Source: Rhodococcoides kyotonense
GTDB lineage: Bacteria > Actinomycetota > Actinomycetes > Mycobacteriales > Mycobacteriaceae
DNA length: 64,000 nt
Direction of reading: 5' to 3'
NCBI RefSeq assembly: GCF_900188125.1
Contig: NZ_FZOW01000021.1
Location: forward strand, 1 to 64,000
This document shows positions 1 to 64,000 of the stretch, one piece after another. The notes below the pieces were generated by a model, which did not search any database, was not told where the DNA came from, and saw nothing but the letters and a program-made list of their open reading frames with translations. Every line of letters starts with the position of its first letter. Position 1 is the first letter of the stretch. A program made the position numbers and the translations under genes.

Positions 1-81
1 TCGGGCAGCGGTCTTCTCCAGGCCGTCGGTGACATCGCGACTCCGCGGCTTGACGTCCGGTGACTCGTTCTCGGTCGACAT
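1..81 (-). CDS. ilvD: Dihydroxy-acid dehydratase, N-terminal fragment (cut by window edge)
   Basis: Only the first 27 codons are present; the rest lies beyond base 1. Translation from the ATG at 81 gives a short acidic leader followed by KPRSRDVTDGLEKTAAR, which matches the N-terminus of actinobacterial IlvD (KPRSRDVTDGLEKAAAR in the mycobacterial protein as I remember it). IlvD is a Fe-S enzyme that dehydrates dihydroxy acids to 2-keto acids in valine, isoleucine and leucine synthesis. An AGGAG ribosome site lies just before the ATG. The active-site cysteines are outside the window, so only identity, not integrity, can be judged. Confidence 0.9.
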   Translation of the reverse strand, partial: MSTENESPDVKPRSRDVTDGLEKTAAR

Positions 82-535
82 GACTCTCCTGACCTATCGC
101 GGATGGGCTGTATCCACCGAACAACACTAAACACCGCCGAGTGCCGTGGGCTGACCTGCGGTGGACCTCACGAGCGCACGGCCATGCGGGTGCATACAAC
201 AAGGGCGAGTGCCGCACAACCGACGGTTACTCCCATAGCAGCGAATCGCCGTTCGTGTCAGGCCATCTGCTGTCGAGACCGAGTGGCCTGATCGGCATGA
301 CAAACACCGGAGAAATATCTCAACATCGGCTTCGAATCATTCTGCAGCAGCCGCAGTTCCAGACCTCGAACCAGTCTGTGCCCGTGGCTTGTCGAAAACC
401 CGGAGGGCCCTGGCTTCCCTGTCCCGGGATGTTTCGAGTGTCGATTCGTTCGGGTCCGGTGTTGACCGTGACGGACGTGGTTCTAGCAGGGAAGTTCTTA
501 CACTGAAATCGTGAATCTTTGGTGGACTGCGAGCG
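82..535. other. Intergenic region upstream of ilvD, no gene recognised
   Basis: About 450 bases separate ilvD from the decayed gene at 536. Open frames here are short, lack convincing ribosome sites and resemble no family I know. It should hold the ilvD promoter on the minus strand, but I could not identify convincing -10/-35 boxes or an attenuator. Confidence 0.5.
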
Positions 536-1024
536 GTGAATTGGACACCGCAAGAAGTCGACGGCGTGGAGGACGAGGAGTTGATCGTCTCACCGGAGGG
601 TCATCACTACCGCGCAGGAGTGATCTCGCCGGATCGAATTCGATCAATACAGAAAGATATCGCGCGATGCGAGTGAAATGATCGCAGGGAGAACGAGGAC
701 GAAGTGGACCTACACGGAGACGACGAACTATCGAGCGACATGAAGCTCGATGTCGTCGACGGTCCGTACACTCTGACCGTCGAGGGCGAGATCTTCACCG
801 TCCGGGCCCGCTCGGGCGCGTCGGGTACCTACGACTACACCTGGGACTCCGGACCGAACAGCGGTTATTGATACTCCAGTTTCCTTCATACGGCCTACCC
901 GAGCGTCCGAGACCACGCAGGCAGCCCTTCCGGATTCGAGCCGCTCACTGTCGATCAGCATCGCGAATCGATCCGAGACTTCCTCGGCCAGATCGACCCG
1001 GACACTGGTTATCTGGGGGATTAG
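536..1024 (+). pseudogene. Decayed hypothetical gene (two compensating frameshifts plus one nonsense codon)
   Basis: Read in one register from the GTG at 536 to the TAG at 1022-1024, this stretch encodes about 163 codons that look protein-like throughout: an N-terminal part with EEDEELIV-like acidic sequence and GHHYRAGVISP, a middle LDVVDGPYTLTVEGE, then YDYTWDSGPNSGY, and a C-terminal LTVDQHRESIRDFL. It is interrupted by a TGA at about 868-870, directly after NSGY, where a GGA glycine would fit. Near 660-690 an extra C and a missing G shift the frame briefly and create another TGA; the shifted frame there reads DASEMIAG, which joins both sides sensibly. I do not recognise the family. A sequencing error cannot be excluded for the frameshifts. 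Confidence 0.55.
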
Positions 1025-1600
1025 GCGAGTTCGGGCTCGGGGTCGAGCATGGACGAAATCTGTTCCCGGTAAAGACCGTTTCAGTACCTTGCCGTAGGCG
1101 TTGGTCGGCAGTTCATCCACGAAGACGACTCGTTTCGGCACCTTGTAGCCGGCAGGCGCCCACGGCACTGGTCACGGACGAAGCCCGGATCAAGGTGTCT
1201 GTCTCGATCCGCCACGACCACTGCCGTCACCTCCTCGCCCCAAATGCGATGGGGGAGGCCGATGACCGATGACGCGGACACGCCGTCGACCTTGTTGATC
1301 GCTTCCTCCACCTCGCTCGGGTAGACGTTGGATCCGCCGGTGACGATCATGTCCTTCAAACGGTCGGGTAGCCAGAGGAGTCGGGGTAGCCCGTCTTCAA
1401 CCAACCATCATCGGTGAGAACCTCTTTCGAGGAATCCGCGCGGTTCCAATAGCCGGCCATGGTCTCTGGAGCTTTGGCATGAATCTCACCTACCGGAGAT
1501 CGGACGTGGAATCGCCGAGCGCCGCGACAAGGTCGTCGGAGCTCAAGCGTCGTGATGAACACCGGCCTGAACCCCCGTACTCGGTGAGCACGTGTTCGAC
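1021..1600 (-). pseudogene. Acyl-CoA synthetase (AMP-dependent) 3' remnant, frameshifted
   Basis: The minus strand carries the C-terminal third of an AMP-forming fatty acid/aryl-CoA ligase, split over three frames. From upstream to downstream one reads GEIHAKAPETMAGYWNR and TDDGWLKTG, then LPDRLKDMIVTGGSNVYPSE followed by VEEAINKVDGV, then GYKVPKRVVFVDELP and NAYGKVLKR, and finally a short tail ending at the TAA at 1021-1023. Frame changes occur near 1380-1400, near 1160 and near 1078. The KDMI(V)TGG hinge and the GK(V)LKR catalytic lysine motif are recognisable. The ATP-binding N-terminal two thirds are absent; an intact aldo/keto reductase gene begins right upstream. It is dead as a ligase. 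Confidence 0.8.
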
Positions 1601-1615
1601 GCTCTGCCAGGGTTG

Positions 1616-2530
1616 TTACGTCCACTCCAGCCGGGACCGGTTGTCCCAGTAGTTTGCTGGGGCTTCTGCAAGATCAAGCTCGCTCGCGGCAATCAGGTCA
1701 CGGTCGATTGCGAGTGCGGCGACGTTCTGCTCGAGGTGCGCGACGGTCGCCGCGCCGGACAGGACGATATCGGCCCACGGCTGCGAGAGTGCGACCGCCA
1801 GTGCGAGTGCGTCGCGGCCGACCCCGGCGGAGTCCGCGATCCGGGCGAGTTCCGAGTTCTCGGCGACGAGTCGGCCATTGGCCATTGCCTCTTTGACGAC
1901 GACGAACCAGCCGGCGTCGTGTGCGCGTGCCAGGGCCGGGCCGACGGACGGTTCGAGGGGGTTCCACGTCGACTGCACCGAACTGAATACCCCGATATCC
2001 AGCGCTGCGTGCACGACATCGGCTTGGTGAGGACCGCTGGTGCTGATCCCGATGCGGGTACCGGTCTCGGCGATGGCGCGCAGGTCGTCGAGCAGCGCAG
2101 TGTCGCTGAGGGCCGGACTGTCCGGAGTTACGCTGTGGATCAGGTAATGGTCGGGTGCACCGCCGAGTTCGTGCAGGGTCTGGGGCCACTGTTCGGCCAG
2201 GTGTGCAATCGAATGTTCTTTGACCTCGTGTACTGCGGCGTCCCGCTGGAAGTCGGCGACGTAGGCATATCCCCATTTGGAGCCGATCGCGAGGTTCTCA
2301 CGCCGATTCGCGTGTCGGGACAACCAACTACCGAGGAAACGTTCGGCCAATCCGTAGGACCGAGCGACGTCCAGATGCCGAATTCCGCTATCCCAGGCGG
2401 CGTCGAGTACTGCGTGGCACAGCTGCTCCAGGGTGGCCGGATCGAATCGCCCGTTCACCGCATCCGAGTGCCCGACCGTCAGATACTCGGGGCGTCCGAG
2501 CGCGGCAAGGCCGAGACCGATTTGCGTCAT
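1616..2530 (-). CDS. Aldo/keto reductase
   Basis: This 304-residue protein fits the TIM-barrel NADPH-dependent aldo/keto reductases that reduce aldehydes and ketones. It has the N-terminal substrate strand IGLGLAALGRPEY, then GIRHLDVARSYG with the catalytic Asp and Tyr, a GSKWGY strand carrying the catalytic Lys, and DHYLIHSV where the catalytic His is expected. The length is normal. It sits alone between a dead ligase remnant downstream and a hypothetical gene transcribed divergently, so context gives no substrate. It is closest in style to the L-fucose/D-threo-aldose dehydrogenase-like subgroup, but that is a guess. Confidence 0.85.
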   Translation of the reverse strand: MTQIGLGLAALGRPEYLTVGHSDAVNGRFDPATLEQLCHAVLDAAWDSGIRHLDVARSYGLAERFLGSWLSRHANRRENLAIGSKWGYAYVADFQRDAAVHEVKEHSIAHLAEQWPQTLHELGGAPDHYLIHSVTPDSPALSDTALLDDLRAIAETGTRIGISTSGPHQADVVHAALDIGVFSSVQSTWNPLEPSVGPALARAHDAGWFVVVKEAMANGRLVAENSELARIADSAGVGRDALALAVALSQPWADIVLSGAATVAHLEQNVAALAIDRDLIAASELDLAEAPANYWDNRSRLEWT

Positions 2531-2799
2531 GTCGTCAGTGCTTTCGTCGTGTTCGAGGTGGAAACGTGCACGGGATCCTCATCTAGGGATACCAGCACCC
2601 GAAGACGCTCGCGAGACCGCTACCGATGTTTGCACGGCCGGAGCGTTCTGCTGAGACCAGGAAGTCGTCGGGCACAGCGTGTCGTACGACGACGAACAAC
2701 GTTGTGGCGAAACGCTACTCGGTGGGCACCGTCGTGAGCTGGGGCTTGCGGAAGCCCGTTGTGGTTTTCGAGTTCACCGCCGTAGGGCATCATGAGTTG

Positions 2800-3222
2800 A
2801 TGAGCGATCTCGAATACCTCGCCACTTTGCTTGCTGGACTGGATGCGGAGATTGCGCGTGTCTCTGCTGCCGAATCGGGCTCCGACGAGCATTCGTCTGC
2901 CATCGATGACGCGGTCGATGCCGTCCTGCGGCTGCGCGCGAAAGTCAAGGCCGGCTACCCCAGTAAGAAGGCCTACTACATCGCAGCGTCGACCGATCCG
3001 AACGGAATCAGGCTGGAAGGAATTTCTGCCCTGCAGGGTAAACGTGCACACGAACTGGTGCGAGACGGCGGGTGGATGCACACGGACTCGACCACGGTGC
3101 TCGATCTACTCGACGACGACCAGATCAGTCGGTACCGAGCCGTCGCGGGACGCGGTGTCACGCAGACGTTTCGAGACTCACGTGAATACCTCGCGGCGGC
3201 AACAGGTCTCGCCGAAAAGTAG
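2800..3222 (+). CDS. Hypothetical protein, 140 residues
   Basis: I do not recognise this family. From the ATG at 2800 the protein begins MSDLEYLATLLAGLDAEIAR, an amphipathic helical stretch rich in Ala, Asp and Glu. A lysine/tyrosine-rich middle (KAGYPSKKAYYIAAS) follows, and the C-terminal half contains YRAVAGRGVTQTFRDSREYL. No signal peptide, membrane segment or cysteine pair is seen, so it is probably cytosolic. A longer frame runs back to 2626, but its extra residues look random, so the internal ATG was chosen. It is divergent from the aldo/keto reductase and convergent with the oxidoreductase at 3344. Confidence 0.6.
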   Translation: MSDLEYLATLLAGLDAEIARVSAAESGSDEHSSAIDDAVDAVLRLRAKVKAGYPSKKAYYIAASTDPNGIRLEGISALQGKRAHELVRDGGWMHTDSTTVLDLLDDDQISRYRAVAGRGVTQTFRDSREYLAAATGLAEK

Positions 3223-3343
3223 ATCGCCACTCGTTGATCATCGCGTCGAGAGCCGTTTTCGCAGTAGTTTGCTGATCGCACCTGCCCGACGCGACCGGAC
3301 GGTATGAGGGCCCGGTTGGTGCACGACGCTGTCACGCAACACG

Positions 3344-3985
3344 TCATCGTGTGATGGTGGGATACTTGCGGCTCCAGGTGTCGTCCTCGGCGCAGGCGAT
3401 GACGAAGTCGGCCACGTCTTGTCGGGGAACGCCGATACCGCCGGCCGGATTCGCTTCGTTCTCGACGCGGTAGTCGCCGGTTGCCGGTTCGTCCAGGAGT
3501 CGTCCTGGTCGGACGAATGTCCAGTCCAGTGGACTGTCACCGACAACCGATTCCATGCGTGCCATGTCGTGGTAGGTGTTGCGCATGAACGGCACCAGAA
3601 ATCTGCGGTACCACCAGGGATGGCCGGGGTCGTCGGAACGGACCCCGCTCGAGGTGATTGCGACCAACCTATGGGCACCCGTCCGTGCAGTGGCACCGAC
3701 GACCGCGTGGGCGGCATTCGTGTACAGGCCGTTCGACTTTCGGCCGGAAGGGCCGATAGCGGAGACGACGACGTCCCCGGCGCGGAGCAATCGTTCGAGC
3801 GACGCCACATCCAGGGCGTCTCCTGTACCTACCTCGAGCCTGTCGTGAGGAGGTAGGTCAGCCCGTTCGGGTGACCGGACCACTGCGAGTGTGTCGTGTC
3901 CGGCACGCAGTGACGTGTCGACGATGAGGCGTCCGGTGCGTCCTCCAGCTCCGAGGACGACGATGCGGTTCGTGTGGTTCGACAT
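3344..3985 (-). CDS. NAD(P)-binding NmrA-like oxidoreductase
   Basis: A 213-residue atypical short-chain dehydrogenase of the NmrA / biliverdin-reductase-B-like type. The dinucleotide loop is at residues 9-16 (VVLGAGGRTGR), followed by VVSAIGPSG, then ITSSGV, and DWTFVRPGRLLDEP near residue 160, which is typical of NAD(P)H-binding proteins that act on quinones or flavins. There is no classical YxxxK pair. It starts 17 bases after the stop of the efflux pump gene, so the two are probably one transcript controlled by the divergent TetR. It may modify the toxic ligand that the pump exports (inference). Confidence 0.82.
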   Translation of the reverse strand: MSNHTNRIVVLGAGGRTGRLIVDTSLRAGHDTLAVVRSPERADLPPHDRLEVGTGDALDVASLERLLRAGDVVVSAIGPSGRKSNGLYTNAAHAVVGATARTGAHRLVAITSSGVRSDDPGHPWWYRRFLVPFMRNTYHDMARMESVVGDSPLDWTFVRPGRLLDEPATGDYRVENEANPAGGIGVPRQDVADFVIACAEDDTWSRKYPTITR

Positions 3986-4002
3986 GATGACGGTAGTGCC
4001 TT

Positions 4003-5370
4003 TCAGAAAGAGAGTGTGGTGCGAGGGAGTCGTAGGACGAGAATTGCGGCCACCACCATGAGGGCCATGACCGCCGCGATTCCGACGATCATGGTGGTCG
4101 CGTCGGTTGCAGTGAAGAAAATGGTGCCGAGCACCGCGATGCCGAAGGCGGTGGCAATTTGTTGCAACGATGTCATAGCCCCTGCAGCGCTTCCGATTTC
4201 GTGTGTATCAGCGGTGCCGAGGATGGTTTGGATGACAGGGCCGAACAACAGACCTTGCCCGATCCCGATGACGAACACTGCCAGCTCGAACGCGATCGCA
4301 CCGGAAGCTACTGCTATGGCAATAGCAAGAAGTGCAAGTCCGAGGATCTCGACGGCGAGGCCGACGTGCAGGCCTCGTCGACCGAAGCGAAGGCGGAGTT
4401 TCGCGGAAATCGGTGAACCGATTGCGATGCCGACGGCGAGTGGGGCGAGCGCGAGCCCGGTGCCGAGGGCGCTGTCGCCATTGCTGAGCTGGAGGTAGAG
4501 CGAGAGAAGGAGGGTCAGCCCGCCAGTGCCGGCGAAGAGCGCGATAGCGAGTACGAGACCCGCGAGGAAAGCAGGCTTTCCAAGTAATGTCGGTTCGAGG
4601 ATAGGCGCCGGGCTACGGCGCATTTGTCGTGTCAGAGTCCACCCCGCGACTGCTGAACCGGCCATGAGGGCGAAACTCCACCATGGCCAACTGGATTGGG
4701 GGCCTTCGATCAGGGGGAACACGATGAGTGCGGCGACAGCTGCGACCAAGGCGGCGCCGACCGGATCGATTCGGACGCTGCGGAGAGTGTCGTCACGTGG
4801 CAGACACGCAGCTGCTGCGATGATCACGAAGATTCCGATCGGTACGTTGACGAGGAAGATCGCTCGCCATCCGATGCCTGCCATGTCCCACCCGATCAGT
4901 GCTCCGGCGAGAATAGGTCCGCCGACACCTGCTATCGCACTGACCGGGCCGAACATCGAAAATGCGCGTCCGCGTTCCCTTTCGCGCGAGAACAGAGTTC
5001 CGACAAGGCCATAGCCCTGCGGAATGAGGAGTGCGCCGAACGCGCCCTGCAGAACACGTGCTGCGAGCAGCACCTCGATCGACGGCGACAGGGCGCACAG
5101 TATCGAGGCCAGGACGAATCCTGTGGCTCCGATCAGGAAGATACGCCGGCGTCCCCATCGGTCACCGAAGCGACCACCCAGGATCAGGAGCACTCCGAAG
5201 GGAAGCGTGTACGCGGCGGTGAGCCACAGCAGGACGGCGTCGGTCGCGCCGAAAGCTTCTTGAACCGACGGTCCCGCCACGATCATCACGGTCGCGTCGA
5301 GTAGGTCCATCACCGCGGCACACAGCACCGCCCACAGCGCGAGCCATCTGCGGTCTTCGAGAGTATTCAT
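4003..5370 (-). CDS. MFS multidrug efflux transporter, EmrB/QacA (DHA2) type
   Basis: A 455-residue integral membrane protein with about 14 hydrophobic segments. It has the DHA2 signature near the start (LLDATVMIVAGPSVQEAFG), the loop motif GRFGDRWGRRR after helix 2, and LIPQGYGLVGTLFSRERERG in helices 4-5. Proton-coupled export of a hydrophobic drug or metabolite is expected. It is transcribed divergently from a tetR gene across an operator-rich 95-bp gap, the usual arrangement for ligand-induced efflux. The NmrA-like gene follows in the same direction. The substrate cannot be read from sequence. Confidence 0.9.
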   Translation of the reverse strand: MNTLEDRRWLALWAVLCAAVMDLLDATVMIVAGPSVQEAFGATDAVLLWLTAAYTLPFGVLLILGGRFGDRWGRRRIFLIGATGFVLASILCALSPSIEVLLAARVLQGAFGALLIPQGYGLVGTLFSRERERGRAFSMFGPVSAIAGVGGPILAGALIGWDMAGIGWRAIFLVNVPIGIFVIIAAAACLPRDDTLRSVRIDPVGAALVAAVAALIVFPLIEGPQSSWPWWSFALMAGSAVAGWTLTRQMRRSPAPILEPTLLGKPAFLAGLVLAIALFAGTGGLTLLLSLYLQLSNGDSALGTGLALAPLAVGIAIGSPISAKLRLRFGRRGLHVGLAVEILGLALLAIAIAVASGAIAFELAVFVIGIGQGLLFGPVIQTILGTADTHEIGSAAGAMTSLQQIATAFGIAVLGTIFFTATDATTMIVGIAAVMALMVVAAILVLRLPRTTLSF

Positions 5371-5386
5371 CGATCTTCCATCCTGA

Positions 5387-5449
5387 ACTAACGATGTTCG
5401 TAACTAACAGCGTTCGGGACTAACACTGTACGTTGCAGACGGTGTTAGT
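5387..5449. promoter_or_regulatory. Operator array: three direct ACTAAC repeats plus inverted partner
   Basis: Between the divergent efflux and tetR genes, ACTAAC occurs at 5387, 5403 and 5419 with an exact 16-base period. The first two copies also share a GTTCG at the same offset. The third forms an inverted repeat with GTGTTAGT at 5442-5449: ACTAACAC at 5419-5426, core 11-base arms with one mismatch. This is a strong candidate binding array for the adjacent TetR protein. Confidence 0.7.
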
Positions 5450-5465
5450 CAAGTAGGGTGAGTCG

Positions 5466-6197
5466 GTGACCACAAAGGGGAGCGGGCGTTCTTCGGCTCG
5501 CACACAGCCGGCGAAACCAGCGCTCAGCCGCGCGGCGATCGTGGAGGCCACACTTGCGCTCATCGATGAGAACGGCCTGGCAGCCGTGTCGATGCGCAAG
5601 GTGGCGACGCGACTCGACACCGCCGCTGCTTCGCTGTACGTCTACGTCGACGATCGGAAGGACCTGTTCGAGGCGGCATACGATCTCGCCTTGGCCGAGG
5701 TGCTTACCTCGACTGCTGTCGAGGGCCCTTGGAGAGAGCAGCTTCAACGCATTGTCTTCGATCAGATCGAGGTTCTCGCCTCGCACAACGACATTGCTCT
5801 CGTCGCGCTTGCGGACGCGCAAATCGGCTCGAATTCATTACGCGTCACTGAGCGGATTCTGTCGTTGCTTCGATCCGGCGGCGTCGCAGACGACGCGTGC
5901 ATAGCCGCTGCTGACCTGCTCGATCAGTTCGTCACCTCGAGCGCGATCGAGCAGGCCGCGTGGAGTCGAGACGCACTGAGTGCGCGTGCGAAAGATCCAA
6001 CAAGCGCGAGCGGGGAAGCGATGATCACCTCGGCGGCGGGGAGGATCGAGGCCGCATACGACGCTGTGAGCGCTGATGACTTCCCGGCGATCACCGCTCT
6101 CAAGCCGCATCTGACGTCCGCTGATCCGGCAGACCGGCGGGCATGGAAGTTCAATGCGGTGCTCGACGGCGTCACTGCAGCGTCGCGGTCTACATGA
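5466..6197 (+). CDS. TetR family transcriptional regulator
   Basis: A 243-residue regulator starting at GTG. The N-terminal DNA-binding domain (residues about 22-70) includes SRAAIVEATLALIDENGLAA, then MRKVATRL and a recognition helix ending ASLYVYVDDRKDLFEAAYD, all typical of TetR. The larger C-terminal part resembles the TetR_C tetracycline-repressor-like subgroup. It is divergent from the efflux pump, and the start codon lies 17 bases from the operator array, so autoregulation and repression of the pump are likely. Confidence 0.9.
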   Translation: MTTKGSGRSSARTQPAKPALSRAAIVEATLALIDENGLAAVSMRKVATRLDTAAASLYVYVDDRKDLFEAAYDLALAEVLTSTAVEGPWREQLQRIVFDQIEVLASHNDIALVALADAQIGSNSLRVTERILSLLRSGGVADDACIAAADLLDQFVTSSAIEQAAWSRDALSARAKDPTSASGEAMITSAAGRIEAAYDAVSADDFPAITALKPHLTSADPADRRAWKFNAVLDGVTAASRST

Positions 6198-6462
6198 TCC
6201 ACAGTGCTTCCGCTCTCGGTGGCTCGCTTGTCCTAGCTCGGTAGTATGCGGGTTCCGCGGGGGAGACCGATGCAAGGGATGTCGCAGCCAATACTCAGCT
6301 GGCCGATCGGGCTGCGGGAATCGTTCCCCAGTGCGCCGGCTGCGACGGGCCGCAGGAGACCACTCGCACATGACGATCCCGCTGACGGCATGATAGTGAG
6401 TGCCCTTTCGGACTCAGGTTGCGTACCAACGATTTTCCTAGCTCGAAGGATGGACAAGAACC

Positions 6463-7356
6463 TCACACCGGCGACTGTTCGATTGCGGCACTGACGAATT
6501 GGCGAACCGTGACGCTCTCGAAGTGGGGATTGTAGGCGATTGCCAGTCCGATGTTCGGTCGAGTCGGCGCGGGTGACAGCGGCCTGAACACGACGCCCGG
6601 CCCTGCCCTGCGGGCCGAATTCGACGGCACGAGCGCGAGTCCGAGTCCGCTCTCGACGAGAAAGAGCACCGTCTGGACTTCGACGGCCTCCTGCGCGACG
6701 CGAGGCGACACCCCGGCCTCCTCGAACAACATGGCCGTCAGCGCATGAAGCCCCGGCATCTGCCCAGCCGTGTAGTCGATGAACGGCTGATCCTTCAACT
6801 CGTCGAATCGGATGCTGTCTCGGGCGGCGAGTCGGTGCCGAAGGGGCAGTGCCACAACGAAATGATCGTGTTCGACGGTCACGTATTCAACGTCGCTGCG
6901 ACGAGTCAGCGGTACGCGAACGATCGCGACGTCGATCTGGTGTTGCTCGAGTGAGGCGATCAATCGAGTGTTGGTCTGCTCGACGAACTTCAGGACGACC
7001 CCCGGGTGCTTTCCCTGGAACAGTGGTAACAGTCTCGGAAGCAGCAGGTTCTTCGCCGAGCCTACGAACCCGACTCGGAGGTTTCCGCTCGACCCTGCTG
7101 CCGTCGCCCTGGCCACTCGGGCGACTTCCTCGGCATGGAACAGGGCGGCACGTGCCTCGTCGAGTACTGCCTCGCCTGCCTGAGTGAGCCGCACCTGGTG
7201 GGTGGACCGCACGAACAGATCCGCGCCGATCTCCGCCTCGAGCTTGCGAATCGACACCGACAGCGGAGGTTGAGTCATGTGCAGCCTCTCGGCTGCGGCC
7301 CTGAAGTTCAAGGTCTCGGCGACAGCGACGAACTGCGTGAGCTGGCGTAAATCCAC
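6463..7356 (-). CDS. LysR family transcriptional regulator
   Basis: A 297-residue LysR protein. The winged helix-turn-helix occupies residues 1-60 (MDLRQLTQFVAVAETLNFRA, then AAERLHMTQPPLSVSIRKLE). The effector-binding domain (about 90-290) begins LRVGFVGSAKN, as in the BenM/CatR-like group. It is divergent from the acyl-CoA ligase gene at 7485, and the 128-bp gap contains a GTAT-N6-ATAC element with T-N11-A spacing. It probably activates the 7.5-16.6 kb catabolic operon in response to the substrate or its CoA ester. The 265 bases between its end and the tetR gene at 6197 hold nothing I recognise. Confidence 0.9.
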   Translation of the reverse strand: MDLRQLTQFVAVAETLNFRAAAERLHMTQPPLSVSIRKLEAEIGADLFVRSTHQVRLTQAGEAVLDEARAALFHAEEVARVARATAAGSSGNLRVGFVGSAKNLLLPRLLPLFQGKHPGVVLKFVEQTNTRLIASLEQHQIDVAIVRVPLTRRSDVEYVTVEHDHFVVALPLRHRLAARDSIRFDELKDQPFIDYTAGQMPGLHALTAMLFEEAGVSPRVAQEAVEVQTVLFLVESGLGLALVPSNSARRAGPGVVFRPLSPAPTRPNIGLAIAYNPHFESVTVRQFVSAAIEQSPV

Positions 7357-7403
7357 TGGTGATACTCGATTCGAATCAACTTATGCGACCTTGCAACTCT
7401 GGC

Positions 7404-7419
7404 TTGTATAACACCATAC
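7404..7419. promoter_or_regulatory. Candidate LysR-binding site
   Basis: GTAT-N6-ATAC at 7406-7419 lies inside a T-N11-A frame (T7404, A7416) in the divergent gap between the lysR gene and the catabolic operon. T-N11-A dyads are the generic LysR box, so this is plausible but weakly specific. Confidence 0.4.
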
Positions 7420-7484
7420 GACTTCGGCAGTGTGACCTGAGCAACAGGACCAATCGAATGTGATGACACCGCGGAGCGCTGAAC

Positions 7485-9584
7485 ATGACGCCACACAACA
7501 TTGCCAACCTCGACAAAGCCTTCCGGCCGACGTCCGTCGCAGTGATCGGTGCGTCGGACGACGCCACTCGGATTTCCGGCCGTGCCCTGCACTATCTGAT
7601 CCGTTCCGGATACGAGGGTGCGATCTATCCGGTGAACAACCGCCGCGACACAGTTCAAGGTCTCACTGCATACGCATCCCTTTCCGACCTTCCAGCGGCG
7701 CCCGACGTCGCACTGATTGCGCTTCCCTCGAGGTTGCTCGAGGACTCGCTGACCGAGTGCGTCGACATGGGTGTGTGCGCCGCAGTGATCTACGCGGCGG
7801 GCTTCGCCGAAACCGGCAGTGACGGTGGACAATTGCAGGACCGTCTCGCAAAGATCGCCGCTGACGGCGGTGTGCGACTGCTCGGGCCGAACTGCCTCGG
7901 ACTCCTGCATACCGGCAGCGGGTTCACCGGAACGTTCTCCAGTGCATTCGACGCAGGGCTTCCGACGCCAGGGCAGGTGGCCATCGTCAGTCAGAGTGGC
8001 GCTTACGGAGGCCATTTGGCGTACCTGTGCGAGAAGCGCGGCGTCGGCGTCGGTTATTGGGTGAGTACGGGCAACGAGGCCGGCACGGACGTTGCGGATT
8101 GCATTCACTGGCTCGCATTGCAGGACGACGTCGAGGTGATCCTCGCGTACGCGGAGGGTATCCGTGATGGAGATACTTTCCGGGCGGCCCTTCAGGCAGC
8201 GCACGACAACCGAAAGGCCGTCGTGTTCATGAAGGTCGGCGAGTCCGAGATCGGTGCACATGCAGCGCAGTCGCACACGGCGAGCCTCGCCGGCGCCGAC
8301 GCAGTGTTCGACGGACTGTGCACCCAGTACGGCATCTACCGTGCCCGTACTACTCAGGAGCAGGTCGACGTTGCGTATGCAGCGAGTCGGGGTGTATTTC
8401 CCCACGGCCGTAGTCTCGGAATCATCACCGTGTCAGGAGGATTCGGCGTTCAGCTGTGCGACGCCGCGTCCCGACATTCTCTCGACGTTGCGTCACTCCC
8501 CGAAACCGGTCGGGACAAGCTCCGAGCGCTGAATCCGATGGGCAGCGACAACAATCCGTGCGACACCACGGCCGGCTGGCTCAACGACATGAGCCTGATC
8601 ACCAAGACGTTCGACGTCATGTACGCCGATGGCGGCTACGACAGCATTATCGGTTCGTTCACGATGCTTCCCGATTCGCCGACCTACGGCGACGACATTC
8701 GTGCGGCGATCGGCGCAGGTACGTCTCGATTCATGGACCGGCCGACGGTGCTGTGCATGGAAGCGCGCGCCGAGGTGGTCGAAGCGTACGAGGCCGAGGG
8801 TTTTCTGGTGTTCGACGACTCCGAACGCGCAGCCCTGGCCTTGAGCGCTCTCGCCCAGCTGCGAGAGGGGTTCGATCGCGAGATCGGGGCCCTTTCGGTC
8901 CCGCGCGAGCAGGTCGACTTCGGTTCGAGCGCGCTGTCCGAACTCGATGCACAACGACTTCTCGTCGACGCAGGTGTGCCGTTTCCTCGCGCGGTGCTGA
9001 CGACGTCGGCTTCCGAAATTCCCGATGCTGTTGCTGCGCTCGACTTTCCGGTGGTCATGAAGATCGTGTCACCCGATATCGCCCACAAGACGGAGATCGG
9101 CGGGGTGCTGCTCGGAATAGCGGATGCCCAGCAAGCAAGCGCAGGCTTCGACACGCTTGTCGCCCGTGCCAGGGCAGCGCAGCCTGACGCTCGGATCGAC
9201 GGCGTCATGGTGTCCGAAACCTGCCCTCCCGGTGTGGAAACGATCATCGGCGTGGTGTCGGATCCTGTGTTCGGCCCCACCGTGATGTTCGGACTCGGCG
9301 GCGTGCAGGCGGAGTTGTACAAGGACGTCGCATTCAGGGTAGGTGCTCTCGACCTCGCCGAAGCACATCGCATGATCGAGGAGATCGACGGATACCCGCT
9401 TCTGACAGGTTTCCGTGGCGCACCGAAATCCGATATCGATGCTCTTGCAGAGCTTCTCGTGAATGTTTCGCGTTTCGCCGTGGCGCACTCGGGTGCCTTC
9501 GCATCCCTCGACCTCAATCCCGTCATGGTACTCGAGCGCGGCGTTCTCGCGCTCGATTCGTACCTGGACGTCTCCTTAGGCTGA
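7485..9584 (+). CDS. Acyl-CoA synthetase, ADP-forming (acetate--CoA ligase family)
   Basis: A 699-residue single-chain NDP-forming acyl-CoA ligase. The N-terminal CoA-binding Rossmann domain starts RPTSVAVIGASDDATRISGR. The succinyl-CoA-synthetase-like domains follow, with LLGPNCLGLL and SQSGAYGG near residues 125-175 and the conserved His in SHTASLAGAD. The C-terminal ATP-grasp domain starts about residue 480 (DFPVVMKIVSPDIAHKTEIG). Such enzymes activate acetate, propionate or aryl/alkyl acids with ATP, giving ADP. It is the first gene of the LysR-linked operon and probably activates the imported acid. A class III CoA-transferase at the operon's far end is an alternative activator. Confidence 0.9.
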   Translation: MTPHNIANLDKAFRPTSVAVIGASDDATRISGRALHYLIRSGYEGAIYPVNNRRDTVQGLTAYASLSDLPAAPDVALIALPSRLLEDSLTECVDMGVCAAVIYAAGFAETGSDGGQLQDRLAKIAADGGVRLLGPNCLGLLHTGSGFTGTFSSAFDAGLPTPGQVAIVSQSGAYGGHLAYLCEKRGVGVGYWVSTGNEAGTDVADCIHWLALQDDVEVILAYAEGIRDGDTFRAALQAAHDNRKAVVFMKVGESEIGAHAAQSHTASLAGADAVFDGLCTQYGIYRARTTQEQVDVAYAASRGVFPHGRSLGIITVSGGFGVQLCDAASRHSLDVASLPETGRDKLRALNPMGSDNNPCDTTAGWLNDMSLITKTFDVMYADGGYDSIIGSFTMLPDSPTYGDDIRAAIGAGTSRFMDRPTVLCMEARAEVVEAYEAEGFLVFDDSERAALALSALAQLREGFDREIGALSVPREQVDFGSSALSELDAQRLLVDAGVPFPRAVLTTSASEIPDAVAALDFPVVMKIVSPDIAHKTEIGGVLLGIADAQQASAGFDTLVARARAAQPDARIDGVMVSETCPPGVETIIGVVSDPVFGPTVMFGLGGVQAELYKDVAFRVGALDLAEAHRMIEEIDGYPLLTGFRGAPKSDIDALAELLVNVSRFAVAHSGAFASLDLNPVMVLERGVLALDSYLDVSLG

Positions 9585-9605
9585 ATCGAAAGGACAAATA
9601 CTACA

Positions 9606-10355
9606 ATGGAACTCGAACTGAACGGCAAGGTCGCCATCGTGACCGGCTCGGCGCGCGGGCTCGGGGAAGCGACCGCTCGCAGGCTCGCGTGTGAAGGTGC
9701 GCACGTCGTGGTCACCGACATCGATGCCGAAAGCGCCGAACTCACGGCCAAGGACATCGTCGCGCAGGGATACAGCGCTCACGCGGTGGCAGGAGACATC
9801 ACGCGATCGGCTGACGTCGACGCCCTGGTGCAGGACACGCTCGACAGGTTCGGCGGCGTGCACGTACTGGTCAACAACGCGGGATTCCCGCGTGACAGCG
9901 TTCTGACCAAGATGAGCGAAAGCAACTGGGACGACGTCATCGACGTGATCCTCAAAGGTGCATTCCTCACCTCGAAAGCCGTCATGCCGCATCTGATCGA
10001 TCAGCGATGGGGTCGTATCGTCAACATCTCGTCGAGGGCGCACTTCGGAAACCCCGGACAGGCCAACTACTCGAGCGCCAAAGCCGGCATCCTCGGGTTG
10101 ACCCGGGCGCTCTGCCTCGAAGAGGGCCGCTACGGCATCACCGTCAACGCGGTCGCACCCGGATTCGTTGCCACCGAGGCAGTTCGCTCCCTCGGACACT
10201 ACGAGAAGATTCGGGACCGGGCGGTCGAAAGCACTCCGCTGGGACGCGTCGGGACGCCCGAGGACATCGCCGATGCGGTCGCTTTTCTCGCGTCGGAACG
10301 AGCGAGTTTCATCAGTGGCGAGACCCTGCACGTCACGGGCGGAAGGTTCGGCTGA
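9606..10355 (+). CDS. Short-chain dehydrogenase/reductase (3-oxoacyl reductase-like)
   Basis: A 249-residue classical SDR. The cofactor loop TGSARGLGEA is at residues 13-22, NNAG near 88-91, the serine strand is IVNISSRAHFGNPG, and YSSAKAG supplies the catalytic Tyr-x3-Lys. Length and FabG-like sequence suggest oxidation of a 3-hydroxyacyl-CoA in the pathway. It lies 21 bases after the ligase gene and 54 bases before the MFS gene, all on one strand. Confidence 0.9.
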   Translation: MELELNGKVAIVTGSARGLGEATARRLACEGAHVVVTDIDAESAELTAKDIVAQGYSAHAVAGDITRSADVDALVQDTLDRFGGVHVLVNNAGFPRDSVLTKMSESNWDDVIDVILKGAFLTSKAVMPHLIDQRWGRIVNISSRAHFGNPGQANYSSAKAGILGLTRALCLEEGRYGITVNAVAPGFVATEAVRSLGHYEKIRDRAVESTPLGRVGTPEDIADAVAFLASERASFISGETLHVTGGRFG

Positions 10356-10409
10356 TCTTTCCTTCGCTCATCTATCGGTGCACTATCATTGACCTCTTGG
10401 AGAGAACCG

Positions 10410-11792
10410 ATGTCCCTTTCAGCTTCGAACCCCATGCCGCACAACACTGATACAGCAAGTCCGGTCGTGAAACGCACCAAGGTGCGTTTCATGATCGTCG
10501 CGCTCTTGTTCATCATCTCGACTCTCAACAACGCCGACCGCGCCATTCTGTCGATCACCGGTACCGAGATCCGTGCCGATTTCGGGTTCAGTGCAGTCAC
10601 TCTCGGCTACATGTTTTCGGTGTTCGCGTGGGCATACATGCTCGCGCAGATCCCGGGCGGCCGATTCGTCGACCGGTTCGGTGTCAAGCGCATCTACGCG
10701 ATCAGTATCTTCGTCTGGTCGTTCTTCACGCTCCTGCAGGGCTTTGCGCCGATACTCGGAGTCGGAGCAGCGGTCGCTGCGCTGTTCGCGCTGCGAATCG
10801 GCGTCGGACTTGCCGAAGGTCCGGCGTATCCGGCGAACGGGCGCGTCGTGGCCACCTGGTTCCCGACGTCGGAACGCGCGACGGCGTCGGCGATCTTCAA
10901 TTCGGCCCAATACGCTGCCGCCGTGGTTTTCACGCCTCTGATGGCGTGGCTTACTCACGACCACGGTTGGGAGTCGGCCTACTTCTTCATGGGCGGTCTT
11001 GGCATGGTGCTGACCTTTGGGTGGTTGTGGCTCTACGACCAGCCGCGGAAGCACCGCATGGCCAACGACGCCGAGATCGAGTACATCGCAGCGGGCGGTG
11101 CACTCGTCGACATCGAGGAGACTTCGACGGTATCCGGAGACTCCAAGCCGAAGATCAACTCCTGGAACGTCGTCAAGCAACTTCTCTCGAGCCGGATGAT
11201 GATCGGCCTCTACGTCGGTCAGTTCTTCATCACGACCATTGTCTACTTCTTCCTGACGTGGTTTCCGATCTACCTCATCCAGGAACTGGACATGAATCTG
11301 CTCGACGCCGGACTCACCGCGGCGATTCCCGCGATCTTCGGCTTCACCGGTGGAATTCTCGGAGGACTGCTTTCGGATCGGCTACTCAAGCGCGGCGCGT
11401 CGCTGACCGTTGCACGCAAGGTGCCGATCGTCATCGGACTGTCGTTGTCCACGTGCATCGTTCTGTGCAACTTCACGTCCACCGAAACCGTTGTCATCCT
11501 TCTGATGGTCCTCGCGTTCTTCGGCAAGGGACTCGGAAGTCTCGGTTGGACGTTGGTTTCCGACACGTCACCGAAGGAGGCGGCGGGCCTGTCGGGCGGA
11601 TTGTTCAACACCTTCGCCAACGCCGCGGGCATCACGACGCCGATCATCATCGGATACATCGTCGATGCCACCGGATCGTTCGACGGCGCCCTCCTCTTCG
11701 TCGGTATCAGTGCGGCTCTTGCTGTCGCGAGCTTCCTGCTCATCATGGGCAAGGTCAGCCGCGTCGAACTGAAACTGGATGCCCCTGCATGA
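10410..11792 (+). CDS. MFS transporter, anion:cation symporter (ACS) type
   Basis: A 460-residue membrane protein with about 12 hydrophobic helices. The start STLNNADRAILSITG and the loop GGRFVDRFGVKR, then RIGVGLAEGPAYPANGRVVA, are typical of the ACS subfamily that imports organic anions such as tartrate, hexuronates, 4-hydroxyphenylacetate or phthalate. The ATG at 10410 follows a GGAGAG site; an in-frame extension to 10389 was rejected. Its stop overlaps the next start (ATGA). It is the likely importer of the carboxylic acid handled by this operon. Confidence 0.88.
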   Translation: MSLSASNPMPHNTDTASPVVKRTKVRFMIVALLFIISTLNNADRAILSITGTEIRADFGFSAVTLGYMFSVFAWAYMLAQIPGGRFVDRFGVKRIYAISIFVWSFFTLLQGFAPILGVGAAVAALFALRIGVGLAEGPAYPANGRVVATWFPTSERATASAIFNSAQYAAAVVFTPLMAWLTHDHGWESAYFFMGGLGMVLTFGWLWLYDQPRKHRMANDAEIEYIAAGGALVDIEETSTVSGDSKPKINSWNVVKQLLSSRMMIGLYVGQFFITTIVYFFLTWFPIYLIQELDMNLLDAGLTAAIPAIFGFTGGILGGLLSDRLLKRGASLTVARKVPIVIGLSLSTCIVLCNFTSTETVVILLMVLAFFGKGLGSLGWTLVSDTSPKEAAGLSGGLFNTFANAAGITTPIIIGYIVDATGSFDGALLFVGISAALAVASFLLIMGKVSRVELKLDAPA

Positions 11793-12598
11793 GTTTCGAC
11801 GACTGGATCGGCCGCACCGAGACCGGCACGGACACCTTCACCACGGCACACAACGCACGACTGGCAGCCATCGGCGACCATCCGAGAATCCCATGGTCCG
11901 ATCTCGCTCCGCTGGGACATTGGACAGGCTTCACACCGACCACACCGCAGTCGAATATCGACACCGACGGGCACCCACGTCGCGGTGAATTCATGCCGCC
12001 CGTGGATCTGCCCCAACGCATGTGGGCCGGGGGTTCGGTGCACTTTCACGGCCCGATACCGCTGGGCGCCCCGGTTCGGCGAGTGTCGACAATCGCAGAC
12101 GTCACGGTCAAAGACGGCTCTACCGGTCGGCTGGTGTTCGTCGAGGCCGGTCACGAACTCACCGTCGACGGGACGACCGTGCTGTCGGAAGTGCAGAACA
12201 TCGTCTACAAGGACGGTTCGTCGCCGACCGCCGGCGTCGAGGGTAGGGCCGAACCCGACTTCTCACGGACGCTGACACCGGACGCTGTCCTGCTGTTCCG
12301 ATACTCGGCGGCCACGTTCAACGCCCACCGCATCCACTACGACCGAGATTACGCAACCGGAGTCGAAGGGTATCCGGACATTGTCGTTCAGGGGCCGTTG
12401 ACTGCAACGCTGCTGCTCGACGCCGCATCCCGCTATCGACGGGTTCCGTTTGCGGCGTTTCGTTTTCGAGGGAGAGCACCGATGTTCGGCGGAAAGGCCA
12501 TGTCGCTGAACGTGTTCGACCGGGATGGTGGACTCTCGATGGAGGCAGTCGACGAGTCCGGTCGACTGGGCATGACAGCGGAGGTCGACTTCGCATGA
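11789..12598 (+). CDS. FAS1-like dehydratase / mesaconyl- or itaconyl-CoA hydratase-like protein
   Basis: A 269-residue double-hotdog protein of the HTD2 / mesaconyl-C4-CoA hydratase type. The diagnostic C-terminal stretch is RYSAATFNAHRIHYDRDYA followed by GYPDIVVQGPLTATLLLDAA, where the Asn-x-His is catalytic. The N-terminal half includes PVDLPQRMWAGGSVHFHGPI. Relatives hydrate enoyl-CoAs with an extra carboxylate, including itaconyl-CoA and mesaconyl-CoA. It overlaps the MFS stop and the CitE-like start by four bases each, indicating translational coupling. Pairing with a CitE-like lyase points to hydrate-then-cleave chemistry. Confidence 0.85.
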   Translation: MSFDDWIGRTETGTDTFTTAHNARLAAIGDHPRIPWSDLAPLGHWTGFTPTTPQSNIDTDGHPRRGEFMPPVDLPQRMWAGGSVHFHGPIPLGAPVRRVSTIADVTVKDGSTGRLVFVEAGHELTVDGTTVLSEVQNIVYKDGSSPTAGVEGRAEPDFSRTLTPDAVLLFRYSAATFNAHRIHYDRDYATGVEGYPDIVVQGPLTATLLLDAASRYRRVPFAAFRFRGRAPMFGGKAMSLNVFDRDGGLSMEAVDESGRLGMTAEVDFA

Positions 12599-13431
12599 TG
12601 CACTGGACCACATTGTTGTTCGTGCCCGTCACTGCGCAGCGGTTCGTCGAGACCGCCCACACCAGAGGAGCGGACGCGGTGATCCTCGACCTGGAAGACT
12701 CGATCTCCGAACACGACGTTCCTGCAGCGCTCGCAGCTCTCCCGGCTGCGGTGGAATCCATCAGTCGCCGGGCGGTACCGGTAGTGGTGAGGATCGGACG
12801 GGCATCCGACCTCGCTACCGTGGTACGGCCGGGAGTCTCGGCCATCATGGTTCCGAAAGTCGCTTCAGCGAAACAACTTCGATTGCTCGACGCCGACCTT
12901 CGGCGTGAGGAATCGGCCGCAGGCATCACCGAAGGCTCTATCGGAGTGCTTGCCCTGATCGAGGATCCGGCAGCGGTATTCGTTCTGCACGAGATCGCGT
13001 CGGCGCCTCGCGTCATCGGTATCGGCCTCGGTAGTGAGGATTTCGCAGCTGCTCTCGGCGTCGAACCGACACCCGCAGCACTCACCGTGCCGGCCCAGTG
13101 GGTTGCACTCGCAGCCGTGGCGAGCGGGGTCATGGCCCTCGGGCTGCCGGACACCCTGGCGAACTTTCGTGATCTCGAAAGACTGCAGTTGGCTGCGGAG
13201 TCCGCTCGCGCAGTGGGTATGACCGGGGCGCTCTGCATACATCCGGCGCAAGTTCCGGTGATCGATCGAGTGTTCGCGCCCAGTGCCGCAGAGGTCGAGT
13301 GGGCCACCGCCGTCACCCGTGCGTGGAAGGACACCGACAGCGGTGTCATGGCGATCGCCGGAACCATGATCGACAAGCCGGTTGTTCTTCGCGCTGAACG
13401 CATCCTGGCCAGAAGGGTCACACATGTCTGA
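12595..13431 (+). CDS. HpcH/HpaI aldolase / CitE-like 3-hydroxyacyl-CoA lyase
   Basis: A 278-residue CitE-type TIM-barrel lyase. It opens with the family phrase LLFVPVTAQRFVETA then GADAVILDLEDS; VVVRIGRA supplies the Arg for substrate binding, LALIEDPAAV the Glu ligand of Mg2+, and GSEDFAAALG the Asp ligand. GALCIHPAQV is the standard C-terminal motif. Relatives cleave (S)-citramalyl-CoA, malyl-CoA or HMG-CoA-like thioesters to acetyl-CoA plus a keto acid. It directly follows the hydratase, so cleaving that hydratase's product is the natural inference. Confidence 0.88.
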   Translation: MMHWTTLLFVPVTAQRFVETAHTRGADAVILDLEDSISEHDVPAALAALPAAVESISRRAVPVVVRIGRASDLATVVRPGVSAIMVPKVASAKQLRLLDADLRREESAAGITEGSIGVLALIEDPAAVFVLHEIASAPRVIGIGLGSEDFAAALGVEPTPAALTVPAQWVALAAVASGVMALGLPDTLANFRDLERLQLAAESARAVGMTGALCIHPAQVPVIDRVFAPSAAEVEWATAVTRAWKDTDSGVMAIAGTMIDKPVVLRAERILARRVTHV

Positions 13432-14221
13432 GATCTTCGTGCGACTCGACCGGTCAGGGCCGGTTGCCACACTGACACTGGACAATCCGCCACTGAACGT
13501 GGTGACGCTGGGTCTGACTCGGCAACTGTCGGACCACCTGGATGCCCTTGCCATCGACCCCGAAGTCCGCGCAGTGGTGATCACCGGTGCCGGGTCACGG
13601 GCATTCTGCGCAGGTTCGGACATCACCGAATTCACGGACATGATGGAGCCGGGTCAGGTCGTGGACAAAAAACTTCGGCGCCAGAACGAGATATTCTCGT
13701 TCCTGGCGAACTACCCGAAGCCGACGGTCGCCGCCCTGAACGGTCTCACATTCGGCGGTGGCCTCGAAATCGCTCTGTGCTGCGATCTTTTGGTTGCCGA
13801 TGAATCGATTCGGTTGGCGCTGCCGGAGATCAAGCTGGGTGTCTTTCCGAGTAGCGGCGGTACGTTTCGCGCAACCCGCCGAATCGGCGTCGGACGTGCC
13901 AAGCGACTGATTCTCCTGGGCGAGCCAGTGGACACCGCAACTGCGCTGGATTGGGGACTGATCGACTATGCCGTCCCTGCTGGAACCGCAGTGGCCGCCG
14001 CGCAGAACACCGCCGCAACTCTGGCAACGCGTCCGACCTACGCGCTCGAGCTGGCCAAGTCCGTCATCGACATGGCCGACGACGCCACGGAACAAGTCTT
14101 GATCGAGGCATCTCTGGCAGCAAGCGACCAGGCCTTCAGCTCACCGGAATGTCGCGAAGGGGTTCGCGCATTCCTCGCCAAGGAGACCCCGGACTTCGAA
14201 CACCACAGGGAGAGAACATGA
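13424..14221 (+). CDS. Enoyl-CoA hydratase/isomerase (crotonase family)
   Basis: A 265-residue crotonase. The oxyanion-hole segments are GAGSRAFCAGSDITEF (about residues 50-65) and ALNGLTFGGGLEIALCCDL (about 104-122); PEIKLGVFPSSGGT follows in the active-site region. The ATG at 13424 was chosen because the frame upstream is the tail of the lyase gene, with an 8-base overlap. Its stop overlaps the thiolase start (ATGA). It probably hydrates a straight-chain enoyl-CoA intermediate before thiolysis. Confidence 0.9.
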   Translation: MSEIFVRLDRSGPVATLTLDNPPLNVVTLGLTRQLSDHLDALAIDPEVRAVVITGAGSRAFCAGSDITEFTDMMEPGQVVDKKLRRQNEIFSFLANYPKPTVAALNGLTFGGGLEIALCCDLLVADESIRLALPEIKLGVFPSSGGTFRATRRIGVGRAKRLILLGEPVDTATALDWGLIDYAVPAGTAVAAAQNTAATLATRPTYALELAKSVIDMADDATEQVLIEASLAASDQAFSSPECREGVRAFLAKETPDFEHHRERT

Positions 14222-15414
14222 GACGAGCTGCCATCGTGGCCCCGACGCGCACCGCGATCGGAGCCTTCGGAGGAGGGTTGAAGAACGTTGCCGTCGAGGA
14301 TCTCGGCGCCGCAGTGGCGACCGCGGTCGTCGAGCGCAGCGGAATCGACCCAGCGGTGATCGAGGACATGGTCTTCGCGCAGTCCTATTCCAACAGTGAA
14401 ACCCCCTGCGTCGGGCGCTGGATCGCACTGCAGGCAGGGTTCCCGATCGATGTCGCCGGCATGCAGCTCGACCGCCGCTGCGGCGGCGGTCTGCAATCGA
14501 TCGCGACCGCGGCGATGATGATCCAGAGTGGCGCTGCCGACGTCGTCATGGCGGGCGGTGTCGAAAGCATGAGCAACGTCGAGTTCTACACGACCGACAT
14601 GCGTTGGGGTTCGAAGCAAGGCTCGGTGAAGCTCCACGATCGGCTCGATCGCGGGCGTGAGCGTGCGCAACCCGTCGAGCGATTCGGCTACATCTCGGGA
14701 ATGATCGAAACAGCAGAGAATCTTGCGCGTAAGTACTCGATCACTCGCGACGAAGCCGACGCGTTCGCAGTGCAAAGCCAAGTGCGAGCAGCGGCCGCGT
14801 GGGACGAAGGTCGATTCTCCGACGAGGTCGTGCCGGTGAAAGTCCCTCAACGCCGCGGTGACACAGTCGTTTTCGACAGGGATGAAGGAATCAGAGCGGA
14901 CTCGTCGGTCCAGAAATTAGCGAAACTGCGATCGATCATGCCCGACGGTACAGTCACCGCGGGTAACGCGTGCCAGCAGAACGACGCGGCCGCAGCATGT
15001 CTCGTCGTCGCCGAGGATCGACTCGACCGTCTCGGACTCACCCCCATCGGCTTTCTGCACGGGTGGGCCGCCGTCGGATGCGAGCCGTCGGAGATGGGCA
15101 TCGGACCGGTACCTGCAGTGCGCAAGTTGCTGACCAAACTTGGGCTGAGCCTGGCGGACATCGATCTGATCGAGATCAACGAGGCCTTCGCGGTGCAGGT
15201 ACTGGCTGTGTTACAGGAGTTGAACATCGAGGATCAGTCGATCGTGAACGTCAACGGGTCGGGAATTTCGCTCGGCCACCCGGTCGGAGCCACCGGCTCG
15301 CGCATCATGACGACCCTGCTGCACGAGATGAAGCGGCGTGGAGCGCGATACGGTGTGGAGACCATGTGCATCGGAGGAGGACAGGGCATTGCAGCAGTCT
15401 TCGAATCGGCCTGA
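14218..15414 (+). CDS. Thiolase (acetyl-CoA acetyltransferase family)
   Basis: A 398-residue degradative-type thiolase. The nucleophile region is MQLDRRCGGGLQSIATAAMM with the active Cys near residue 88. The downstream motifs are NEAFAVQVLAV, NVNGSGISLGHPVGATG with the catalytic His, and ETMCIGGGQGIAA with the second Cys. It cleaves a 3-oxoacyl-CoA with CoA, probably as the last beta-oxidation step of the operon. The start overlaps the crotonase stop; the 3' end overlaps the CoA-transferase start by 26 bases. Confidence 0.93.
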   Translation: MRRAAIVAPTRTAIGAFGGGLKNVAVEDLGAAVATAVVERSGIDPAVIEDMVFAQSYSNSETPCVGRWIALQAGFPIDVAGMQLDRRCGGGLQSIATAAMMIQSGAADVVMAGGVESMSNVEFYTTDMRWGSKQGSVKLHDRLDRGRERAQPVERFGYISGMIETAENLARKYSITRDEADAFAVQSQVRAAAAWDEGRFSDEVVPVKVPQRRGDTVVFDRDEGIRADSSVQKLAKLRSIMPDGTVTAGNACQQNDAAAACLVVAEDRLDRLGLTPIGFLHGWAAVGCEPSEMGIGPVPAVRKLLTKLGLSLADIDLIEINEAFAVQVLAVLQELNIEDQSIVNVNGSGISLGHPVGATGSRIMTTLLHEMKRRGARYGVETMCIGGGQGIAAVFESA

Positions 15415-16567
15415 CAGTGCGCCGCTTGCAGGCCTGACCGTCGTGGAGGTGTCCGCGTTCGTCGCAGCGCCGCTGGGCGGAATGACGTTGGCGCAGTTGG
15501 GTGCCGAGGTGATTCGCATCGATCCGATCGGCGGCAACATCGACATTAATCGGTGGCCGGTGACGGCCGACGGCACCAGCATCTACTGGGCGAGCCTCAA
15601 CAAGGGCAAGAAGTCGGTGACTCTCGATCTCCGCAGCGACGAGGGCCGCGAACAGGCAACCCAGCTCATGGTCGACGCAGGCATCGTGCTGACCAACCTG
15701 CCTGCTCGCGGTTGGATGGGGTACGAGCAGTTGGTGCAGCGGCGAGAAGATCTGATCATGATGCGTCTCACGGGAAACTACGACGGCAGCTCCGCGGTCG
15801 ACTACTCGGTGAACTGTGCGAGCGGATTCCCCTTGGTGACAGGCGATTCCGATCGGCCTGTCAATCACGTCCTGCCGGCGTGGGATGTTGCCGCGGGGCT
15901 GTATCTCGCTACCGGCTTGCTCGCCGCCGAGCGTGTTCGGAGGCTGAGCGGGTACGGCCAGGAGGTGACGATCGCATTGTCCGACGTCATGCTCGCGACC
16001 GTCGGAAATCTCGGCTACCTCGCCGACGTGCGGGTCAACGGCACCTCGCGACAAGCCGACGGCAATTCGTTGTACGGCGGATTCGGCCGAGAGTTCCGCA
16101 CGTCCGACGACCGTGACGTGATGGTGGTTGCTCTCACCACCGGACAGTGGAAAGCGCTGACCAAGGCCACAGGGCTGGGGGACAAGCTCGCGATGATCGA
16201 GCCGATGCTGGACGTCGACCTGTCCACCGACAGTGGTCGGTATGCGGCCCGCTACGCTATCGCCGCTGTTCTCGAACCTTGGTTCGCCGCAAGAACTCTC
16301 GCTGAGGTCGGGTCCCTCCTGGATGCTGCGAGTGCATTGTGGGGTCCATATCGGACGTTCGAGCAACTGCTCGATGAGGACCGACGGTGCTCCACCGACA
16401 ACCCACTGTTCGCCGAAATCGAGCAACCCGGTATCGGCACTCTACTGACCCCTGCGGTGCCTCTGTCGTTCGGTCGTAGCGCTGTCCCGTCGGCACAGGC
16501 GGCCCCTGTGCTCGGAGCAGACACGGTGAGAGTGCTGTCCCGCTCGGGGTTCGATCGAGCCGAGTAG
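15389..16567 (+). CDS. CaiB/BaiF class III CoA-transferase
   Basis: A 392-residue formyl-CoA-transferase-like enzyme. It begins PLAGLTVVEVSAFVAAPLGG, with LAQLGAEVIRIDPIGG and LNKGKKSVTLDLRSDEGRE following, all family hallmarks. The strongest start is TTG at 15389, preceded by GGAGGAGG at 15373-15380 inside the thiolase gene; the frame opens earlier, but those residues are thiolase shadow. The aspartate expected to form the acyl intermediate would lie around residue 165; I could not pin it down. It would activate the substrate with CoA from a pathway intermediate, as in itaconate or mesaconate breakdown. Confidence 0.87.
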   Translation: MQQSSNRPDSAPLAGLTVVEVSAFVAAPLGGMTLAQLGAEVIRIDPIGGNIDINRWPVTADGTSIYWASLNKGKKSVTLDLRSDEGREQATQLMVDAGIVLTNLPARGWMGYEQLVQRREDLIMMRLTGNYDGSSAVDYSVNCASGFPLVTGDSDRPVNHVLPAWDVAAGLYLATGLLAAERVRRLSGYGQEVTIALSDVMLATVGNLGYLADVRVNGTSRQADGNSLYGGFGREFRTSDDRDVMVVALTTGQWKALTKATGLGDKLAMIEPMLDVDLSTDSGRYAARYAIAAVLEPWFAARTLAEVGSLLDAASALWGPYRTFEQLLDEDRRCSTDNPLFAEIEQPGIGTLLTPAVPLSFGRSAVPSAQAAPVLGADTVRVLSRSGFDRAE

Positions 16568-16580
16568 GACGTGTGGGTTG

Positions 16581-16847
16581 CTAGGTATCGGCGCGTTCGG
16601 ACGCCGTCAGGCCACCCCAGATACCGTATGGCTCAGCACTTTCCATTGCATGCTGACGACAGTGGTCGAGCACGGGGCACGACGAACAGATCCGCTTGGC
16701 GGCGGCTTCGTGATAACGCAGCGTCGGGCCTCTGAGGCCCGGCGGTGGGAAGAACGTGGCCGACTGAACCCCGCGGCACCGCGCATCGAGTTGCCAATCC
16801 CAGTGCTCGACGACGGGTCTGAGCAGTGCAGCGACTGTGTCGGTCAT
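16581..16847 (-). CDS. WhiB family iron-sulfur regulator
   Basis: An 88-residue WhiB-like protein. The four cluster cysteines are at 24, 54, 57 and 63 (C-x29-C-x2-C-x5-C), and the GIWGG turn is at 75-79, followed by a very short tail with few basic residues. The family binds a [4Fe-4S] cluster and acts on the primary sigma factor or as a redox-sensitive regulator. The ATG overlaps the stop of the MaoC hydratase gene (ATGA), so it is translationally coupled to a metabolic gene, which is unusual. It is convergent with the CoA-transferase gene 13 bases away. The weak basic tail suggests it may need a partner for DNA binding (inference). Confidence 0.92.
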   Translation of the reverse strand: MTDTVAALLRPVVEHWDWQLDARCRGVQSATFFPPPGLRGPTLRYHEAAAKRICSSCPVLDHCRQHAMESAEPYGIWGGLTASERADT

Positions 16848-17842
16848 TGCTGGATGTCGATTCGACCGCGGTCCAACGCGACGACGCCCCTATCGGGAAC
16901 GGTGGTCCGGACGGAGACGACCGAACCGTCCTGCCACATGTCGTGCCGCAACGTTTCGCCCGGGTACACGGGAGCTGTGAACCGTCCGCTCATTGCGGTG
17001 AACTTCCGGACATCCTCACCCAGAACGCATCTCGACACTGCATGTGCCGCCATCCCGAAGGTGGCCAAGCCGTGCAGGATAGGCCGTTCGAACCCTGCAT
17101 CCGTCGCGATCTTCGGGTCGGCGTGCAACGGGTTGTAGTCGCCACTGAGGCGGTAGAGCAGAGCTGACTGGGGGAGGGTGCGGACGTCGTGTACCCAGTC
17201 AGGACGACGGTCTGGAAGGCGGTGCGGTTCGGGCGTACTGGTCGTCGTGCCGCCCTGCCCACCGTTCCCGCGCAGCATCGTCGTCTGTCCGATCGTTGCG
17301 AGGAGCGTGCCGTCGATGTCGCTGACGGTTCGGCGGAGGTAGAGCAATGCGCCCTTCGCCGGTCCCTTGTCGACGATCTCGACGATCTGCGTACGGCCGA
17401 TCACTGTGCCGGCCGTAGGAATCGGTGCATGGAGGCGAATGGACTGTTCGGCGTTGACAAGTCGCTTCCAATCGATACCGGTGTCGGGATCGCGCGCCCA
17501 GAACCCCGGGTACCCCAGGACGAACGGAAAGGTCGGAGACGGAACGAGTCCATCCTCGTACACGTACCGGAGTCGGTCGAAATCGACTGGATCCGAACCC
17601 AGGCCGAGGCCGAGCGCGTACAGCATGGTGTCGCGCTCGGTATACGTCTGGGTGATCGGAGGGAACTCTCGCTCGACCAGCGAGTGGGGATCGAATCTCA
17701 CATGTTCAGTGGACCAGGACGGCGGTCCGCTCGGTATGCGGAAACGTCGTTCCGTAACGAGTGATTCGGGATCGATATCGCGGCAGCGTTGTCGGCGGCG
17801 TGTCAACCGGCCGCGCTTCTCGTCTTCCTGTGTGTGAGTCAT
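16844..17842 (-). CDS. MaoC-like double-hotdog enoyl-CoA hydratase
   Basis: A 332-residue protein like peroxisomal hydratase 2 and actinobacterial MaoC proteins. The N-terminal hotdog contains TYTERDTMLYALGLGLG. The C-terminal hotdog has the hydratase-2 signature LYRLSGDYNPLHADPKIATD followed by GFERPILHGLATFG, including the catalytic Asp and His. It should hydrate trans-2-enoyl-CoAs to (R)-3-hydroxyacyl-CoAs, often of steroid or branched side chains. The N-terminus carries a basic 20-residue extension (RGRLTRRRQRCR). It lies between the PPOX gene (43 bases upstream) and whiB on the same strand. Confidence 0.87.
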   Translation of the reverse strand: MTHTQEDEKRGRLTRRRQRCRDIDPESLVTERRFRIPSGPPSWSTEHVRFDPHSLVEREFPPITQTYTERDTMLYALGLGLGSDPVDFDRLRYVYEDGLVPSPTFPFVLGYPGFWARDPDTGIDWKRLVNAEQSIRLHAPIPTAGTVIGRTQIVEIVDKGPAKGALLYLRRTVSDIDGTLLATIGQTTMLRGNGGQGGTTTSTPEPHRLPDRRPDWVHDVRTLPQSALLYRLSGDYNPLHADPKIATDAGFERPILHGLATFGMAAHAVSRCVLGEDVRKFTAMSGRFTAPVYPGETLRHDMWQDGSVVSVRTTVPDRGVVALDRGRIDIQQ

Positions 17843-17885
17843 CAGCGGTCCGATGGTCGGAGGATTCGCTACAGAGGAACGACGC

Positions 17886-18797
17886 TCACGCGGAGCCTCG
17901 CTCTCTGACCGCAGGATTGAAACGCGAGAGCTCCGCCTCGCTCCACCGTAGGGCAGTGGCGTCGGGAATGCGGATGACTCTCTCGACGTCGAAGTCGACG
18001 AGGCGCTCTGCGCCCGGCACGGCAGCGGCGTGCTCGTGATCCCAATCGACGGAGGCAGTGCCGGTCAGATGGAGCAGCGTCCCGGTCATCCACTGCGGCA
18101 ACACTATTCCGGCTCTCGGATTGATCTCGAAGTTCCCGAGTGTATTGAACATCGAGTTTCCTGCATAGTCGGGCCACTGCATATGCGTCGGGCTGATCAT
18201 GCGCAGGAAGCCGGGATTTCCACCGCGGTGCGAGACATCGGCGTTGCCGTCCCGATCAGCGGAGGCCACGAAGAAGGTATCCGCCGACCGAACGAACTCC
18301 TGGTCGGCCACAGAAAGTTCACTGCTCGACTGAGGCTTACCCGGGCCGCCTTCTCTCCACGTCGGCTCCCGCTTCTGAATGTACTTGGGGCAGTTGGGAT
18401 AAATCTCGTCGAGATCGATTCTCAGGCCGTCGGGCATCGGGTGTGAAGTCCCGCTCATCCGGACGCGCCGCCGCGCGCCTGGCTCGAGCGCGAGGAGACC
18501 GACGCGGGTGGATGAATCGAGCACGTCATGTAGAGGGTCGTCGGGTCCAGGCGTTGCTGCGACGTCCACGGTGGTCGGGGTCGTGGCGGAAATGAACCCG
18601 GGCAGTCCGGCGAGGAGGGTGGCCCAGACGGCGCCCGCCTGGTCGACTGCGCTGACGACGAGCATCGGTTGCTCGGCCAGAAAGTCGACGACGACCGGTG
18701 GAATCTCATGCCTGATGACCGACGCAACGCGCTCGGCCTGTGCTCGCACTCCGGCTCGCTCTTGCGCAAGGATTTCGCCGCGGTGGTAGACGGTCAC
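17886..18797 (-). CDS. Pyridoxamine 5'-phosphate oxidase-like flavin/F420-binding family protein
   Basis: About 303 residues. The N-terminal part is VTVYHRGEILAQERAGVRAQ and a segment with FLAEQPMLVVSAVD; the C-terminal half has VRSADTFFVASADRDGNADV, then HRGGNPGFLRM and DYAGNSMFNTLGNFEINPRAG, typical of the split-barrel PPOX fold that binds FMN or F420. GTG at 18797 is preceded by AGCAGGAG; the open frame upstream is unrelated. The reaction is unknown. It heads a probable three-gene transcript with the MaoC hydratase and whiB. Confidence 0.82.
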   Translation of the reverse strand: MTVYHRGEILAQERAGVRAQAERVASVIRHEIPPVVVDFLAEQPMLVVSAVDQAGAVWATLLAGLPGFISATTPTTVDVAATPGPDDPLHDVLDSSTRVGLLALEPGARRRVRMSGTSHPMPDGLRIDLDEIYPNCPKYIQKREPTWREGGPGKPQSSSELSVADQEFVRSADTFFVASADRDGNADVSHRGGNPGFLRMISPTHMQWPDYAGNSMFNTLGNFEINPRAGIVLPQWMTGTLLHLTGTASVDWDHEHAAAVPGAERLVDFDVERVIRIPDATALRWSEAELSRFNPAVRERGSA

Positions 18798-18899
18798 GTC
18801 CGACTCCTGCTTTCGAGCTAGAAGAAACCGCAAGTCGGAACCGCCCCAGCAGGAGCGGGCGCGCCCTGCACGCCGGCAGGAGAGCCGCTGCCGCTCGAC

Positions 18900-19260
18900 T
18901 TGCTGAATACGCGCTGGATCGATGACGACGGCGACCATGACCTGCTGAGTCTTCCAAACGGGCTCGCGATCTGGTTGGCGTCGGCCGGCCTCGCTGACGA
19001 GGTGGTCGAGTCGCCTGAAACTCTCGAGGCGTTGCTGGTGACCCGCGAGTCGTTGCTTGCGGTTGCACAACCGGACGTGGTCGAACCCGAGCATGCTCGT
19101 GAACTGCTCAACGGCACGTTGCTGCACGGACGAGTCCTGCGACTGCGTGTTGCGGTTCTACGACGTATCGAAATCCGATGCGCGACGGTGGTGCTCGATG
19201 TCCGCGTGTGGGAACCGATCGAAGGCGCGAAATCACTACGCGCGCAATCGTCATCGCTGA
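18900..19260 (+). pseudogene. CGNR zinc-finger regulator remnant (frameshift plus internal deletion)
   Basis: Frame one from 18900 reads LNTRWIDDDGDHDLLSLPN, then GLAIWLASAGL, the start of the ABATE domain that precedes CGNR fingers. From about 19115 a second frame reads CDCVLRFYDVSKSDARRWC, then SMSACGNRSKARNHYARNR and a stop at 19258-19260, the diagnostic CGNR zinc finger. The two halves are in different frames and the middle of the ABATE domain is missing, so the product cannot be functional. No ATG lies upstream in the first frame either. Confidence 0.75.
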
Positions 19261-19270
19261 GCTTGCTGCG

Positions 19271-20089
19271 TCATGATTGCTCCTTCGAGCACCACCATGT
19301 GGTTCGCCCACCGACGGTTCCGCGGGACATGGGTGACCCGCAGCGCGGGCAGGTTGCATCGGCTTTTCGGAACGGGATGACTTCACCGGTATGGACGCCG
19401 CCTTGTCGGATTGCGGACCGGATGGCGCGTCGCAGCACCACTCGCAGCTCGTCCAGTTCCTCGGTTGTCAAGGTCTTGGCTTTGCGCGCCGGGGACAATG
19501 CGCACTGCCACAGAACCTCGTCGGCGAGCAGGTTTCCGATGCCGGCGATGGCGGCCTGATCGAGCAATCTCGCTTTCAAAGGCGCTCCACTGGAACCGAT
19601 TCGGTCTCGAAAGTCCTGTCGCGAGATTTCGGCTGCGTCGGGCCCCAATGCGTCGATGTCGGGTTCGAGCCGCACTCGACCCAGTCGGCGCTTGTCGAAC
19701 AATCGCAGCTGGCCGCCGTCGTCGAACGTGATGGCGAAGCGTGTCCACTCCGGTTTGTCCGTATCGCGTTCGCCGACGTGCGGATCCCCGCCCCCGTACT
19801 GGGAGGTCTCGTCTCCGTCGGGTGCGGTCACGATCACCCGCCCACCCATTCCGAGGTGGATTCCAAGGGTGGGTCCGCCTGTGCCGTCGGCCGTCTCGGT
19901 GTCACACCACATGGCTTTCCCACGCCGACGCGCTGTGGTGAGAGTGCCGCCTTCGAGCGCGCGGCGGATATCACCAGGTCGATGTGGACGGCATTCGTAG
20001 GTGTCCGAGTCGTCGATATCGGTGATGACCCGACCGAGCGCCTTTTCCACGACCAAGCGAGCGTTCTCCACTTCCGGTAATTCTGGCAC
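19271..20089 (-). CDS. Fpg/Nei family DNA glycosylase
   Basis: A 272-residue base-excision-repair glycosylase/AP lyase. The mature N-terminus MPELPEVENARL supplies the catalytic Pro2-Glu3. The helix-two-turn-helix includes LLDQAAIAGIGNLLADEVLW, and the C-terminal zinc finger is CPRCGSPM...WWCSKEQ. The last cysteine of the finger and the tail look slightly altered: only three clear cysteines are seen, the fourth position being obscured near the stop. It removes oxidised purines or pyrimidines from DNA. It stands alone, convergent with the CGNR remnant. Confidence 0.88.
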   Translation of the reverse strand: MPELPEVENARLVVEKALGRVITDIDDSDTYECRPHRPGDIRRALEGGTLTTARRRGKAMWCDTETADGTGGPTLGIHLGMGGRVIVTAPDGDETSQYGGGDPHVGERDTDKPEWTRFAITFDDGGQLRLFDKRRLGRVRLEPDIDALGPDAAEISRQDFRDRIGSSGAPLKARLLDQAAIAGIGNLLADEVLWQCALSPARKAKTLTTEELDELRVVLRRAIRSAIRQGGVHTGEVIPFRKADATCPRCGSPMSRGTVGGRTTWWCSKEQS

Positions 20090-20254
20090 CGTAGCGACCT
20101 ACCCCCATAGACCGATCTCTACTCGTTTGCTCGCCTTTGTACACCGGATCTTCAGGCGACCGTCCGCCGTCCCGCCAGCCGAAGAGGCCGATCCGGCCAT
20201 ATGACGAAGTGGCTCGACGTTGCCGAATCCGAGAACTGTAGGCAAGGTTGAGTA

Positions 20255-20719
20255 ATGAGCGACACCACGAAGGTCACTGTCGAACGCACCATCGAGGCGC
20301 CCGTCGACGCCGTTTTCGATGTCCTCTCCAACCCCGAACGGCATCCGGCGCTCGACGGCTCCGGCTTCGTCCGCAGCGTCGATCACGCCGATCGAATTCA
20401 GCGTGTCGGCGAAGTGTTCACGATGAACATGCAGGGCGATCACATGGGCGGCGAGTACCAGACCGACAACCATGTGTCCGGTTACGCGAAGGACAAGTTA
20501 CTGGCGTGGAAGACGGCGCCCGCAGGAACCGAGCCTCCCGGATGGGAATGGTTGTGGGAGTTGGAGTCTCAGGGGCCCAACGAGACGCTGGTCCGTCACA
20601 CGTACGACTGGTCGAAGGTCACCGACAAGAAGCTACTCGAGCAGGTGAAGTTCCCGCTCGTCACCGAGGATCAGTTGAACGACACCCTCGGTCGACTCGC
20701 GACGGAATCTACGTCCTGA
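20255..20719 (+). CDS. SRPBCC family protein (polyketide cyclase/AHSA1-like)
   Basis: A 154-residue START-like fold protein: VTVERTIEAPVDAVFDVLSN at the start and GWEWLWELESQGPNETLV then THTYDWSKV-like sequence further on. Such proteins bind hydrophobic ligands or act as cyclases, and no catalytic residue can be assigned. It is a single gene ending at a good terminator at 20755-20797. Confidence 0.8.
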   Translation: MSDTTKVTVERTIEAPVDAVFDVLSNPERHPALDGSGFVRSVDHADRIQRVGEVFTMNMQGDHMGGEYQTDNHVSGYAKDKLLAWKTAPAGTEPPGWEWLWELESQGPNETLVRHTYDWSKVTDKKLLEQVKFPLVTEDQLNDTLGRLATESTS

Positions 20720-20754
20720 ACGATTCTTCGATGACGTGGTAGCAACGCACCACC

Positions 20755-20797
20755 GGGCCGTGATCGCTGTTCTTCGGAACGTGATCACGGTCCTTTT
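20755..20797 (+). terminator. Rho-independent terminator after SRPBCC gene
   Basis: Arms GGGCCGTGATC (20755-20765) and GATCACGGTCC (20783-20793) pair over 11 bases with one G:U, followed by TTTT at 20794-20797. Confidence 0.8.
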
Positions 20798-20820
20798 GTC
20801 ATCTTTGGTACTGGAAAGGT

Positions 20821-20837
20821 TGTACAGGTTCTGTACA
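20821..20837. promoter_or_regulatory. GntR operator, perfect palindrome
   Basis: TGTACAG-GTT-CTGTACA is a perfect 7-3-7 inverted repeat ending 30 bases before the gntR start codon. It is probably bound by the GntR protein itself and controls the downstream salvage genes. Confidence 0.7.
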
Positions 20838-20867
20838 GGTTTGGTCCCGGCATGTACCGTAGCCCTC

Positions 20868-21593
20868 ATGTCCGAGCCCACTATGACCCAGCGCACACGT
20901 CACAAGCGCCATCAGGTGCTGACTGCGCTGAAAGAGACCATCGAGTCCGGTGGCCTCCCGAACGGTTCTCTGCTGCCGGGTGAGAACGAGTTGGCGCGTG
21001 AATTCTCGGTCAGTCGCGGAACCATACGATCCGCGCTCAGTGATCTCGAAGAGCAGAAACTGATCAGGAAGCAGACCGGTGTCGGATCTCTGGTGACGTT
21101 CGACGGTCATCAGATCGAGACGGCCGAGGGTTGGGCGCGGGCACTGTCGTCGGCCGGGGTGGACATGCTCACGCACACCCTGCGGCTGGAGAAAATCGTC
21201 GATCCCGAGCTTGCTGCCGAAATGGGCACGGCAGCAGTAGAGTTCATCGCCGTCGATCGTGTCCGCCACGTCGTGGACGGTCGACCGGTGTCGTTGGAGC
21301 GGAGTCGAATTCCCGCAACCGGAACATTGGCGACACTGCCTGACACCGGTCTGGTGGGTGGATCCCTCACCACCACTTTGGCTGCGGCGGACCTGATCGT
21401 CGCGAGCGGTGAGCAATGGGTGTCGGTGATACCGGTCGACGCGATCGACGCCGAGATTCTCGAGGTACCTGTCGGAACGCCGTTTCTGCACAGCATTCGC
21501 GTCAGTCGTGACGCATCCGGTCGTTTTGTCGAGAAGGTCGCGAGTTTGCTCGCGCCCGATCGCTTTCGCATGCACCTCTCCTTTTCCTCCTGA
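20868..21593 (+). CDS. GntR family regulator (HutC subfamily)
   Basis: A 241-residue regulator. The winged helix at about 14-80 has LPGENELAREFSVSRGTIRS and ALSDLEEQKLIRKQTGVGS. The C-terminal UTRA ligand domain shows DRVRHVVDGRPVSLERSRIP, as in HutC-type proteins that sense sugars, amino acids or nucleoside-like ligands. The ATG at 20868 was preferred over the longer frame from 20736 because the extra part covers the operator and terminator. The next gene starts 20 bases after its stop, so it likely controls the ARH-permease-kinase unit and itself. Confidence 0.88.
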   Translation: MSEPTMTQRTRHKRHQVLTALKETIESGGLPNGSLLPGENELAREFSVSRGTIRSALSDLEEQKLIRKQTGVGSLVTFDGHQIETAEGWARALSSAGVDMLTHTLRLEKIVDPELAAEMGTAAVEFIAVDRVRHVVDGRPVSLERSRIPATGTLATLPDTGLVGGSLTTTLAAADLIVASGEQWVSVIPVDAIDAEILEVPVGTPFLHSIRVSRDASGRFVEKVASLLAPDRFRMHLSFSS

Positions 21594-21613
21594 ATTCACA
21601 AGGACTTTCATTC

Positions 21614-22615
21614 ATGACTTCTGTACGTGATCGTGCTCTCGGCGCCTTCTACGGTGTGGCGCTCGGTGATGCACTCGGAATGCCGACGCAGTCGATGCGG
21701 CGCGAGGAGATCGTCGAGGACTACGGACACTTCACCGGCTTCGTCGACGCAGGTCCGCGTCAGCGCATCGCAAACGGGATGAAAGCCGGGTCGATCACCG
21801 ACGACACCGAACAAGCAATCATGCTGGCGGAGTTGATCATCGAAGGCGATGGTGTAGTCGACCCGTCGGCGTTCGCGAAGGCTCTCATCGAGTGGGAACT
21901 CGACATGAAAGCGCGTGGATCACTCGACCTGTTGGGGCCCTCGACCAAGCAAGCCGTCGAACGGATCCTGGCCGGTACCGACCCGAACGAGGCCGGTAGA
22001 TTCGGCACCACCAACGGTGCGGCGATGCGGGTCACCCCAGCTGCCATTGCGGTGTCGCTCGACGGAGGTGTCGGAGCATTCGTCGACGCGGTGTATCTGT
22101 CGAGTTTCGTCACGCACAACACCTCGCTCGGAATCGCCTCTGCCGCAGCGGTTGCCGGCGCCGTCAGCGCTGGTATCGATGGCGCGAGTCTGGCCGATGC
22201 CATCGGTGTCGGAATCGCAGCCGCAGCCGAGGGCGCCACCCGTGGACACTGGAGCGCCGGCGGTGACATCGCCACCCGCATCACCTGGGCCGTCGAGCAT
22301 GTGAAAAACAGTGACAACAAAGAACTTTCGACGACGGTATCCGACCTCATCGGAACCTCCGTCGCATCCCAGGAATCAGTGGTAGCAGCCTTCGCTTTGG
22401 CTGTTGCGTACGACGACCCGTGGGACGTCGTCCTTGCGGCTGCACGAATCGGCGGCGACACCGACACCATCGCCGCGATGGCCGGTGCCATCCGCGGTTC
22501 CGTCAGCGGCATGTCCGCTTGGCCCGCAGACGCCGTTCGTGTCGTCACCGAAGCCAACTCGCTCAGCTTGCATTCCGTCGTCGATCGACTTCTCGCTCTC
22601 CGACACACGAACTGA
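21614..22615 (+). CDS. ADP-ribosylglycohydrolase family protein
   Basis: A 333-residue all-helical ARH-family hydrolase. Dinuclear Mg2+ motifs are visible: GVALGDALGMP near the start, ITDDTEQAIMLAELI at about residues 56-70, and GGDTDTIAAMAGAIRG at about 277-292. The family cleaves N- or O-glycosidic bonds of ADP-ribose, and several operon-embedded members are thought to act on small ribosides. Here it lies with a nucleobase/nucleoside-type permease and a ribokinase-like enzyme, so hydrolysis of an imported N-riboside is more likely than protein de-ADP-ribosylation (inference). Confidence 0.88.
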   Translation: MTSVRDRALGAFYGVALGDALGMPTQSMRREEIVEDYGHFTGFVDAGPRQRIANGMKAGSITDDTEQAIMLAELIIEGDGVVDPSAFAKALIEWELDMKARGSLDLLGPSTKQAVERILAGTDPNEAGRFGTTNGAAMRVTPAAIAVSLDGGVGAFVDAVYLSSFVTHNTSLGIASAAAVAGAVSAGIDGASLADAIGVGIAAAAEGATRGHWSAGGDIATRITWAVEHVKNSDNKELSTTVSDLIGTSVASQESVVAAFALAVAYDDPWDVVLAAARIGGDTDTIAAMAGAIRGSVSGMSAWPADAVRVVTEANSLSLHSVVDRLLALRHTN

Positions 22616-22644
22616 CACAGTTCGACTCACCCTGGAGCATATTC

Positions 22645-24111
22645 ATGACCTCTACCGCCTCGACCTCCTCCTCCGACGCGTCCGCCGAAGCGCTATCGCT
22701 GGAAACGCGTGGCATCGAACCCGTCCCCGATGGCGAACGCAACGGCAATCCATTGCAATTGTTCTGGGTGTGGTTCGCCGCGAACATCTCGATCCTCGGT
22801 CTGCCTCTCGGGGCCACGCTGGTCGTGTTCACCGGACTGAACATCTGGCAGGCACTGATCGTTGCGGTCGTCGGTGCAGCCGGGTCCTTCGCGATCGTCG
22901 GTGTCGTCTCCATTGCCGGACGACGCGGCGGCGCACCGAGTTTGACGCTGTCGCGCGCCACGTTCAGTGTCCGCGGCAACATCGGACCGACACTCGTGTC
23001 GCTGATGTCACGGCTCGGCTGGGAGACGGTCAACACCACCACGGCCGCATTCGTATTGCTGTCGCTGTTCACGCTGATCTTCGGAGGTTCAGGACTGGCG
23101 AAGGAGCACGCGGTGGTCACCGTGGTCTCGATCGTCATCTTCATCGCACTGACGTTGGTCGTCAGCGGTCTCGGACACTCCGCGATTCTCGTCATCCAGA
23201 AGTGGTCGACGTGGATATTCGGTGCGCTCAACATCTTCGTGGCAGTGTTCCTCGTCGCCACAGTCGACTGGAGCGCCGTCACAAGCACTCCCGCTGGTTC
23301 GATCAGCGCGATGGTCATCGGCATCGGAACGATTGCGGCCGGTACGGGTATCGGCTGGGCGAATGCGGGTGCCGATATGTCGCGCTACCAGCGGACAAGC
23401 GTCAAGGCAGGGTCGCTCGTGCTGTCCAGCGCGGCGGGCGCGGGCATTCCGTTGGTGCTGTTGATCGGACTCGGTGCATTGCTCTCGGCCGGTGACAACA
23501 GCTTGGCGTCGGCGTCGGATCCAGTTGCTGCGATTCGCGAGATTCTGCCGGCGTGGATGGCGATCCCGTACCTGATCACAGCGTTCGGTGGTCTTCTTCT
23601 GTCCAACCACCTGTCCGTCTACTCGGCCAGCCTGACGACACTCACCCTCGGTTTCCGGATCAAGCGTGTCTACGCGGTGGCTGTCGACGTCTTCGTCACC
23701 TTTGTCGGTGCCCTCTATTTCATGCTCGTGTCCGACGGCTTCTACGGCCCGTTCATCACGTTCATCTCGGTGCTGGCTGTGCCGCTCACGGCGTGGCTCG
23801 GGGTATTCCTGGCAGACATGATCAAGCGAAAGTCCTACGACACAGCCGGAATCATGGATGTCAGCCGGACGTCGCGTTACTGGTACACGGGCGGCATCAA
23901 CTGGTATGCGTTCGGGAGTTGGGCCGTGGCCATCGTCGTAGGCTTCCTGTTCACTGCCATTGTCGTCGACGGCGATGTCATCTACACGGGCCCGTTGTCG
24001 GACAGCTGGATCGGTTCGAACGGACTCGGCTGGGTCGCGTCGTTCGTCGTCGCGGGTGGGTTGTACCTGGCCACCGGCGGGGCGCGTCGTACGGAATCGG
24101 TAACGCAGTGA
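22645..24111 (+). CDS. NCS1 purine/cytosine permease family transporter
   Basis: A 488-residue membrane protein with about 12 helices. The N-terminal phrase RGIEPVPDGERNGNPLQLFW, then WFAANISILGLPLGATLVVF, and GRRGGAPSLTLSRATFSVRG are typical of NCS1 nucleobase and nucleoside symporters. The ATG at 22645 follows a CTGGAGC site 29 bases after the hydrolase stop. It ends in a GTGA overlap with the kinase start. It probably imports the riboside or base used by its two neighbours. Confidence 0.9.
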   Translation: MTSTASTSSSDASAEALSLETRGIEPVPDGERNGNPLQLFWVWFAANISILGLPLGATLVVFTGLNIWQALIVAVVGAAGSFAIVGVVSIAGRRGGAPSLTLSRATFSVRGNIGPTLVSLMSRLGWETVNTTTAAFVLLSLFTLIFGGSGLAKEHAVVTVVSIVIFIALTLVVSGLGHSAILVIQKWSTWIFGALNIFVAVFLVATVDWSAVTSTPAGSISAMVIGIGTIAAGTGIGWANAGADMSRYQRTSVKAGSLVLSSAAGAGIPLVLLIGLGALLSAGDNSLASASDPVAAIREILPAWMAIPYLITAFGGLLLSNHLSVYSASLTTLTLGFRIKRVYAVAVDVFVTFVGALYFMLVSDGFYGPFITFISVLAVPLTAWLGVFLADMIKRKSYDTAGIMDVSRTSRYWYTGGINWYAFGSWAVAIVVGFLFTAIVVDGDVIYTGPLSDSWIGSNGLGWVASFVVAGGLYLATGGARRTESVTQ

Positions 24112-25076
24112 GCGCCAGACTGATTCACACGGGGCAGGTCATCGTCGACGTCGTCATGACGGTTCCGGCGGTACCCGAACCCGGCGGCGACGTCATCGCC
24201 ACGTCTCTCGACGAGACTGCAGGCGGGGGACTGAACGTCATCGTTGCTGCCATCCGGGACGAGCTTCCAGTCGTTTTCACAGGACGATTCGGTTCGGGCC
24301 ATTATGGCTCCATAGTCGGTGACGCCTTGGCCGCGAGTGGTGCGACGATCGTTCAACCGGAGCCCGCAGTTCATGATTCAGGCTTCTGTATCGCATTGGT
24401 CGACGCGAACACCGAACGGACGTTCGTGACCTACCCGGGTGCCGAATCCGAATTGACGATCAGTGATCTCGATGCTGCACAGGTGAACTCGGCTGATCTC
24501 GTGTACGTCACCGGCTACGGACTCGCGCATCCGTCCAATGCCGAGGCATTGACTGCATGGCTGCCGACTTTGCCCGAGGACACGACTGTATTCTTCGACC
24601 CCTCGCCGCTGATCGGGTTACTCGATCCACGTCTTGTCGAAACAATTCTGAGCCGCAGTGACGTCGTGAGTGTCAATCTGCGCGAGGGCATCTCGATGAC
24701 GGGTGAGCGCGACGCCGAATCCGCAGCGCGGGCGCTGGCTGCGCGAGTCAGGCCCACCGCCCACGCCGTTGTTCGTGACGGCGCCGACGGCTGCTGGGTC
24801 GCAGGTGGCGGACAGGTGCCCGAGCTGGTCCCCGGATTCGAGGTCGACGCAGTCGATTCCAACGGTGCAGGTGACGCACACGCAGGCGTGCTGTTGGCGG
24901 GACTGTCGCGTGGGCTGGACGTCTATGCCGCTGCCCGACGCGCGAATGCCGCAGCAGCCCTTGCGGTTACCGAGCGTGGCCCGGCAACCGCACCTCTCCG
25001 AGCGCGCACCGACGAGCTGGTGGACGCCGGTGGGACGTCAACGCACCGCCGCGAATCCTCCGTCCACAGGCAGTAA
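24108..25076 (+). CDS. PfkB family carbohydrate/nucleoside kinase
   Basis: A 322-residue ribokinase-type kinase. The N-terminal GGGLNVIVAA motif is the substrate-side glycine motif, and the ATP/anion-hole motif DSNGAGDAHAGVLLAGL near residue 250 contains the catalytic Asp. GTG at 24108 overlaps the permease stop. The last 39 bases run into the tail of the opposite-strand SDR gene at 25038. With the ARH hydrolase it may phosphorylate released ribose, or phosphorylate a nucleoside directly. Confidence 0.88.
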   Translation: MSARLIHTGQVIVDVVMTVPAVPEPGGDVIATSLDETAGGGLNVIVAAIRDELPVVFTGRFGSGHYGSIVGDALAASGATIVQPEPAVHDSGFCIALVDANTERTFVTYPGAESELTISDLDAAQVNSADLVYVTGYGLAHPSNAEALTAWLPTLPEDTTVFFDPSPLIGLLDPRLVETILSRSDVVSVNLREGISMTGERDAESAARALAARVRPTAHAVVRDGADGCWVAGGGQVPELVPGFEVDAVDSNGAGDAHAGVLLAGLSRGLDVYAAARRANAAAALAVTERGPATAPLRARTDELVDAGGTSTHRRESSVHRQ

Positions 25077-25814
25077 TTGGCCTGTGATGAAGTGCGAAGC
25101 ATCGCTTGCGAGGAACACGAGCACGGGCGCCAAATCCTTCTCGGCGTTCCCGAACGTACCGCCGAGCGGGATGTCCTTGCGGAGCTGCTCCTGGTATGCG
25201 GCCAACTCCTCGGGGCCCAGCGAGCTCGTGTACTTGTCGAACATCGGCGTGTTGACGTAAGGGAGAACTGCATTCACCCGGATCCCCGACGGGCCCCACT
25301 CGCGGGCGACCGTCCGGGTCCATGTGTGCACGGCGCCCTTGGACGAACCGTAGGTGGAATTGGACAGCTCACCGGTGAATCCCGACATGGATCCGAAGTT
25401 GATGATCGCTCCGGTGCCGGCGGGCTTCATTATTCGATACGCCGACTGGTTCGTGTGAATCGTACCGAGAACGTTGACCCGGTAGATCGCGTCGAACAGC
25501 TCGTCGGTGATGTCCTCTGCCATGGCCGAGCGCTGTAACCCGGCGATGTTGACGAGAACGTCGATTCCACCCAGTTCTTCTGCTGCACTAAGGAACAGGG
25601 CTTCGGTCGCAGCGCCGTCGGTGATGTCGAGTTGTGAGAACGTCACCGACCCTGGTCCCGCTGCCGTGGCGTTCTCCGCGGTCTTCTTGCCGCCTTCCTC
25701 GTTGAGGTCGTACGAGTACACCGTCGCGCCTTCGGCGGCGTACGCCGTGACGATCGCCGCACCGATTCCTTGTGCGCCACCGGTGACCAGGATCCGCTTG
25801 CCTTCGAGTTGCAT
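25038..25814 (-). CDS. Short-chain dehydrogenase/reductase
   Basis: A 258-residue classical SDR. The cofactor loop is TGGAQGIGAA (about residues 11-20), then VNIAGLQRS near 89-97, INFGSMSGFTGE with the catalytic serine, and YGSSKGA giving Tyr-x3-Lys. It follows the MHS transporter gene by 23 bases and is probably cotranscribed with it from the operator-rich 27.2 kb promoter. Its 3' end overlaps the kinase gene tail to tail. The substrate is probably an alcohol or hydroxy acid of the regulon's pathway. Confidence 0.9.
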   Translation of the reverse strand: MQLEGKRILVTGGAQGIGAAIVTAYAAEGATVYSYDLNEEGGKKTAENATAAGPGSVTFSQLDITDGAATEALFLSAAEELGGIDVLVNIAGLQRSAMAEDITDELFDAIYRVNVLGTIHTNQSAYRIMKPAGTGAIINFGSMSGFTGELSNSTYGSSKGAVHTWTRTVAREWGPSGIRVNAVLPYVNTPMFDKYTSSLGPEELAAYQEQLRKDIPLGGTFGNAEKDLAPVLVFLASDASHFITGQLLPVDGGFAAVR

Positions 25815-25837
25815 GGACACTCTTTCTTTTCGGGGTT

Positions 25838-27157
25838 TCAGAGTTCGAGTTCTTCGCGATGCTGATTGCGTTGTGCGCCACGGATCGTCAGCAACGCGAT
25901 CACGCTGATCGCCGCGCAACCGAGCGTGTAATAGGCGGCCGACAACGGATCGCCGGTCGTCGACGCCAACCATGTGATGATGTACGGCGCAGTGCCGCCG
26001 AAGATGGCAACGGACAGTGCGTACGTGACCGACACTCCGGTCGCGCGGTTGCGGGTGCGGAACCGTTCGGACAGGAACGCGGGCATCGGGCCACCCACCA
26101 CGCCGATGAGAATTCCGGCGATGACGAGTGCCACGAGGCCTCCACCGAAGCCCAGCTTCAGCATGTAGTACAGCGGGTAGGACCCGACGACGACGAGGAT
26201 GGATCCGACCAGCAACACAGGCCGACGTCCGACGCGATCGGACAGGGCTCCGAACAACGGCATCGTCAGTCCCGCAACCAGACCGGTGACGAGTGCCAGG
26301 AAGTAGGAACGCTCGAACGACATGTCGAAACTCGTGGACAGAAACGTCGGCATGCCGACCATGAATGTGTTGCCGACAGCGTTGTAGACCACGACGACAC
26401 CCAAGGTGGTCAGCAGGTAGGCGAGGGGACGGCGACTGACCGCGGAGTCGTCGGGAGCGACTTCCTGCTCCACCTGCACCTGCTTGAAATGAGGCGTTTC
26501 GTCGACCTTCATCCGCAGGTAGAACACGATGATTCCCATGGGGAGTGCCAACAGGAAGCCGATCCGCCAGCCCCACGAGGACATTGCGTCGTCGGACAGC
26601 AGTACTGCCAACAGCGTTGCTACGCCGCCGCCGAGAACGAATCCGAGAGTGGTTCCGACGAACGACCACGATCCGTAGACGCCACGCTTGTTCGCCGGCG
26701 CCGATTCGACCATGAGCGACACCGCGCCGCCCATCTCACCGCCCGCCGACAACCCCTGTCCGATTCTGCACAGGGTCAGCAGCAACGGCGCGAGTATGCC
26801 GATCGTCTGATGAGTGGGCAGGAAGCCGATGCACGTCGTCGCGACCGTCATGAGGCCGATGATGAGAGCGAGAACCGGCTTCCGTCCGATCCGGTCGGTC
26901 ATGCGTCCGAAGAAGACGGCTCCGATGGGCCTGAGGAAGAAGGCAAGAGCGAACAGGAGGAACGTGGAGAGGATCGATGCCGTCGGGTTCTCGGACGGGA
27001 AGAACAACGGAGCGATGATCGGCGCCATGTAGGCGTAGATCGCAAATTCGTACCACTCGATGAGGTTGCCGAGAGACCCGGCGACCAGCGCCCGTCTCGA
27101 CTTCTTCAGATCCAGCACCGTCGCGGTGCCGGGGGTGGAACTTGTCGTGTTCGACAT
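25838..27157 (-). CDS. MHS family MFS transporter (metabolite:H+ symporter)
   Basis: A 439-residue protein with 12 helices. The MHS start AGSLGNLIEWYEFAIYAYMA, the loop FGRMTDRIGRKPVLALIIGL and RIGQGLSAGGEMGGAVSLMV are diagnostic of the ProP/ShiA/KgtP group, which imports organic acids, osmolytes or aromatic acids. The ATG at 27157 was chosen over the longer frame from 27241, which would run through an operator. It is the first gene leftwards from a divergent promoter with four TCAAC-N6-GTTGA-type sites. Confidence 0.9.
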   Translation of the reverse strand: MSNTTSSTPGTATVLDLKKSRRALVAGSLGNLIEWYEFAIYAYMAPIIAPLFFPSENPTASILSTFLLFALAFFLRPIGAVFFGRMTDRIGRKPVLALIIGLMTVATTCIGFLPTHQTIGILAPLLLTLCRIGQGLSAGGEMGGAVSLMVESAPANKRGVYGSWSFVGTTLGFVLGGGVATLLAVLLSDDAMSSWGWRIGFLLALPMGIIVFYLRMKVDETPHFKQVQVEQEVAPDDSAVSRRPLAYLLTTLGVVVVYNAVGNTFMVGMPTFLSTSFDMSFERSYFLALVTGLVAGLTMPLFGALSDRVGRRPVLLVGSILVVVGSYPLYYMLKLGFGGGLVALVIAGILIGVVGGPMPAFLSERFRTRNRATGVSVTYALSVAIFGGTAPYIITWLASTTGDPLSAAYYTLGCAAISVIALLTIRGAQRNQHREELEL

Positions 27158-27237
27158 GGTTGTGTCCGTTCGGATGTGCGTGGCCGCTGTGGCCTGTGCA
27201 TCGGCGTGAAAGCGCTGTGACACGTGCCACAGCTGAA

Positions 27238-27253
27238 TCAACGTGAATGTTGC
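27238..27253. promoter_or_regulatory. Regulon operator site 1 (imperfect)
   Basis: TCAAC-GTGAAT-GTTGC, one mismatch to TCAAC-N6-GTTGA, upstream of the MHS transporter gene. Confidence 0.5.
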
Positions 27254-27271
27254 CCCGGCGCTTCGTCAAAG

Positions 27272-27287
27272 TCAACGTTTACGTAGA
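27272..27287. promoter_or_regulatory. Regulon operator site 2
   Basis: TCAAC-GTTTAC-GTAGA, the GTAGA half-site variant, in the divergent gap between the MHS transporter and the BVMO gene. Confidence 0.55.
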
Positions 27288-27302
27288 TAGTCGTCACGTG
27301 GG

Positions 27303-27320
27303 GTCAACTGCGACGTTGAC
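27303..27320. promoter_or_regulatory. Regulon operator site 3 (perfect)
   Basis: GTCAAC-TGCGAC-GTTGAC, perfect 6-6-6 palindrome in the centre of the divergent MHS transporter/BVMO gap. Confidence 0.7.
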
Positions 27321-27358
27321 AACTGCGCGTGACCCCTGTCACGATGAAGTGGAACTTA

Positions 27359-27374
27359 TCAACATCAATGTTGA
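27359..27374. promoter_or_regulatory. Regulon operator site 4 (perfect)
   Basis: TCAAC-ATCAAT-GTTGA, perfect arms, ending 65 bases before the BVMO start codon. Confidence 0.7.
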
Positions 27375-27439
27375 AAGTGTGATGATTCCGGCCTGGAGCA
27401 CCTTCCTCCAGTCGCCACATCGATGCGAGAGGTACTCGA

Positions 27440-29392
27440 ATGACGACAGTGCAGAGCGATTCGGCGGCCCCGGACGGCGGCGACTTCAATCCCGATCGGA
27501 TGACCGAGGACGAACTCAGGACCGCCATTGGCCGTGCCAACGTTCCCACCTTGCTGATGGTCGTCTTTCAGATGACCGGTGACGAGAAATGGCTGTCTGC
27601 GCCCTATCTCCCGACGCGGGGAAAGGGCCTCGGGGACCATGACTCGGGCGGATTGGACGAGGCGATTCAGGACGAGATTCGAGAGGCGGCGGTACATGCC
27701 ATCCTCGATCTGCAGAACGGTGTCCATCCCGCGATCGAAACTCCGTCGGCCGAGCTCACGGTTCGGATGATGAGTGTCTGCATGGGCGAGCCGGTGGGCG
27801 AAGAATATGGCCCGATGTTGTCTCTCGAGCTGGCGCGGCGTGCCGCGCCGGACGCTCCGAGCCTCGCTCTCGAACCCGTCACCGCACCCGAGGGGTTCTC
27901 GGTCATCGTGATCGGCACCGGAGTGGCCGGCATCGCCGCAGCCCAGCAGCTCGAGCAGATGGGCATCGACTACGTCATCCTCGAGAAGCAGCCGGAGGCC
28001 GGTGGAAACTGGTTCCAGAACACGTATCCGGGTGCAGGCGTCGACACCCCGAGTCATCTGTACTCGTTCTCGTTCGCGAAGAACGACTGGACGACGCACT
28101 TCGAGCTACGCAACGAGTTGCAGAGCTACTTCGCGCGGGTTCTCAAGGATCTCGGTGCAGGCGAGCGTGTGCGGTACGGGTCCGACGTGAAATCCGCGAC
28201 GTACGACGAGGCAGCCGCGCAGTGGACGGTCGAGGTGAACAACTCCGATGGAACGAGTTCGACGCTGGTCTCCGACGTCGTCATCAGCGCTGTCGGCGTC
28301 CTCAATCGTCCGAAGACTCCGAACGTGCCGGGAATGAACGACTTCGACGGCATAAGTTTCCACTCCGCAGACTGGCCGGACAACCTCGATCTGGACGGCA
28401 AACGCGTCGCGATCGTCGGAACCGGTGCCAGCTCGATGCAGATCGCGCCTGCGATCGCCGATCAGGTTGCGCACCTGTCGATCTACCAGCGGAGTCCGCA
28501 GTGGGTAGCACCGTTCGAGAAGTTCAGAATGCCGATCCCGATGGACCTACGTCACTTGATGCAGTCTGTCCCGATCTACCACAGCTGGTACTGGATTCGG
28601 CTGTTCTGGCAGTTCGGCGACAAGGTCATCGAGTCGCTCCGCGTCGATCCCGAATGGGATCATCCCGAACGTTCCGTCAACGCCCGCAACGACGCTCACC
28701 GCGAGTACTTCACGCGGTACATCACCTCGCAGGTGGGCGATCGCACGGATCTCCTCGACAAGGTCATGCCGGACTATCCTCCGTTCGGCAAGCGCATCCT
28801 GCTCGACAACGGCTGGTTCGCGACATTGCGGAAGGACAACGTGGACTTGATCGACCGGTCCGTCACCGCCGTCCGCCCCGAGGGACTCGTCGACGACGCC
28901 GGCGTCGAGACCGACGTCGACATCATCGTCTGGGCAACAGGTTTCGAGGCTGCGCGATTCATCAGCTCGATGGAGGTTCGAGGAATCGACGGGCTGACCT
29001 TGCGAGACGCATGGAACGACGACGACCCCAAGGCCTACTTGGGAGTGTCCGTTCCGGACTTCCCGAACTTCTTCATGCTCGGTGGCCCGAACTCGTTCCC
29101 CGGCAGCGGAAGCTTCATGTTCTTCATGGAGGTCCAGATGCGGTACATCCGTGGGCTTCTCACCGAGATGTTCCGAAACGGCATCAAGGCACTCGACGCG
29201 CGGCCGGAGGCGAACAAGGAGTACAACGAACTTGTCGACACGACCCATTCGCGCACTGTGTGGACCCACCGCGGAATGTCGACGTACTACCGCAATTCAC
29301 ACGGACGCGTGGTGTTCGTGATGCCGTTCCTCAACGTCGAATATTGGCAGATGACACGGCGTCCCGATCTGGAGAACTACACCGCCCGCTGA
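27440..29392 (+). CDS. Flavin-dependent Baeyer-Villiger monooxygenase (HAPMO-like)
   Basis: A 650-residue FAD/NADPH monooxygenase. A helical N-terminal extension of about 150 residues precedes the FAD motif GTGVAG at 159-164; this extension is characteristic of 4-hydroxyacetophenone monooxygenase-type enzymes. The BVMO fingerprint is FDGISFHSADWP at 302-313, and the NADPH motif GTGASS is at 327-332. It inserts oxygen next to a carbonyl, turning a cyclic ketone into a lactone or an aryl ketone into an ester. It stands alone on the plus strand behind four operator sites and ends at a strong hairpin. Confidence 0.92.
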   Translation: MTTVQSDSAAPDGGDFNPDRMTEDELRTAIGRANVPTLLMVVFQMTGDEKWLSAPYLPTRGKGLGDHDSGGLDEAIQDEIREAAVHAILDLQNGVHPAIETPSAELTVRMMSVCMGEPVGEEYGPMLSLELARRAAPDAPSLALEPVTAPEGFSVIVIGTGVAGIAAAQQLEQMGIDYVILEKQPEAGGNWFQNTYPGAGVDTPSHLYSFSFAKNDWTTHFELRNELQSYFARVLKDLGAGERVRYGSDVKSATYDEAAAQWTVEVNNSDGTSSTLVSDVVISAVGVLNRPKTPNVPGMNDFDGISFHSADWPDNLDLDGKRVAIVGTGASSMQIAPAIADQVAHLSIYQRSPQWVAPFEKFRMPIPMDLRHLMQSVPIYHSWYWIRLFWQFGDKVIESLRVDPEWDHPERSVNARNDAHREYFTRYITSQVGDRTDLLDKVMPDYPPFGKRILLDNGWFATLRKDNVDLIDRSVTAVRPEGLVDDAGVETDVDIIVWATGFEAARFISSMEVRGIDGLTLRDAWNDDDPKAYLGVSVPDFPNFFMLGGPNSFPGSGSFMFFMEVQMRYIRGLLTEMFRNGIKALDARPEANKEYNELVDTTHSRTVWTHRGMSTYYRNSHGRVVFVMPFLNVEYWQMTRRPDLENYTAR

Positions 29393-29407
29393 TATCTCCA
29401 CACCTGT

Positions 29408-29434
29408 GCCCCGGAACCGAATCGGTTCCGGGGC
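29408..29434. terminator. Bidirectional hairpin between BVMO and carboxylase genes
   Basis: GCCCCGGAACCG (29408-29419), loop AAT, then CGGTTCCGGGGC (29423-29434): a perfect 12-bp stem between convergent genes. It has no T-tract, which is common in actinobacteria. Confidence 0.8.
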
Positions 29435-29454
29435 GCAAGGCGTGGACGCAGCTG

Positions 29455-32400
29455 CTACCAGGTATCGATACGGCGGATGCCGGGAGATCGCGGCGGACGA
29501 GGAGCCCCGATGACCGCCGACAGCCACGTCCTGGTCGACGCAGGATCGATCACATCGTCGATCTCGAACACCGATGCAGCGTTGACCGCCTTGCCCTGCC
29601 CCTCGAAGTCGGCGAGATGTCCACGGTAGGTACGCTCGCGCTCCTCGGGGTCATCGATGGCGTCGAGTTCCCGCCGGAAGCCCAGCTTGACCGCTCCCTC
29701 GGGCCCCATGGCACCGAGAGCGCCGGTCGGCCACGCGACGATGGCGTCGGGAACCCGAAAGCTGCCTCCTGCCATGGCCTGTCCGCCCAAACCGTATGCC
29801 TTGCGGACGATCACCGTGCAGAACGGCACGGTGAGCGACGGCGTGAGAACGAACAGACGACTCACATGGCGGACCGTCGCCGTGCGTTCGGCATCGGGCC
29901 CGACGAGAAAGCCTGCCGTGTCGCACAACGAGAGAACCGGCAATCCGAACGCCTCGCACAACTGCAGGAACCGGGCCATCTTGTCGGCCTCGTCGCTGCC
30001 GATCGTGCCACCCCTCTGGCTACCGTCGTTCGCGACGACGCCGACCGACCGACCTTCGATACGGACGAGGGCAGTGGCCATGCCAGGCCCGAACTGTGAG
30101 CGCAGTTCCAGTACCGATCCCTCGTCGGCGAGGGTCGCGATGACCTGCCTGATGTCGAACGGTCGTTTTCTGCTTTCGGGGACCACATGTCGCAGCAACC
30201 GCTGATCGGCTTCGCTCCATTCCGAGGAGGGGTCACCGAAATAGCTCAGGTACCGCTTCGCTGTGTCGGTCGCCTCGGCTTCGTCGTCGACGAGAATGTC
30301 GATGACGCCGTTCGGTGCTTGTACCGAGCTGGGTCCGACGTCGTCGGCGTCGACCGTGCCGAGGCCACCGCCCTCGATCATCGCGGGGCCACCGAGGCCG
30401 ATCGAAGAATCACGCGTCGCGATGACGACGTCGCATGCCCCCAGAAGTGCTGCGTTGCCGGCAAAACAGCGTCCCGACGCGATGCCCACGGTCGGCACGA
30501 CTCCGTTGAGACGGCCGAGCGCGACGAACGTGCCCAGATCCATTCGGGTGGCGCGCGACATGTCGTCGGTGTCGCCGGGTCTACCGCCGCCGCCCTCGGC
30601 GAATACGACGACCGGAGTTCCTCGTCTGGCCGCGAGCTCGAAGATGCGTTCGGCCTTCTTGTGACTCTGAAGACCCTGTGTGCCTGCGAGAACCGTGTAG
30701 TCGTATGCCAGCGATGCGACGCTACGGCCATTCACAGTGCCGAAGCCGGTGACGAGTCCGTCGGCGGGTGTTGCGCTTTCGAGCTCGGACAGCGATCGTC
30801 GACGTCGTTGCGCCGCGACCACGAGACCGCCGTACTCGTGGAAACTGTCGACGTCGAACAGATCGGTCAGATTCTCTCGCGCGGTGCGTTTGTCTCGCTC
30901 GTGTCGCCGTGCGACCGCTGCTGGGCGTTCGGCGTCGAGGAGGCGTCGATGGCGAGAGGTGATGTCCGCCAAATCCTCTCGAATGGCCGACAGGTCCACC
31001 GCTTCGCAGGCTCGGTCGTCGGACTGCCGGTGACCTCGCGAATCCACCGTTGCGACAGCGGCTCCCTTCGTGACAGTCGCGCCGACCTGGACGTCGATCC
31101 TCGTGACGACACCCGCAACGGGGGAGGAGATGTCGGATTCCATCTTCATGGCCTCCACGACGGCCAGCACATCACCGCGTGCGACGACGGTGCCCGGCTC
31201 GACCGGCACTGCGACAACGGTACCGCCGGTGGGCGTCGAGACGTCGACGACCTCGTCGTTCGTAGAAACTTCGGAAGAGGACGTTGCGAGGTGCTGGTCA
31301 ATAGTCCGTGTCGTCGTCTCGCCGGCGAGGAAAGCAGAGGAGGTGAGGTACCACGTCAGGGTGGAGATGTCGGTGTCGAGATCGGCGAGAACCACGTCGC
31401 CTAACGCATCGTTCAAGAGCGTTGCAGCCCTGGGAAAGTCGTCGTCGAATGCGATGACCTTGGCGAGCAGCGGATCGAACCCGGTCCCGACGCGCATCCC
31501 GGGCCCGAGGTGCGTTTCGATCCGCAACGAGGGGCCGGCCGGAAACTTCATGTCGACGAGACGGTCCGACCGCCCCGGGCCGCCGGTGATCCTGGCTTCG
31601 ATTGCGACTCCGCGAGGTTCGCCGAGCCCCTGCGGCGAAAGACCCAGATCGGTGAGCGATTTTCCACCTGCCAGATCGAGTTGTATCGCAACGAGATCCA
31701 GGCCCGTGATCTGTTCGGTGATTCCGTGTTCGACCTGGATGCGGGGATTGGCCTCGATGAAGTACCACGCATCGGGACGGTCGGTGTCGACGAGGAACTC
31801 GAATGTTGCTACTCCGCGCAAAGATACGGCAGTCGCCAAAGTCAGTGCAGCGGAGTACAAATCGTCTCGGGTGTCTTCGGATAGGAACAGTGCAGGCGCG
31901 ATCTCGACCATCTTCTGGTGTCGGCGCTGGCCGGTGCAGTCACGATCGAAGAGGTGCATGGGCGGGGTAACTCCGTCACCGACGACCTGTACTTCGATGT
32001 GGCGTGCACGTGGAAGATACGCTTCGACGTAGACGTCCGGCACACCGAAGCTGCGTTCGGCTTCGGAGCGGCAACGCTCCATCGCCTGCTCGAGCTCGTC
32101 GAGATCCTCGACTATGCGCATGCCGCGGCCGCCACCGCCCGCGGTCGCCTTCACGATCACCGACGACAGGCCTCCGGCGTCGGCGAAGGCTCGTGCGGTG
32201 TCGACGGACGTCGACCCGGTGGTGGCCGGAAGCACCGGAACCGAATGGGCAGTGGCGAGTTCGCGCGTTGCGGACTTGTTGCCGAGTAGCCGCAATGTGG
32301 CGCCGTCGGGACCGACGAAGGTCAGGCCGGCGGCGACGCACGCGTCGGACAGCTCGGGGCTCTCGCTGAGGAAGCCGTAACCCGGGTGCACCATCGTGGC

Positions 32401-32616
32401 TCCGGACGCCAGAGCGGCCGCGCAGATGGCTGCCACGTCCAGGTATGCGGCCGGTCCTGATCCCTCCAGCGCCACGGCACGGTCGGCGGCGACGACATGG
32501 GGAGCGTCGGACTCGTCCTCGCTGAAGACGGCGGCGGTCGGTAGTCCACGAGCGGCCGCCGTACGCATGATGCGCAGCGCGATCTCACCGCGATTGGCAA
32601 CGAGAACGCCGGTCAT
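29455..32616 (-). CDS. Single-chain acyl-CoA carboxylase (BC-BCCP-CT fusion)
   Basis: A 1053-residue biotin enzyme containing all parts of an acyl-CoA carboxylase. Residues 1-445 are biotin carboxylase: VLVANRGEIALRIMRTA at the start, ATP-grasp GGGGRGM at 159-165, and RIQVEHGITEQITG near 293-306. The biotin lysine is K491 in EAMKMES. Residues from about 560 are the carboxyltransferase, including ELAARRGTPVVVFAEGGGGR and CDTAGFLVGPDAE. This matches the long-chain acyl-CoA carboxylase architecture. Beside a BVMO and ligases it could carboxylate a beta-methyl-branched acyl-CoA, as in isoprenoid breakdown (inference). Its ATG overlaps the flavin reductase stop. Confidence 0.93.
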   Translation of the reverse strand: MTGVLVANRGEIALRIMRTAAARGLPTAAVFSEDESDAPHVVAADRAVALEGSGPAAYLDVAAICAAALASGATMVHPGYGFLSESPELSDACVAAGLTFVGPDGATLRLLGNKSATRELATAHSVPVLPATTGSTSVDTARAFADAGGLSSVIVKATAGGGGRGMRIVEDLDELEQAMERCRSEAERSFGVPDVYVEAYLPRARHIEVQVVGDGVTPPMHLFDRDCTGQRRHQKMVEIAPALFLSEDTRDDLYSAALTLATAVSLRGVATFEFLVDTDRPDAWYFIEANPRIQVEHGITEQITGLDLVAIQLDLAGGKSLTDLGLSPQGLGEPRGVAIEARITGGPGRSDRLVDMKFPAGPSLRIETHLGPGMRVGTGFDPLLAKVIAFDDDFPRAATLLNDALGDVVLADLDTDISTLTWYLTSSAFLAGETTTRTIDQHLATSSSEVSTNDEVVDVSTPTGGTVVAVPVEPGTVVARGDVLAVVEAMKMESDISSPVAGVVTRIDVQVGATVTKGAAVATVDSRGHRQSDDRACEAVDLSAIREDLADITSRHRRLLDAERPAAVARRHERDKRTARENLTDLFDVDSFHEYGGLVVAAQRRRRSLSELESATPADGLVTGFGTVNGRSVASLAYDYTVLAGTQGLQSHKKAERIFELAARRGTPVVVFAEGGGGRPGDTDDMSRATRMDLGTFVALGRLNGVVPTVGIASGRCFAGNAALLGACDVVIATRDSSIGLGGPAMIEGGGLGTVDADDVGPSSVQAPNGVIDILVDDEAEATDTAKRYLSYFGDPSSEWSEADQRLLRHVVPESRKRPFDIRQVIATLADEGSVLELRSQFGPGMATALVRIEGRSVGVVANDGSQRGGTIGSDEADKMARFLQLCEAFGLPVLSLCDTAGFLVGPDAERTATVRHVSRLFVLTPSLTVPFCTVIVRKAYGLGGQAMAGGSFRVPDAIVAWPTGALGAMGPEGAVKLGFRRELDAIDDPEERERTYRGHLADFEGQGKAVNAASVFEIDDVIDPASTRTWLSAVIGAPRPPRSPGIRRIDTW

Positions 32617-33140
32617 GCGCTCGCGTCGTGGGCGGCGAAGCCGCCGTATCCGCCCTGGAAGAAGATCAGTGGAGATTCCGGGGTGTCGAGCTCGAGGTGA
32701 TGGACACGACCGACGACGATGTGGTGGTCACCAGCGTCGTGCACTGCGTCGATCTCGCAGTCGATCCACGCCAGTGAACCGAGGATGCGGGGCATGCCCG
32801 ACGGCGTCGGGGTCCAATCGACGTCGGTGAACTTCTCGTCACCCTTGCGAGCGAGACTGCGGCACACGTGTTGCTGGTCAGATCCCAGCACGTTGGCACA
32901 GAAACGTGTCGCTGCAAGAATCTTCGGGAACGTCGACGAATTCTTGTCGGGCAGGAAGGCTACCAGCGGCGGATCGAGCGATACGGAGGTGAACGAACCG
33001 ACTGTCATCCCGACGGGTTTGCCGCTCGCATCCAGTGCCGTCACTGCCACGACTCCGGTGGGGAAGTGGCCGAGGATGTCGCGGAAGAGGCGAGGGTCGA
33101 TGACTCGGTCGTCGTCGATAATTACTTGGTCAGTGGTCAT
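32613..33140 (-). CDS. Flavin reductase (HpaC/Fre-like split-barrel)
   Basis: A 175-residue flavin:NAD(P)H reductase of the HpaC family. Motifs are FRDILGHFPTGVVAVTALD at the start, GMTVGSFTSVSLDPPLVAFL for flavin binding, and a C-terminal DHHIVVGRVHHLEL where the family has a GDH-type motif. It makes free FMNH2 or FADH2 for two-component monooxygenases. The two LLM monooxygenases in this region need exactly such a supply. It overlaps both neighbours by ATGA, so it is tightly coupled to the SDR and carboxylase genes. Confidence 0.9.
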   Translation of the reverse strand: MTTDQVIIDDDRVIDPRLFRDILGHFPTGVVAVTALDASGKPVGMTVGSFTSVSLDPPLVAFLPDKNSSTFPKILAATRFCANVLGSDQQHVCRSLARKGDEKFTDVDWTPTPSGMPRILGSLAWIDCEIDAVHDAGDHHIVVGRVHHLELDTPESPLIFFQGGYGGFAAHDASA

Positions 33141-33961
33141 TTGATCGTCAGTCCTGCGTCGACGGGCAGCATGACGCCAGTGACGTACCGAGACTGGTCC
33201 GACGCCAACCACGCCACCGCGTTACTGATGTCTTCGGGTTCGAGAATGTCGATCGGCAGCAAGTTGCTGATCGAATTGCCCATGTTGGTGGGATCTGCCA
33301 AAGCCTCTGCGAGCGCGGTGTTTCCGACGACCATCGGTGTGTTCACCCCGGTCGGATGCACAGAGTTGACGCGAATGTTGTGCTCCGCGAGCAGGATCGC
33401 ATATTGGCGCATCAGGCCGACGACGCCGTGCTTGCTTGCGGTATAGCCGATTCCGGCGCCGGAGCTTCCGCCGACCGCTTTGATGCCTGCCGTCGAACTG
33501 GTCATGATGATCGATCCGCCACGTTGCTGCTCGATCAATCGGCTCCGGGCTACCTCGATCGTGTTGAACACACCGTTGAGGTTGACGGAGACGACGTCCG
33601 CGAACACTGCATCACGATCGGGTTCGTGTGCCTGTTGCGGCGCGATGCCGGCATTGGCAACGACGATGTCCACGCCTCCGAGTTCGGCGGCACCCTCCTC
33701 GAAGGCGGCAGCGAGTCCGGCTTTGTCTCGTACATCTGCCGTTCGGGCGACGATCCGACGGTCGAGCTTCTCCACGAGCGCGACGGTCTCGGCCAGATCC
33801 TCCTCGGTCGCGAGTGCGTAGGGGACGGTGTCGATCGACCGGCAGATGTCGACGGCGATGATGTCTGCGCCGTCCTCGGCGAGCCGGAGCGCATGACTGC
33901 GCCCCTGGCCACGAGCCGCTCCGGTGATGAATGCGACCTTGCCGTTCAGTGTGCCGCTCAT
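33137..33961 (-). CDS. Mycofactocin-coupled SDR (carveol dehydrogenase-like)
   Basis: A 274-residue SDR with the expanded segment typical of mycofactocin-dependent dehydrogenases: GKVAFITGAARGQGRSHALR, then IIAVDICRSIDTVPYALAT and EEDLAETVALVE. Catalytic parts are IIMTSSTAG and YTASKHGVVGLM. The group includes carveol dehydrogenase and keeps NAD(H) tightly bound, passing electrons to mycofactocin. It would oxidise a cyclic secondary alcohol to the ketone that a BVMO then attacks. It is the first gene of the SDR-flavin reductase-carboxylase operon and has regulon operators upstream. Confidence 0.9.
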   Translation of the reverse strand: MSGTLNGKVAFITGAARGQGRSHALRLAEDGADIIAVDICRSIDTVPYALATEEDLAETVALVEKLDRRIVARTADVRDKAGLAAAFEEGAAELGGVDIVVANAGIAPQQAHEPDRDAVFADVVSVNLNGVFNTIEVARSRLIEQQRGGSIIMTSSTAGIKAVGGSSGAGIGYTASKHGVVGLMRQYAILLAEHNIRVNSVHPTGVNTPMVVGNTALAEALADPTNMGNSISNLLPIDILEPEDISNAVAWLASDQSRYVTGVMLPVDAGLTIK

Positions 33962-34061
33962 GCGGAATTTCCTCTCGAAATGGGTGAACGTGACGACTCT
34001 GTCGACCCATGGATGTGACGTACGTCGCTGGTGAGGAGCCTGCCCTTCTGCGCAGTCATCT

Positions 34062-34079
34062 GTCAACCATTACGTTGAC
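34062..34079. promoter_or_regulatory. Regulon operator site 5 (perfect)
   Basis: GTCAAC-CATTAC-GTTGAC, perfect 6-6-6 palindrome, about 100 bases upstream of the mycofactocin-type SDR gene. Confidence 0.7.
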
Positions 34080-34083
34080 TGAA

Positions 34084-34099
34084 TCCACATTAATGTAGA
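34084..34099. promoter_or_regulatory. Regulon operator site 6 (degenerate)
   Basis: TCCAC-ATTAAT-GTAGA, next to site 5 in the same divergent gap; two arm mismatches. Confidence 0.4.
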
Positions 34100-34156
34100 T
34101 TTGTTTGCGTCGACGGTTGACATCTGTGGCGCAGCGCACAATGATCAGCCGTACGA

Positions 34157-34172
34157 TCTACACCGACGTTGA
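34157..34172. promoter_or_regulatory. Regulon operator site 7
   Basis: TCTAC-ACCGAC-GTTGA, ending 58 bases before the SnoaL-like gene at 34231. Confidence 0.55.
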
Positions 34173-34230
34173 TCGTGGCGCAGGCCGGCGAACCGGAAGC
34201 GCACGCTGAGCTCGTCACGAAGGAGTGCAC

Positions 34231-34740
34231 ATGACCGACATCGAGACCAGGGTGCGACGGCTGGAGGACCGAGCCGAGCTTCAGGACCTCGCGGTTCGCT
34301 ACTTCCTGGCGTCCGATTTCGACGACTTCGAGGGCATCGCCGACGCGTTCGCCCCCGGCGGTACGTTCTCGGCCGGCGGTTTCCCCGGTGCGACCGGTGG
34401 TCAGGGAATTGCGGACATGATCCGCGGAGCGCGCGCCAACTTCGGAACCACGATCCACACTCCGCATTACGTTCTCGTCGATTTCGTCGACGACGATCAC
34501 GCGACAGGGCTGGTCGGCGCTCATCTCGAAATAGCAACTGGTGGCACCAGTGTGTACGGCGCCGTGCGCTACGAGGACGAGTACGTCCGCGTCGACGGGC
34601 GGTGGCGCTTCGCCTCGCGGAACATGCGAACCATCCACGTCGGTCCGTGGGACGAAGTCTCCTCCTCGCTCACCTCGGACCGGCCCGTCCGCTGGCCCGG
34701 AGGCGAGCCCGCCGCGTCGGACTACGCCGTCAAGGTCTGA
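34231..34740 (+). CDS. SnoaL-like (NTF2 fold) protein
   Basis: A 169-residue NTF2-fold protein. It starts with a helix containing VRRLEDRAELQDLAVRYFLA, then FAPGGTFSAGG, THYVLVDFVDDD-like strands and VDGRWRFASRNM near the end, the normal SnoaL_4 pattern. The family includes limonene-epoxide-hydrolase-like enzymes, ketosteroid isomerase-like enzymes and dehydratases, so catalysis on a cyclic intermediate is plausible but unproven. ATG at 34231 follows GAAGGAG; the GTG six bases earlier is less likely. A hairpin follows at 34774. Confidence 0.82.
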   Translation: MTDIETRVRRLEDRAELQDLAVRYFLASDFDDFEGIADAFAPGGTFSAGGFPGATGGQGIADMIRGARANFGTTIHTPHYVLVDFVDDDHATGLVGAHLEIATGGTSVYGAVRYEDEYVRVDGRWRFASRNMRTIHVGPWDEVSSSLTSDRPVRWPGGEPAASDYAVKV

Positions 34741-34773
34741 CTGGGCGCACCGCTCCCGGGTGAGCGAAGGACG

Positions 34774-34800
34774 CATTCGGTCACTCTGAGTGACCGAATG
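34774..34800 (+). terminator. Hairpin terminator after the first SnoaL-like gene
   Basis: CATTCGGTCA (34774-34783) pairs with TGACCGAATG (34791-34800) around a 7-base loop, so the second SnoaL-like gene probably has its own promoter with operator site 8. Confidence 0.65.
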
Positions 34801-34828
34801 TCACCCTCGCTCCGTTCTGTCCACTGAA

Positions 34829-34844
34829 TCTACGCAAACGTTGA
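34829..34844. promoter_or_regulatory. Regulon operator site 8
   Basis: TCTAC-GCAAAC-GTTGA, ending 26 bases before the ATG of the second SnoaL-like gene, where bound repressor would block transcription. Confidence 0.6.
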
Positions 34845-34870
34845 CAATGAATCACCAGAGAGGACCGAAC

Positions 34871-35353
34871 ATGACTGCAACATATGAGGTTTCGACCAAA
34901 GAGCTCGCCGAGCTCGTCGAGAAGAGCAAGATCGAGCGCGTACTGTTCGACTACGCCTACAGCCTCGACATGAACCTGCCCGACCAGTTGGCAGAACTCT
35001 TCACCGAGGACTGCTACGTCGCGTACGGCCCCGACTTCGGTGCCGAGGGCCGCACTGCGTACCGCGAGACACTCGACGGCATCGGGACGTTCTTCACCGC
35101 GACGAGCCATCACGTATCCAACATCGTCGTGGACTTCTCCGACGACCTGACCACGGCGAAGGTTCGTTCGGTTCTCTACGCGTGGCACCGATACACCAAG
35201 GAAGGCAAGGCCGATGGCTACTTCTTCGGTCAGTACCACGACGATTTCGTGCGTGACGCCGAGCACGGCTGGCGCTTCACTCGTCGCGAATTGCGTGCGT
35301 CCGGAGTCGTCGACTTCCACGTCAAGAAGCAGATTCCGATCGGGCGGGCATGA
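34871..35353 (+). CDS. SnoaL-like (NTF2 fold) protein
   Basis: A 160-residue NTF2-fold protein. ELVEKSKIERVLFDYAYSLD forms the first helix; LFTEDCYVAYGPDFG and TATSHHVSNIVVDFSDD follow, then HGWRFTRRELRASG near the C-terminus. It is similar in plan to the gene before it but clearly diverged. It overlaps the first crotonase gene (ATGA), so it forms a coupled unit with the two crotonases. Its function may be isomerisation, dehydration or epoxide opening of a pathway intermediate. Confidence 0.82.
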   Translation: MTATYEVSTKELAELVEKSKIERVLFDYAYSLDMNLPDQLAELFTEDCYVAYGPDFGAEGRTAYRETLDGIGTFFTATSHHVSNIVVDFSDDLTTAKVRSVLYAWHRYTKEGKADGYFFGQYHDDFVRDAEHGWRFTRRELRASGVVDFHVKKQIPIGRA

Positions 35354-36186
35354 CGGCCTATGGGCCCTACGAGAACCTACGGATAGAGCATCGCGGGCCG
35401 ATCAGCTGGATCGTTCTCGATCGGCCGGACAAGGCGAACTCGCTCTCGAACGAGATGCTCGACGAGTTCAGTGCGGCGCTGACTGCGCTGGCGACCACCG
35501 GCGGACCGATCATCGGAGTCCGCGGTGCAGGAAAAGGGTTCTCGGCGGGGTACGACATCGGCCAGGTCGGCAAGGTCGTCGCCGCTCCGGATCCGGTTTC
35601 CGACCGGGAGAGGTTGGCGCGCAACGTCAATCGATTCCTGGCGATATGGGATCACCCGAAGCCTGTGATCGCGGCCGTCCACGGCTATTGCATAGCCGGA
35701 GCGACACAGCTGTGCGTCTTCACCGACGTCACGCTCGTCGCACGTAACGCGAAGATCGGTGAGCCGGCGATTCCGCTCGGTGGCGGATACATCGCACCGT
35801 TGTGGGCTCCGCTCGTCGGCCCGAAGCGCGCCAAGGAGCTGGCGTTCGTCCCCGGTAATTCGATCGACGGCAGCACCGCCGTCGAGTGGGGATGGGCCAA
35901 CCACGCTGTGGCGGAGAAAGATTTGATCGCGGAGACCGAAGCGCTCGCCGCCCGCATGGCGCGCACGCCGTCGGACATTCTTCGGATCAAGAAGCTCTCC
36001 ATCAACAGGACGATGGAAGCAATGGGCGTTCGTACAGCTGCGCAGGGCGGAGCGGAAATGGACGCCCTGCTGCACCTGTCGCCATCGGTGGCCGAGGTGC
36101 GCAAGTTCGTGGCCGAGGTAGGACTCAAAGCCGCGATTGCCGCATACCGAGAACCCGTGGCACTGAACGATTCTGAACAACTATGA
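35350..36186 (+). CDS. Enoyl-CoA hydratase/isomerase (crotonase family)
   Basis: A 278-residue crotonase. Oxyanion-hole segments are GVRGAGKGFSAGYDIGQVGK (about 58-77) and AVHGYCIAGATQLCVFTDVT (about 114-133). The canonical glutamate-bearing region reads GEPAIPLGGGYIAPLW, so the usual catalytic Glu pair is not obvious. It could therefore do other crotonase chemistry, such as C-C bond hydrolysis of a cyclic diketone as in 6-oxocamphor hydrolase (speculative). It is translationally coupled to the SnoaL-like gene. Confidence 0.87.
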   Translation: MTAYGPYENLRIEHRGPISWIVLDRPDKANSLSNEMLDEFSAALTALATTGGPIIGVRGAGKGFSAGYDIGQVGKVVAAPDPVSDRERLARNVNRFLAIWDHPKPVIAAVHGYCIAGATQLCVFTDVTLVARNAKIGEPAIPLGGGYIAPLWAPLVGPKRAKELAFVPGNSIDGSTAVEWGWANHAVAEKDLIAETEALAARMARTPSDILRIKKLSINRTMEAMGVRTAAQGGAEMDALLHLSPSVAEVRKFVAEVGLKAAIAAYREPVALNDSEQL

Positions 36187-36199
36187 GGAAGGACCTGCC

Positions 36200-36976
36200 G
36201 TGAGCAGCGGAATTTTGTTCGACGTGGTCGGCCACGTCGCACACGTGACTCTCGATCGCCCCAAGGCGCTGAACTCCATCGATCCCGAGATGGACGCAGC
36301 GTTGTTCGAAGCCTGGAGCGAGATCAACTCCAACCCCGACATCTGGGTCGCCGTACTCGGTGCCACGGGTGAGAAGGCGTTCTGTGCAGGCGCGAACGTC
36401 AGCGGCGGCACCGAGGGCAGCAGTCGCAGAATGGCCCTCGGCGGTGGACTCACCGGTGTCGGCGGACCACTGCTGACTCTCAAGAAGCCCCTCGTTGCCG
36501 CTGTCCAGGGTTACTCCATCGGGGGCGGATTCGAACTGGCACTGTGCGCCGACATCATCGTCGCAGCGGACACCGCCCAGTTCGGCATCCCGGAGACGAA
36601 GGTCGGCATCATCGGCGAAGCCGGCATCATGCACCGAGCGATCAGGCAGCTGCCCCATCACATCGCGTTGGCGATGATCCTCACCGGCGAGCGCATCGAC
36701 GCCCAGCAGGCGGAGCGATACGGGCTGGTCAACGAGGTCGTGCCGTTCGAGAAGCTGGCCGAAACCGCCGCGTCGTGGGCCGAGCGCATCGCGTCGGCGT
36801 CCCCGCTGGCCGTGCAAGCGGCCAAGGATGCCGTGCTATCCAGGGCGGGTTGGCCGCTCGAGGTGGCACTCGCCACCCGCTACGAGCCCATCGAGGCATA
36901 CGAGAACAGCGCTGACAGACTCGAAGGCCGGGCAGCCTTCGCCGAGAAGCGTGCTGCCCAGTGGACGGGTCGCTGA
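36200..36976 (+). CDS. Enoyl-CoA hydratase (crotonase family)
   Basis: A 258-residue crotonase starting at GTG. Motifs are GATGEKAFCAGANVSGG (about 54-70), AVQGYSIGGGFELALCADII (about 100-119) and FGIPETKVGIIGEAGIMHRA, which keeps a glutamate where hydratases have theirs. The start lies 14 bases after the stop of the first crotonase behind AAGGA. Standard 2-enoyl-CoA hydration in ring-opened product breakdown is the likely role. The hairpin at 36991 ends the unit. Confidence 0.9.
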   Translation: MSSGILFDVVGHVAHVTLDRPKALNSIDPEMDAALFEAWSEINSNPDIWVAVLGATGEKAFCAGANVSGGTEGSSRRMALGGGLTGVGGPLLTLKKPLVAAVQGYSIGGGFELALCADIIVAADTAQFGIPETKVGIIGEAGIMHRAIRQLPHHIALAMILTGERIDAQQAERYGLVNEVVPFEKLAETAASWAERIASASPLAVQAAKDAVLSRAGWPLEVALATRYEPIEAYENSADRLEGRAAFAEKRAAQWTGR

Positions 36977-36990
36977 GCAGTACCTTTTTC

Positions 36991-37026
36991 GACATTGCGC
37001 TGGGCCGCCGGGTCCAGCGCAATGTC
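36991..37026. terminator. Bidirectional hairpin between crotonase and tetR genes
   Basis: GACATTGCGCTGG (36991-37003) pairs perfectly with CCAGCGCAATGTC (37014-37026), 13-bp stem, 10-base loop. It lies between convergent genes and just touches the tetR stop codon. Confidence 0.8.
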
Positions 37027-37702
37027 AGTTCTTGGCCCGTGCGCCGTCGAAGAACAGAGTGCAGAACGCCTCGGTCGTCTGCTTGGCATCGACCTTGCGC
37101 ATGCCGGGCTTGAGCCACCGGTGCGTCCAGTTGACCATCCCGAACAGTGCTTTCGACATCAGCTGGACGGAGACGTCGCTCCGGAGAGTGCCGTCGTCGA
37201 CGCCCTGCTGCAGTACCTCGAGGACGATGGTCTCGAACCGCTTGGTCTTGCGAGCCATGTCCTTGCCCCAGGACGTGGAGTCGAGTTGAAGCTGCGCCAT
37301 GTCCTCCTGGATGTACAGGTAGACGAAGGGGTAGTTCTTCTCGTACGAGTCCATCTGCTGTTCGACGAGCCGCCGCAGTTTCTCGGGTGCGTCCTCGTCG
37401 CTGCCGATGATCTCCTCGGCCACGGCGATGTTGTTGTCGAGGACGTCCACCAGGATGTCGTGGAACAGCGCCTGGAACAGTTCCTTCTTGCTCGCGAAGT
37501 AGTAGTAGATCGATGCTCGGTCGGTGCCGAACCGTTCGGCGATGTCGTTGAGCGTTGCCCCCTCGAAGCCCTTCTCCCGGAAGACGTCGGCCGCAGTCCT
37601 GAGCAATTCCTGGCGTTTTGCCTGGTAGTTGGGGCTGCTGTCGTTCTGGGCACTGCGACGGCGTCGGCTCATGCCGCTGTTGGCTGCGGTCGAAGTAGGC
37701 AT
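37025..37702 (-). CDS. TetR family regulator, candidate master repressor of the TCAAC-N6-GTTGA regulon
   Basis: A 225-residue TetR protein. After a disordered, basic leader (MSRRRRSAQ) the DNA-binding domain reads RQELLRTAADVFREKGFEGA, then LNDIAERFGTDRASIYYYFA and SKKELFQALFHDILV. The C-terminal ligand domain is the TetR_C_33/KstR-like helical type. ATG at 37702 has GGAGGT 11 bases upstream; the ATG at 37723 overlaps that site and was rejected. Site 9 ends 34 bases before this start and site 10 lies before the divergent ligase gene, which suggests autoregulation. Assignment as regulator of all the sites is inference from position. Confidence 0.9.
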   Translation of the reverse strand: MPTSTAANSGMSRRRRSAQNDSSPNYQAKRQELLRTAADVFREKGFEGATLNDIAERFGTDRASIYYYFASKKELFQALFHDILVDVLDNNIAVAEEIIGSDEDAPEKLRRLVEQQMDSYEKNYPFVYLYIQEDMAQLQLDSTSWGKDMARKTKRFETIVLEVLQQGVDDGTLRSDVSVQLMSKALFGMVNWTHRWLKPGMRKVDAKQTTEAFCTLFFDGARAKN

Positions 37703-37735
37703 TGTCGGATAGTACCTCCGCATCGTGGAGTGCGA

Positions 37736-37751
37736 TCAACATTGATGTCGA
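37736..37751. promoter_or_regulatory. Regulon operator site 9
   Basis: TCAAC-ATTGAT-GTCGA, one arm mismatch, just upstream of the tetR start. Confidence 0.6.
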
Positions 37752-37821
37752 TCGGTCGTATTCGACGCGGGAGTCGTTGTCGAACAGGTTGTCTCGTGTC
37801 GAAGGCCGTGCTCGAGAAAAA

Positions 37822-37837
37822 TCAACTTCAACGTTGA
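37822..37837. promoter_or_regulatory. Regulon operator site 10 (perfect)
   Basis: TCAAC-TTCAAC-GTTGA, perfect arms, about 120 bases upstream of the acyl-CoA ligase gene. Confidence 0.7.
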
Positions 37838-37960
37838 CAGTGTGACGTGAGTCGCTTAGCGTCTAGGACAACCAAGCCTTCTGCGCGCATGCTGATACCT
37901 GTCGCGACTGTTCCGACAAATCGGCTACAGAATTTTCGACGACGATGATTGAGGACTTCA

Positions 37961-39619
37961 ATGACTGACATCGGCGATTGGTGCACCGTCACCACGCTCG
38001 GCGACCTCTTGGTCCGCGGTGCCCATCTGCACCCCGACCGTGATCTGATCGTGTTTCCCGAGGCAAGGTTCTCCTACGCCGAGGTGTACGAGCGTGCAGT
38101 GGGAGTGGCGCGTGGGTTGATCGCTGCGGGAGTGAACTCGGGCGATCATGTTGCACTGCTTGCGCCGAACGGGATCGAGTTCGTCGAGGGGCTTTTCGGC
38201 GCGGCGCTCGTCGGGTCGGTAGTCGTGCCGCTCAACGCACGGCACAAGGCGAAAGAGCTCGGCTACATCGTCGAGAACGCTGATATCACGGCACTGTTGA
38301 CCGTCTCGAGCCCCGACGACTACGTGGATTTCGTGGACGTTCTGCATGAGGCGCTGCCATCGCTGTCGAGCGCGGCAGACGGAGACCTCGCGCTACCCGA
38401 GGCGCCGCGTCTGCGTCGGGCGCTTCTGCTTCGCGGCGAACGCAGGCCGGGATTCGCGTCCAGGAAGGATCTCGACGCGGCCGCCGCAACCGTCGACGCC
38501 ACCGAGGTGCGAGAGCGTCGCCGCCGAGTCAGCACGCGCGATACCGCCGCAGTTCTCTACACCTCCGGCACCACGGCCAACCCGCGTGGATGCATGCTCA
38601 CTCACGAAGCACTGACGCGTGGTCCGGTGGAACGTGCAGCGGGCCGGCTGTCCCAGGGGGAGCGTCACATCAGTTGGGCAGGGGGACCGCTGTTTCACAT
38701 CGCAGCGCTGGCCCCACTGATCGGTGCGATCGGTGCAGGCGGCACATTCCTGACGGACACGTTCTTCGAGCCCGGGCGCGCCATCGAACTGATGAAGGCC
38801 GAGCGCCCCACGTGTATTTGGCCGTGGTTCCCCGGGCCGATGCAGATGCTGATGTCGCACCCCGGCTTCGACGCCGCCGAGCTCGATTCCGTTCGATATC
38901 TCTTCCTCATCGGTCCGCGTGTGCTCATCGAGGGAGTTCAAGGGCTGTTCCCGCAGGCTGAGCTGATGGCGGCCTGCGGCATGACCGAAACAACAGGCAT
39001 CTACGCATTGAGCACGCCGGACGAGACGTTCGAGGATCGCAGTGGCGCACAGGGAAAGGCGGTGCCCGGCATCGAGATTCGAATAGTCGATCCGTACGAC
39101 GGTGCGGCGCGACCGGTCGGGGTCCCGGGAGAGATCCTGATCCGCGGATACTGTGTGACGACCGGTTACTACAAGGATCCGGCGAAGACGGCCGAGGCGA
39201 TCGACTCGAACGGATGGCTCCACACCGGAGATCTCTACAGCTGGACCGAATCGGGATGCCTTGTCTTTCACGGCAGGCTCAAGGACATGCTCAAGGTCGG
39301 CGGTGAGAATGTCGCTGCCATCGAGGTCGAGTCGTTCCTCTGTGAACATCCTGCAGTGCTGACGGCGGCAGTGATCGGTCGCCCGGACACACGGTTGGAC
39401 GAGGTGCCGGTGGCGTTCGTCGAGGTCCGCGAAGGACACCGTCTGACGTCCGACGAGCTGATCACGTTCTGCGAGGGCAAGATCGGACGTTACAAGGTGC
39501 CGCGTGCCGTGTACTTCGTCGAGCCGGGAGGGTGGCCGATGTCGGCGACCAAGATCGACAAGCGCGGCCTCAAAGCGCAGCTGGCCGACCTCGCCGACGC
39601 GTTGAGCGCCGCCGGATGA
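37961..39619 (+). CDS. AMP-dependent acyl-CoA synthetase
   Basis: A 552-residue AMP-forming ligase. The ATP P-loop motif is LYTSGTTANPRGCMLTH near residue 205, the adenylate motif MTETTGIY is near 345, GWLHTGDLY near 425, and the hinge/C-terminal part has GRLKDMLKVGGENVAAIEVE and the final catalytic Lys in MSATKIDKRGLK. It activates a free acid, probably the ring-opened product or a lactone-derived hydroxy acid. ATG at 37961 was preferred to an in-frame TTG 12 bases earlier. Its stop overlaps the CMD gene start. Confidence 0.92.
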   Translation: MTDIGDWCTVTTLGDLLVRGAHLHPDRDLIVFPEARFSYAEVYERAVGVARGLIAAGVNSGDHVALLAPNGIEFVEGLFGAALVGSVVVPLNARHKAKELGYIVENADITALLTVSSPDDYVDFVDVLHEALPSLSSAADGDLALPEAPRLRRALLLRGERRPGFASRKDLDAAAATVDATEVRERRRRVSTRDTAAVLYTSGTTANPRGCMLTHEALTRGPVERAAGRLSQGERHISWAGGPLFHIAALAPLIGAIGAGGTFLTDTFFEPGRAIELMKAERPTCIWPWFPGPMQMLMSHPGFDAAELDSVRYLFLIGPRVLIEGVQGLFPQAELMAACGMTETTGIYALSTPDETFEDRSGAQGKAVPGIEIRIVDPYDGAARPVGVPGEILIRGYCVTTGYYKDPAKTAEAIDSNGWLHTGDLYSWTESGCLVFHGRLKDMLKVGGENVAAIEVESFLCEHPAVLTAAVIGRPDTRLDEVPVAFVEVREGHRLTSDELITFCEGKIGRYKVPRAVYFVEPGGWPMSATKIDKRGLKAQLADLADALSAAG

Positions 39620-40284
39620 GTTCTGTCGACTTGGAATTCGGCACGGCCGACCTTCGCGCGCTGGCCGATGGAGTGCTCGACGGTGTCGCGGAAGGACCAG
39701 GGCTCGACGAGCAGACACGTGTACTGACTTGCCTCACCGTCTGTGCCGCGGTGACGAGCCTGGATGTCGCAGGCTCCGGCCGCTACATCGAGGAGGCCCT
39801 CGATCTCGGGATCTCTGCTGCGCAGATCCAGGAAGCGTTGACTGTGGTGTCGGGGCTCGGCGTGCACACGTTGTTCGAGTCGTCGAGGCAGCTTGCCGAC
39901 GCGGTGCGTCGTCGCACAGGCGGTGAGGTAGCGCCTTTCGACGACGCGCAACGGGCACTGTGGGATCGGTACGTCGGCAACGACCCGTATTGGCGACGGA
40001 TGGAAGAAGAACTACCCGGCTTCTTCGAATCCATGCTCAGAATGTCGCCAGAGACCTTCGTTGCTTTCTTCGACTACTGCGCGGTCCCGTGGAAGAGTCG
40101 GGCACTGTCCACCGTGACGAAGGAATTGCTCTCTCTTGCTGCCGATTCCACGCCGACTCACCGATACAAGCCAGGGTTTCTGCTGCACTTGAAGAATGCC
40201 CTGGATCTGGGTGTCGGAGCGCGTGCCATCCGGGACGTTCTCGAGATGTCGGCGGCGGCGCCGGTTCACCGAGGCGTCGGCTGA
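39616..40284 (+). CDS. Carboxymuconolactone decarboxylase family protein (double AhpD-like domain)
   Basis: A 222-residue helical protein with two CMD-type units: GPGLDEQTRVLTCLTVCAAV then ALDLGISAAQIQEALTVVSG in the first half, and AVPWKSRALSTVTKELLSLA then ALDLGVGARAIRDVLEMSAA in the second. The AhpD CxxC motif is not present: only single cysteines appear, so a peroxidase role is unlikely. Decarboxylase or lactone-handling activity is possible. It is translationally coupled to the acyl-CoA ligase and ends five bases from the convergent luxR-type gene. Confidence 0.82.
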   Translation: MSSVDLEFGTADLRALADGVLDGVAEGPGLDEQTRVLTCLTVCAAVTSLDVAGSGRYIEEALDLGISAAQIQEALTVVSGLGVHTLFESSRQLADAVRRRTGGEVAPFDDAQRALWDRYVGNDPYWRRMEEELPGFFESMLRMSPETFVAFFDYCAVPWKSRALSTVTKELLSLAADSTPTHRYKPGFLLHLKNALDLGVGARAIRDVLEMSAAAPVHRGVG

Positions 40285-40288
40285 CCTC

Positions 40289-42880
40289 TCAGGACCGCCC
40301 AGCGAACGTTGGCGAGAGCGCGATCTGATGCCGACGGGCGACACCGAGCTTGCGTAGTACGTGCGCGACGTGTCCCTCGACGGTTCTGATCGACAGGACC
40401 AGACGATCCGCGATCTCTTTGTTGGACAGTCCTTCTGAGACGAGCTGTGCTACGTCCATCTCGCGCGGCGAGAGTCCGTTCGGAGAATCCGACGACGGCA
40501 CGGCGTCGTCGGATTGTTCCCCGAGGGCGTACTCGATCAGGTCGGCCATCGACAGGGACTCGCCACGACGATGCAACGCGGCGTACGCCGCGTCTCCCAA
40601 TGCTGCCCGTGCGCGCGACTCGTATACCTCGCGTCGCTGAACCCAGTGCTCGGAACCGTACAGTTGGGCACCGAACGAATCCCACATCGACGACGCGGCC
40701 CCGAGCAGAACCGCCGCGCGTTCACCGGAACCGGCCGCAGCTTCTGCCCAGGCCAGGAGGTCGGTCACCAACGTGGCCCCGACGGTGTCGTCGAATGCGC
40801 GTTTGAGCTCGAGGGATTCGATCGCACGCGCGATCGCTTCGTCGTGCCGTCCACGAACCAGCGCTACAAGACCGAGTCCGTACACCGCGTACGACAGCAT
40901 CCACTTCTCACCGGTTGCCGACGCCTGGGCATGGACGAATTCGAAGTTCTCGGCAGCGCGCTCGGTTTCGCCGTTGGAGCTGCAGAGCATTCCCATCTCG
41001 ATGTGCGCGGTCCACATCAGATCCGTGATGTCGGGGCGAGCGTCGTACAGCGACAACGCCTCCGACAAGCTTCGCTCGCCCATGAGGAAGTCGCCGCCGA
41101 GATAGGTGTTGAGACCCTGGGTCTGGAGGGCGAACGCCAACGTCGCGTCGTCACCGTGTTCGCGCGCCGCGCTGGCTGCGGTAGCGAGCGTGCCGACCGC
41201 TGCCGAGCGCTCTCCCTGCATCGTCTGCAGCAGGCCCAATGTCGCGTGGAGGCGCGGTAGCACGTCGTCGGGCACACCCTCGCGATGGAGGAACTCGGTT
41301 ACCCACATGCGCTGTTCTCGTACCGAGAACGCCGAGGACCACAGGAACCAGGTCGCGACGAGACCGGCCGCGAGCTTCAGAGTTTCGTGGCCGCTGTCGG
41401 TCAACGCTGTCTGCAAGGCCGCGCGAAGGTTCGCACGATTCTCTCGAAGTCCTCGTGTCGCGCGAACCTGATCGGACCCTGTCCACGACCGTCGGCTCGA
41501 TCGCACCAGATCTGCACACCACCGAAGGTGGACGATGCCCAGATCCGACTTCTCGCGCGTGGTCAGCTTGCTTGCCCCGAACTGACGTATCGTCTCGAGC
41601 ATCGTGAACCGGATGCGGCCTTCATCGGCGGTGCGCTGCAGAACCGACTTTCCGATGAGTCCCGAAAGCGCGTCGAGAATGCCGGGTGCGTCGACAGGGG
41701 CTCCCGCGCAGATGTTTTCGGCCATCGCGAGGTCGAATCCTCCGGAGAACACCGACAGTCGGGCCCACAGCACTTGTTCCTCGGTCGTGCAGAGGTCGTA
41801 GCTCCACTCCACTGTGGCATGCAGACTTCGGTGCCTGCTCGGTCCGCCGCGATTGCCGATCGTCAAGAGAGACAGCCTGTCGTCGAGACGTTCCGCGAGG
41901 TCGTCCACCGACAATGCGGTCAACCGGGCGCACGCCAGCTCGATGGCCAAGGGCATTCCGTCGAGCTGAGTGCATACGCGGCGCACAGCATCACGCGTCG
42001 ACGGGGTGATGGCGAAGCCGGATAGTGCTGCGGCAGCCCGATTCTCGAACAATTCGAGGGCAGCGCCCGTCGTGGACAGGGGATCGAGTACGTGTACGTG
42101 CTCGTCCGGAGTGGAGAGAACCTCGCGGCTGGTCGTCAGGACCTTCACGTGTTCGGTGCTCCGTAGGATCAGAGAGATCAGAGCCGCGCACACTCCGACG
42201 AGATGCTCGCAATTGTCCAGCACCACCAGCATGTGCTTGGTGCGCAGTGATTCGAGAAGCGACTCCGTCGCGCTGCGATCCGGCGAGTCTCGATCGTCGA
42301 GGCCCAAAGCGTCCATGACGGTCTGAGGTAACAACGTGTCGCTACGCACTGCGGCGAGCTCGACGAAACGCACGCCGTCATCGAACGCACGTCTGAACGC
42401 GGACGCGGCCTCGGCTGCCAGACGCGTCTTACCGATGCCACCTGGGCCGGCGATCGTGACGAGCCGGCTCTCGCCGAGCATCGTTCGGATGGCCTGCAGT
42501 TCGTCGTCGCGTCCGACGAAACTGGTGGAGAACACGGGGAGGTCGGTCGCGCTGGGAACGGAAGCTCGTCCGCCTGAGGAACGCTCTTCTTTCACACGAC
42601 GAACAGTGCCCGCCAATGTGTTTCGCGATCCGCTCCACTGTAGGTCGCGATGCAATTGTGCGACCGTGACGTCGGGATCGCTCTCGAGCGCTGCGGCGAT
42701 TCGCGGGCGGAGTGCATCCGCCGACGAACCGATTCTTGGTCGATGATCGGGAGGTGGGCCGTCGAATTCCAGAGCACGACGGACGGTGTTTCTCGAGATG
42801 TTCAAGGCCACCGAGATGCCGGAGATCGATTCACCGGAGCGTCTGAGGTCGACGATCTCCCGCCACTCGTCAGCGTTCAT
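40289..42880 (-). CDS. Large ATP-binding LuxR-type regulator with N-terminal IstA-like HTH
   Basis: An 863-residue signal-sensing regulator. Residues 1-100 (MNADEWREIVDLRRSGESIS, NISRNTVRRALEFDGPP, then PRIAAALESDPDVTVAQLHR) resemble the DNA-binding start of IS21 IstA transposases. The NTPase domain follows with FVGRDDELQAI and Walker A GPGGIGKT at 145-152, and a DNCEHLVG Walker B near 225. TPR-like repeats fill 480-780, and the last 61 residues are a LuxR helix-turn-helix (LSPREMDVAQLVSEGLSNKE, then RTVEGHVAHVLRKLGV). It lies inside the catabolic region, divergent from the LLM operon, which it may activate. Confidence 0.9.
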   Translation of the reverse strand: MNADEWREIVDLRRSGESISGISVALNISRNTVRRALEFDGPPPDHRPRIGSSADALRPRIAAALESDPDVTVAQLHRDLQWSGSRNTLAGTVRRVKEERSSGGRASVPSATDLPVFSTSFVGRDDELQAIRTMLGESRLVTIAGPGGIGKTRLAAEAASAFRRAFDDGVRFVELAAVRSDTLLPQTVMDALGLDDRDSPDRSATESLLESLRTKHMLVVLDNCEHLVGVCAALISLILRSTEHVKVLTTSREVLSTPDEHVHVLDPLSTTGAALELFENRAAAALSGFAITPSTRDAVRRVCTQLDGMPLAIELACARLTALSVDDLAERLDDRLSLLTIGNRGGPSRHRSLHATVEWSYDLCTTEEQVLWARLSVFSGGFDLAMAENICAGAPVDAPGILDALSGLIGKSVLQRTADEGRIRFTMLETIRQFGASKLTTREKSDLGIVHLRWCADLVRSSRRSWTGSDQVRATRGLRENRANLRAALQTALTDSGHETLKLAAGLVATWFLWSSAFSVREQRMWVTEFLHREGVPDDVLPRLHATLGLLQTMQGERSAAVGTLATAASAAREHGDDATLAFALQTQGLNTYLGGDFLMGERSLSEALSLYDARPDITDLMWTAHIEMGMLCSSNGETERAAENFEFVHAQASATGEKWMLSYAVYGLGLVALVRGRHDEAIARAIESLELKRAFDDTVGATLVTDLLAWAEAAAGSGERAAVLLGAASSMWDSFGAQLYGSEHWVQRREVYESRARAALGDAAYAALHRRGESLSMADLIEYALGEQSDDAVPSSDSPNGLSPREMDVAQLVSEGLSNKEIADRLVLSIRTVEGHVAHVLRKLGVARRHQIALSPTFAGRS

Positions 42881-42964
42881 GAAGACCTCTCGTCGAACTG
42901 TCGGTGCTTGTGATCGGTGTCACTGGGTGATCATGGACTGTTCCGACCGCGTGGTCAAGATCTG

Positions 42965-42980
42965 ACAACACTGACATTGA
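42965..42980. promoter_or_regulatory. Weak regulon-like site upstream of the LLM operon
   Basis: ACAAC-ACTGAC-ATTGA has the right spacing but one mismatch in each arm; it lies in the gap between the LuxR-type gene and the LLM operon. Confidence 0.25.
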
Positions 42981-43133
42981 CGATGTTCGCGCCCCAGAAG
43001 CGCGTGCTGTGCTTGCTCTGAGCTGCATGAACATGCTGTCGGGACGGAGCGTGTGGATACGGGTGGAAATACGGTTTCGGTGAGATGGACCATCCATGCA
43101 CAGTGATCCAGGTCATAAAGAAATGGAGCATCG

Positions 43134-43535
43134 ATGACGACGACGGATCAGAACATCGAGTTGGCCAACAACTTCGCCAAGGTCTTCTCCACGGGTGACG
43201 TGGAGCAAATTCTTGCCACTCTCCACCCCGATGCGACCTACTGGGTCTCGGGTGGAATCGAGGGAATGTCGGGTGTCTACGACAAGGCGGGACTCGGCGC
43301 CTTGCTGAGTGGAGTCACCACCGTGTACGAGAACGGCGCGCTGGAGGTCACCCCCACATCGGCAATTGCGCAGGGAGACAAAGTCGCTGTAGAGGCCACG
43401 TCTTACGCGAAGCTGAACAACGGCAAGATCTACCAGAACCAGTACCACTTCTTGTTCGAGATCCGCGACGGACAGATCTTTTCCGTCAAGGAGTACATGG
43501 ACACCAAGCACGCGTTCGACATCTTCTACTCCTGA
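43134..43535 (+). CDS. SnoaL-like (NTF2 fold) protein
   Basis: A 133-residue NTF2-fold protein: NIELANNFAKVFSTGDVEQI, then LHPDATYWVSGGIEGMSGVY, and FEIRDGQIFSVKEYMDTKHA at the end, the standard SnoaL/ketosteroid-isomerase-like layout. It is the first gene of a plus-strand unit with an LLM monooxygenase (36 bases on) and an SDR, downstream of the divergent LuxR-type gene. The third such protein in this region, it probably acts on or sequesters a hydrophobic intermediate. Confidence 0.85.
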   Translation: MTTTDQNIELANNFAKVFSTGDVEQILATLHPDATYWVSGGIEGMSGVYDKAGLGALLSGVTTVYENGALEVTPTSAIAQGDKVAVEATSYAKLNNGKIYQNQYHFLFEIRDGQIFSVKEYMDTKHAFDIFYS

Positions 43536-43570
43536 AGACGAATCACTCTCGTAGAAAGGCATTTTCACTC

Positions 43571-44686
43571 ATGGCAATGGAGACCGGACTCATCGTCCAC
43601 CCGTACATGCGACCTGAGCACACCTCGCGCCAGACATTCGACTGGTGTGTGGACCAGGCAATCGTTGCCGACAAGATCGGCTTCGACTCGGTGATGTACT
43701 CCGAGCACTCTTCTCAGCGCTGGGAGAACATCCCGGCACCGGAATTGGTCATCGCCGCAGCGGCTCGTCAGACCGAGCGCATCAAGTTCGCCCCGATGGC
43801 GCACATCCTGCCGCACCACCATCCAGCCAAGCTTGCCGTCACGATCGGCTGGCTGTCACAGATTCTCGAAGGCCGCTACTTCCTCGGTGTCGGTGCCGGT
43901 GCATACCCACAGTCGACGTACATCCACGGGATCAAGAACGGTGAAGACACCGAGTTCACCAACAAGATGGTGCGTGAATCGCTCGAGATCATGGAAAAGA
44001 TCTGGAAGCGTGAGCCGTTCTTCTACGAGGGGCAGTTCTGGAATGCAGGCTACCCGGAAGAGACCCACGCCGACGAGGGCGACGACCAGCACATGCTCGC
44101 CGACTTCAGTCCGTGGGGCGGTGCCCCCGAGATCGCTGTCACCGGATTCAGTGCCCAGTCTCCGTCGATGAAGTTCGCTGGTGAGCGAGGCTTCCGTCCG
44201 ATGTCGATCTTCTCCGGTCTCGATGCATTGAAAACTCATTGGGAGATCTACTCGACGGCAGCGGAAGCCAACGGCCACGTCGCGGATCGATCGCGCTACC
44301 ACGTGTCACAGACCGTGTTCGTCGCCGACACCGACAAGGAAGCCAAGCGCCTTGTCATGGAGGGGCCGATCGGGCATTGCTTCGAGCGCTACCTCATCCC
44401 CATCTGGTGGCGTTTCGGCATGATGGACGGATTCATCAAGGACGCCGGAGCGCACAAGTCCGACGTCGATCTCGAGTGGGTCGTCGACAACGTCTTCTGC
44501 GTCGGATCGCCGGATACCGTGGTGGACAAGATCAATACTCTGTTCGAGGCCAGCGGTGGCTGGGGCACGCTTCAGGTCGAGTCGCACGACTACTCCGAGG
44601 ACCCGTCACCCTGGTACCAGTCTCTCGAACTGATCGCCAAGGAAGTTGCACCCCGGATCTCGCTCCCCACACCCGTCAGCGTGTAG
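43571..44686 (+). CDS. LLM class flavin-dependent monooxygenase
   Basis: A 371-residue luciferase-like TIM-barrel enzyme. Features are ETGLIVHPYMRPEHTSRQTF at the start, IGFDSVMYSEHSSQRWENIP, ARQTERIKFAPMAHILPHHH and LEGRYFLGVGAGAYP, the usual bacterial-luciferase/alkane-monooxygenase pattern. It uses FMNH2 and O2 to oxidise its substrate, by hydroxylation, epoxidation or Baeyer-Villiger insertion; limonene monooxygenase belongs to this superfamily. It is a clear paralogue of the LLM gene at 45554. The flavin reductase at 32613 is the nearest FMNH2 source. Confidence 0.9.
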   Translation: MAMETGLIVHPYMRPEHTSRQTFDWCVDQAIVADKIGFDSVMYSEHSSQRWENIPAPELVIAAAARQTERIKFAPMAHILPHHHPAKLAVTIGWLSQILEGRYFLGVGAGAYPQSTYIHGIKNGEDTEFTNKMVRESLEIMEKIWKREPFFYEGQFWNAGYPEETHADEGDDQHMLADFSPWGGAPEIAVTGFSAQSPSMKFAGERGFRPMSIFSGLDALKTHWEIYSTAAEANGHVADRSRYHVSQTVFVADTDKEAKRLVMEGPIGHCFERYLIPIWWRFGMMDGFIKDAGAHKSDVDLEWVVDNVFCVGSPDTVVDKINTLFEASGGWGTLQVESHDYSEDPSPWYQSLELIAKEVAPRISLPTPVSV

Positions 44687-44710
44687 TACCGAATCGAAAG
44701 CAGGGTAGAC

Positions 44711-45460
44711 ATGACGAAGCGGTTGGAGGGCAAAGTCGCCCTCGTCACCGGTGCATCGCGCGGTATGGGCGAGTCGCACGCGAGGACGTTCATCGAGCAC
44801 GGAGCGAAGGTCGTTCTCGCGGACGTGACCGACGATGCGGGCGAGCTACTCGCGAAAGAGTTGGGGGACAACGCGATCTTCGTTCACCACGACGTCACGA
44901 AACTCGACTCCTGGACCAACGTCGTCGACGAGAGTGTCGCTGCGTTCGGTGAGATCAATATCCTGGTCAACAACGCAGGCGTTCTGGGCCCGCTCGCCAC
45001 GACGGCCGAGCTGACCGAGAATGACTACCGCACCGTGTGCAGCATCAACCAGGACGGCGTGTTCTTCGGGATGAAAGCTGTTCTGCCGTCGATGGAACGG
45101 GCCGGTATCGGTTCCATCGTGAACATCTCGTCGATCGCGGGCATCGCTGCCAACTACGGCTTTCCGAGCCTCGCGTACGTGGCCAGCAAGTTCGCGGTCC
45201 GTGGAATGACGAAAGCGACTGCAATCGAATACGGTCCGAAGAACATTCGCGTCAACTCGGTGCATCCGGGCTTCATTCAGACTCCGATGATGGTGGAGGC
45301 GACCAACGAAGAGGGCGGTGACGCACTCGGCCTGATTCCGTTGGGCCGCATCGCCGATCCGCGGGAAGTCTCGAACCTGGTGTTGTTCTTGGCCTCGGAC
45401 GAGTCCTCGTACATCACAGGAGCGGAACATCTGGTCGACGCCGGGATGATGGCCCAGTAG
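44711..45460 (+). CDS. Short-chain dehydrogenase/reductase
   Basis: A 249-residue classical SDR: cofactor loop TGASRGMGES at 13-22, NNAG near 87-90, IVNISSIAG with the catalytic serine, YVASKFAVRGM with Tyr-x3-Lys, and VHPGFIQTPM. It resembles 3-alpha/20-beta-hydroxysteroid dehydrogenase-like SDRs. It starts 24 bases after the LLM gene behind a GCAGGGT site. Oxidation of the alcohol formed by, or supplied to, the monooxygenase is the likely task. It ends at the long hairpin at 45476. Confidence 0.9.
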   Translation: MTKRLEGKVALVTGASRGMGESHARTFIEHGAKVVLADVTDDAGELLAKELGDNAIFVHHDVTKLDSWTNVVDESVAAFGEINILVNNAGVLGPLATTAELTENDYRTVCSINQDGVFFGMKAVLPSMERAGIGSIVNISSIAGIAANYGFPSLAYVASKFAVRGMTKATAIEYGPKNIRVNSVHPGFIQTPMMVEATNEEGGDALGLIPLGRIADPREVSNLVLFLASDESSYITGAEHLVDAGMMAQ

Positions 45461-45475
45461 GGTCGGCCCAGCATT

Positions 45476-45535
45476 GCCGAAATCGAGGTTGTGTACCGGA
45501 ACTCGACAGATTCCGTACACAACCTCGATCTCGGC
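45476..45535. terminator. Exceptionally long hairpin between convergent SDR and LLM genes
   Basis: The left arm (45476-45501, starting GCCGAAATCGAGG) pairs with the right arm (45511-45535, ending CCTCGATCTCGGC) over about 25 bp, with one A/C-type mismatch and a one-base bulge around a 9-base loop. It is probably a bidirectional terminator. Confidence 0.75.
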
Positions 45536-45553
45536 GAGAGCGGGGACGGCGAA

Positions 45554-46720
45554 TCAGCTCACGGCAACTGTGTCGTATGTGCCCTCGACGTGAACATTGG
45601 GAACGACTTCGGTGGCGAAGAGGCGAAGCGACTCGACCCACGGAGCCGGATCGTCGAGCGCGTCGTGCGTGTTGACGGCGATCTGACCGTAGCGGAAACC
45701 GCTGAGCTCGAACGTCTTCTCGATCTTGGCTGAAACGGTCTCCGGACTTCCACAGAGCCAGACGTGGTCGGCGAGGTACTCGAGATCGACGTCGTCGATG
45801 TCGACCTTCTTCTCCGCGTCGTCGATGAAGCCCTGCAGAATGCGGTACTTCTGGTAGACGGGCATGAGGTACTTCTCCCACGCACGGCCCAGCGGCCCGT
45901 TGATCGCCTGTTCCTTGGCCTCGTCGTCGGTCTTCGCCACGTAGACGTCACGTGCCACTTTGAAACGCGCACCGTCGGGTGTTCCACCCACGGAACGGAC
46001 TGCTTCGGAATAGGTGTCCCACTGTGAGCGCAGGAGCGCCGAGCCACCGTAGAAGGAGATCGGGGTCCAGCCACGTTCACCGGCCAGTCGGTGCGACGGC
46101 GAGTTCTTGCTCAGGCCTGTGACTGCGATTTCGAGGCCGTCGGCGCCGCCGTGGGGTGAGTGATCGGCGGTGAGGTGGTATTCCTCGCCTTCCTTGACCT
46201 TGAACTCTCCGTGCGATGCGACGCTGCCGGGATCGATTTGGCCGTCGAGACGAGCTGCTTTGTAGTACTTGCCTTCGAAGTCGAAGGGTTCCTGACGCCA
46301 GACCTTGTCCATGACCTCCAGGCCTTCCATGAGGCGCGGGTGTGCCTCGGAGAGGTCGCCCGGCTGTCCGCGGAGGACGGCTTCGTTCTCCCATGATCCC
46401 GCGCCGACGCCGAGGAAGTAGCGGTCCTCCAACAGTTGCGAGGTGTAACCGACCTGGACGGCCAGTGTCGACGGGTTGTGCAGCGGCACGATGTGGGCCA
46501 TCGGTGCGAAGCGCAGGCGCTCTGTCTGCTGCGCTGCGGCGACGATCAGAAGCTCCGGATTAGGGATGTTCTCCCACGCCTGCATGCCGTGCTCGCCGAC
46601 CATGAAGTCGCGGTAGCCGAACTTGTCGGCAGCCTTGGCCAGCAGCAGCGAGTACTCGAAGGTTTCCTTGTCCTTACGTCCCGGACGCATGTACGGGGTG
46701 TGAAAGATTCCGCATTCCAT
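45554..46720 (-). CDS. LLM class flavin-dependent monooxygenase
   Basis: A 388-residue luciferase-like monooxygenase, paralogous to the one at 43571. It starts MECGIFHTPYMRPGRKDKET, followed by DFMVGEHGMQAWENIPNPEL, AQQTERLRFAPMAHIVPLHN and LEDRYFLGVGAGSWENEAV. ATG at 46720 has GGAG nine bases upstream; the open frame continues to 47443 but that part crosses an operator and the next gene. It likely oxidises a different intermediate or regioisomer from its paralogue. A perfect regulon operator (site 11) lies 181 bases upstream. Confidence 0.9.
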   Translation of the reverse strand: MECGIFHTPYMRPGRKDKETFEYSLLLAKAADKFGYRDFMVGEHGMQAWENIPNPELLIVAAAQQTERLRFAPMAHIVPLHNPSTLAVQVGYTSQLLEDRYFLGVGAGSWENEAVLRGQPGDLSEAHPRLMEGLEVMDKVWRQEPFDFEGKYYKAARLDGQIDPGSVASHGEFKVKEGEEYHLTADHSPHGGADGLEIAVTGLSKNSPSHRLAGERGWTPISFYGGSALLRSQWDTYSEAVRSVGGTPDGARFKVARDVYVAKTDDEAKEQAINGPLGRAWEKYLMPVYQKYRILQGFIDDAEKKVDIDDVDLEYLADHVWLCGSPETVSAKIEKTFELSGFRYGQIAVNTHDALDDPAPWVESLRLFATEVVPNVHVEGTYDTVAVS

Positions 46721-46900
46721 GTCTGGATCTCCTGATCTGTTGTGATTTCCGAGCGTGTCGTGGCGGTGGCCCGCGTTGCATGCGCTGCCGGTCACGTCGG
46801 GCAAATAGAGCACCGGAAGTGATTCGGGGCCGAAACCCCATCGGTCACGGCCTGTGATCGGCCCCGCGACTTCCTCAGAGTAGGGGTGATGGGCGTCACT

Positions 46901-46918
46901 GTCAACTGTAACGTTGAC
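46901..46918. promoter_or_regulatory. Regulon operator site 11 (perfect)
   Basis: GTCAAC-TGTAAC-GTTGAC, perfect 6-6-6 palindrome, between the LLM gene and the end of the RibB-like fusion gene, so the LLM gene has its own regulated promoter. Confidence 0.7.
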
Positions 46919-47007
46919 GTTGATCAGAACCGATTCCGGACATGCGGAAATCGCGACGACCGAATTCGGTCGCCGCGATATCCGTTGCGCTGTAGATGTA
47001 TTCCGTG

Positions 47008-48435
47008 TCAGAGAGTTCCGACGAGCGCGCGTGTGCGAATCACATCCGCGGACAGCGCCGCGATCAGTTCTTCCTTGGATGCGAAGGTGGTCTGCCCGCG
47101 CATCCAATGATCCAGTCGGACTTCGATAGTGACGCCGTAGAGGTCGCCGGAGAAGTCCAACAGATGGGCTTCCAGGAGCCGAACGCCGGACCTGCCGTAG
47201 AAGGTGGGGCGTCGTCCTACCGAAACTGCTGCTGCGACAACGGATCCATTCGGAAGCAGGCATCTTCCTGCCCAGACGCCATCCGCGACCGAATTGAACT
47301 CGTCGAGCTCGACGTTGGCTGTTCGAAAACCCAGTTCTCGACCTCGTTGGTCTCCGCGCACTACTTCTCCTGCGACGCGGCGGGGCTCGGGGGCTCCGGT
47401 TGCGTCGACCGGATGCCCGCCGATGCTCATCCCGAAATGCCACATCATCGTGCGCGCAGACGGCGGGAAATTACTGGGAGTCGATGTGCTGTAACCACAT
47501 TCGCGCACTATCTCGACGAGATCGGCATCGGTGTCGGCCGGAACGACGGCGGCGTCGCTGTTCCTGTGACGCACGACGATGACTGTCCCGCCACCGTTCT
47601 CGGCCACCATGGTCAGTGCATCAGCGGCGATGTCACGTGAGAGGTGTGGCGCGGAATCTGTCTCGCGCTCGGCTCGTACCAGTGGGGCGGAGTTGTCCGG
47701 GAGAGTGTCCAACGAGTACGCAACGTATTCGATGCCGGACACATCGCTGGAAAAGCCGACGCAGTGGACCGGTCCGTATTCGGAGGGTCGTGCGACCGTG
47801 AACTGTGTCTGCAGATGTAGTTCGGTGATGCGTCGGTAGATCGCGACGTCTTCGACGGAGACGACGGCCAAGCCGTGCTCGGTTGCGAAGCTCGCGGCTT
47901 CGGTCGACTCGGCGATCTCGGTCGGGTCGTTCTGAGAGACGAGAGCAGTGAACGACCCAGCTCGCCGCAAGCCGGCGATGGTCGTCAGGTCGATGGTGGC
48001 TTCTGCTGCGCCTCGGCGCCCCAACACGCCGCCGTCCGCAGTCCGCACGGGAAGCACGTGCCCCGGTCTGGTGAACGTATCGACGGTGCTGGCATCCTCG
48101 GACAGAAGACGCAAGGTCCGTGCCCGGTCGGCTGCCGATATTCCAGTGCCGGGCCCGACCGCGTCCACGCTCACGGTGTACTCAGTGCCTGCGTGGTCGC
48201 GGTCTGCTCCGACCATGGTCGTCAACTGGAGTCGATCACACTCGGCGCTGGTCAGTGCTGCACAGACCAGCCCCGAGCCGTAGCGGACCAGGAATGCGAC
48301 CGACTCGACTTCCGATTTCTCTGCGGCAACGACGAGATGTGCGTCGTCGTCCCGCCCGGCCCCGGTGAGCACAACCGGCCGACCGGCGCTCAGGTCCGCC
48401 AGGGCGCGCTGTACCCGAGTGGTTGGACAATCCAT
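47008..48435 (-). CDS. RibB-like / degenerate GTP cyclohydrolase II-like / riboflavin kinase fusion
   Basis: A 475-residue three-part protein. Residues 9-201 follow DHBP synthase (RibB) closely: RYGSGLVCAALTSAECDRLQ, then GTGISAADRARTLRLLSED and RPGHVLPVRTADGGVLGRRG. However, the acidic DDEDRENEGD loop is replaced by GAGRDDDAH, and the metal-binding His of GHTEATIDL is Ala (GAAEATIDL). Residues 208-342 match GTP cyclohydrolase II in layout only; its zinc cysteines are missing. Residues 353-470 are a riboflavin kinase domain (GRELGFRTANVELDEF, VSVGRRPTFYG, LYGVTIEVRLDHWMRG). The kinase could supply FMN to the LLM enzymes; the first two domains look inactive or repurposed. Operator site 12 lies 68 bases upstream. 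Confidence 0.85.
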   Translation of the reverse strand: MDCPTTRVQRALADLSAGRPVVLTGAGRDDDAHLVVAAEKSEVESVAFLVRYGSGLVCAALTSAECDRLQLTTMVGADRDHAGTEYTVSVDAVGPGTGISAADRARTLRLLSEDASTVDTFTRPGHVLPVRTADGGVLGRRGAAEATIDLTTIAGLRRAGSFTALVSQNDPTEIAESTEAASFATEHGLAVVSVEDVAIYRRITELHLQTQFTVARPSEYGPVHCVGFSSDVSGIEYVAYSLDTLPDNSAPLVRAERETDSAPHLSRDIAADALTMVAENGGGTVIVVRHRNSDAAVVPADTDADLVEIVRECGYSTSTPSNFPPSARTMMWHFGMSIGGHPVDATGAPEPRRVAGEVVRGDQRGRELGFRTANVELDEFNSVADGVWAGRCLLPNGSVVAAAVSVGRRPTFYGRSGVRLLEAHLLDFSGDLYGVTIEVRLDHWMRGQTTFASKEELIAALSADVIRTRALVGTL

Positions 48436-48502
48436 TGCTGGCCTCGATTCTCGGGGAACGATTCGTTCACTGTGACGAGCGTCGCAAACTTCCGATGCGG
48501 TG

Positions 48503-48518
48503 TCAACATCAACGTAGA
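48503..48518. promoter_or_regulatory. Regulon operator site 12
   Basis: TCAAC-ATCAAC-GTAGA, upstream of the RibB-like/riboflavin kinase gene. Confidence 0.6.
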
Positions 48519-48546
48519 TATTGATCAGAGGCCGATATCGGCGGGG

Positions 48547-49482
48547 TCAGTACACCGCTATCAGCCGTGCATCCGCGGAACCTTCCTCGAGGCGATGCAG
48601 GCCGGCCGGAATGTCGTCGAACGTGATCTGTTCGGTGTTGGGGCGGACGGAGCCGTCGGCGAAGAGTTCGAGAATTGCCCGAGCCTCCTCTTTGGTTCCG
48701 TTGGACGAGCCGACGATCTGCACTTCCTTCATGGTGAGGTTCGGGATCGATATCGACGTGGTGTCCGAACCGAGGCCGACCTCGACGATTCGGCCTCCAT
48801 GACGGATGGCGTCGACTGCGGAACCCAATGTGTTTCCGGCGCCTGCGAAGTCGATGATGAGGTCGAGTTCCTCGGACTCGAAGTCGCGGATATCCTTCGA
48901 TATTGCGGTTGCGCCGAGTTCTGTTGCCGACGCCCATCTCGATTCGTTCAGCTCGGACACGTACACGGTTGCACCTGCAGCCAACGCGATCTGGACGCCG
49001 AAGAATCCGAGACCTCCGAAGCCGATGATTCCCACTTTCATGCCGGATTCGATCCGGCCTGCCGTGTGTACCGCGCGGTAAGCGGTGCGACCGGAACACG
49101 TTGCGGGCGCGGCGTCGCGGAACGAGAGTCCGTCGGGCAGCGTGACGGGCAATCGTGCCGGCACCACGACCTTCTGGGCGTAGCCGCCGTTGATCGCCGT
49201 TCCGGGGCCGTCCGTCGTCGCGGGAATGCCGATCCGGTCGCCCGCCGCGAACTCGGTCACGTTGGAACCGACCTCGACGACTGTTCCGACGATCTCGTGC
49301 CCCAGGGTGATCGGAACATGGCCGAGGAGGGACGTGATGGTGCCGTCCATGAATCCGATGTCGGAGTGGCACAGGCCGACCGCCCCTGTTTCGACGAGGA
49401 CATCGTCGGGCCCGGGGGTTGGATCTTCGGACTCCACCTTTGTGAGCGGTTCGCCGACCGCTGTGAACTGCCAAGCCTTCAT
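48547..49482 (-). CDS. Medium-chain alcohol dehydrogenase lacking the structural zinc lobe
   Basis: A 311-residue MDR-family dehydrogenase. The catalytic zinc site is present (VGLCHSDIG with Cys38, and LGHEIVG), and the Rossmann motif GFGGLGFFG is near 154-162. The lobe with four structural-zinc cysteines, normally after the catalytic Glu, is shortened to GIPATTDGPGTAINGGYAQ and contains none of them, which explains the short length. It should oxidise or reduce an alcohol/aldehyde or ketone in the pathway with NAD(P). It has its own promoter with operator site 13 about 130 bases upstream. Confidence 0.88.
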   Translation of the reverse strand: MKAWQFTAVGEPLTKVESEDPTPGPDDVLVETGAVGLCHSDIGFMDGTITSLLGHVPITLGHEIVGTVVEVGSNVTEFAAGDRIGIPATTDGPGTAINGGYAQKVVVPARLPVTLPDGLSFRDAAPATCSGRTAYRAVHTAGRIESGMKVGIIGFGGLGFFGVQIALAAGATVYVSELNESRWASATELGATAISKDIRDFESEELDLIIDFAGAGNTLGSAVDAIRHGGRIVEVGLGSDTTSISIPNLTMKEVQIVGSSNGTKEEARAILELFADGSVRPNTEQITFDDIPAGLHRLEEGSADARLIAVY

Positions 49483-49613
49483 GTGTGTCAGCCTTTCCTC
49501 GTGTCAGCGCTTCTGCGGGCGGAGACGTGCTGTGCCGCTGAGGTATTCGTCCGTCCGGCAGAAGAAAGTGACGAGCGACTCGGGGGAACTGTAGGCCTGA
49601 CCCGACCATCACG

Positions 49614-49629
49614 TCAACATCGGAGTTGA
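49614..49629. promoter_or_regulatory. Regulon operator site 13 (perfect)
   Basis: TCAAC-ATCGGA-GTTGA, perfect arms, upstream of the alcohol dehydrogenase gene; the rightmost site found. Confidence 0.65.
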
Positions 49630-49762
49630 TAATCGGCTGGGGTGCATGACTGTAGCGAACAGGGGCGGGACTCCACCGGGGCCGACCCCGCGAGCGTCGC
49701 GCTTCGGCGGATCTCACTAGCTCGCTCCCGGTGAGCCGGGCATCGCATTAAGGTGATCGTTC

Positions 49763-50104
49763 ATGAGCGAAGACTGGCGAACCGAGACCGTATCCAAGAT
49801 CCGGACATTGATCGAGGCCGCAGCTCCAGGTGTCACCGAGGAAGCGAAGTGGAAGAAGGCGTCCAATCCCGACGGCGTCCCGACCTTCACCCTCGACGGG
49901 CTCATCTGCACGGTCGAAACTTACAAGGACAAGGTGAAGGTGACGTTCGCGAAGGGCGCATCGCTCGACGATCCGTCCCACGTGTTCAACGCCAGTCTCG
50001 ACGCCGGTACACGTCGGGCCGTCGACATCCGCGAGAGCGACCCGCTGGATTCCAGGGCTTTCTCCGCCCTGATCGCCAGCGCGGTCGAGCTCAACAAGCG
50101 CTGA
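49763..50104 (+). CDS. DUF1801 domain protein
   Basis: A 113-residue protein with the DUF1801/YdhG-like fold: IRTLIEAAAPGVTEEAKWKK, then VPTFTLDGLICTVETYKDKV and KVTFAKGASLDDPSHVFNAS. The family is small, cytosolic and of unknown function, sometimes linked to iron handling. It is a single gene, 50 bases before the DUF1295 gene on the same strand, and lies outside the operator-bearing region. Confidence 0.8.
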   Translation: MSEDWRTETVSKIRTLIEAAAPGVTEEAKWKKASNPDGVPTFTLDGLICTVETYKDKVKVTFAKGASLDDPSHVFNASLDAGTRRAVDIRESDPLDSRAFSALIASAVELNKR

Positions 50105-50153
50105 CGGGTCCAATTCGCCCAGGTGCGCGTCGGGAGCGAACTACAGTGCTTCC

Positions 50154-51032
50154 ATGAGTCGGGGCGCGTCGCTCGGTCGAGTCGCGGCGGCGTATGTCGT
50201 GGCCGTGGCCGCGGGTTTGGCGTGGCTCGTGTGGGGTCCGGAGACCGGCCAGCTCTGGCTCGACACCGTGATCGCAGATCTGATCGCAACGTTCGTGATC
50301 TTCGTGGCCAGTCGGATCTATCGCAATTCCAGCTTCTACGACGCATATTGGAGCGTCATTCCGCCTCTCTTGGCGCTGTATTGGTGGTTCGACTCAGGAG
50401 CAAGAGTCGACGACGCCCGGTGGTGGCTGATGATGTCGATCATGTTGGCGTGGTCGGTGCGGCTCACAGGTAACTGGGCTGTAAGCTTTTCCGGTCTCCA
50501 CCAAGAGGATTGGCGTTACCCACTACTCCGCGCGCGTGCGGGGCGATTCGAGTTCGTCGCGGATCTTCTTGGCATTCATGTCTTTCCGACCCTCCAGGTG
50601 TTCGCCGGACTGATTCCCGTGTACGTCGTCGTGACGCGCACCGATGAGCCGCTCGGTGTGCTCGACGTCGTCGCATTCGTCGTCGGCATCGGTGCGCTGA
50701 GTATCGAGACGATCGCCGATCTGCAGATGCGATGCTTCGTGGCCGCCGGGTCGTCGGGGCAGATCATGGAGAGTGGTCTCTGGTCGTGGTCGCGGCACCC
50801 GAACTACTTCGGAGAGTTCGGAGTGTGGCTGTCGTTCGGGCTGTTCGGATTGGCCGCCGATCCAGGTACGTGGTGGGTGCTGTCGGGCGCCGCAGTGATG
50901 CTGCTGATGTTCCAGTTCGTGAGTATTCCGATGATGGAACAGCGAAATCTCCAGCGCCGGCCCTCATACCGCGATGTCATCAGCCGGGTGCCGCGATTCG
51001 TCCCACGTCCGCCGCGGAGAGTGTCTGCGTAA
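50154..51032 (+). CDS. DUF1295 (steroid 5-alpha-reductase-like) membrane protein
   Basis: A 292-residue integral membrane protein with about seven hydrophobic segments, from AAAYVVAVAAGLAWLVWG through to VLSGAAVMLLMFQFVSIPM. It carries the conserved DUF1295 motif WSRHPNYFGEFGVW and a terminal MMEQRNLQRRPSYRDVISRV. The fold is that of steroid 5-alpha reductases and isoprenylcysteine methyltransferases. The actual substrate is unknown; NADPH-dependent reduction of a lipid or steroid is the usual suggestion. Confidence 0.88.
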   Translation: MSRGASLGRVAAAYVVAVAAGLAWLVWGPETGQLWLDTVIADLIATFVIFVASRIYRNSSFYDAYWSVIPPLLALYWWFDSGARVDDARWWLMMSIMLAWSVRLTGNWAVSFSGLHQEDWRYPLLRARAGRFEFVADLLGIHVFPTLQVFAGLIPVYVVVTRTDEPLGVLDVVAFVVGIGALSIETIADLQMRCFVAAGSSGQIMESGLWSWSRHPNYFGEFGVWLSFGLFGLAADPGTWWVLSGAAVMLLMFQFVSIPMMEQRNLQRRPSYRDVISRVPRFVPRPPRRVSA

Positions 51033-51109
51033 GTTAGTTTCGTGCAACATATTTCGGGACGGAGTGCACAGTCTCGTCCAGAAGCGACGGGATTCCGTCA
51101 GTTCTGGGC

Positions 51110-51210
51110 GATCGTGTGCAACGAGTTTCGCAGCACCACCGCGCCCTGGCGCCTACCAGTCGTGGACGGACCGTCAGATCCCGGTGGTTGTGCTGGAGCC
51201 GGAGGCCTAA
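51110..51210 (+). pseudogene. C-terminal remnant of an F420-dependent nitroreductase (Ddn family)
   Basis: The frame ending at TAA 51208-51210 reads AYQSWTDRQIPVVVLEPEA, which matches the conserved C-terminal end of deazaflavin-dependent nitroreductases (Y-Q-x-K-T-x-R-x-IPVVVLEP). No other part of that roughly 150-residue family is recognisable upstream, where DUF1295 ends at 51032. It is therefore a deletion remnant. Confidence 0.55.
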
Positions 51211-51211
51211 G

Positions 51212-51859
51212 TCAAGGGGTCGACGTGCCGGGGGCGTAGACGGCCGACTTCGCGAGAATCTCGCGGTTGCGCTCGTGACTGCTGGTGGCCGGGGCGACGG
51301 TGTCGGGCCACTCCTCGATTTCGGTGAGCGCCCACTCCGCCCATTCGACGATGTGTGTGAAGTGCCCGATCATGAAGTTGTTGGCGAGCGCCATGAGGTG
51401 TTCCCGCTCGGGGAAGGTTCCGCCGTCGGTTTCCCTGATCGTGTTCGCGTGGATGCCGAACAGACTGCGGCTCGACGCCGCCTGATCGCGCATGGTCAGG
51501 AGGTTGTTGCGCAGATCGTCGATGCTTCCCTGCTCGGCGACGAGTACGCGAATCATGCCTTCGAACTCGAGTGCGGAGGGCCGCGAACCCGTCGATAACC
51601 ACGACACCAATGCGTCGCGACCCTCCGTCGTGATCGAGTAGACCGTTCGGTTGCGCGCGCCCACGGCCTGGTTGGTGGAGGTGACCAGGCCGAGGTCGAG
51701 CAACTTCTTGGGTGCGTTGTAGCTCTGCCTGTCTGCGCGCGGCCACAGTTCACCGATGCCTTTGGCGAAGTGTTCTGCGATTTCGTAGGCCGACCAATCC
51801 CGCGACACCAGCAATCCGAGGATCACGTACGACGTCGTGTTCAGGTCGTCACGAGCCAC
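51212..51859 (-). CDS. PadR family transcriptional regulator
   Basis: A 215-residue PadR regulator. The winged helix reads LNTTSYVILGLLVSRDWSAY, then RQSYNAPKKLLDLGLVTSTN and RTVYSITTEGRDALVSWL. The C-terminal helical domain is of the Vir-type, with the MRDQAASSRSLFGIHANTIR segment. Targets are unclear: the divergent neighbour on the plus strand is only the nitroreductase remnant, and the serine hydrolase gene follows beyond 51914 on the same strand. Confidence 0.88.
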   Translation of the reverse strand: MARDDLNTTSYVILGLLVSRDWSAYEIAEHFAKGIGELWPRADRQSYNAPKKLLDLGLVTSTNQAVGARNRTVYSITTEGRDALVSWLSTGSRPSALEFEGMIRVLVAEQGSIDDLRNNLLTMRDQAASSRSLFGIHANTIRETDGGTFPEREHLMALANNFMIGHFTHIVEWAEWALTEIEEWPDTVAPATSSHERNREILAKSAVYAPGTSTP

Positions 51860-51913
51860 GCTGCTTCTCCCTCCGATGCTTACCGAGCCGAAGGGTCAAG
51901 CCTAGTGAACGGT

Positions 51914-53218
51914 TCAGTTACCGTCCGCTTCACCCACTTGGTCGATGTCGTCGGCCGTGTCGTCGTTGTCGTTGCCGCCGGACTGCGCGTAGACGTACGG
52001 AATCAAGTCCATCGCCAGTCGTGCTGCTGGGGCATTGCCGTCGGCAGTGGGTGCGAGGTTGCCCCAGATGATCATCGTGACGTCGTTGACGGGGTCGTAT
52101 CCCATGAACGAGTTGTAGCCTGGCACCTCACCGGTGTGACCGTAGAGCGGACCCATCTGCGCGAGGCCGTAGCCGTATCCGGCGGCACCGGGCGAGTCCG
52201 GGTCGGTCGGCAGCACGCTGTCCATCCGCAACTTCTGGGTGCTGTCGTCGAGAAAGTCGCCCTTCACCATCGCCTGCACCCATGTGGCGAGTTCGTTAGC
52301 CGTCGAGATGCCCTGTCCCGCAGCCCAAGTCCACGACGGGTTGTCGTTGGTCGTGTCCCGCGGCTGCAACGACCCCGACTCGATCTCCGCCAGCCTTTCC
52401 GGGGACAGTGATTCCTTGCCTTCGCCGAGAGTCTCGATATTGCCGCTGTAGGTGTATCCCCTGCTGAAAGGCGCTGGGATTGCGGTATCGGTGTTTGCGG
52501 GGAACGACGTTCCGGACAGGTTCAACGTCGAGAAGAATCGATCCTGGAATATCTGTTCGATGGCCCTGCCGTCGAGCTGTTCTGCGATCAAGCCGAGGAG
52601 CACGGTGTTGGTGTTGGAGTAGTGCCACCCTTCACCGGGCGGGAAGTACGGCGGATTCGAGATCCCTAGTGCGACGAGTTCCTCTGGTGCCCAGACTTTT
52701 CCGGGATCCTCGTCCATGGCCTGGTTGATCTCGACGGTCTCGGTGTAGTTGTAGAGCCCGCTGCGCATGTCCAGCAACTGCCCGATGGTGATGTTCTCGC
52801 CGTTCGGCACTTCGGGGCGATACTTGCTCACAGGGTCGTCGACGGACAGCTTGCCCTCCTGGACCATCTGCAGGATCGCCGTTCCCGTCCACGTCTTGGT
52901 GTTGGATCCGATGCGCATCCTCGTGTCGAGCGACGGCGCCTCGCTACCTCCCGATTCCGTTGCGCCCCAGGTGTTCACGTACTTTCCGTCGGGCGTTTCG
53001 ATGAGTACGACCATGCCGATCTCTCGAAAACCGGTCGCGGTCTGCTCGACGACGGAATCCATGGCATCGGTGTCGAACGGAACCAGAGCGCTGTCGGGGG
53101 CTTGCGTCGTCGACGAAGATCCCGAAGTTTCCGTGTCCGACGAGCATGAAGCGGCGAACGTGACCGCCGCGAGCACCGCTGCCAGTGCAGCGCGCCTACG
53201 TCTGGGGGAGGTGGACAT
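51914..53218 (-). CDS. Lipoprotein serine hydrolase (class C beta-lactamase/DD-peptidase family)
   Basis: A 434-residue secreted lipoprotein. The signal peptide RRRRAALAAVLAAVTFAASC ends in a lipobox cysteine, followed by a Ser/Thr-rich linker. The serine beta-lactamase fold shows SNTK (S-x-x-K, in IGSNTKTWTG), Y-x-N in WHYSNTNTVLLGLIAEQL, and HTG in LYGHTGEVPGYN in place of KTG. The family includes D-alanyl-D-alanine carboxypeptidases and esterases. The C-terminus is acidic (NDNDDTADDID). It is divergent from the D,D-carboxypeptidase gene over 132 bases. ATG at 53218 was chosen: the frame upstream is antisense to that gene. Confidence 0.9.
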   Translation of the reverse strand: MSTSPRRRRAALAAVLAAVTFAASCSSDTETSGSSSTTQAPDSALVPFDTDAMDSVVEQTATGFREIGMVVLIETPDGKYVNTWGATESGGSEAPSLDTRMRIGSNTKTWTGTAILQMVQEGKLSVDDPVSKYRPEVPNGENITIGQLLDMRSGLYNYTETVEINQAMDEDPGKVWAPEELVALGISNPPYFPPGEGWHYSNTNTVLLGLIAEQLDGRAIEQIFQDRFFSTLNLSGTSFPANTDTAIPAPFSRGYTYSGNIETLGEGKESLSPERLAEIESGSLQPRDTTNDNPSWTWAAGQGISTANELATWVQAMVKGDFLDDSTQKLRMDSVLPTDPDSPGAAGYGYGLAQMGPLYGHTGEVPGYNSFMGYDPVNDVTMIIWGNLAPTADGNAPAARLAMDLIPYVYAQSGGNDNDDTADDIDQVGEADGN

Positions 53219-53350
53219 CGAGGACTCCTGCGTGAGTAGAAGGGCGACGTTCGTGAAATGTACCTGCGAAGTGCATGTTGCAGTGTGCAAATTGCAGTAT
53301 TGTCCCGTTTCGGGTGAAAGTACAGATTTCAAGCGAAAGTCGGGTACACG

Positions 53351-54934
53351 ATGACCGTCGGGAAATATCTCGCCCTTGCCGCTGTCGGCGTGCTGCTGGT
53401 CGCGGCCTGCTCGAACGACGCGACCGCGTCGGAAACCACGGGATCGGTCGGAACGCTCCCGCCCGAGGCCGTCGACATCATGCAGACCGAGCCGTACACG
53501 ACCGCTCGGTGGCCCTACCTCGTCGTCGATCCTGCGACGGACGAGGTGATCTACAGCAGCGAGGCGGACAAGCGCATGTTGCTGGCGTCGCAGACGAAGC
53601 ACTTCACGGTCGGCACCGTGTACGACGAGCTCGGCGCCGACCGCCGCGTCACCACTCCGGTCTACGCGACGGCCGCGCCGTCGGGAGGAACGCTCACCGG
53701 CGACCTGGTGCTCGTGGGCTCGGGTGACCTTGCGTTGGGAGGTCGCGGTGCGTCGGAAGGAAAGTTCGAATTCGCGACCGACGGGATCGATCACGTGTAT
53801 GCCGACGCTCTTCCCGGCGCGGTGTTGGCGCCCGGTGACCCGTTGGCCGGACTGAACGACCTTGCTCGTCAGGTCGCGGCGTCGGGAGTGAACCGTATCG
53901 ACGGCGACGTGCTCGTCGACGCACGGCTGTGGGAGACGTACTCCACGGTCGAGGGGCTCGTGCCGTCGATCTTCGTCAACGACAACCTCGTCGACATCCA
54001 GGCAAGTCCGGGCTCGCCCGGTGAACCCGCGTCGATCGAGATGCTGCCCGGCAACGGGCTTTTCACGCTCGATGCGCAGGTGACGACCGGTGCTGCAGAC
54101 AGTGATTCGACCCTGGCGGTCGAGGCGGACGCGGTCGACCCCACGCTGATCCGCGTCAGCGGTTCCGTGCCTGCGGGCAAGACGTCGCTCACCGTCTTCC
54201 GCATCACCGACGCGGAGAGTTGGGCGCGACAGTTGTTCGTGGAAGCGCTCCAACGCAACGGGGTTACCGTCTCGTCGACGTCGAGAGTCAACGATGCAGC
54301 GTCGTTGCCGGCCAGCGACGGTTATCAGGATGCCCTGAGGCTCGCGAGCCTCGAGTCCGCGCCGCTCGGTGAATCCGGCGGAATGATTCTCGCGACGAGC
54401 TACAACACCGGCGCCAATACCTTCCTGTGTCTCCTGGCAGTCGAGCTCGGATCGGACAACTGCGAGGACGGACTGCCGACGGTTCGCGCGTTGGCCGACG
54501 AAGCAGGCGTCCCGGCAACGGATCTGGTGATCACCGACGGGCAGGGCGGCGACCCGTCGTCGGCGACCCCGCAGGCGATCATCACGTGGTTGAAGTGGGT
54601 CGATGAGCAACCCTGGGCGGACACGTTCTGGGCAGGCCAGCCGATACTCGGGGAGCGCGGCTCGCTGGTGGGCGTCGGGGTCGACAGTCCGGCGAAGGGG
54701 CTGGTCGTCGGCAAGACCGGCACATCGGCCGACGTCGAACCGGTGACCGAGAGGCTCTTCATCAATCTGCAAGCACTGTCGGGCTATTTCGACGTCGGCG
54801 ACGGGCGGCGACTGCTGTTCGTCGTCGGAGTCATGGGAGCGGTTTTCCCGGACTTGCCACGTGGGGTGTTCCAGGTGGGCGACGACGTCGGGATGGTCGC
54901 GGCGGCGATGCAGCAGGCGCAAGCCGCCGAATGA
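53351..54934 (+). CDS. D-alanyl-D-alanine carboxypeptidase/endopeptidase (PBP4/DacB, S13 family), lipoprotein
   Basis: A 527-residue envelope protein. It has a lipoprotein signal (LALAAVGVLLVAACSND). The penicillin-binding fold shows the nucleophile motif SQTK in RMLLASQTKHFTVG (about 74-87), a long insertion domain typical of PBP4 (residues about 120-310), a motif-2 candidate SYN in LATSYNTGANTF, and the KTG box VVGKTGTSAD near 456. Usual S13 enzymes have S-x-N as SNN or SDN, so SYN is unusual. It trims peptidoglycan peptide stems or cross-links. Confidence 0.88.
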   Translation: MTVGKYLALAAVGVLLVAACSNDATASETTGSVGTLPPEAVDIMQTEPYTTARWPYLVVDPATDEVIYSSEADKRMLLASQTKHFTVGTVYDELGADRRVTTPVYATAAPSGGTLTGDLVLVGSGDLALGGRGASEGKFEFATDGIDHVYADALPGAVLAPGDPLAGLNDLARQVAASGVNRIDGDVLVDARLWETYSTVEGLVPSIFVNDNLVDIQASPGSPGEPASIEMLPGNGLFTLDAQVTTGAADSDSTLAVEADAVDPTLIRVSGSVPAGKTSLTVFRITDAESWARQLFVEALQRNGVTVSSTSRVNDAASLPASDGYQDALRLASLESAPLGESGGMILATSYNTGANTFLCLLAVELGSDNCEDGLPTVRALADEAGVPATDLVITDGQGGDPSSATPQAIITWLKWVDEQPWADTFWAGQPILGERGSLVGVGVDSPAKGLVVGKTGTSADVEPVTERLFINLQALSGYFDVGDGRRLLFVVGVMGAVFPDLPRGVFQVGDDVGMVAAAMQQAQAAE

Positions 54935-54938
54935 ACCC

Positions 54939-54984
54939 CTCGTGAGTGTTTATGTATAGAGGGGTATACATGAACACTCACGAG
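54939..54984. terminator. 20-bp-stem hairpin between convergent dacB-like and zeta-like genes
   Basis: The left arm (54939-54958, starting CTCGTGAGTGTT) and right arm (54965-54984, ending AACACTCACGAG) pair over 20 bases with one G:U-type mismatch and a 6-base loop GAGGGG. The right arm overlaps the last codons of the zeta-like gene. Confidence 0.8.
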
Positions 54985-55538
54985 AGGGTGGGCGCCCAAG
55001 CAGGCCAAGAACTTTCGCCGACGAGGTCGCCTTCCACGAACTTGGCCGAAATCCGCGTGATATCGGGGGCGGAGTTGTCGTACACCGTCGCGTGGTCCGA
55101 ACGCCGGATAGCTTCGGCGACCAGCGGCCACAGGCGATCGAACCGTTCGTGGATCTTGTCCTCCGGAACATGATGTCCGCCTTCGGTCACGCGGACGGCG
55201 ACGCGAGCGACGGACAGTTCGACGGGGACCATGATCACGTGCAGAACGACGACATAACCGGCGCGACGGGCCGCGTCGACGAGCTCCAGTTTCGACGGAT
55301 GCGAGAACACCGTCTCGGCGATGAACGATTCACCCTGTGCGACAAGGCTGTTCCTGATATCGGCGGCGATTCGCGCAGCTTCGTACGAATGCTCCTCCGG
55401 TGATTCCGGCCAACGCTCCTTCGCGATGACGTCGGCGTTGACGAACACGCTCCCCGGGAGAAGAGGCGCAAGGCGCTGCTCGACGAAGGTCGTCTTCCCC
55501 GAACCGTTGGGGCCGACGACGAGATCGAGCCGTCTCAC
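54978..55538 (-). CDS. Zeta-toxin-like AAA ATPase / nucleotide kinase
   Basis: A 186-residue P-loop protein. Walker A is GPNGSGKTT at residues 8-16, followed by PLLPGSVFVNADVIAKERWP, AARIAADIRNSLVAQGESFI and ETVFSHPSKLELVDAARRAG, the usual zeta/AAA_33 pattern. Zeta toxins phosphorylate UDP-N-acetylglucosamine, blocking wall synthesis; many chromosomal relatives have other substrates. It is translationally coupled (ATGA) to a small upstream gene that looks like its antitoxin. The right arm of a terminator hairpin overlaps its end. Confidence 0.85.
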   Translation of the reverse strand: MRRLDLVVGPNGSGKTTFVEQRLAPLLPGSVFVNADVIAKERWPESPEEHSYEAARIAADIRNSLVAQGESFIAETVFSHPSKLELVDAARRAGYVVVLHVIMVPVELSVARVAVRVTEGGHHVPEDKIHERFDRLWPLVAEAIRRSDHATVYDNSAPDITRISAKFVEGDLVGESSWPAWAPTLS

Positions 55539-55912
55539 AGAACGATCTGGGTGCCGTCAGGTAGGTGCTTCACGACGCGTCCCTGCTCGTCGAGAGATAC
55601 CGTTGCGCGTCCTTGCGCAGCACGATCCGCAACGTGATTGCCCGTGGCCAGCGACTCTTCGAGGGCGGTGGCAATTTCTGCGTTGAACACGACGCCCTCC
55701 TCCTCGGACAGCGCGCTCAGGGGCGTGCGCCCGGCAAGTGCGGCTTCGACGCGTTTGCGGGCCACCTGGCGTTGGTTCGACACTTCGCGTCCGACGCGCG
55801 CCCAGTGCTCGAGCTGTTGGCGAGCCGACCGATTCTCGCGTTCGCCCTCAGCGGCGGCGGCGTCGACCAGCTCGGACGAGAACCGGGTGACCCTGTCTGC
55901 GACGTTCGTCAT
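55535..55912 (-). CDS. ParD-like antitoxin, partner of zeta-like protein
   Basis: A 125-residue protein. The N-terminus TNVADRVTRFSSELVDAAAA leads into RSARQQLEHWARVGREVSNQ, a ribbon-helix-helix-like segment also seen in the ParD-like antitoxin family, and it ends DRAAQGRATVSLDEQGRVVK. ATG at 55912 was preferred to a longer frame from 56071 because the upstream part reads as noise. It sits first in a two-gene unit with the zeta-like gene, the normal order for antitoxin then toxin. Pairing is inferred from position and overlap. Confidence 0.75.
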   Translation of the reverse strand: MTNVADRVTRFSSELVDAAAAEGERENRSARQQLEHWARVGREVSNQRQVARKRVEAALAGRTPLSALSEEEGVVFNAEIATALEESLATGNHVADRAAQGRATVSLDEQGRVVKHLPDGTQIVL

Positions 55913-56074
55913 GACTTGCTCCTCGTATCCGCACGTCACCCGAGTGTAGCAATCTGCTACGGGCCTAGCGTCCCCCAGGTTTCGTGATCGATCAAGCGTC
56001 GTACGCAAGCTGGAGAAGTATCGAAGGTCTTGACGGGTCACACAACCGGGCCCTACTGTGAGCCAGGCCACTGA

Positions 56075-56088
56075 TTGAAACGTTTCAA
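56075..56088. promoter_or_regulatory. LacI-type operator of the rhamnose operon
   Basis: TTGAAACGTTTCAA, a perfect 14-base palindrome with the central CG of LacI-family operators, 44 bases before the mutarotase start. The LacI gene at 63856 is the probable binder. Confidence 0.8.
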
Positions 56089-56131
56089 TTCAATCGATGG
56101 TGGTTCACCCCTACATCGCCGAAGAGGTCCC

Positions 56132-56476
56132 ATGTCCGTCGAATCCGACACCCGCGCGCTGCACAAGGTCTGCTTCCTGTTGAAGCTCAGGCCGGAGCGA
56201 GTGCAGGACTATCTCGCTGCACACGAGCACGTGTGGCCGGAGATGCTCGACGCGCTGCGCACCGCCGGATGGAAGAACTACTCGTTGTTTCTTCGCGTCG
56301 ACGACGGATTGGTCGTCGGATACGTCGAATCCGAGGATCCTGAAGCGATGACTGCCGCGATGAGCGCCACCGACGTCGACGCCCGCTGGCAGCGAACCAT
56401 GGCCGAGTACTTCGAACCGGCAGCGCGTCCCGACGCCCCACTCGAATTTCTGACGCACTACTTCCACCTTCCCTGA
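56132..56476 (+). CDS. rhaM: L-rhamnose mutarotase
   Basis: A 114-residue protein that interconverts alpha- and beta-L-rhamnose. It has KVCFLLKLRPERVQDYLAAH, then EHVWPEMLDALRTAGWKNYS and SLFLRVDDGLVVGYVES, typical of RhaM (a ferredoxin-like fold). The His in AHEHVWPEM and the Tyr/Trp residues form the family active site. ATG at 56132 was preferred to the frame from 56075, which begins within the operator. First gene of the rhamnose operon. Confidence 0.92.
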   Translation: MSVESDTRALHKVCFLLKLRPERVQDYLAAHEHVWPEMLDALRTAGWKNYSLFLRVDDGLVVGYVESEDPEAMTAAMSATDVDARWQRTMAEYFEPAARPDAPLEFLTHYFHLP

Positions 56477-56500
56477 CCCTCACCCCTCCCCGGAGCTCTC

Positions 56501-57850
56501 ATGAAGATCGGCGCCAAGTCCACCACCGGGTGGCGCGCGACCATATCGGTCGCGATGAGCAACTACATCGAGGCTGGATCGATCATCGCGATCGCCACGT
56601 CTCTGACGTTGTGGCAAGACGAGTTCGGCATCAGCAACCTGGCAGTCGGTTTGCTTGCGGCGTTCAGCGCCAACGCATTCGGCGCTGCCATCGGTGCCGG
56701 AATCGGCGGACCGCTGTGCGACCGGTACGGCCGCAAGGCGATCTACACCTACGACCTCATGGTTTACATGGTCGGCGTGCTTATCGCAGCGTTCGCGATG
56801 AACTTCGCGATGCTCCTGACGGCTTTCGTCATCACCGGCGTTGCCGTCGGAGCCGGTGTTCCGGCGTCGTGGACGTACATCGCCGAGCAGGCACCGTCCC
56901 GTGAACGAGCCAGACACGTCGGAACCGCCCAATTGGCGTGGTCCGTCGGCCCGTTCATCGGGTTCGCCCTCGCAGCGCTGCTCGCACCACTGGATCTGCT
57001 CGGATCTCGCATCATCTTCATGCACTTGTTCGTCGTCGCCGCAGTCGTGTGGTGGATTCGCCAGGGGCTGCCCGAATCGGTGATCTGGAAGAACGAAACG
57101 AACGACACCGCAGGCGCGGCCGCACGCGAAAAGACCTTCGGCGCTGCAGGACTCAAGGGTCTGTTCACGAAGCGAGTCAACATCACAGCCCTGCTGGTGC
57201 TCATCGGAATCTACGGCTTCTGGAATACCGTCGCAGGCCAGGCGGGCATCTTCATGCCCCGTGTCTACGAAAGCGCGGGAGTGGAAAGTGCCGTCGAGCA
57301 GAATCTGCTGCAGGTTCTCGTCTGGGGCTGCACTGTTGCGGCAACGTATTTCGGATTCATGAAGTATGCCGACCGTATCTCCCAGCGACTGCTGTACTCG
57401 ATCGGCGCAGTTCTCGGCATCGCAGCGTGGGCGATTCTGGTGTTCTTCACGGATGCAGGCATGCCGACCCTACTGATCTTCGCCATCACATGGGGCGTCG
57501 CGAGCGGAATCGGCGCGCAGGCCTTCTACAGCCTTTGGGCAAGTGAACTGTTCGCGACGCCGTACCGCGCAAGTGCACAGGGCTTCATGTTCTTCATCGT
57601 CCGCACCGCGACCGGTCTGCTCAGCTACTTCTTCCCGACGCTCCTCGCTGCCACCGGTCTCACCACCGTCGGCCTCCTGCTCATCGGACTGCTCACCGTC
57701 GCGTTCGTCATCGGTGCAGTCTTCGCCCCCAACACGCGCGGAAAGTCTCTGCCCGAGATCGAGATCGAGCGCTACGGCACCGTCGTCTCCGACAACCTGA
57801 CCACCGATATCACCGAGACCGCGAGTCCCACCCCGGAGCGTGCACTGTGA
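56501..57850 (+). CDS. MFS sugar transporter (probable L-rhamnose importer)
   Basis: A 449-residue membrane protein with about 12 helices. It has SNYIEAGSIIAIATSLTLWQ at the start, GGPLCDRYGRKAIYTYDLMV loop 2-3, and PASWTYIAEQAPSRERAR and AQAFYSLWASELFATPYRAS as sugar-porter-like motifs. It lies between the mutarotase and the isomerase and overlaps the latter by four bases. L-rhamnose uptake is inferred from this position; I cannot read specificity from the sequence. Confidence 0.87.
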   Translation: MKIGAKSTTGWRATISVAMSNYIEAGSIIAIATSLTLWQDEFGISNLAVGLLAAFSANAFGAAIGAGIGGPLCDRYGRKAIYTYDLMVYMVGVLIAAFAMNFAMLLTAFVITGVAVGAGVPASWTYIAEQAPSRERARHVGTAQLAWSVGPFIGFALAALLAPLDLLGSRIIFMHLFVVAAVVWWIRQGLPESVIWKNETNDTAGAAAREKTFGAAGLKGLFTKRVNITALLVLIGIYGFWNTVAGQAGIFMPRVYESAGVESAVEQNLLQVLVWGCTVAATYFGFMKYADRISQRLLYSIGAVLGIAAWAILVFFTDAGMPTLLIFAITWGVASGIGAQAFYSLWASELFATPYRASAQGFMFFIVRTATGLLSYFFPTLLAATGLTTVGLLLIGLLTVAFVIGAVFAPNTRGKSLPEIEIERYGTVVSDNLTTDITETASPTPERAL

Positions 57851-59016
57851 CCACCCATACTGTCCAACCCGAGAGCATTCTCGACGCCCTGGCGATCGAA
57901 CTTCCGTCGTGGGCGTTCGGCAACTCCGGCACGCGCTTCAAAGTGTTCGGGACCCTCGGCACGCCCCGAACGATTCACGAGAAGATCGCCGACGCGGCCA
58001 CCGTGCACCGGTTGACCGGATTGGCTCCTGCTGTCGCACTGCATATTCCGTGGGATCTGGTCGACAGCTTCACCGATCTGAAGGCCTACGCAGCGGATCA
58101 GGGTGTGCGTCTCGGAACGGTCAACTCCAACACTTTCCAGGACGACGAGTACAAGTTCGGCAGCCTGACCCACACCGACAAGACTGTGCGGCAGAAGGCG
58201 ATCGATCACCACATTCGCTGCCTCGACATCATGACCGAGATCGGATCCCAGGATCTGAAGGTCTGGTTGGCGGACGGTACGAACTACCCGGGCCAGGGTG
58301 ACATCCGTGGACGTCAGGATCGGTTGGCGGAGTCGCTGGCTGCGATCTATCAGCACGTCGGCGAGGGTCAGCGACTGGTGCTCGAATACAAGTTCTTCGA
58401 GCCCGCGTTCTACGTCACCGATGTTCCGGACTGGGGAACCTCGTACGCTCACACCGTCGCACTCGGTGATCGCGCAGCAGTATGTCTCGACACCGGCCAT
58501 CATGCGCCCGGGACCAACATCGAGTTCATCGTCGCGCAGCTGCTGCGTCTCGGGAAGCTCGGATCGTTCGACTTCAACTCACGCTTCTACGCCGACGACG
58601 ACCTCATCGTCGGCGCGGCAGATCCGTTCCAGCTCTTCAGGATTCTGTTCGAGGTCATTCGCGGCGGCGGGCTTTCGCCCGAGTCGGATCTGGCTCTGAT
58701 GCTCGACCAGTGCCACAACGTCGAGGCAAAGATCCCCGGCCAGATCCGGTCGGTACTCAACGTGCAGGAGATGACGCTGCGTGCGGCGCTCGTCGACACC
58801 GCAGCTCTGACGGCAGCCCAGGAAGCAGGAGATGTGTTGGGTGCCAACGGCATCTTCATGGATGCGTTCTACACCGACGTGCGCCCGCAACTCGCGTCGT
58901 GGCGTGAATCCCGCGGACTCCCGGCCGATCCGATGCGCGCGTTCGCCGAATCGGGATACCAGCAGCAAATCGAGACCGACCGCGTCGGCGGCACCCAGAC
59001 CTCCTGGGGTGCATGA
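57847..59016 (+). CDS. rhaI: L-rhamnose isomerase (Rhizobium/Pseudomonas type)
   Basis: A 389-residue TIM-barrel isomerase converting L-rhamnose to L-rhamnulose. Characteristic segments are LAIELPSWAFGNSGTRFKVF, LAPAVALHIPWDLVDSFTDL and LGTVNSNTFQDDEYKFGSLT, with metal-binding residues seen in EYKFFEPAFYVTD, DTGHHAPGTN and DFNSRFYADDD. GTG at 57847 overlaps the transporter stop. This is the RhaI group, not the E. coli RhaA type. Confidence 0.92.
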   Translation: MTTHTVQPESILDALAIELPSWAFGNSGTRFKVFGTLGTPRTIHEKIADAATVHRLTGLAPAVALHIPWDLVDSFTDLKAYAADQGVRLGTVNSNTFQDDEYKFGSLTHTDKTVRQKAIDHHIRCLDIMTEIGSQDLKVWLADGTNYPGQGDIRGRQDRLAESLAAIYQHVGEGQRLVLEYKFFEPAFYVTDVPDWGTSYAHTVALGDRAAVCLDTGHHAPGTNIEFIVAQLLRLGKLGSFDFNSRFYADDDLIVGAADPFQLFRILFEVIRGGGLSPESDLALMLDQCHNVEAKIPGQIRSVLNVQEMTLRAALVDTAALTAAQEAGDVLGANGIFMDAFYTDVRPQLASWRESRGLPADPMRAFAESGYQQQIETDRVGGTQTSWGA

Positions 59017-59044
59017 CATGACTACGCAGAAGGAAGATCTCACG

Positions 59045-61078
59045 ATGAACCCGACCGTGGCCGCCCTGTTGGCCCGATCGAATCGCCTCGGGTCCGACCC
59101 GAGCAACACCAACTACGCAGGCGGGAACACCTCCGCCAAGGGAACCGACGTCGATCCTGTGACCGGGGCAGACATAGACCTCATGTGGGTCAAGGGATCT
59201 GGCGGCGACCTGGGAACACTCACCGAGCAGGGGCTCGCGGTACTGCGCCTCGACCGACTGCGCTCGCTCGTCGACGTCTACCCTGGCATCGACCGCGAAG
59301 ACGAGATGGTCGCCGCATTCGACTACACCCTGCACGGCCGGGGAGGTGCGGCGCCGTCGATCGACACCGCGATGCACGGACTCGTCGACGCCCCGCACGT
59401 CGACCATCTGCATCCCGACTCCGGTATCGCGATCGCCACGGCTGCCGACGGCCCCGAGTTGACGCGAAAGATCTACGGCGACACCGTCGTCTGGGTTCCC
59501 TGGCGTCGACCCGGATTTCAACTCGGACTGGACATCTCGGAAATCAAGGCCGCGAATCCTCAGGCTATCGGGTGCATCCTCGGTGGCCACGGCATCACAG
59601 CGTGGGGTGAGACGTCCGACGACGCAGAGGCCAATTCCCTCGAGATCATCCGTGCAGCGGAGGCGTATCTCGCCGAGAACGGAACGGCCGAACCGTTCGG
59701 TGCGCCGCTCGTCGGTTACGCTGCACTGCCGGACGCCGAACGTCGCGCGAAAGCAGCAGCCTTGGCTCCTCACATTCGTGGGTTCGCCTCGACCGATGAG
59801 GCGAAGGTAGGCCACTTCACGGATTCGCCTGTGGTGCTGGACTTCCTGGCCGCAACCGAACATCCGCGTCTGGCTGCGCTCGGCACCAGTTGCCCCGACC
59901 ACTTCCTGCGCACCAAGGTCAAACCGCTCGTCCTCGACTTGCCTGCCGATGCGACCGTCGAACAGTCCGTCGAGCGTCTGCAGACGCTGCACGAGGCGTA
60001 CCGCAAGGACTACCAGGCGTATTACGAGCGCTTCGCGACCGAGGAGTCACCCGCGATGCGCGGCGCAGACCCGGCGATCGTGCTCGTTCCCGGTGTCGGC
60101 ATGTTCAGCTTCGGCGCGAACAAGCAGACCGCCCGCGTGGCAGGCGAGTTCTACGTCAACGCGATCAACGTGATGCGCGGCGCGGAGTCGGTGTCGACGT
60201 ACAGTCCCATCGACGAATCCGAGAAGTTTCGTATCGAGTACTGGGCGCTCGAAGAGGCCAAGCTCGCACGCATGCCCAAGCCCAAGCCGCTTGCGACGCG
60301 TATCGCGCTGGTCACCGGGGCCGCGTCGGGAATCGGAAAAGCGATTGCCCGACGTCTCGCAGCAGAAGGCGCGTGCGTCGTCATCGCGGATCTGGACGAG
60401 CAGAAGGCTTCCGACGTTGCGGCCGAGATCGGCAGTACGGATGTCGCGATCGGTGTTCGCGCCGACGTCACCGACGAAGCGGCCGTCAAGGCGGCCGTCG
60501 ACGCGACCGTCCTTGCGTTCGGTGGTATCGACCTCGTCGTGAACAACGCGGGCCTGTCGTTGTCGAAGCCGCTGCTGGAAACGACTGTCGCGGACTGGGA
60601 TCTGCAGCACGACGTCATGGCACGTGGTTCGTTCCTCGTCTCGAAGTCTGCTGCTGCGGCGCTGATCGCGCAGAAGATGGGCGGCGACATTCTCTACATC
60701 TCGTCCAAGAACTCCGTGTTCGCCGGGCCGAACAACATCGCGTACTCCGCGACGAAGGCCGATCAGGCGCATCAGGTTCGACTCCTCGCAGCCGAGCTCG
60801 GTGAGCACGGAGTCAAGGTCAACGGCATCAATCCGGACGGGGTCGTGCAGGGTTCGGGCATCTTCGCTGCAGGCTGGGGCGCCTCGCGTGCCGCGGTCTA
60901 CGGCGTCGACGAGAAGGATCTGGGCAAGTTCTACGCACAACGCACGCTGCTGAAGCGGGAAGTGCTGCCGGAGAACATCGCCAACGCCGCATTTGCACTG
61001 TGCACGTCCGACTTCTCGCACACGACGGGTCTGCACATACCTGTCGACGCAGGTGTTGCAGCCGCGTTCCTCCGATGA
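59045..61078 (+). CDS. Bifunctional rhamnulose-1-phosphate aldolase / L-lactaldehyde dehydrogenase (SDR)
   Basis: A 677-residue fusion of class II aldolase and SDR. Residues 1-410 are aldolase: NYAGGNTSAKGTD, then LMWVKGSGGDLGTL, metal site HVDHLHPDSGIAIAT and LGGHGITAWGE. Residues about 415-677 are SDR: TGAASGIGKAIAR, NNAG, ILYISSKNSVFAGPNN and YSATKADQAHQVR. The first half cleaves L-rhamnulose-1-phosphate to DHAP and L-lactaldehyde; the second oxidises L-lactaldehyde to L-lactate, so the toxic aldehyde may be passed on directly. The start at 59045 follows AGAAGGAAG; an in-frame ATG at 59018 is the alternative. Confidence 0.92.
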   Translation: MNPTVAALLARSNRLGSDPSNTNYAGGNTSAKGTDVDPVTGADIDLMWVKGSGGDLGTLTEQGLAVLRLDRLRSLVDVYPGIDREDEMVAAFDYTLHGRGGAAPSIDTAMHGLVDAPHVDHLHPDSGIAIATAADGPELTRKIYGDTVVWVPWRRPGFQLGLDISEIKAANPQAIGCILGGHGITAWGETSDDAEANSLEIIRAAEAYLAENGTAEPFGAPLVGYAALPDAERRAKAAALAPHIRGFASTDEAKVGHFTDSPVVLDFLAATEHPRLAALGTSCPDHFLRTKVKPLVLDLPADATVEQSVERLQTLHEAYRKDYQAYYERFATEESPAMRGADPAIVLVPGVGMFSFGANKQTARVAGEFYVNAINVMRGAESVSTYSPIDESEKFRIEYWALEEAKLARMPKPKPLATRIALVTGAASGIGKAIARRLAAEGACVVIADLDEQKASDVAAEIGSTDVAIGVRADVTDEAAVKAAVDATVLAFGGIDLVVNNAGLSLSKPLLETTVADWDLQHDVMARGSFLVSKSAAAALIAQKMGGDILYISSKNSVFAGPNNIAYSATKADQAHQVRLLAAELGEHGVKVNGINPDGVVQGSGIFAAGWGASRAAVYGVDEKDLGKFYAQRTLLKREVLPENIANAAFALCTSDFSHTTGLHIPVDAGVAAAFLR

Positions 61079-61091
61079 AGCGGATACCGAA

Positions 61092-62576
61092 ATGAGCACA
61101 GGTCAGGTTGCCGCCGTCGACCTCGGCGCGACGAGTGGTCGCGTCGTGGTCGGCACTGTCGGCACCGATTCGTCCGGTCGTGACGTGCTGGATCTCGACG
61201 TCGTCGCACGTTTTCCCAACGAACCGCTCCGGTTGTGGAACGGGAGCAGGGCAGCGCTGCACACGGATGTGCCCGCGCTGTTCGGGCATGTCAGGAAAGG
61301 ACTCGCCGACGCAGCTCGTACCGCCGACCTGGTGAGCATCGGAATCGACTCGTGGGCAGTCGATTACGGTCTTCTGCGTGGCGGTCGGCTACTAGGTCTG
61401 CCGCATCACTACCGGGACGAGCGGTCCGAACGTGGGGTCGAACTGGTCGAGTCGGTCGTGAGCCGCGCAGAGTTGTTCGACCGCAATGGATTACAGTTCC
61501 TTCCGTTCAACACCGTGTACCAGTTGGCGGTCGACCGCGCGGACGGGATGCTCGAGCTCGCCGATCGGGCCCTTCTGGTCCCGGATCTCGTCGCGTATTG
61601 GCTCACCGGTCGTGAGGTGACCGAACGGACCAACGCGTCGACGACGGGCGTGTTCGGTACCGACGGGGTGCTCGACACCGACCTGCTGGCTCGACTGGGT
61701 ATCGCGCCGTCGCTGTTCGCCGGCGTCGTCGATCCGGGTACGGCGCTCGGCCCCGTGCTTCCCGGATTCCTCGGCGCCCCGACGACAGCGATGGTGACGG
61801 CCGTTGGGTCGCACGACACCGCATCGGCAGTTGCAGCGGTCCCAATGAATCCCGACAACGCCGTCTACATATCCTGCGGCACATGGGGACTGGTGGGTGC
61901 AGAGACGTCAGGCCCCGTGCTGAACACTCGCGTACGTGAGGCCGGGTTCACGAACGAAGCCGGTGTCGACGGGCGAAACAGGTTGCTGCACAACGTGATG
62001 GGGCTGTGGCTGCTGTCCGAGACGGTGCGGGAGTGGAGTCGGGTGGACGGCGCCCCTGTCGATCTGTCCGACTTGCTTGCCGCTGCGGCTCAGTGCCCTG
62101 CGCCCGCACATGTCTTCGACGCGGACGACCCGGTGTTCCTTCCGCGCGGCGACATGCCACAGCGGATTCGCGCGTGGTACTCCGAACGGGGCCTCGCTGA
62201 GCCGTCGTCGCGCATCGAGATGGTCCGTGCGATCGTCGAGTCGCTGGCCGCGGCATTTGCGGAAGCGGTGCGCGACGCGGCGTCGCTCGCGGGGATATCG
62301 CTGCAGCAGGTCCACGTGGTTGGTGGCGGGGCGCAGAACTCGCTGCTGTGCGGAATTCTCGCGGACCGACTCGGCATCAATGTGCTGGCGGGACCCGTCG
62401 AGGCGACAGCATTGGGTAACGTGCTGGTACAGGCACGGACCCACGGCTTGATCTCCGGTGATCTCGATCGGTTGCGTCGCATCGTCTGGGCGACGTTCCC
62501 TCCGGAGCGGCACGAACCAGCGGCACGACGCCTGTCCCGACAGCGGGCGCACACAGACCGGGCGCGAACAGCATGA
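61092..62576 (+). CDS. rhaB: Rhamnulokinase (FGGY family)
   Basis: A 494-residue FGGY carbohydrate kinase. The N-terminal phosphate motif is [15 protein letters not shown], then [15 protein letters not shown] with the catalytic Asp region, and the C-terminal adenosine part has [20 protein letters not shown]. It phosphorylates L-rhamnulose at O-1, making the aldolase substrate. It starts 13 bases after the aldolase stop. The start codon follows a moderate GAAGCGG-type site, and its stop overlaps the next frame's alternative start. Confidence 0.92.
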
Positions 62577-62593
62577 ACGAGAGAGGATCAGCA

Positions 62594-63832
62594 ATGGTCA
62601 AGAGACAGATCCCGAAGGTGCGCGATCTCGCGCCCCTCATGCAGTTCAAGAAGCCGGAGCTCAACGCGAAGAAGCGACGTCTCGACGCGGCCCTGACGAT
62701 CGAGGATCTGCGCAGGATCGCAAAGCGCCGCACGCCGACGGCCGCCTTCGATTACACCGATGGCTCAGCCGAGGCCGAGCTGTCGATCACTCGGGCGCGT
62801 CAGGCATTCCAGGACATCGAGTTCCGGCCGTCGATCCTGCGTGACGTCTCCAAGGTGTCGACGGGCTGGGACGTCCTCGGCGCGCCCGTGGCCCAGCCGT
62901 TCGGCATCGCTCCCACCGGATTTACCCGCATGATGCAGACCGAGGGTGAGATCGCAGGCGCGCACGCGGCCGCCCGTGCAGGCATCCCGTTCTCGCTGTC
63001 GACGATGGGCACGCACTCGATCGAGGACGTGCGCGACGCCAACCCACACGGCCGGAACTGGTTTCAGCTGTACATGTGGAAGGACCGCGAGCGGTCGATG
63101 GCTCTCGTCGACCGCGCGGCGAAGGCCGGCTTCGACACCCTGCTCGTGACCGTCGACGTCCCGGTGGCGGGCGCCCGGCTGCGCGACAAGCGCAACGGCA
63201 TGACGATCCCGCCTGCTCTGACGCCGGGAACCGTCGTCAACGCACTTCCGCGGCCGCAGTGGTGGATCGACTTTCTGACCACCGAGCCGCTGTCGTTCGC
63301 GTCGATCGATCGCTGGTCCGGAACCGTCGCCGAACTGCTCGACACGATGTTCGATCCCACGGTCACGTTCGAGGATTTGGCGTGGATCAAATCGCAGTGG
63401 CCGGGCAAGCTCGTCGTCAAGGGCATTCAGACGGTGGAGGATGCCAAAGCCGTCACCGAGCTCGGGGTCGATGGCCTGATTCTGTCCAATCACGGTGGTA
63501 GACAGCTCGATCGGGCACCGATCCCGTTCCATCTGCTACCCGACGTCGCACGCGAGGTGGGCTCGGACACCGAGGTCATGCTGGACACCGGCATCATGTC
63601 CGGTGCCGACATCGTCGCGTCGATCGCGCTCGGTGCGCGGTTCACTCTCGTGGGCCGCGCATACCTCTACGGGCTCATGGCAGGTGGCGAAGCAGGCGTG
63701 AACCGGGCTGTCGACATCTTGTCCGAGCAGGTCGAGCGCACGATGCGTCTGCTCGGCGTCACGTCGCTCGAGGAACTGGAGCCCGGGCACGTGATTCAGC
63801 TCGAACGTCTGGTGCCGCGCCCACGTTCGTGA
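62594..63832 (+). CDS. lldD: L-lactate dehydrogenase (FMN-dependent, LldD2-like)
   Basis: A 412-residue alpha-hydroxy-acid dehydrogenase. It begins [20 protein letters not shown], with [30 protein letters not shown] for FMN binding, [10 protein letters not shown], and the active-site [13 protein letters not shown] with the catalytic His and Arg; [19 protein letters not shown] and [15 protein letters not shown] bind FMN phosphate. It oxidises L-lactate to pyruvate, passing electrons to the respiratory chain. ATG at 62594 has AGAGGA ahead; ATG at 62573 overlaps the kinase stop but has no ribosome site. It finishes rhamnose breakdown by consuming the lactate formed by the fusion enzyme. Confidence 0.93.
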
Positions 63833-63855
63833 CGATCAGCTGAAAGACTGGCGTC

Positions 63856-64000
63856 GTGGCAAAGAGCATGAAGCAGGTGGCCGCCGCGGCAGGCGTATCC
63901 GTGGGCACGGTCTCGAACGTGCTCAACTCGCCGGACAAGGTTGCTCCCGCGACGGTGGATCGCGTCATGGCGGCCATCGACGAACTGGGGTTCGTGCGGA
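63856..64000 (+). CDS. LacI family regulator, N-terminal fragment (cut by window edge)
   Basis: The first 48 codons are present, starting at GTG 63856. They encode a LacI headpiece: [20 protein letters not shown] then [20 protein letters not shown] and GFVR, including the helix-turn-helix and the hinge approach. It is 23 bases after lldD, so it is probably the last gene of the rhamnose operon and its repressor, acting on the palindrome at 56075-56088. The ligand domain is outside the window. Confidence 0.9.

Follow-up and report, generated by a model that had tools for sequence, protein, structure and literature searches.

A palindrome repeated before the genes of a catabolic block in Rhodococcoides kyotonense, the probable operator of a TetR-family regulator encoded in the block

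Several described systems resemble the locus studied here. KstR2 of Mycobacterium tuberculosis (Rv3557c), which governs the cholesterol-ring regulon, is a TetR repressor, the role proposed for the regulator here; within a single catabolic cluster its palindromes recur in several promoters, its own among them (PMC3068626). The KstR2 motif is AnCAAGnnCTTGnT, with 14 bp (PMC3068626), whereas the sites found here follow TCAAC-N6-GTTGA or, in extended form, TCWACRTNNAYGTWGA. In Pseudomonas putida the CAM plasmid carries CamR, a TetR-type repressor over the camphor genes camDCAB (PMC6027186). The CAM system has a diketocamphane monooxygenase, a type of enzyme which our block would share; on the plasmid the genes for it lie elsewhere than camDCAB, and further regulators are called uncharacterised (PMC6027186). 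The likeness to CamR is one of description; the words operator and palindrome are absent from the text of PMC6027186. The CAM pathway also has a P450cam-type hydroxylase, whereas none is found among the scanned genes of the block or ten further genes of the window.

Caenibius tardaugens offers two other cases. EdcR, which acts on oestradiol genes, is a TetR repressor with a palindrome in several promoters, but its proposed operator, TnnCnnTACnAnTnGTAnnGnnA, is unlike the present one (PMC8700777). The pdc cluster, for progesterone, brings together a Baeyer-Villiger monooxygenase (BVMO), an LLM protein and regulators of TetR and LuxR type (PMC12239570); it is likened to our block by gene content, and the main text of PMC12239570 contains neither palindrome nor operator as words. 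In the open-licence literature the exact operator strings have no match. Among the matches listed there (titles and abstract starts) we found no description of the present regulon, and the word RibBX is also absent among the matches listed.

The window, by which we mean the whole stretch of 64 kb analysed, contains all thirteen palindromic sites which an earlier note had listed. Three of the starts given there (27303, 34062 and 46901) are the first base of GTCAAC, with the TCAAC core one base further on. Twelve of the sites differ from TCAAC/GTTGA in one position at most; the exception is 34084 (TCCAC-N6-GTAGA), with two mismatches. Six have perfect arms (27304, 27359, 34063, 37822, 46902 and 49614) and three extend to GTCAAC-N6-GTTGAC, as had been stated. 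The list was incomplete: second sites at 48509 (one mismatch), 27266 and 46908 (two mismatches each) had been overlooked, and each of them overlaps a listed site from which it is displaced by 6 bp. The window has thirteen sites with no more than one mismatch. They all lie between 27238 and 49629, with none in the rest of the 64 kb, and all are found in predicted gaps, which by our own gene calls make up 11% of the region 27–50 kb. The intergenic placement and the confinement to the block claimed earlier are both upheld.

Four predicted operators are found in the gap between an MFS transporter (25838–27157, minus strand; the "MHS transporter" of the earlier note), which is accompanied by an SDR (25038–25814, minus), and a FAD-type BVMO-like flavoprotein with an N-terminal extension (27440–29392, plus). 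They are TCAACGTGAATGTTGC with one mismatch (27238–27253), TCAACGTTTACGTAGA (27272–27287), which fits the extended motif without mismatches and is overlapped by the site at 27266, and two perfect copies. The first of these (27304–27319) has TTGACA as the half facing the BVMO gene, and the second (27359–27374) is near the start of this gene. The next gap has a perfect copy at 34063–34078, whose half is TTGACA toward a minus-strand unit of SDR (33137–33961), flavin reductase (32613–33140) and a single-chain biotin-dependent acyl-CoA carboxylase-like protein (29455–32616). At a distance of 21 bp from 34063 there is the degenerate predicted operator TCCAC/GTAGA (34084–34099), and one with a single mismatch (34157–34172) is 5' of a SnoaL_4-like gene (34231–34740, plus). 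Another with one mismatch and a facing half TTGACA (34829–34844) is 5' of a plus-strand unit formed by a second SnoaL_4-like gene (34871–35353) and two genes for enoyl-CoA hydratase/isomerase-family proteins (35350–36186 and 36200–36976, together 35350–36976).

The TetR-family gene (37025–37702, minus) has a predicted operator with one mismatch on its 5' side (37736–37751). The perfect copy at 37822–37837 forms a promoter-like TTGACA-17-TAGCGT toward a generic acyl-CoA ligase (37961–39619, plus), with which goes a carboxymuconolactone-decarboxylase-family protein (39616–40284, plus). The one at 46902–46917, overlapped by the site at 46908, forms TTGACA-17-TACTCT toward a diketocamphane-type LLM gene (45554–46720, minus), the second of the block. 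A predicted double operator (48503–48524), with palindromes at 48503 and 48509 offset by 6 bp, is 5' of a fusion of DHBP synthase (RibB) and riboflavin kinase (47008–48435, minus; the start 48435 is preferred over 48372). The last perfect copy (49614–49629) belongs to a promoter-like TTGACG-18-TACAGT toward a zinc-type alcohol dehydrogenase (48547–49482, minus). For six of the ten units, the half-site on the side of the gene is exactly TTGACA, the -35 hexamer.

Two parts of the block have no site with one mismatch or less. One is the gene of a LuxR/LAL-type regulator with NB-ARC and GerE domains (40289–42880, minus; the domain scan was run on the shorter frame 40289–42535). The other is the plus-strand unit 43134–45460, with SnoaL_2, the first diketocamphane-type LLM (43571–44686) and an SDR; upstream of 43134 there is only a weak match with two mismatches, at 42965, in a gap aligned with its counterpart in the related locus L008. 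It is possible that the LuxR/LAL-type protein regulates this unit.

The label "catabolic" given earlier to the block is backed by its gene content. The LLM protein 43571–44686 matches 3,6-diketocamphane monooxygenase (4uwm) with 632 bits over residues 1–366 of 371, the next entry having 57 bits; because of this match, ring opening of a bicyclic terpenoid ketone is a possible function of the pathway. This best match sits in the operon 43134–45460, without a clear site, which counts against the explanation proposed here. For the LLM protein 45554–46720 the best solved match is again 3,6-diketocamphane monooxygenase (335 bits), with no other past 1e-10. OTEMO is among the matches of the BVMO-like flavoprotein (191 bits), although it is not the best (219.5 bits). 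A possible order of steps would begin with oxidation by the alcohol dehydrogenase or an SDR. The FMN-dependent diketocamphane-type monooxygenase and the flavin reductase would follow, with FMN supplied by the RibB-riboflavin kinase; then would come CoA ligation, a second Baeyer-Villiger step, and the hydratase and carboxylase steps.

That the ring opened is of the bicyclic terpenoid type, camphor-like, is a tentative proposal, which we hold at somewhat less than an even chance. The regulator and its operator could be just as described and the substrate be different, for example a steroid or another polycyclic ketone, and to this we give about even odds. Distant members of the TetR subfamily adjoin differing gene sets: an annotated acyclic-terpene AtuA protein is among the neighbours in one case, and other sets combine a flavin-dependent monooxygenase with a lipid-transfer protein and a TonB receptor. 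In C. tardaugens a BVMO and an LLM protein serve progesterone (PMC12239570). On the other side, both LLM genes of our block have 3,6-diketocamphane monooxygenase as best solved match. Flavin reductase, alcohol dehydrogenase and ligase also suit camphor-type chemistry. An acyl-CoA ligase is present in 18 of 22 related loci which were gene-called or annotated, and a P450 is found in the loci of some relatives.

The earlier note had proposed a pattern search of the genome with background statistics. In the 6.31 Mb searched, with the reversed pattern as control, the density of sites is not equal elsewhere: there are six perfect copies of TCAAC-N6-GTTGA and all six are in the block (control 3). The extended motif TCWACRTNNAYGTWGA with at most one mismatch gives 16 matches, ten in the block (control 5); the other six are all within predicted coding sequence. 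With the block sites all in gaps, these figures lead us to reject a chance origin of the palindromes. The plain motif with one mismatch is too loose and was discarded as evidence: it has 165 matches in the genome against 97 for the control, so that lone degenerate sites carry little proof. Copy number by itself is also insufficient, because some inverted repeat of 5-mers reaches 5–6 copies in each of 20 shuffled windows, and CG-rich ones reach 7–11 copies in the coding sequence of the real window. When de novo EM was given the window by itself, it strayed to a CG-rich motif, although the real sites still ranked high, and a capped rerun was not clean either. It is the position and clustering of the sites, not their number, which carry the case.

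The protein 37025–37702 has the domains TetR_N (PF00440, 59 bits against a Pfam cut-off of 24) and TetR_C_24. Its AF2 model (mean pLDDT 83.8) has the all-helical TetR fold; the top listed Foldseek matches are KstR2, PfmR, RHA5900 and a Thermobifida TetR, all of them TetR-family regulators. The nearest fold is KstR2 (TM 0.85 by target length). In KstR2, Arg162 and Trp166 contact HIP-CoA; by our reading of the HMMER alignment these positions are Phe and Asn in the present protein. Orthology with KstR2 is rejected on these residues and on the differing operator. Of the NCBIfam TetR equivalogs (FadR and others) 20 families have matches, all of them below the curated cut-off; the highest score is 61.6 bits where 200 would be required. 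The subfamily is marked by an N-terminal RR arm and a recognition helix DRA[S/T/A]xYYY. It has no other close member in this genome, the next TetR being 27% identical.

The stretches of relatives which carry this TetR show which palindrome accompanies it. Where residue 64 is Ser or Thr, we have found 51 perfect palindromes in 18 of 20 stretches, from Actinomycetota and Alphaproteobacteria, in a recount without duplicates; 29 permuted half-sites give a mean of 0.41 and a maximum of 3 in the same stretches. Where it is Ala, there are no TCAAC-form sites, and 22 sites T[CT]TAC-N6-GTA[GA]A are found in nine of nine stretches. Neither form is present at ten control loci. Across the 72 Mb of nine Ala64 genomes, TTTACRTNNAYGTWGA is matched exactly 13 times, and 12 of these matches have coordinates within the TetR loci (control 0). 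The correlation of residue and half-site may reflect a single evolutionary event. Spacer length peaks at 6, in a count over relative stretches where some entered twice (L051 with L007, L053/L054 with L008, L055/L056 with L009). Three groups of relatives yield the motif in palindromic EM. In the first run it emerged from the sphingomonad/Mycobacterium/Nocardioides group alone, while for the remaining three sets the search strayed to CG-rich motifs; the other two groups (L007–L009 and the Ala64 set) yielded it solely in a second run, with at most 20 sites and, for the Ala64 set, narrower regions.

The TetR is held by seven of 301 genomes of the family. Beside the six of six sites in our window, the perfect sites inside the TetR stretch out of the genome total are 4/6, 2/5 (20-kb contig), 2/2, 4/8 (29-kb contig), 3/4 and 7/11. 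Twenty-nine other genomes of the genus, all lacking the TetR, have 1.9 perfect sites on average and 5 at most. In six genomes and four plasmids of distant relatives, 28 of 81 perfect sites are within the TetR stretch, the poorest cases being 2/14 and 1/11; in one distant relative the reversed control outnumbers the perfect sites, 14 against 7.

In all probability a single switch protein, encoded within the block, lands on the palindrome. Comparative support for the TetR in this role, which had been suggested earlier, is strong: co-occurrence in two phyla, an operator variant matched to the clade, clustering near the regulator in the seven genomes of the family which have it, and no close paralogue in this genome. 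With high confidence, drawn from sequence comparison, we take the palindrome to be the operator of the protein 37025–37702.

Binding and activation by the LuxR/LAL-type protein 40289–42880 instead of the TetR is highly improbable. Its gene is within the block and adjoins a catabolic operon, and the pdc cluster has a LuxR-type regulator beside BVMO and LLM genes (PMC12239570). However, it is the adjoining unit which lacks a clear palindrome, and the motif variant tracks the TetR clade. Among the gene-called relative stretches (L007–L015 and L017–L028, about 20 kb or less) a homologue is found in L008 only, whereas nearly all TetR loci have palindromes; the LuxR-type gene is rejected as reader. 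Equally improbable, and also rejected, is another, perhaps global, regulator: the loose pattern is common in the genome, and as many as 12 perfect copies occur in family genomes which lack the TetR, but this genome has no perfect copy outside the block, the outside matches of the extended motif are all coding, and perfect copies are absent from the ten control loci.

If the TetR is the reader, we infer that its dimer would contact two half-sites whose centres are separated by 11 bp, roughly a turn of the helix. By masking the -35 region it would keep some ten transcription units repressed, its own gene included through the site 37736. Double-dimer operators of QacR type are known, and two overlapping operators 6 bp apart would allow two dimers; here such doubling is found at some promoters only. 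A pathway intermediate would release the repressor and free the promoters. We consider this somewhat better than an even bet; the intermediate might be a CoA thioester which the ligase at 37961 produces.

On a wider scale, there is perhaps one chance in two that we are dealing with a portable module. One TetR subfamily would carry the TCAAC-N6-GTTGA operator between Actinomycetota and Alphaproteobacteria, with varied gene sets for ring ketones and terpenoids. With Ala in place of Ser/Thr in the recognition helix the half-site would become T[CT]TAC, operators paired 6 bp apart at some promoters would serve paired dimers, and the regulon would make its own FMN for two-component monooxygenases. 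For an apparently uncharacterised, widespread regulator there is now a prediction of the DNA which it reads, together with a delimited regulon, which suggests how diketocamphane-type monooxygenases are controlled outside Pseudomonas. The two operator variants are a natural test of which residue of the recognition helix reads which base. The presence of RibB-riboflavin kinase in the regulon suggests that the supply of FMN is co-induced with the enzymes which depend on it.

All thirteen sites of the palindrome TCAAC-N6-GTTGA which the earlier note had placed in the catabolic block (27238–49629) are present in the sequence; for three of them the position given is that of the leading G in GTCAAC, and the one at 34084 carries two mismatches. 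With up to two mismatches the window has 47 matches, compared with 24.5 (sd 4.9) in shuffled sequences, and the strong ones are those of the block. Every window match with one mismatch or none (13, six of them perfect) lies there in a predicted gap; such gaps cover 11% of the 27–50 kb region. Copy number by itself does not prove the case: each of 20 window shuffles contains some inverted 5-mer repeat with 5–6 copies. In the genome as a whole, 6,308,867 bases on 50 contigs, the perfect palindrome is found six times, always in the block, against three matches of the reversed pattern; the motif of the earlier note had itself been read from the block. An extended motif, TCWACRTNNAYGTWGA, occurs at 16 places in the genome when up to one mismatch is allowed (control 5); 10 of these are in the block, a count which favours the block because the motif was drawn from its own sites. 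The six matches outside all fall within predicted coding sequence. At one mismatch the simple motif occurs 165 times in the genome and its control 97 times, which weakens a naive reading.

The proposed repressor is the TetR protein at 37025–37702. It is the only close member of its subfamily in the R. kyotonense genome; the next TetR is 27% identical. A search of genome contigs gave relatives encoded at 26 loci. Among the 19 with at least 36% identity (L007–L025), the first scan found operator matches of no more than one mismatch at 18, and L018 has the form T[CT]TAC. The seven more distant or partial relatives (L026–L032) have six one-mismatch matches in total, with no perfect copy and no match to the extended motif. 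The best four plasmid relatives of 548 records matched (33–41% identity) have one to five perfect copies each.

The form of the operator varies with residue 64 of the TetR protein, in the recognition helix, in counts which take in related loci and are not independent: with duplicates removed, the Ser/Thr64 stretches (20, 381 kb) have 51 perfect palindromes, found in 18 of them, while 29 permuted half-sites give a mean of 0.41 and a maximum of 3. L050 and L058, the two stretches without any, each represent the downstream half of a 40-kb stretch. The perfect TCAAC form is absent from the nine Ala64 loci (176 kb), all of which contain T[CT]TAC-N6-GTA[GA]A, 22 copies altogether. Neither form was found in ten control loci (201 kb), seven with distant TetR genes and three with a related diketocamphane-type monooxygenase (LLM) gene but no close TetR. 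The pattern TTTACRTNNAYGTWGA, chosen after the first scan of relative loci, has 13 exact matches in eight of the nine Ala64 genomes, 12 of them at coordinates within TetR loci (control 0). The Ala64 sequences need one change on the tree, with weak support (72/96); therefore the link between residue and operator may rest on a single evolutionary event.

When the motif was not supplied, palindromic EM gave TCAACA....TGTTGA from the sphingomonad, Mycobacterium and Nocardioides group. With the number of sites limited, it gave TCAACGT..ACGTTGA from L007–L009 and TCTAC/TTTAC-type half-sites from the Ala64 group. On the window alone it gave CG-rich motifs instead of the palindrome, and in the first run the other sets drifted to such motifs; in both cases the true sites nonetheless ranked high. 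A spacer of six stands out among half-sites (59, some stretches being counted twice); the 12 cases with spacer zero may be due to overlapping half-sites. The operator motifs reported for KstR2 (PMC3068626) and EdcR (PMC8700777), as given in the passages on them, are different from ours. The passages on CamR (PMC6027186), the pdc cluster (PMC12239570) and QsdR (PMC6262395) contain no operator sequence, and a literature search by operator sequence in six spellings found no paper.

The half-site facing the gene is exactly TTGACA in six of ten units. In four units (ligase, LLM at 46720, alcohol dehydrogenase and tetR) TANNNT is found 17–19 bases on; here the spacing is the best of four, and the -10 has no control. 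In the window and L007–L009, TTGACA is present in 19 of 57 gene-facing halves and in none of 13 others (Fisher p 0.014). This overlap fits a putative repression by covering of the -35 region. The rhodococcal group has 25 site pairings six bases apart (1.4 expected) and further excesses at offsets 16, 21–22 and 34; pairs and orthologous promoters enter these numbers repeatedly. In the distant group offset six shows no peak, and there are 6 pairings each at 23 and 28 (1.0 expected). Site comparison lists eleven doubles in which one palindrome is offset from the other by six bases; the window has three (27266, 46902 and 48503), and those in relatives include L009 (6762), L033 (9922), L049, L050, L059 and L060. 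They recur at several promoters, mainly in rhodococcal relatives. QacR binds DNA as paired dimers, an arrangement which these double sites resemble.

The AF2 model of the TetR protein (mean pLDDT 83.8, 19 rows) has KstR2 as its best match, followed by PfmR and RHA5900; AibR, FadR and similar acyl-CoA-bound regulators come lower. Arg162 and Trp166, which we take to be the CoA-ligand residues of KstR2, align with Phe and Asn in the window protein, so its ligand pocket is predicted to be different. An acyl-CoA ligase (at 37961 in the window) is found in 18 of 22 relative loci, the exceptions being L007, L009, L022 and L034 (L016, not gene-called, was left out); on this ground a CoA thioester is modestly favoured as the effector.

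The LLM protein at 43571–44686 matches 3,6-diketocamphane 1,6-monooxygenase (4uwm) with 632 bits over residues 1–366, and the second one (45554–46720) with 335 bits. The block also contains a flavin reductase, a BVMO-like flavoprotein (27440–29392), an alcohol dehydrogenase, SDRs, the ligase, hydratase-family proteins, a biotin carboxylase and SnoaL-like proteins. P450 genes are present in some related loci; the block genes scanned include none. Our best guess for the substrate, a tentative one, is a camphor-like bicyclic ketone. The unit 43134–45460, which includes the first LLM gene, has no site with at most one mismatch, only one at 42965 with two. Divergent from it is a LuxR/LAL-type regulator with NB-ARC and GerE domains (40289–42880, scanned with a shorter start at 42535), which may control it; the pair is kept in the related locus L008. 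A DHBP synthase-riboflavin kinase fusion (47008–48435), the middle of which is matched in part by RibBA models, sits in this regulon of FMN-dependent monooxygenases. Of 18 relative loci with gene calls (L007–L015, L017–L025), 11 contain matches to it, several of them shorter.

The TetR protein is present in seven of 301 genomes drawn evenly from the family. Its stretches hold all six perfect sites in the window's genome and 4 of 6, 2 of 5, 2 of 2, 4 of 8, 3 of 4 and 7 of 11 in the others. In six genomes and four plasmids of distant relatives, the fetched TetR stretch contains 28 of the 81 perfect sites and the rest lie beyond it: 2/8, 5/7, 3/5, 2/6, 2/14 and 1/11 in the genomes (reversed controls 1, 14, 1, 0, 2 and 4) and 5/8, 3/7, 1/7 and 4/8 in the plasmids (controls all 0). 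In Sphingomonas formosensis the 14 perfect palindromes include two groups, six on contig C8 and five on C16, perhaps two regulons. Its regulator and that of Mycobacterium E1747 (L022 and L024) are paired in the tree at 100/99, which suggests a transfer between phyla. The palindrome is also found in genomes without the TetR protein, 0–5 times in 29 others of the window's genus and up to 12 times in other genera. In most of those 29 it is rarer than the reversed control. Among 30 sampled genomes of this genus only that of the window has the TetR protein, and therefore the block looks acquired.
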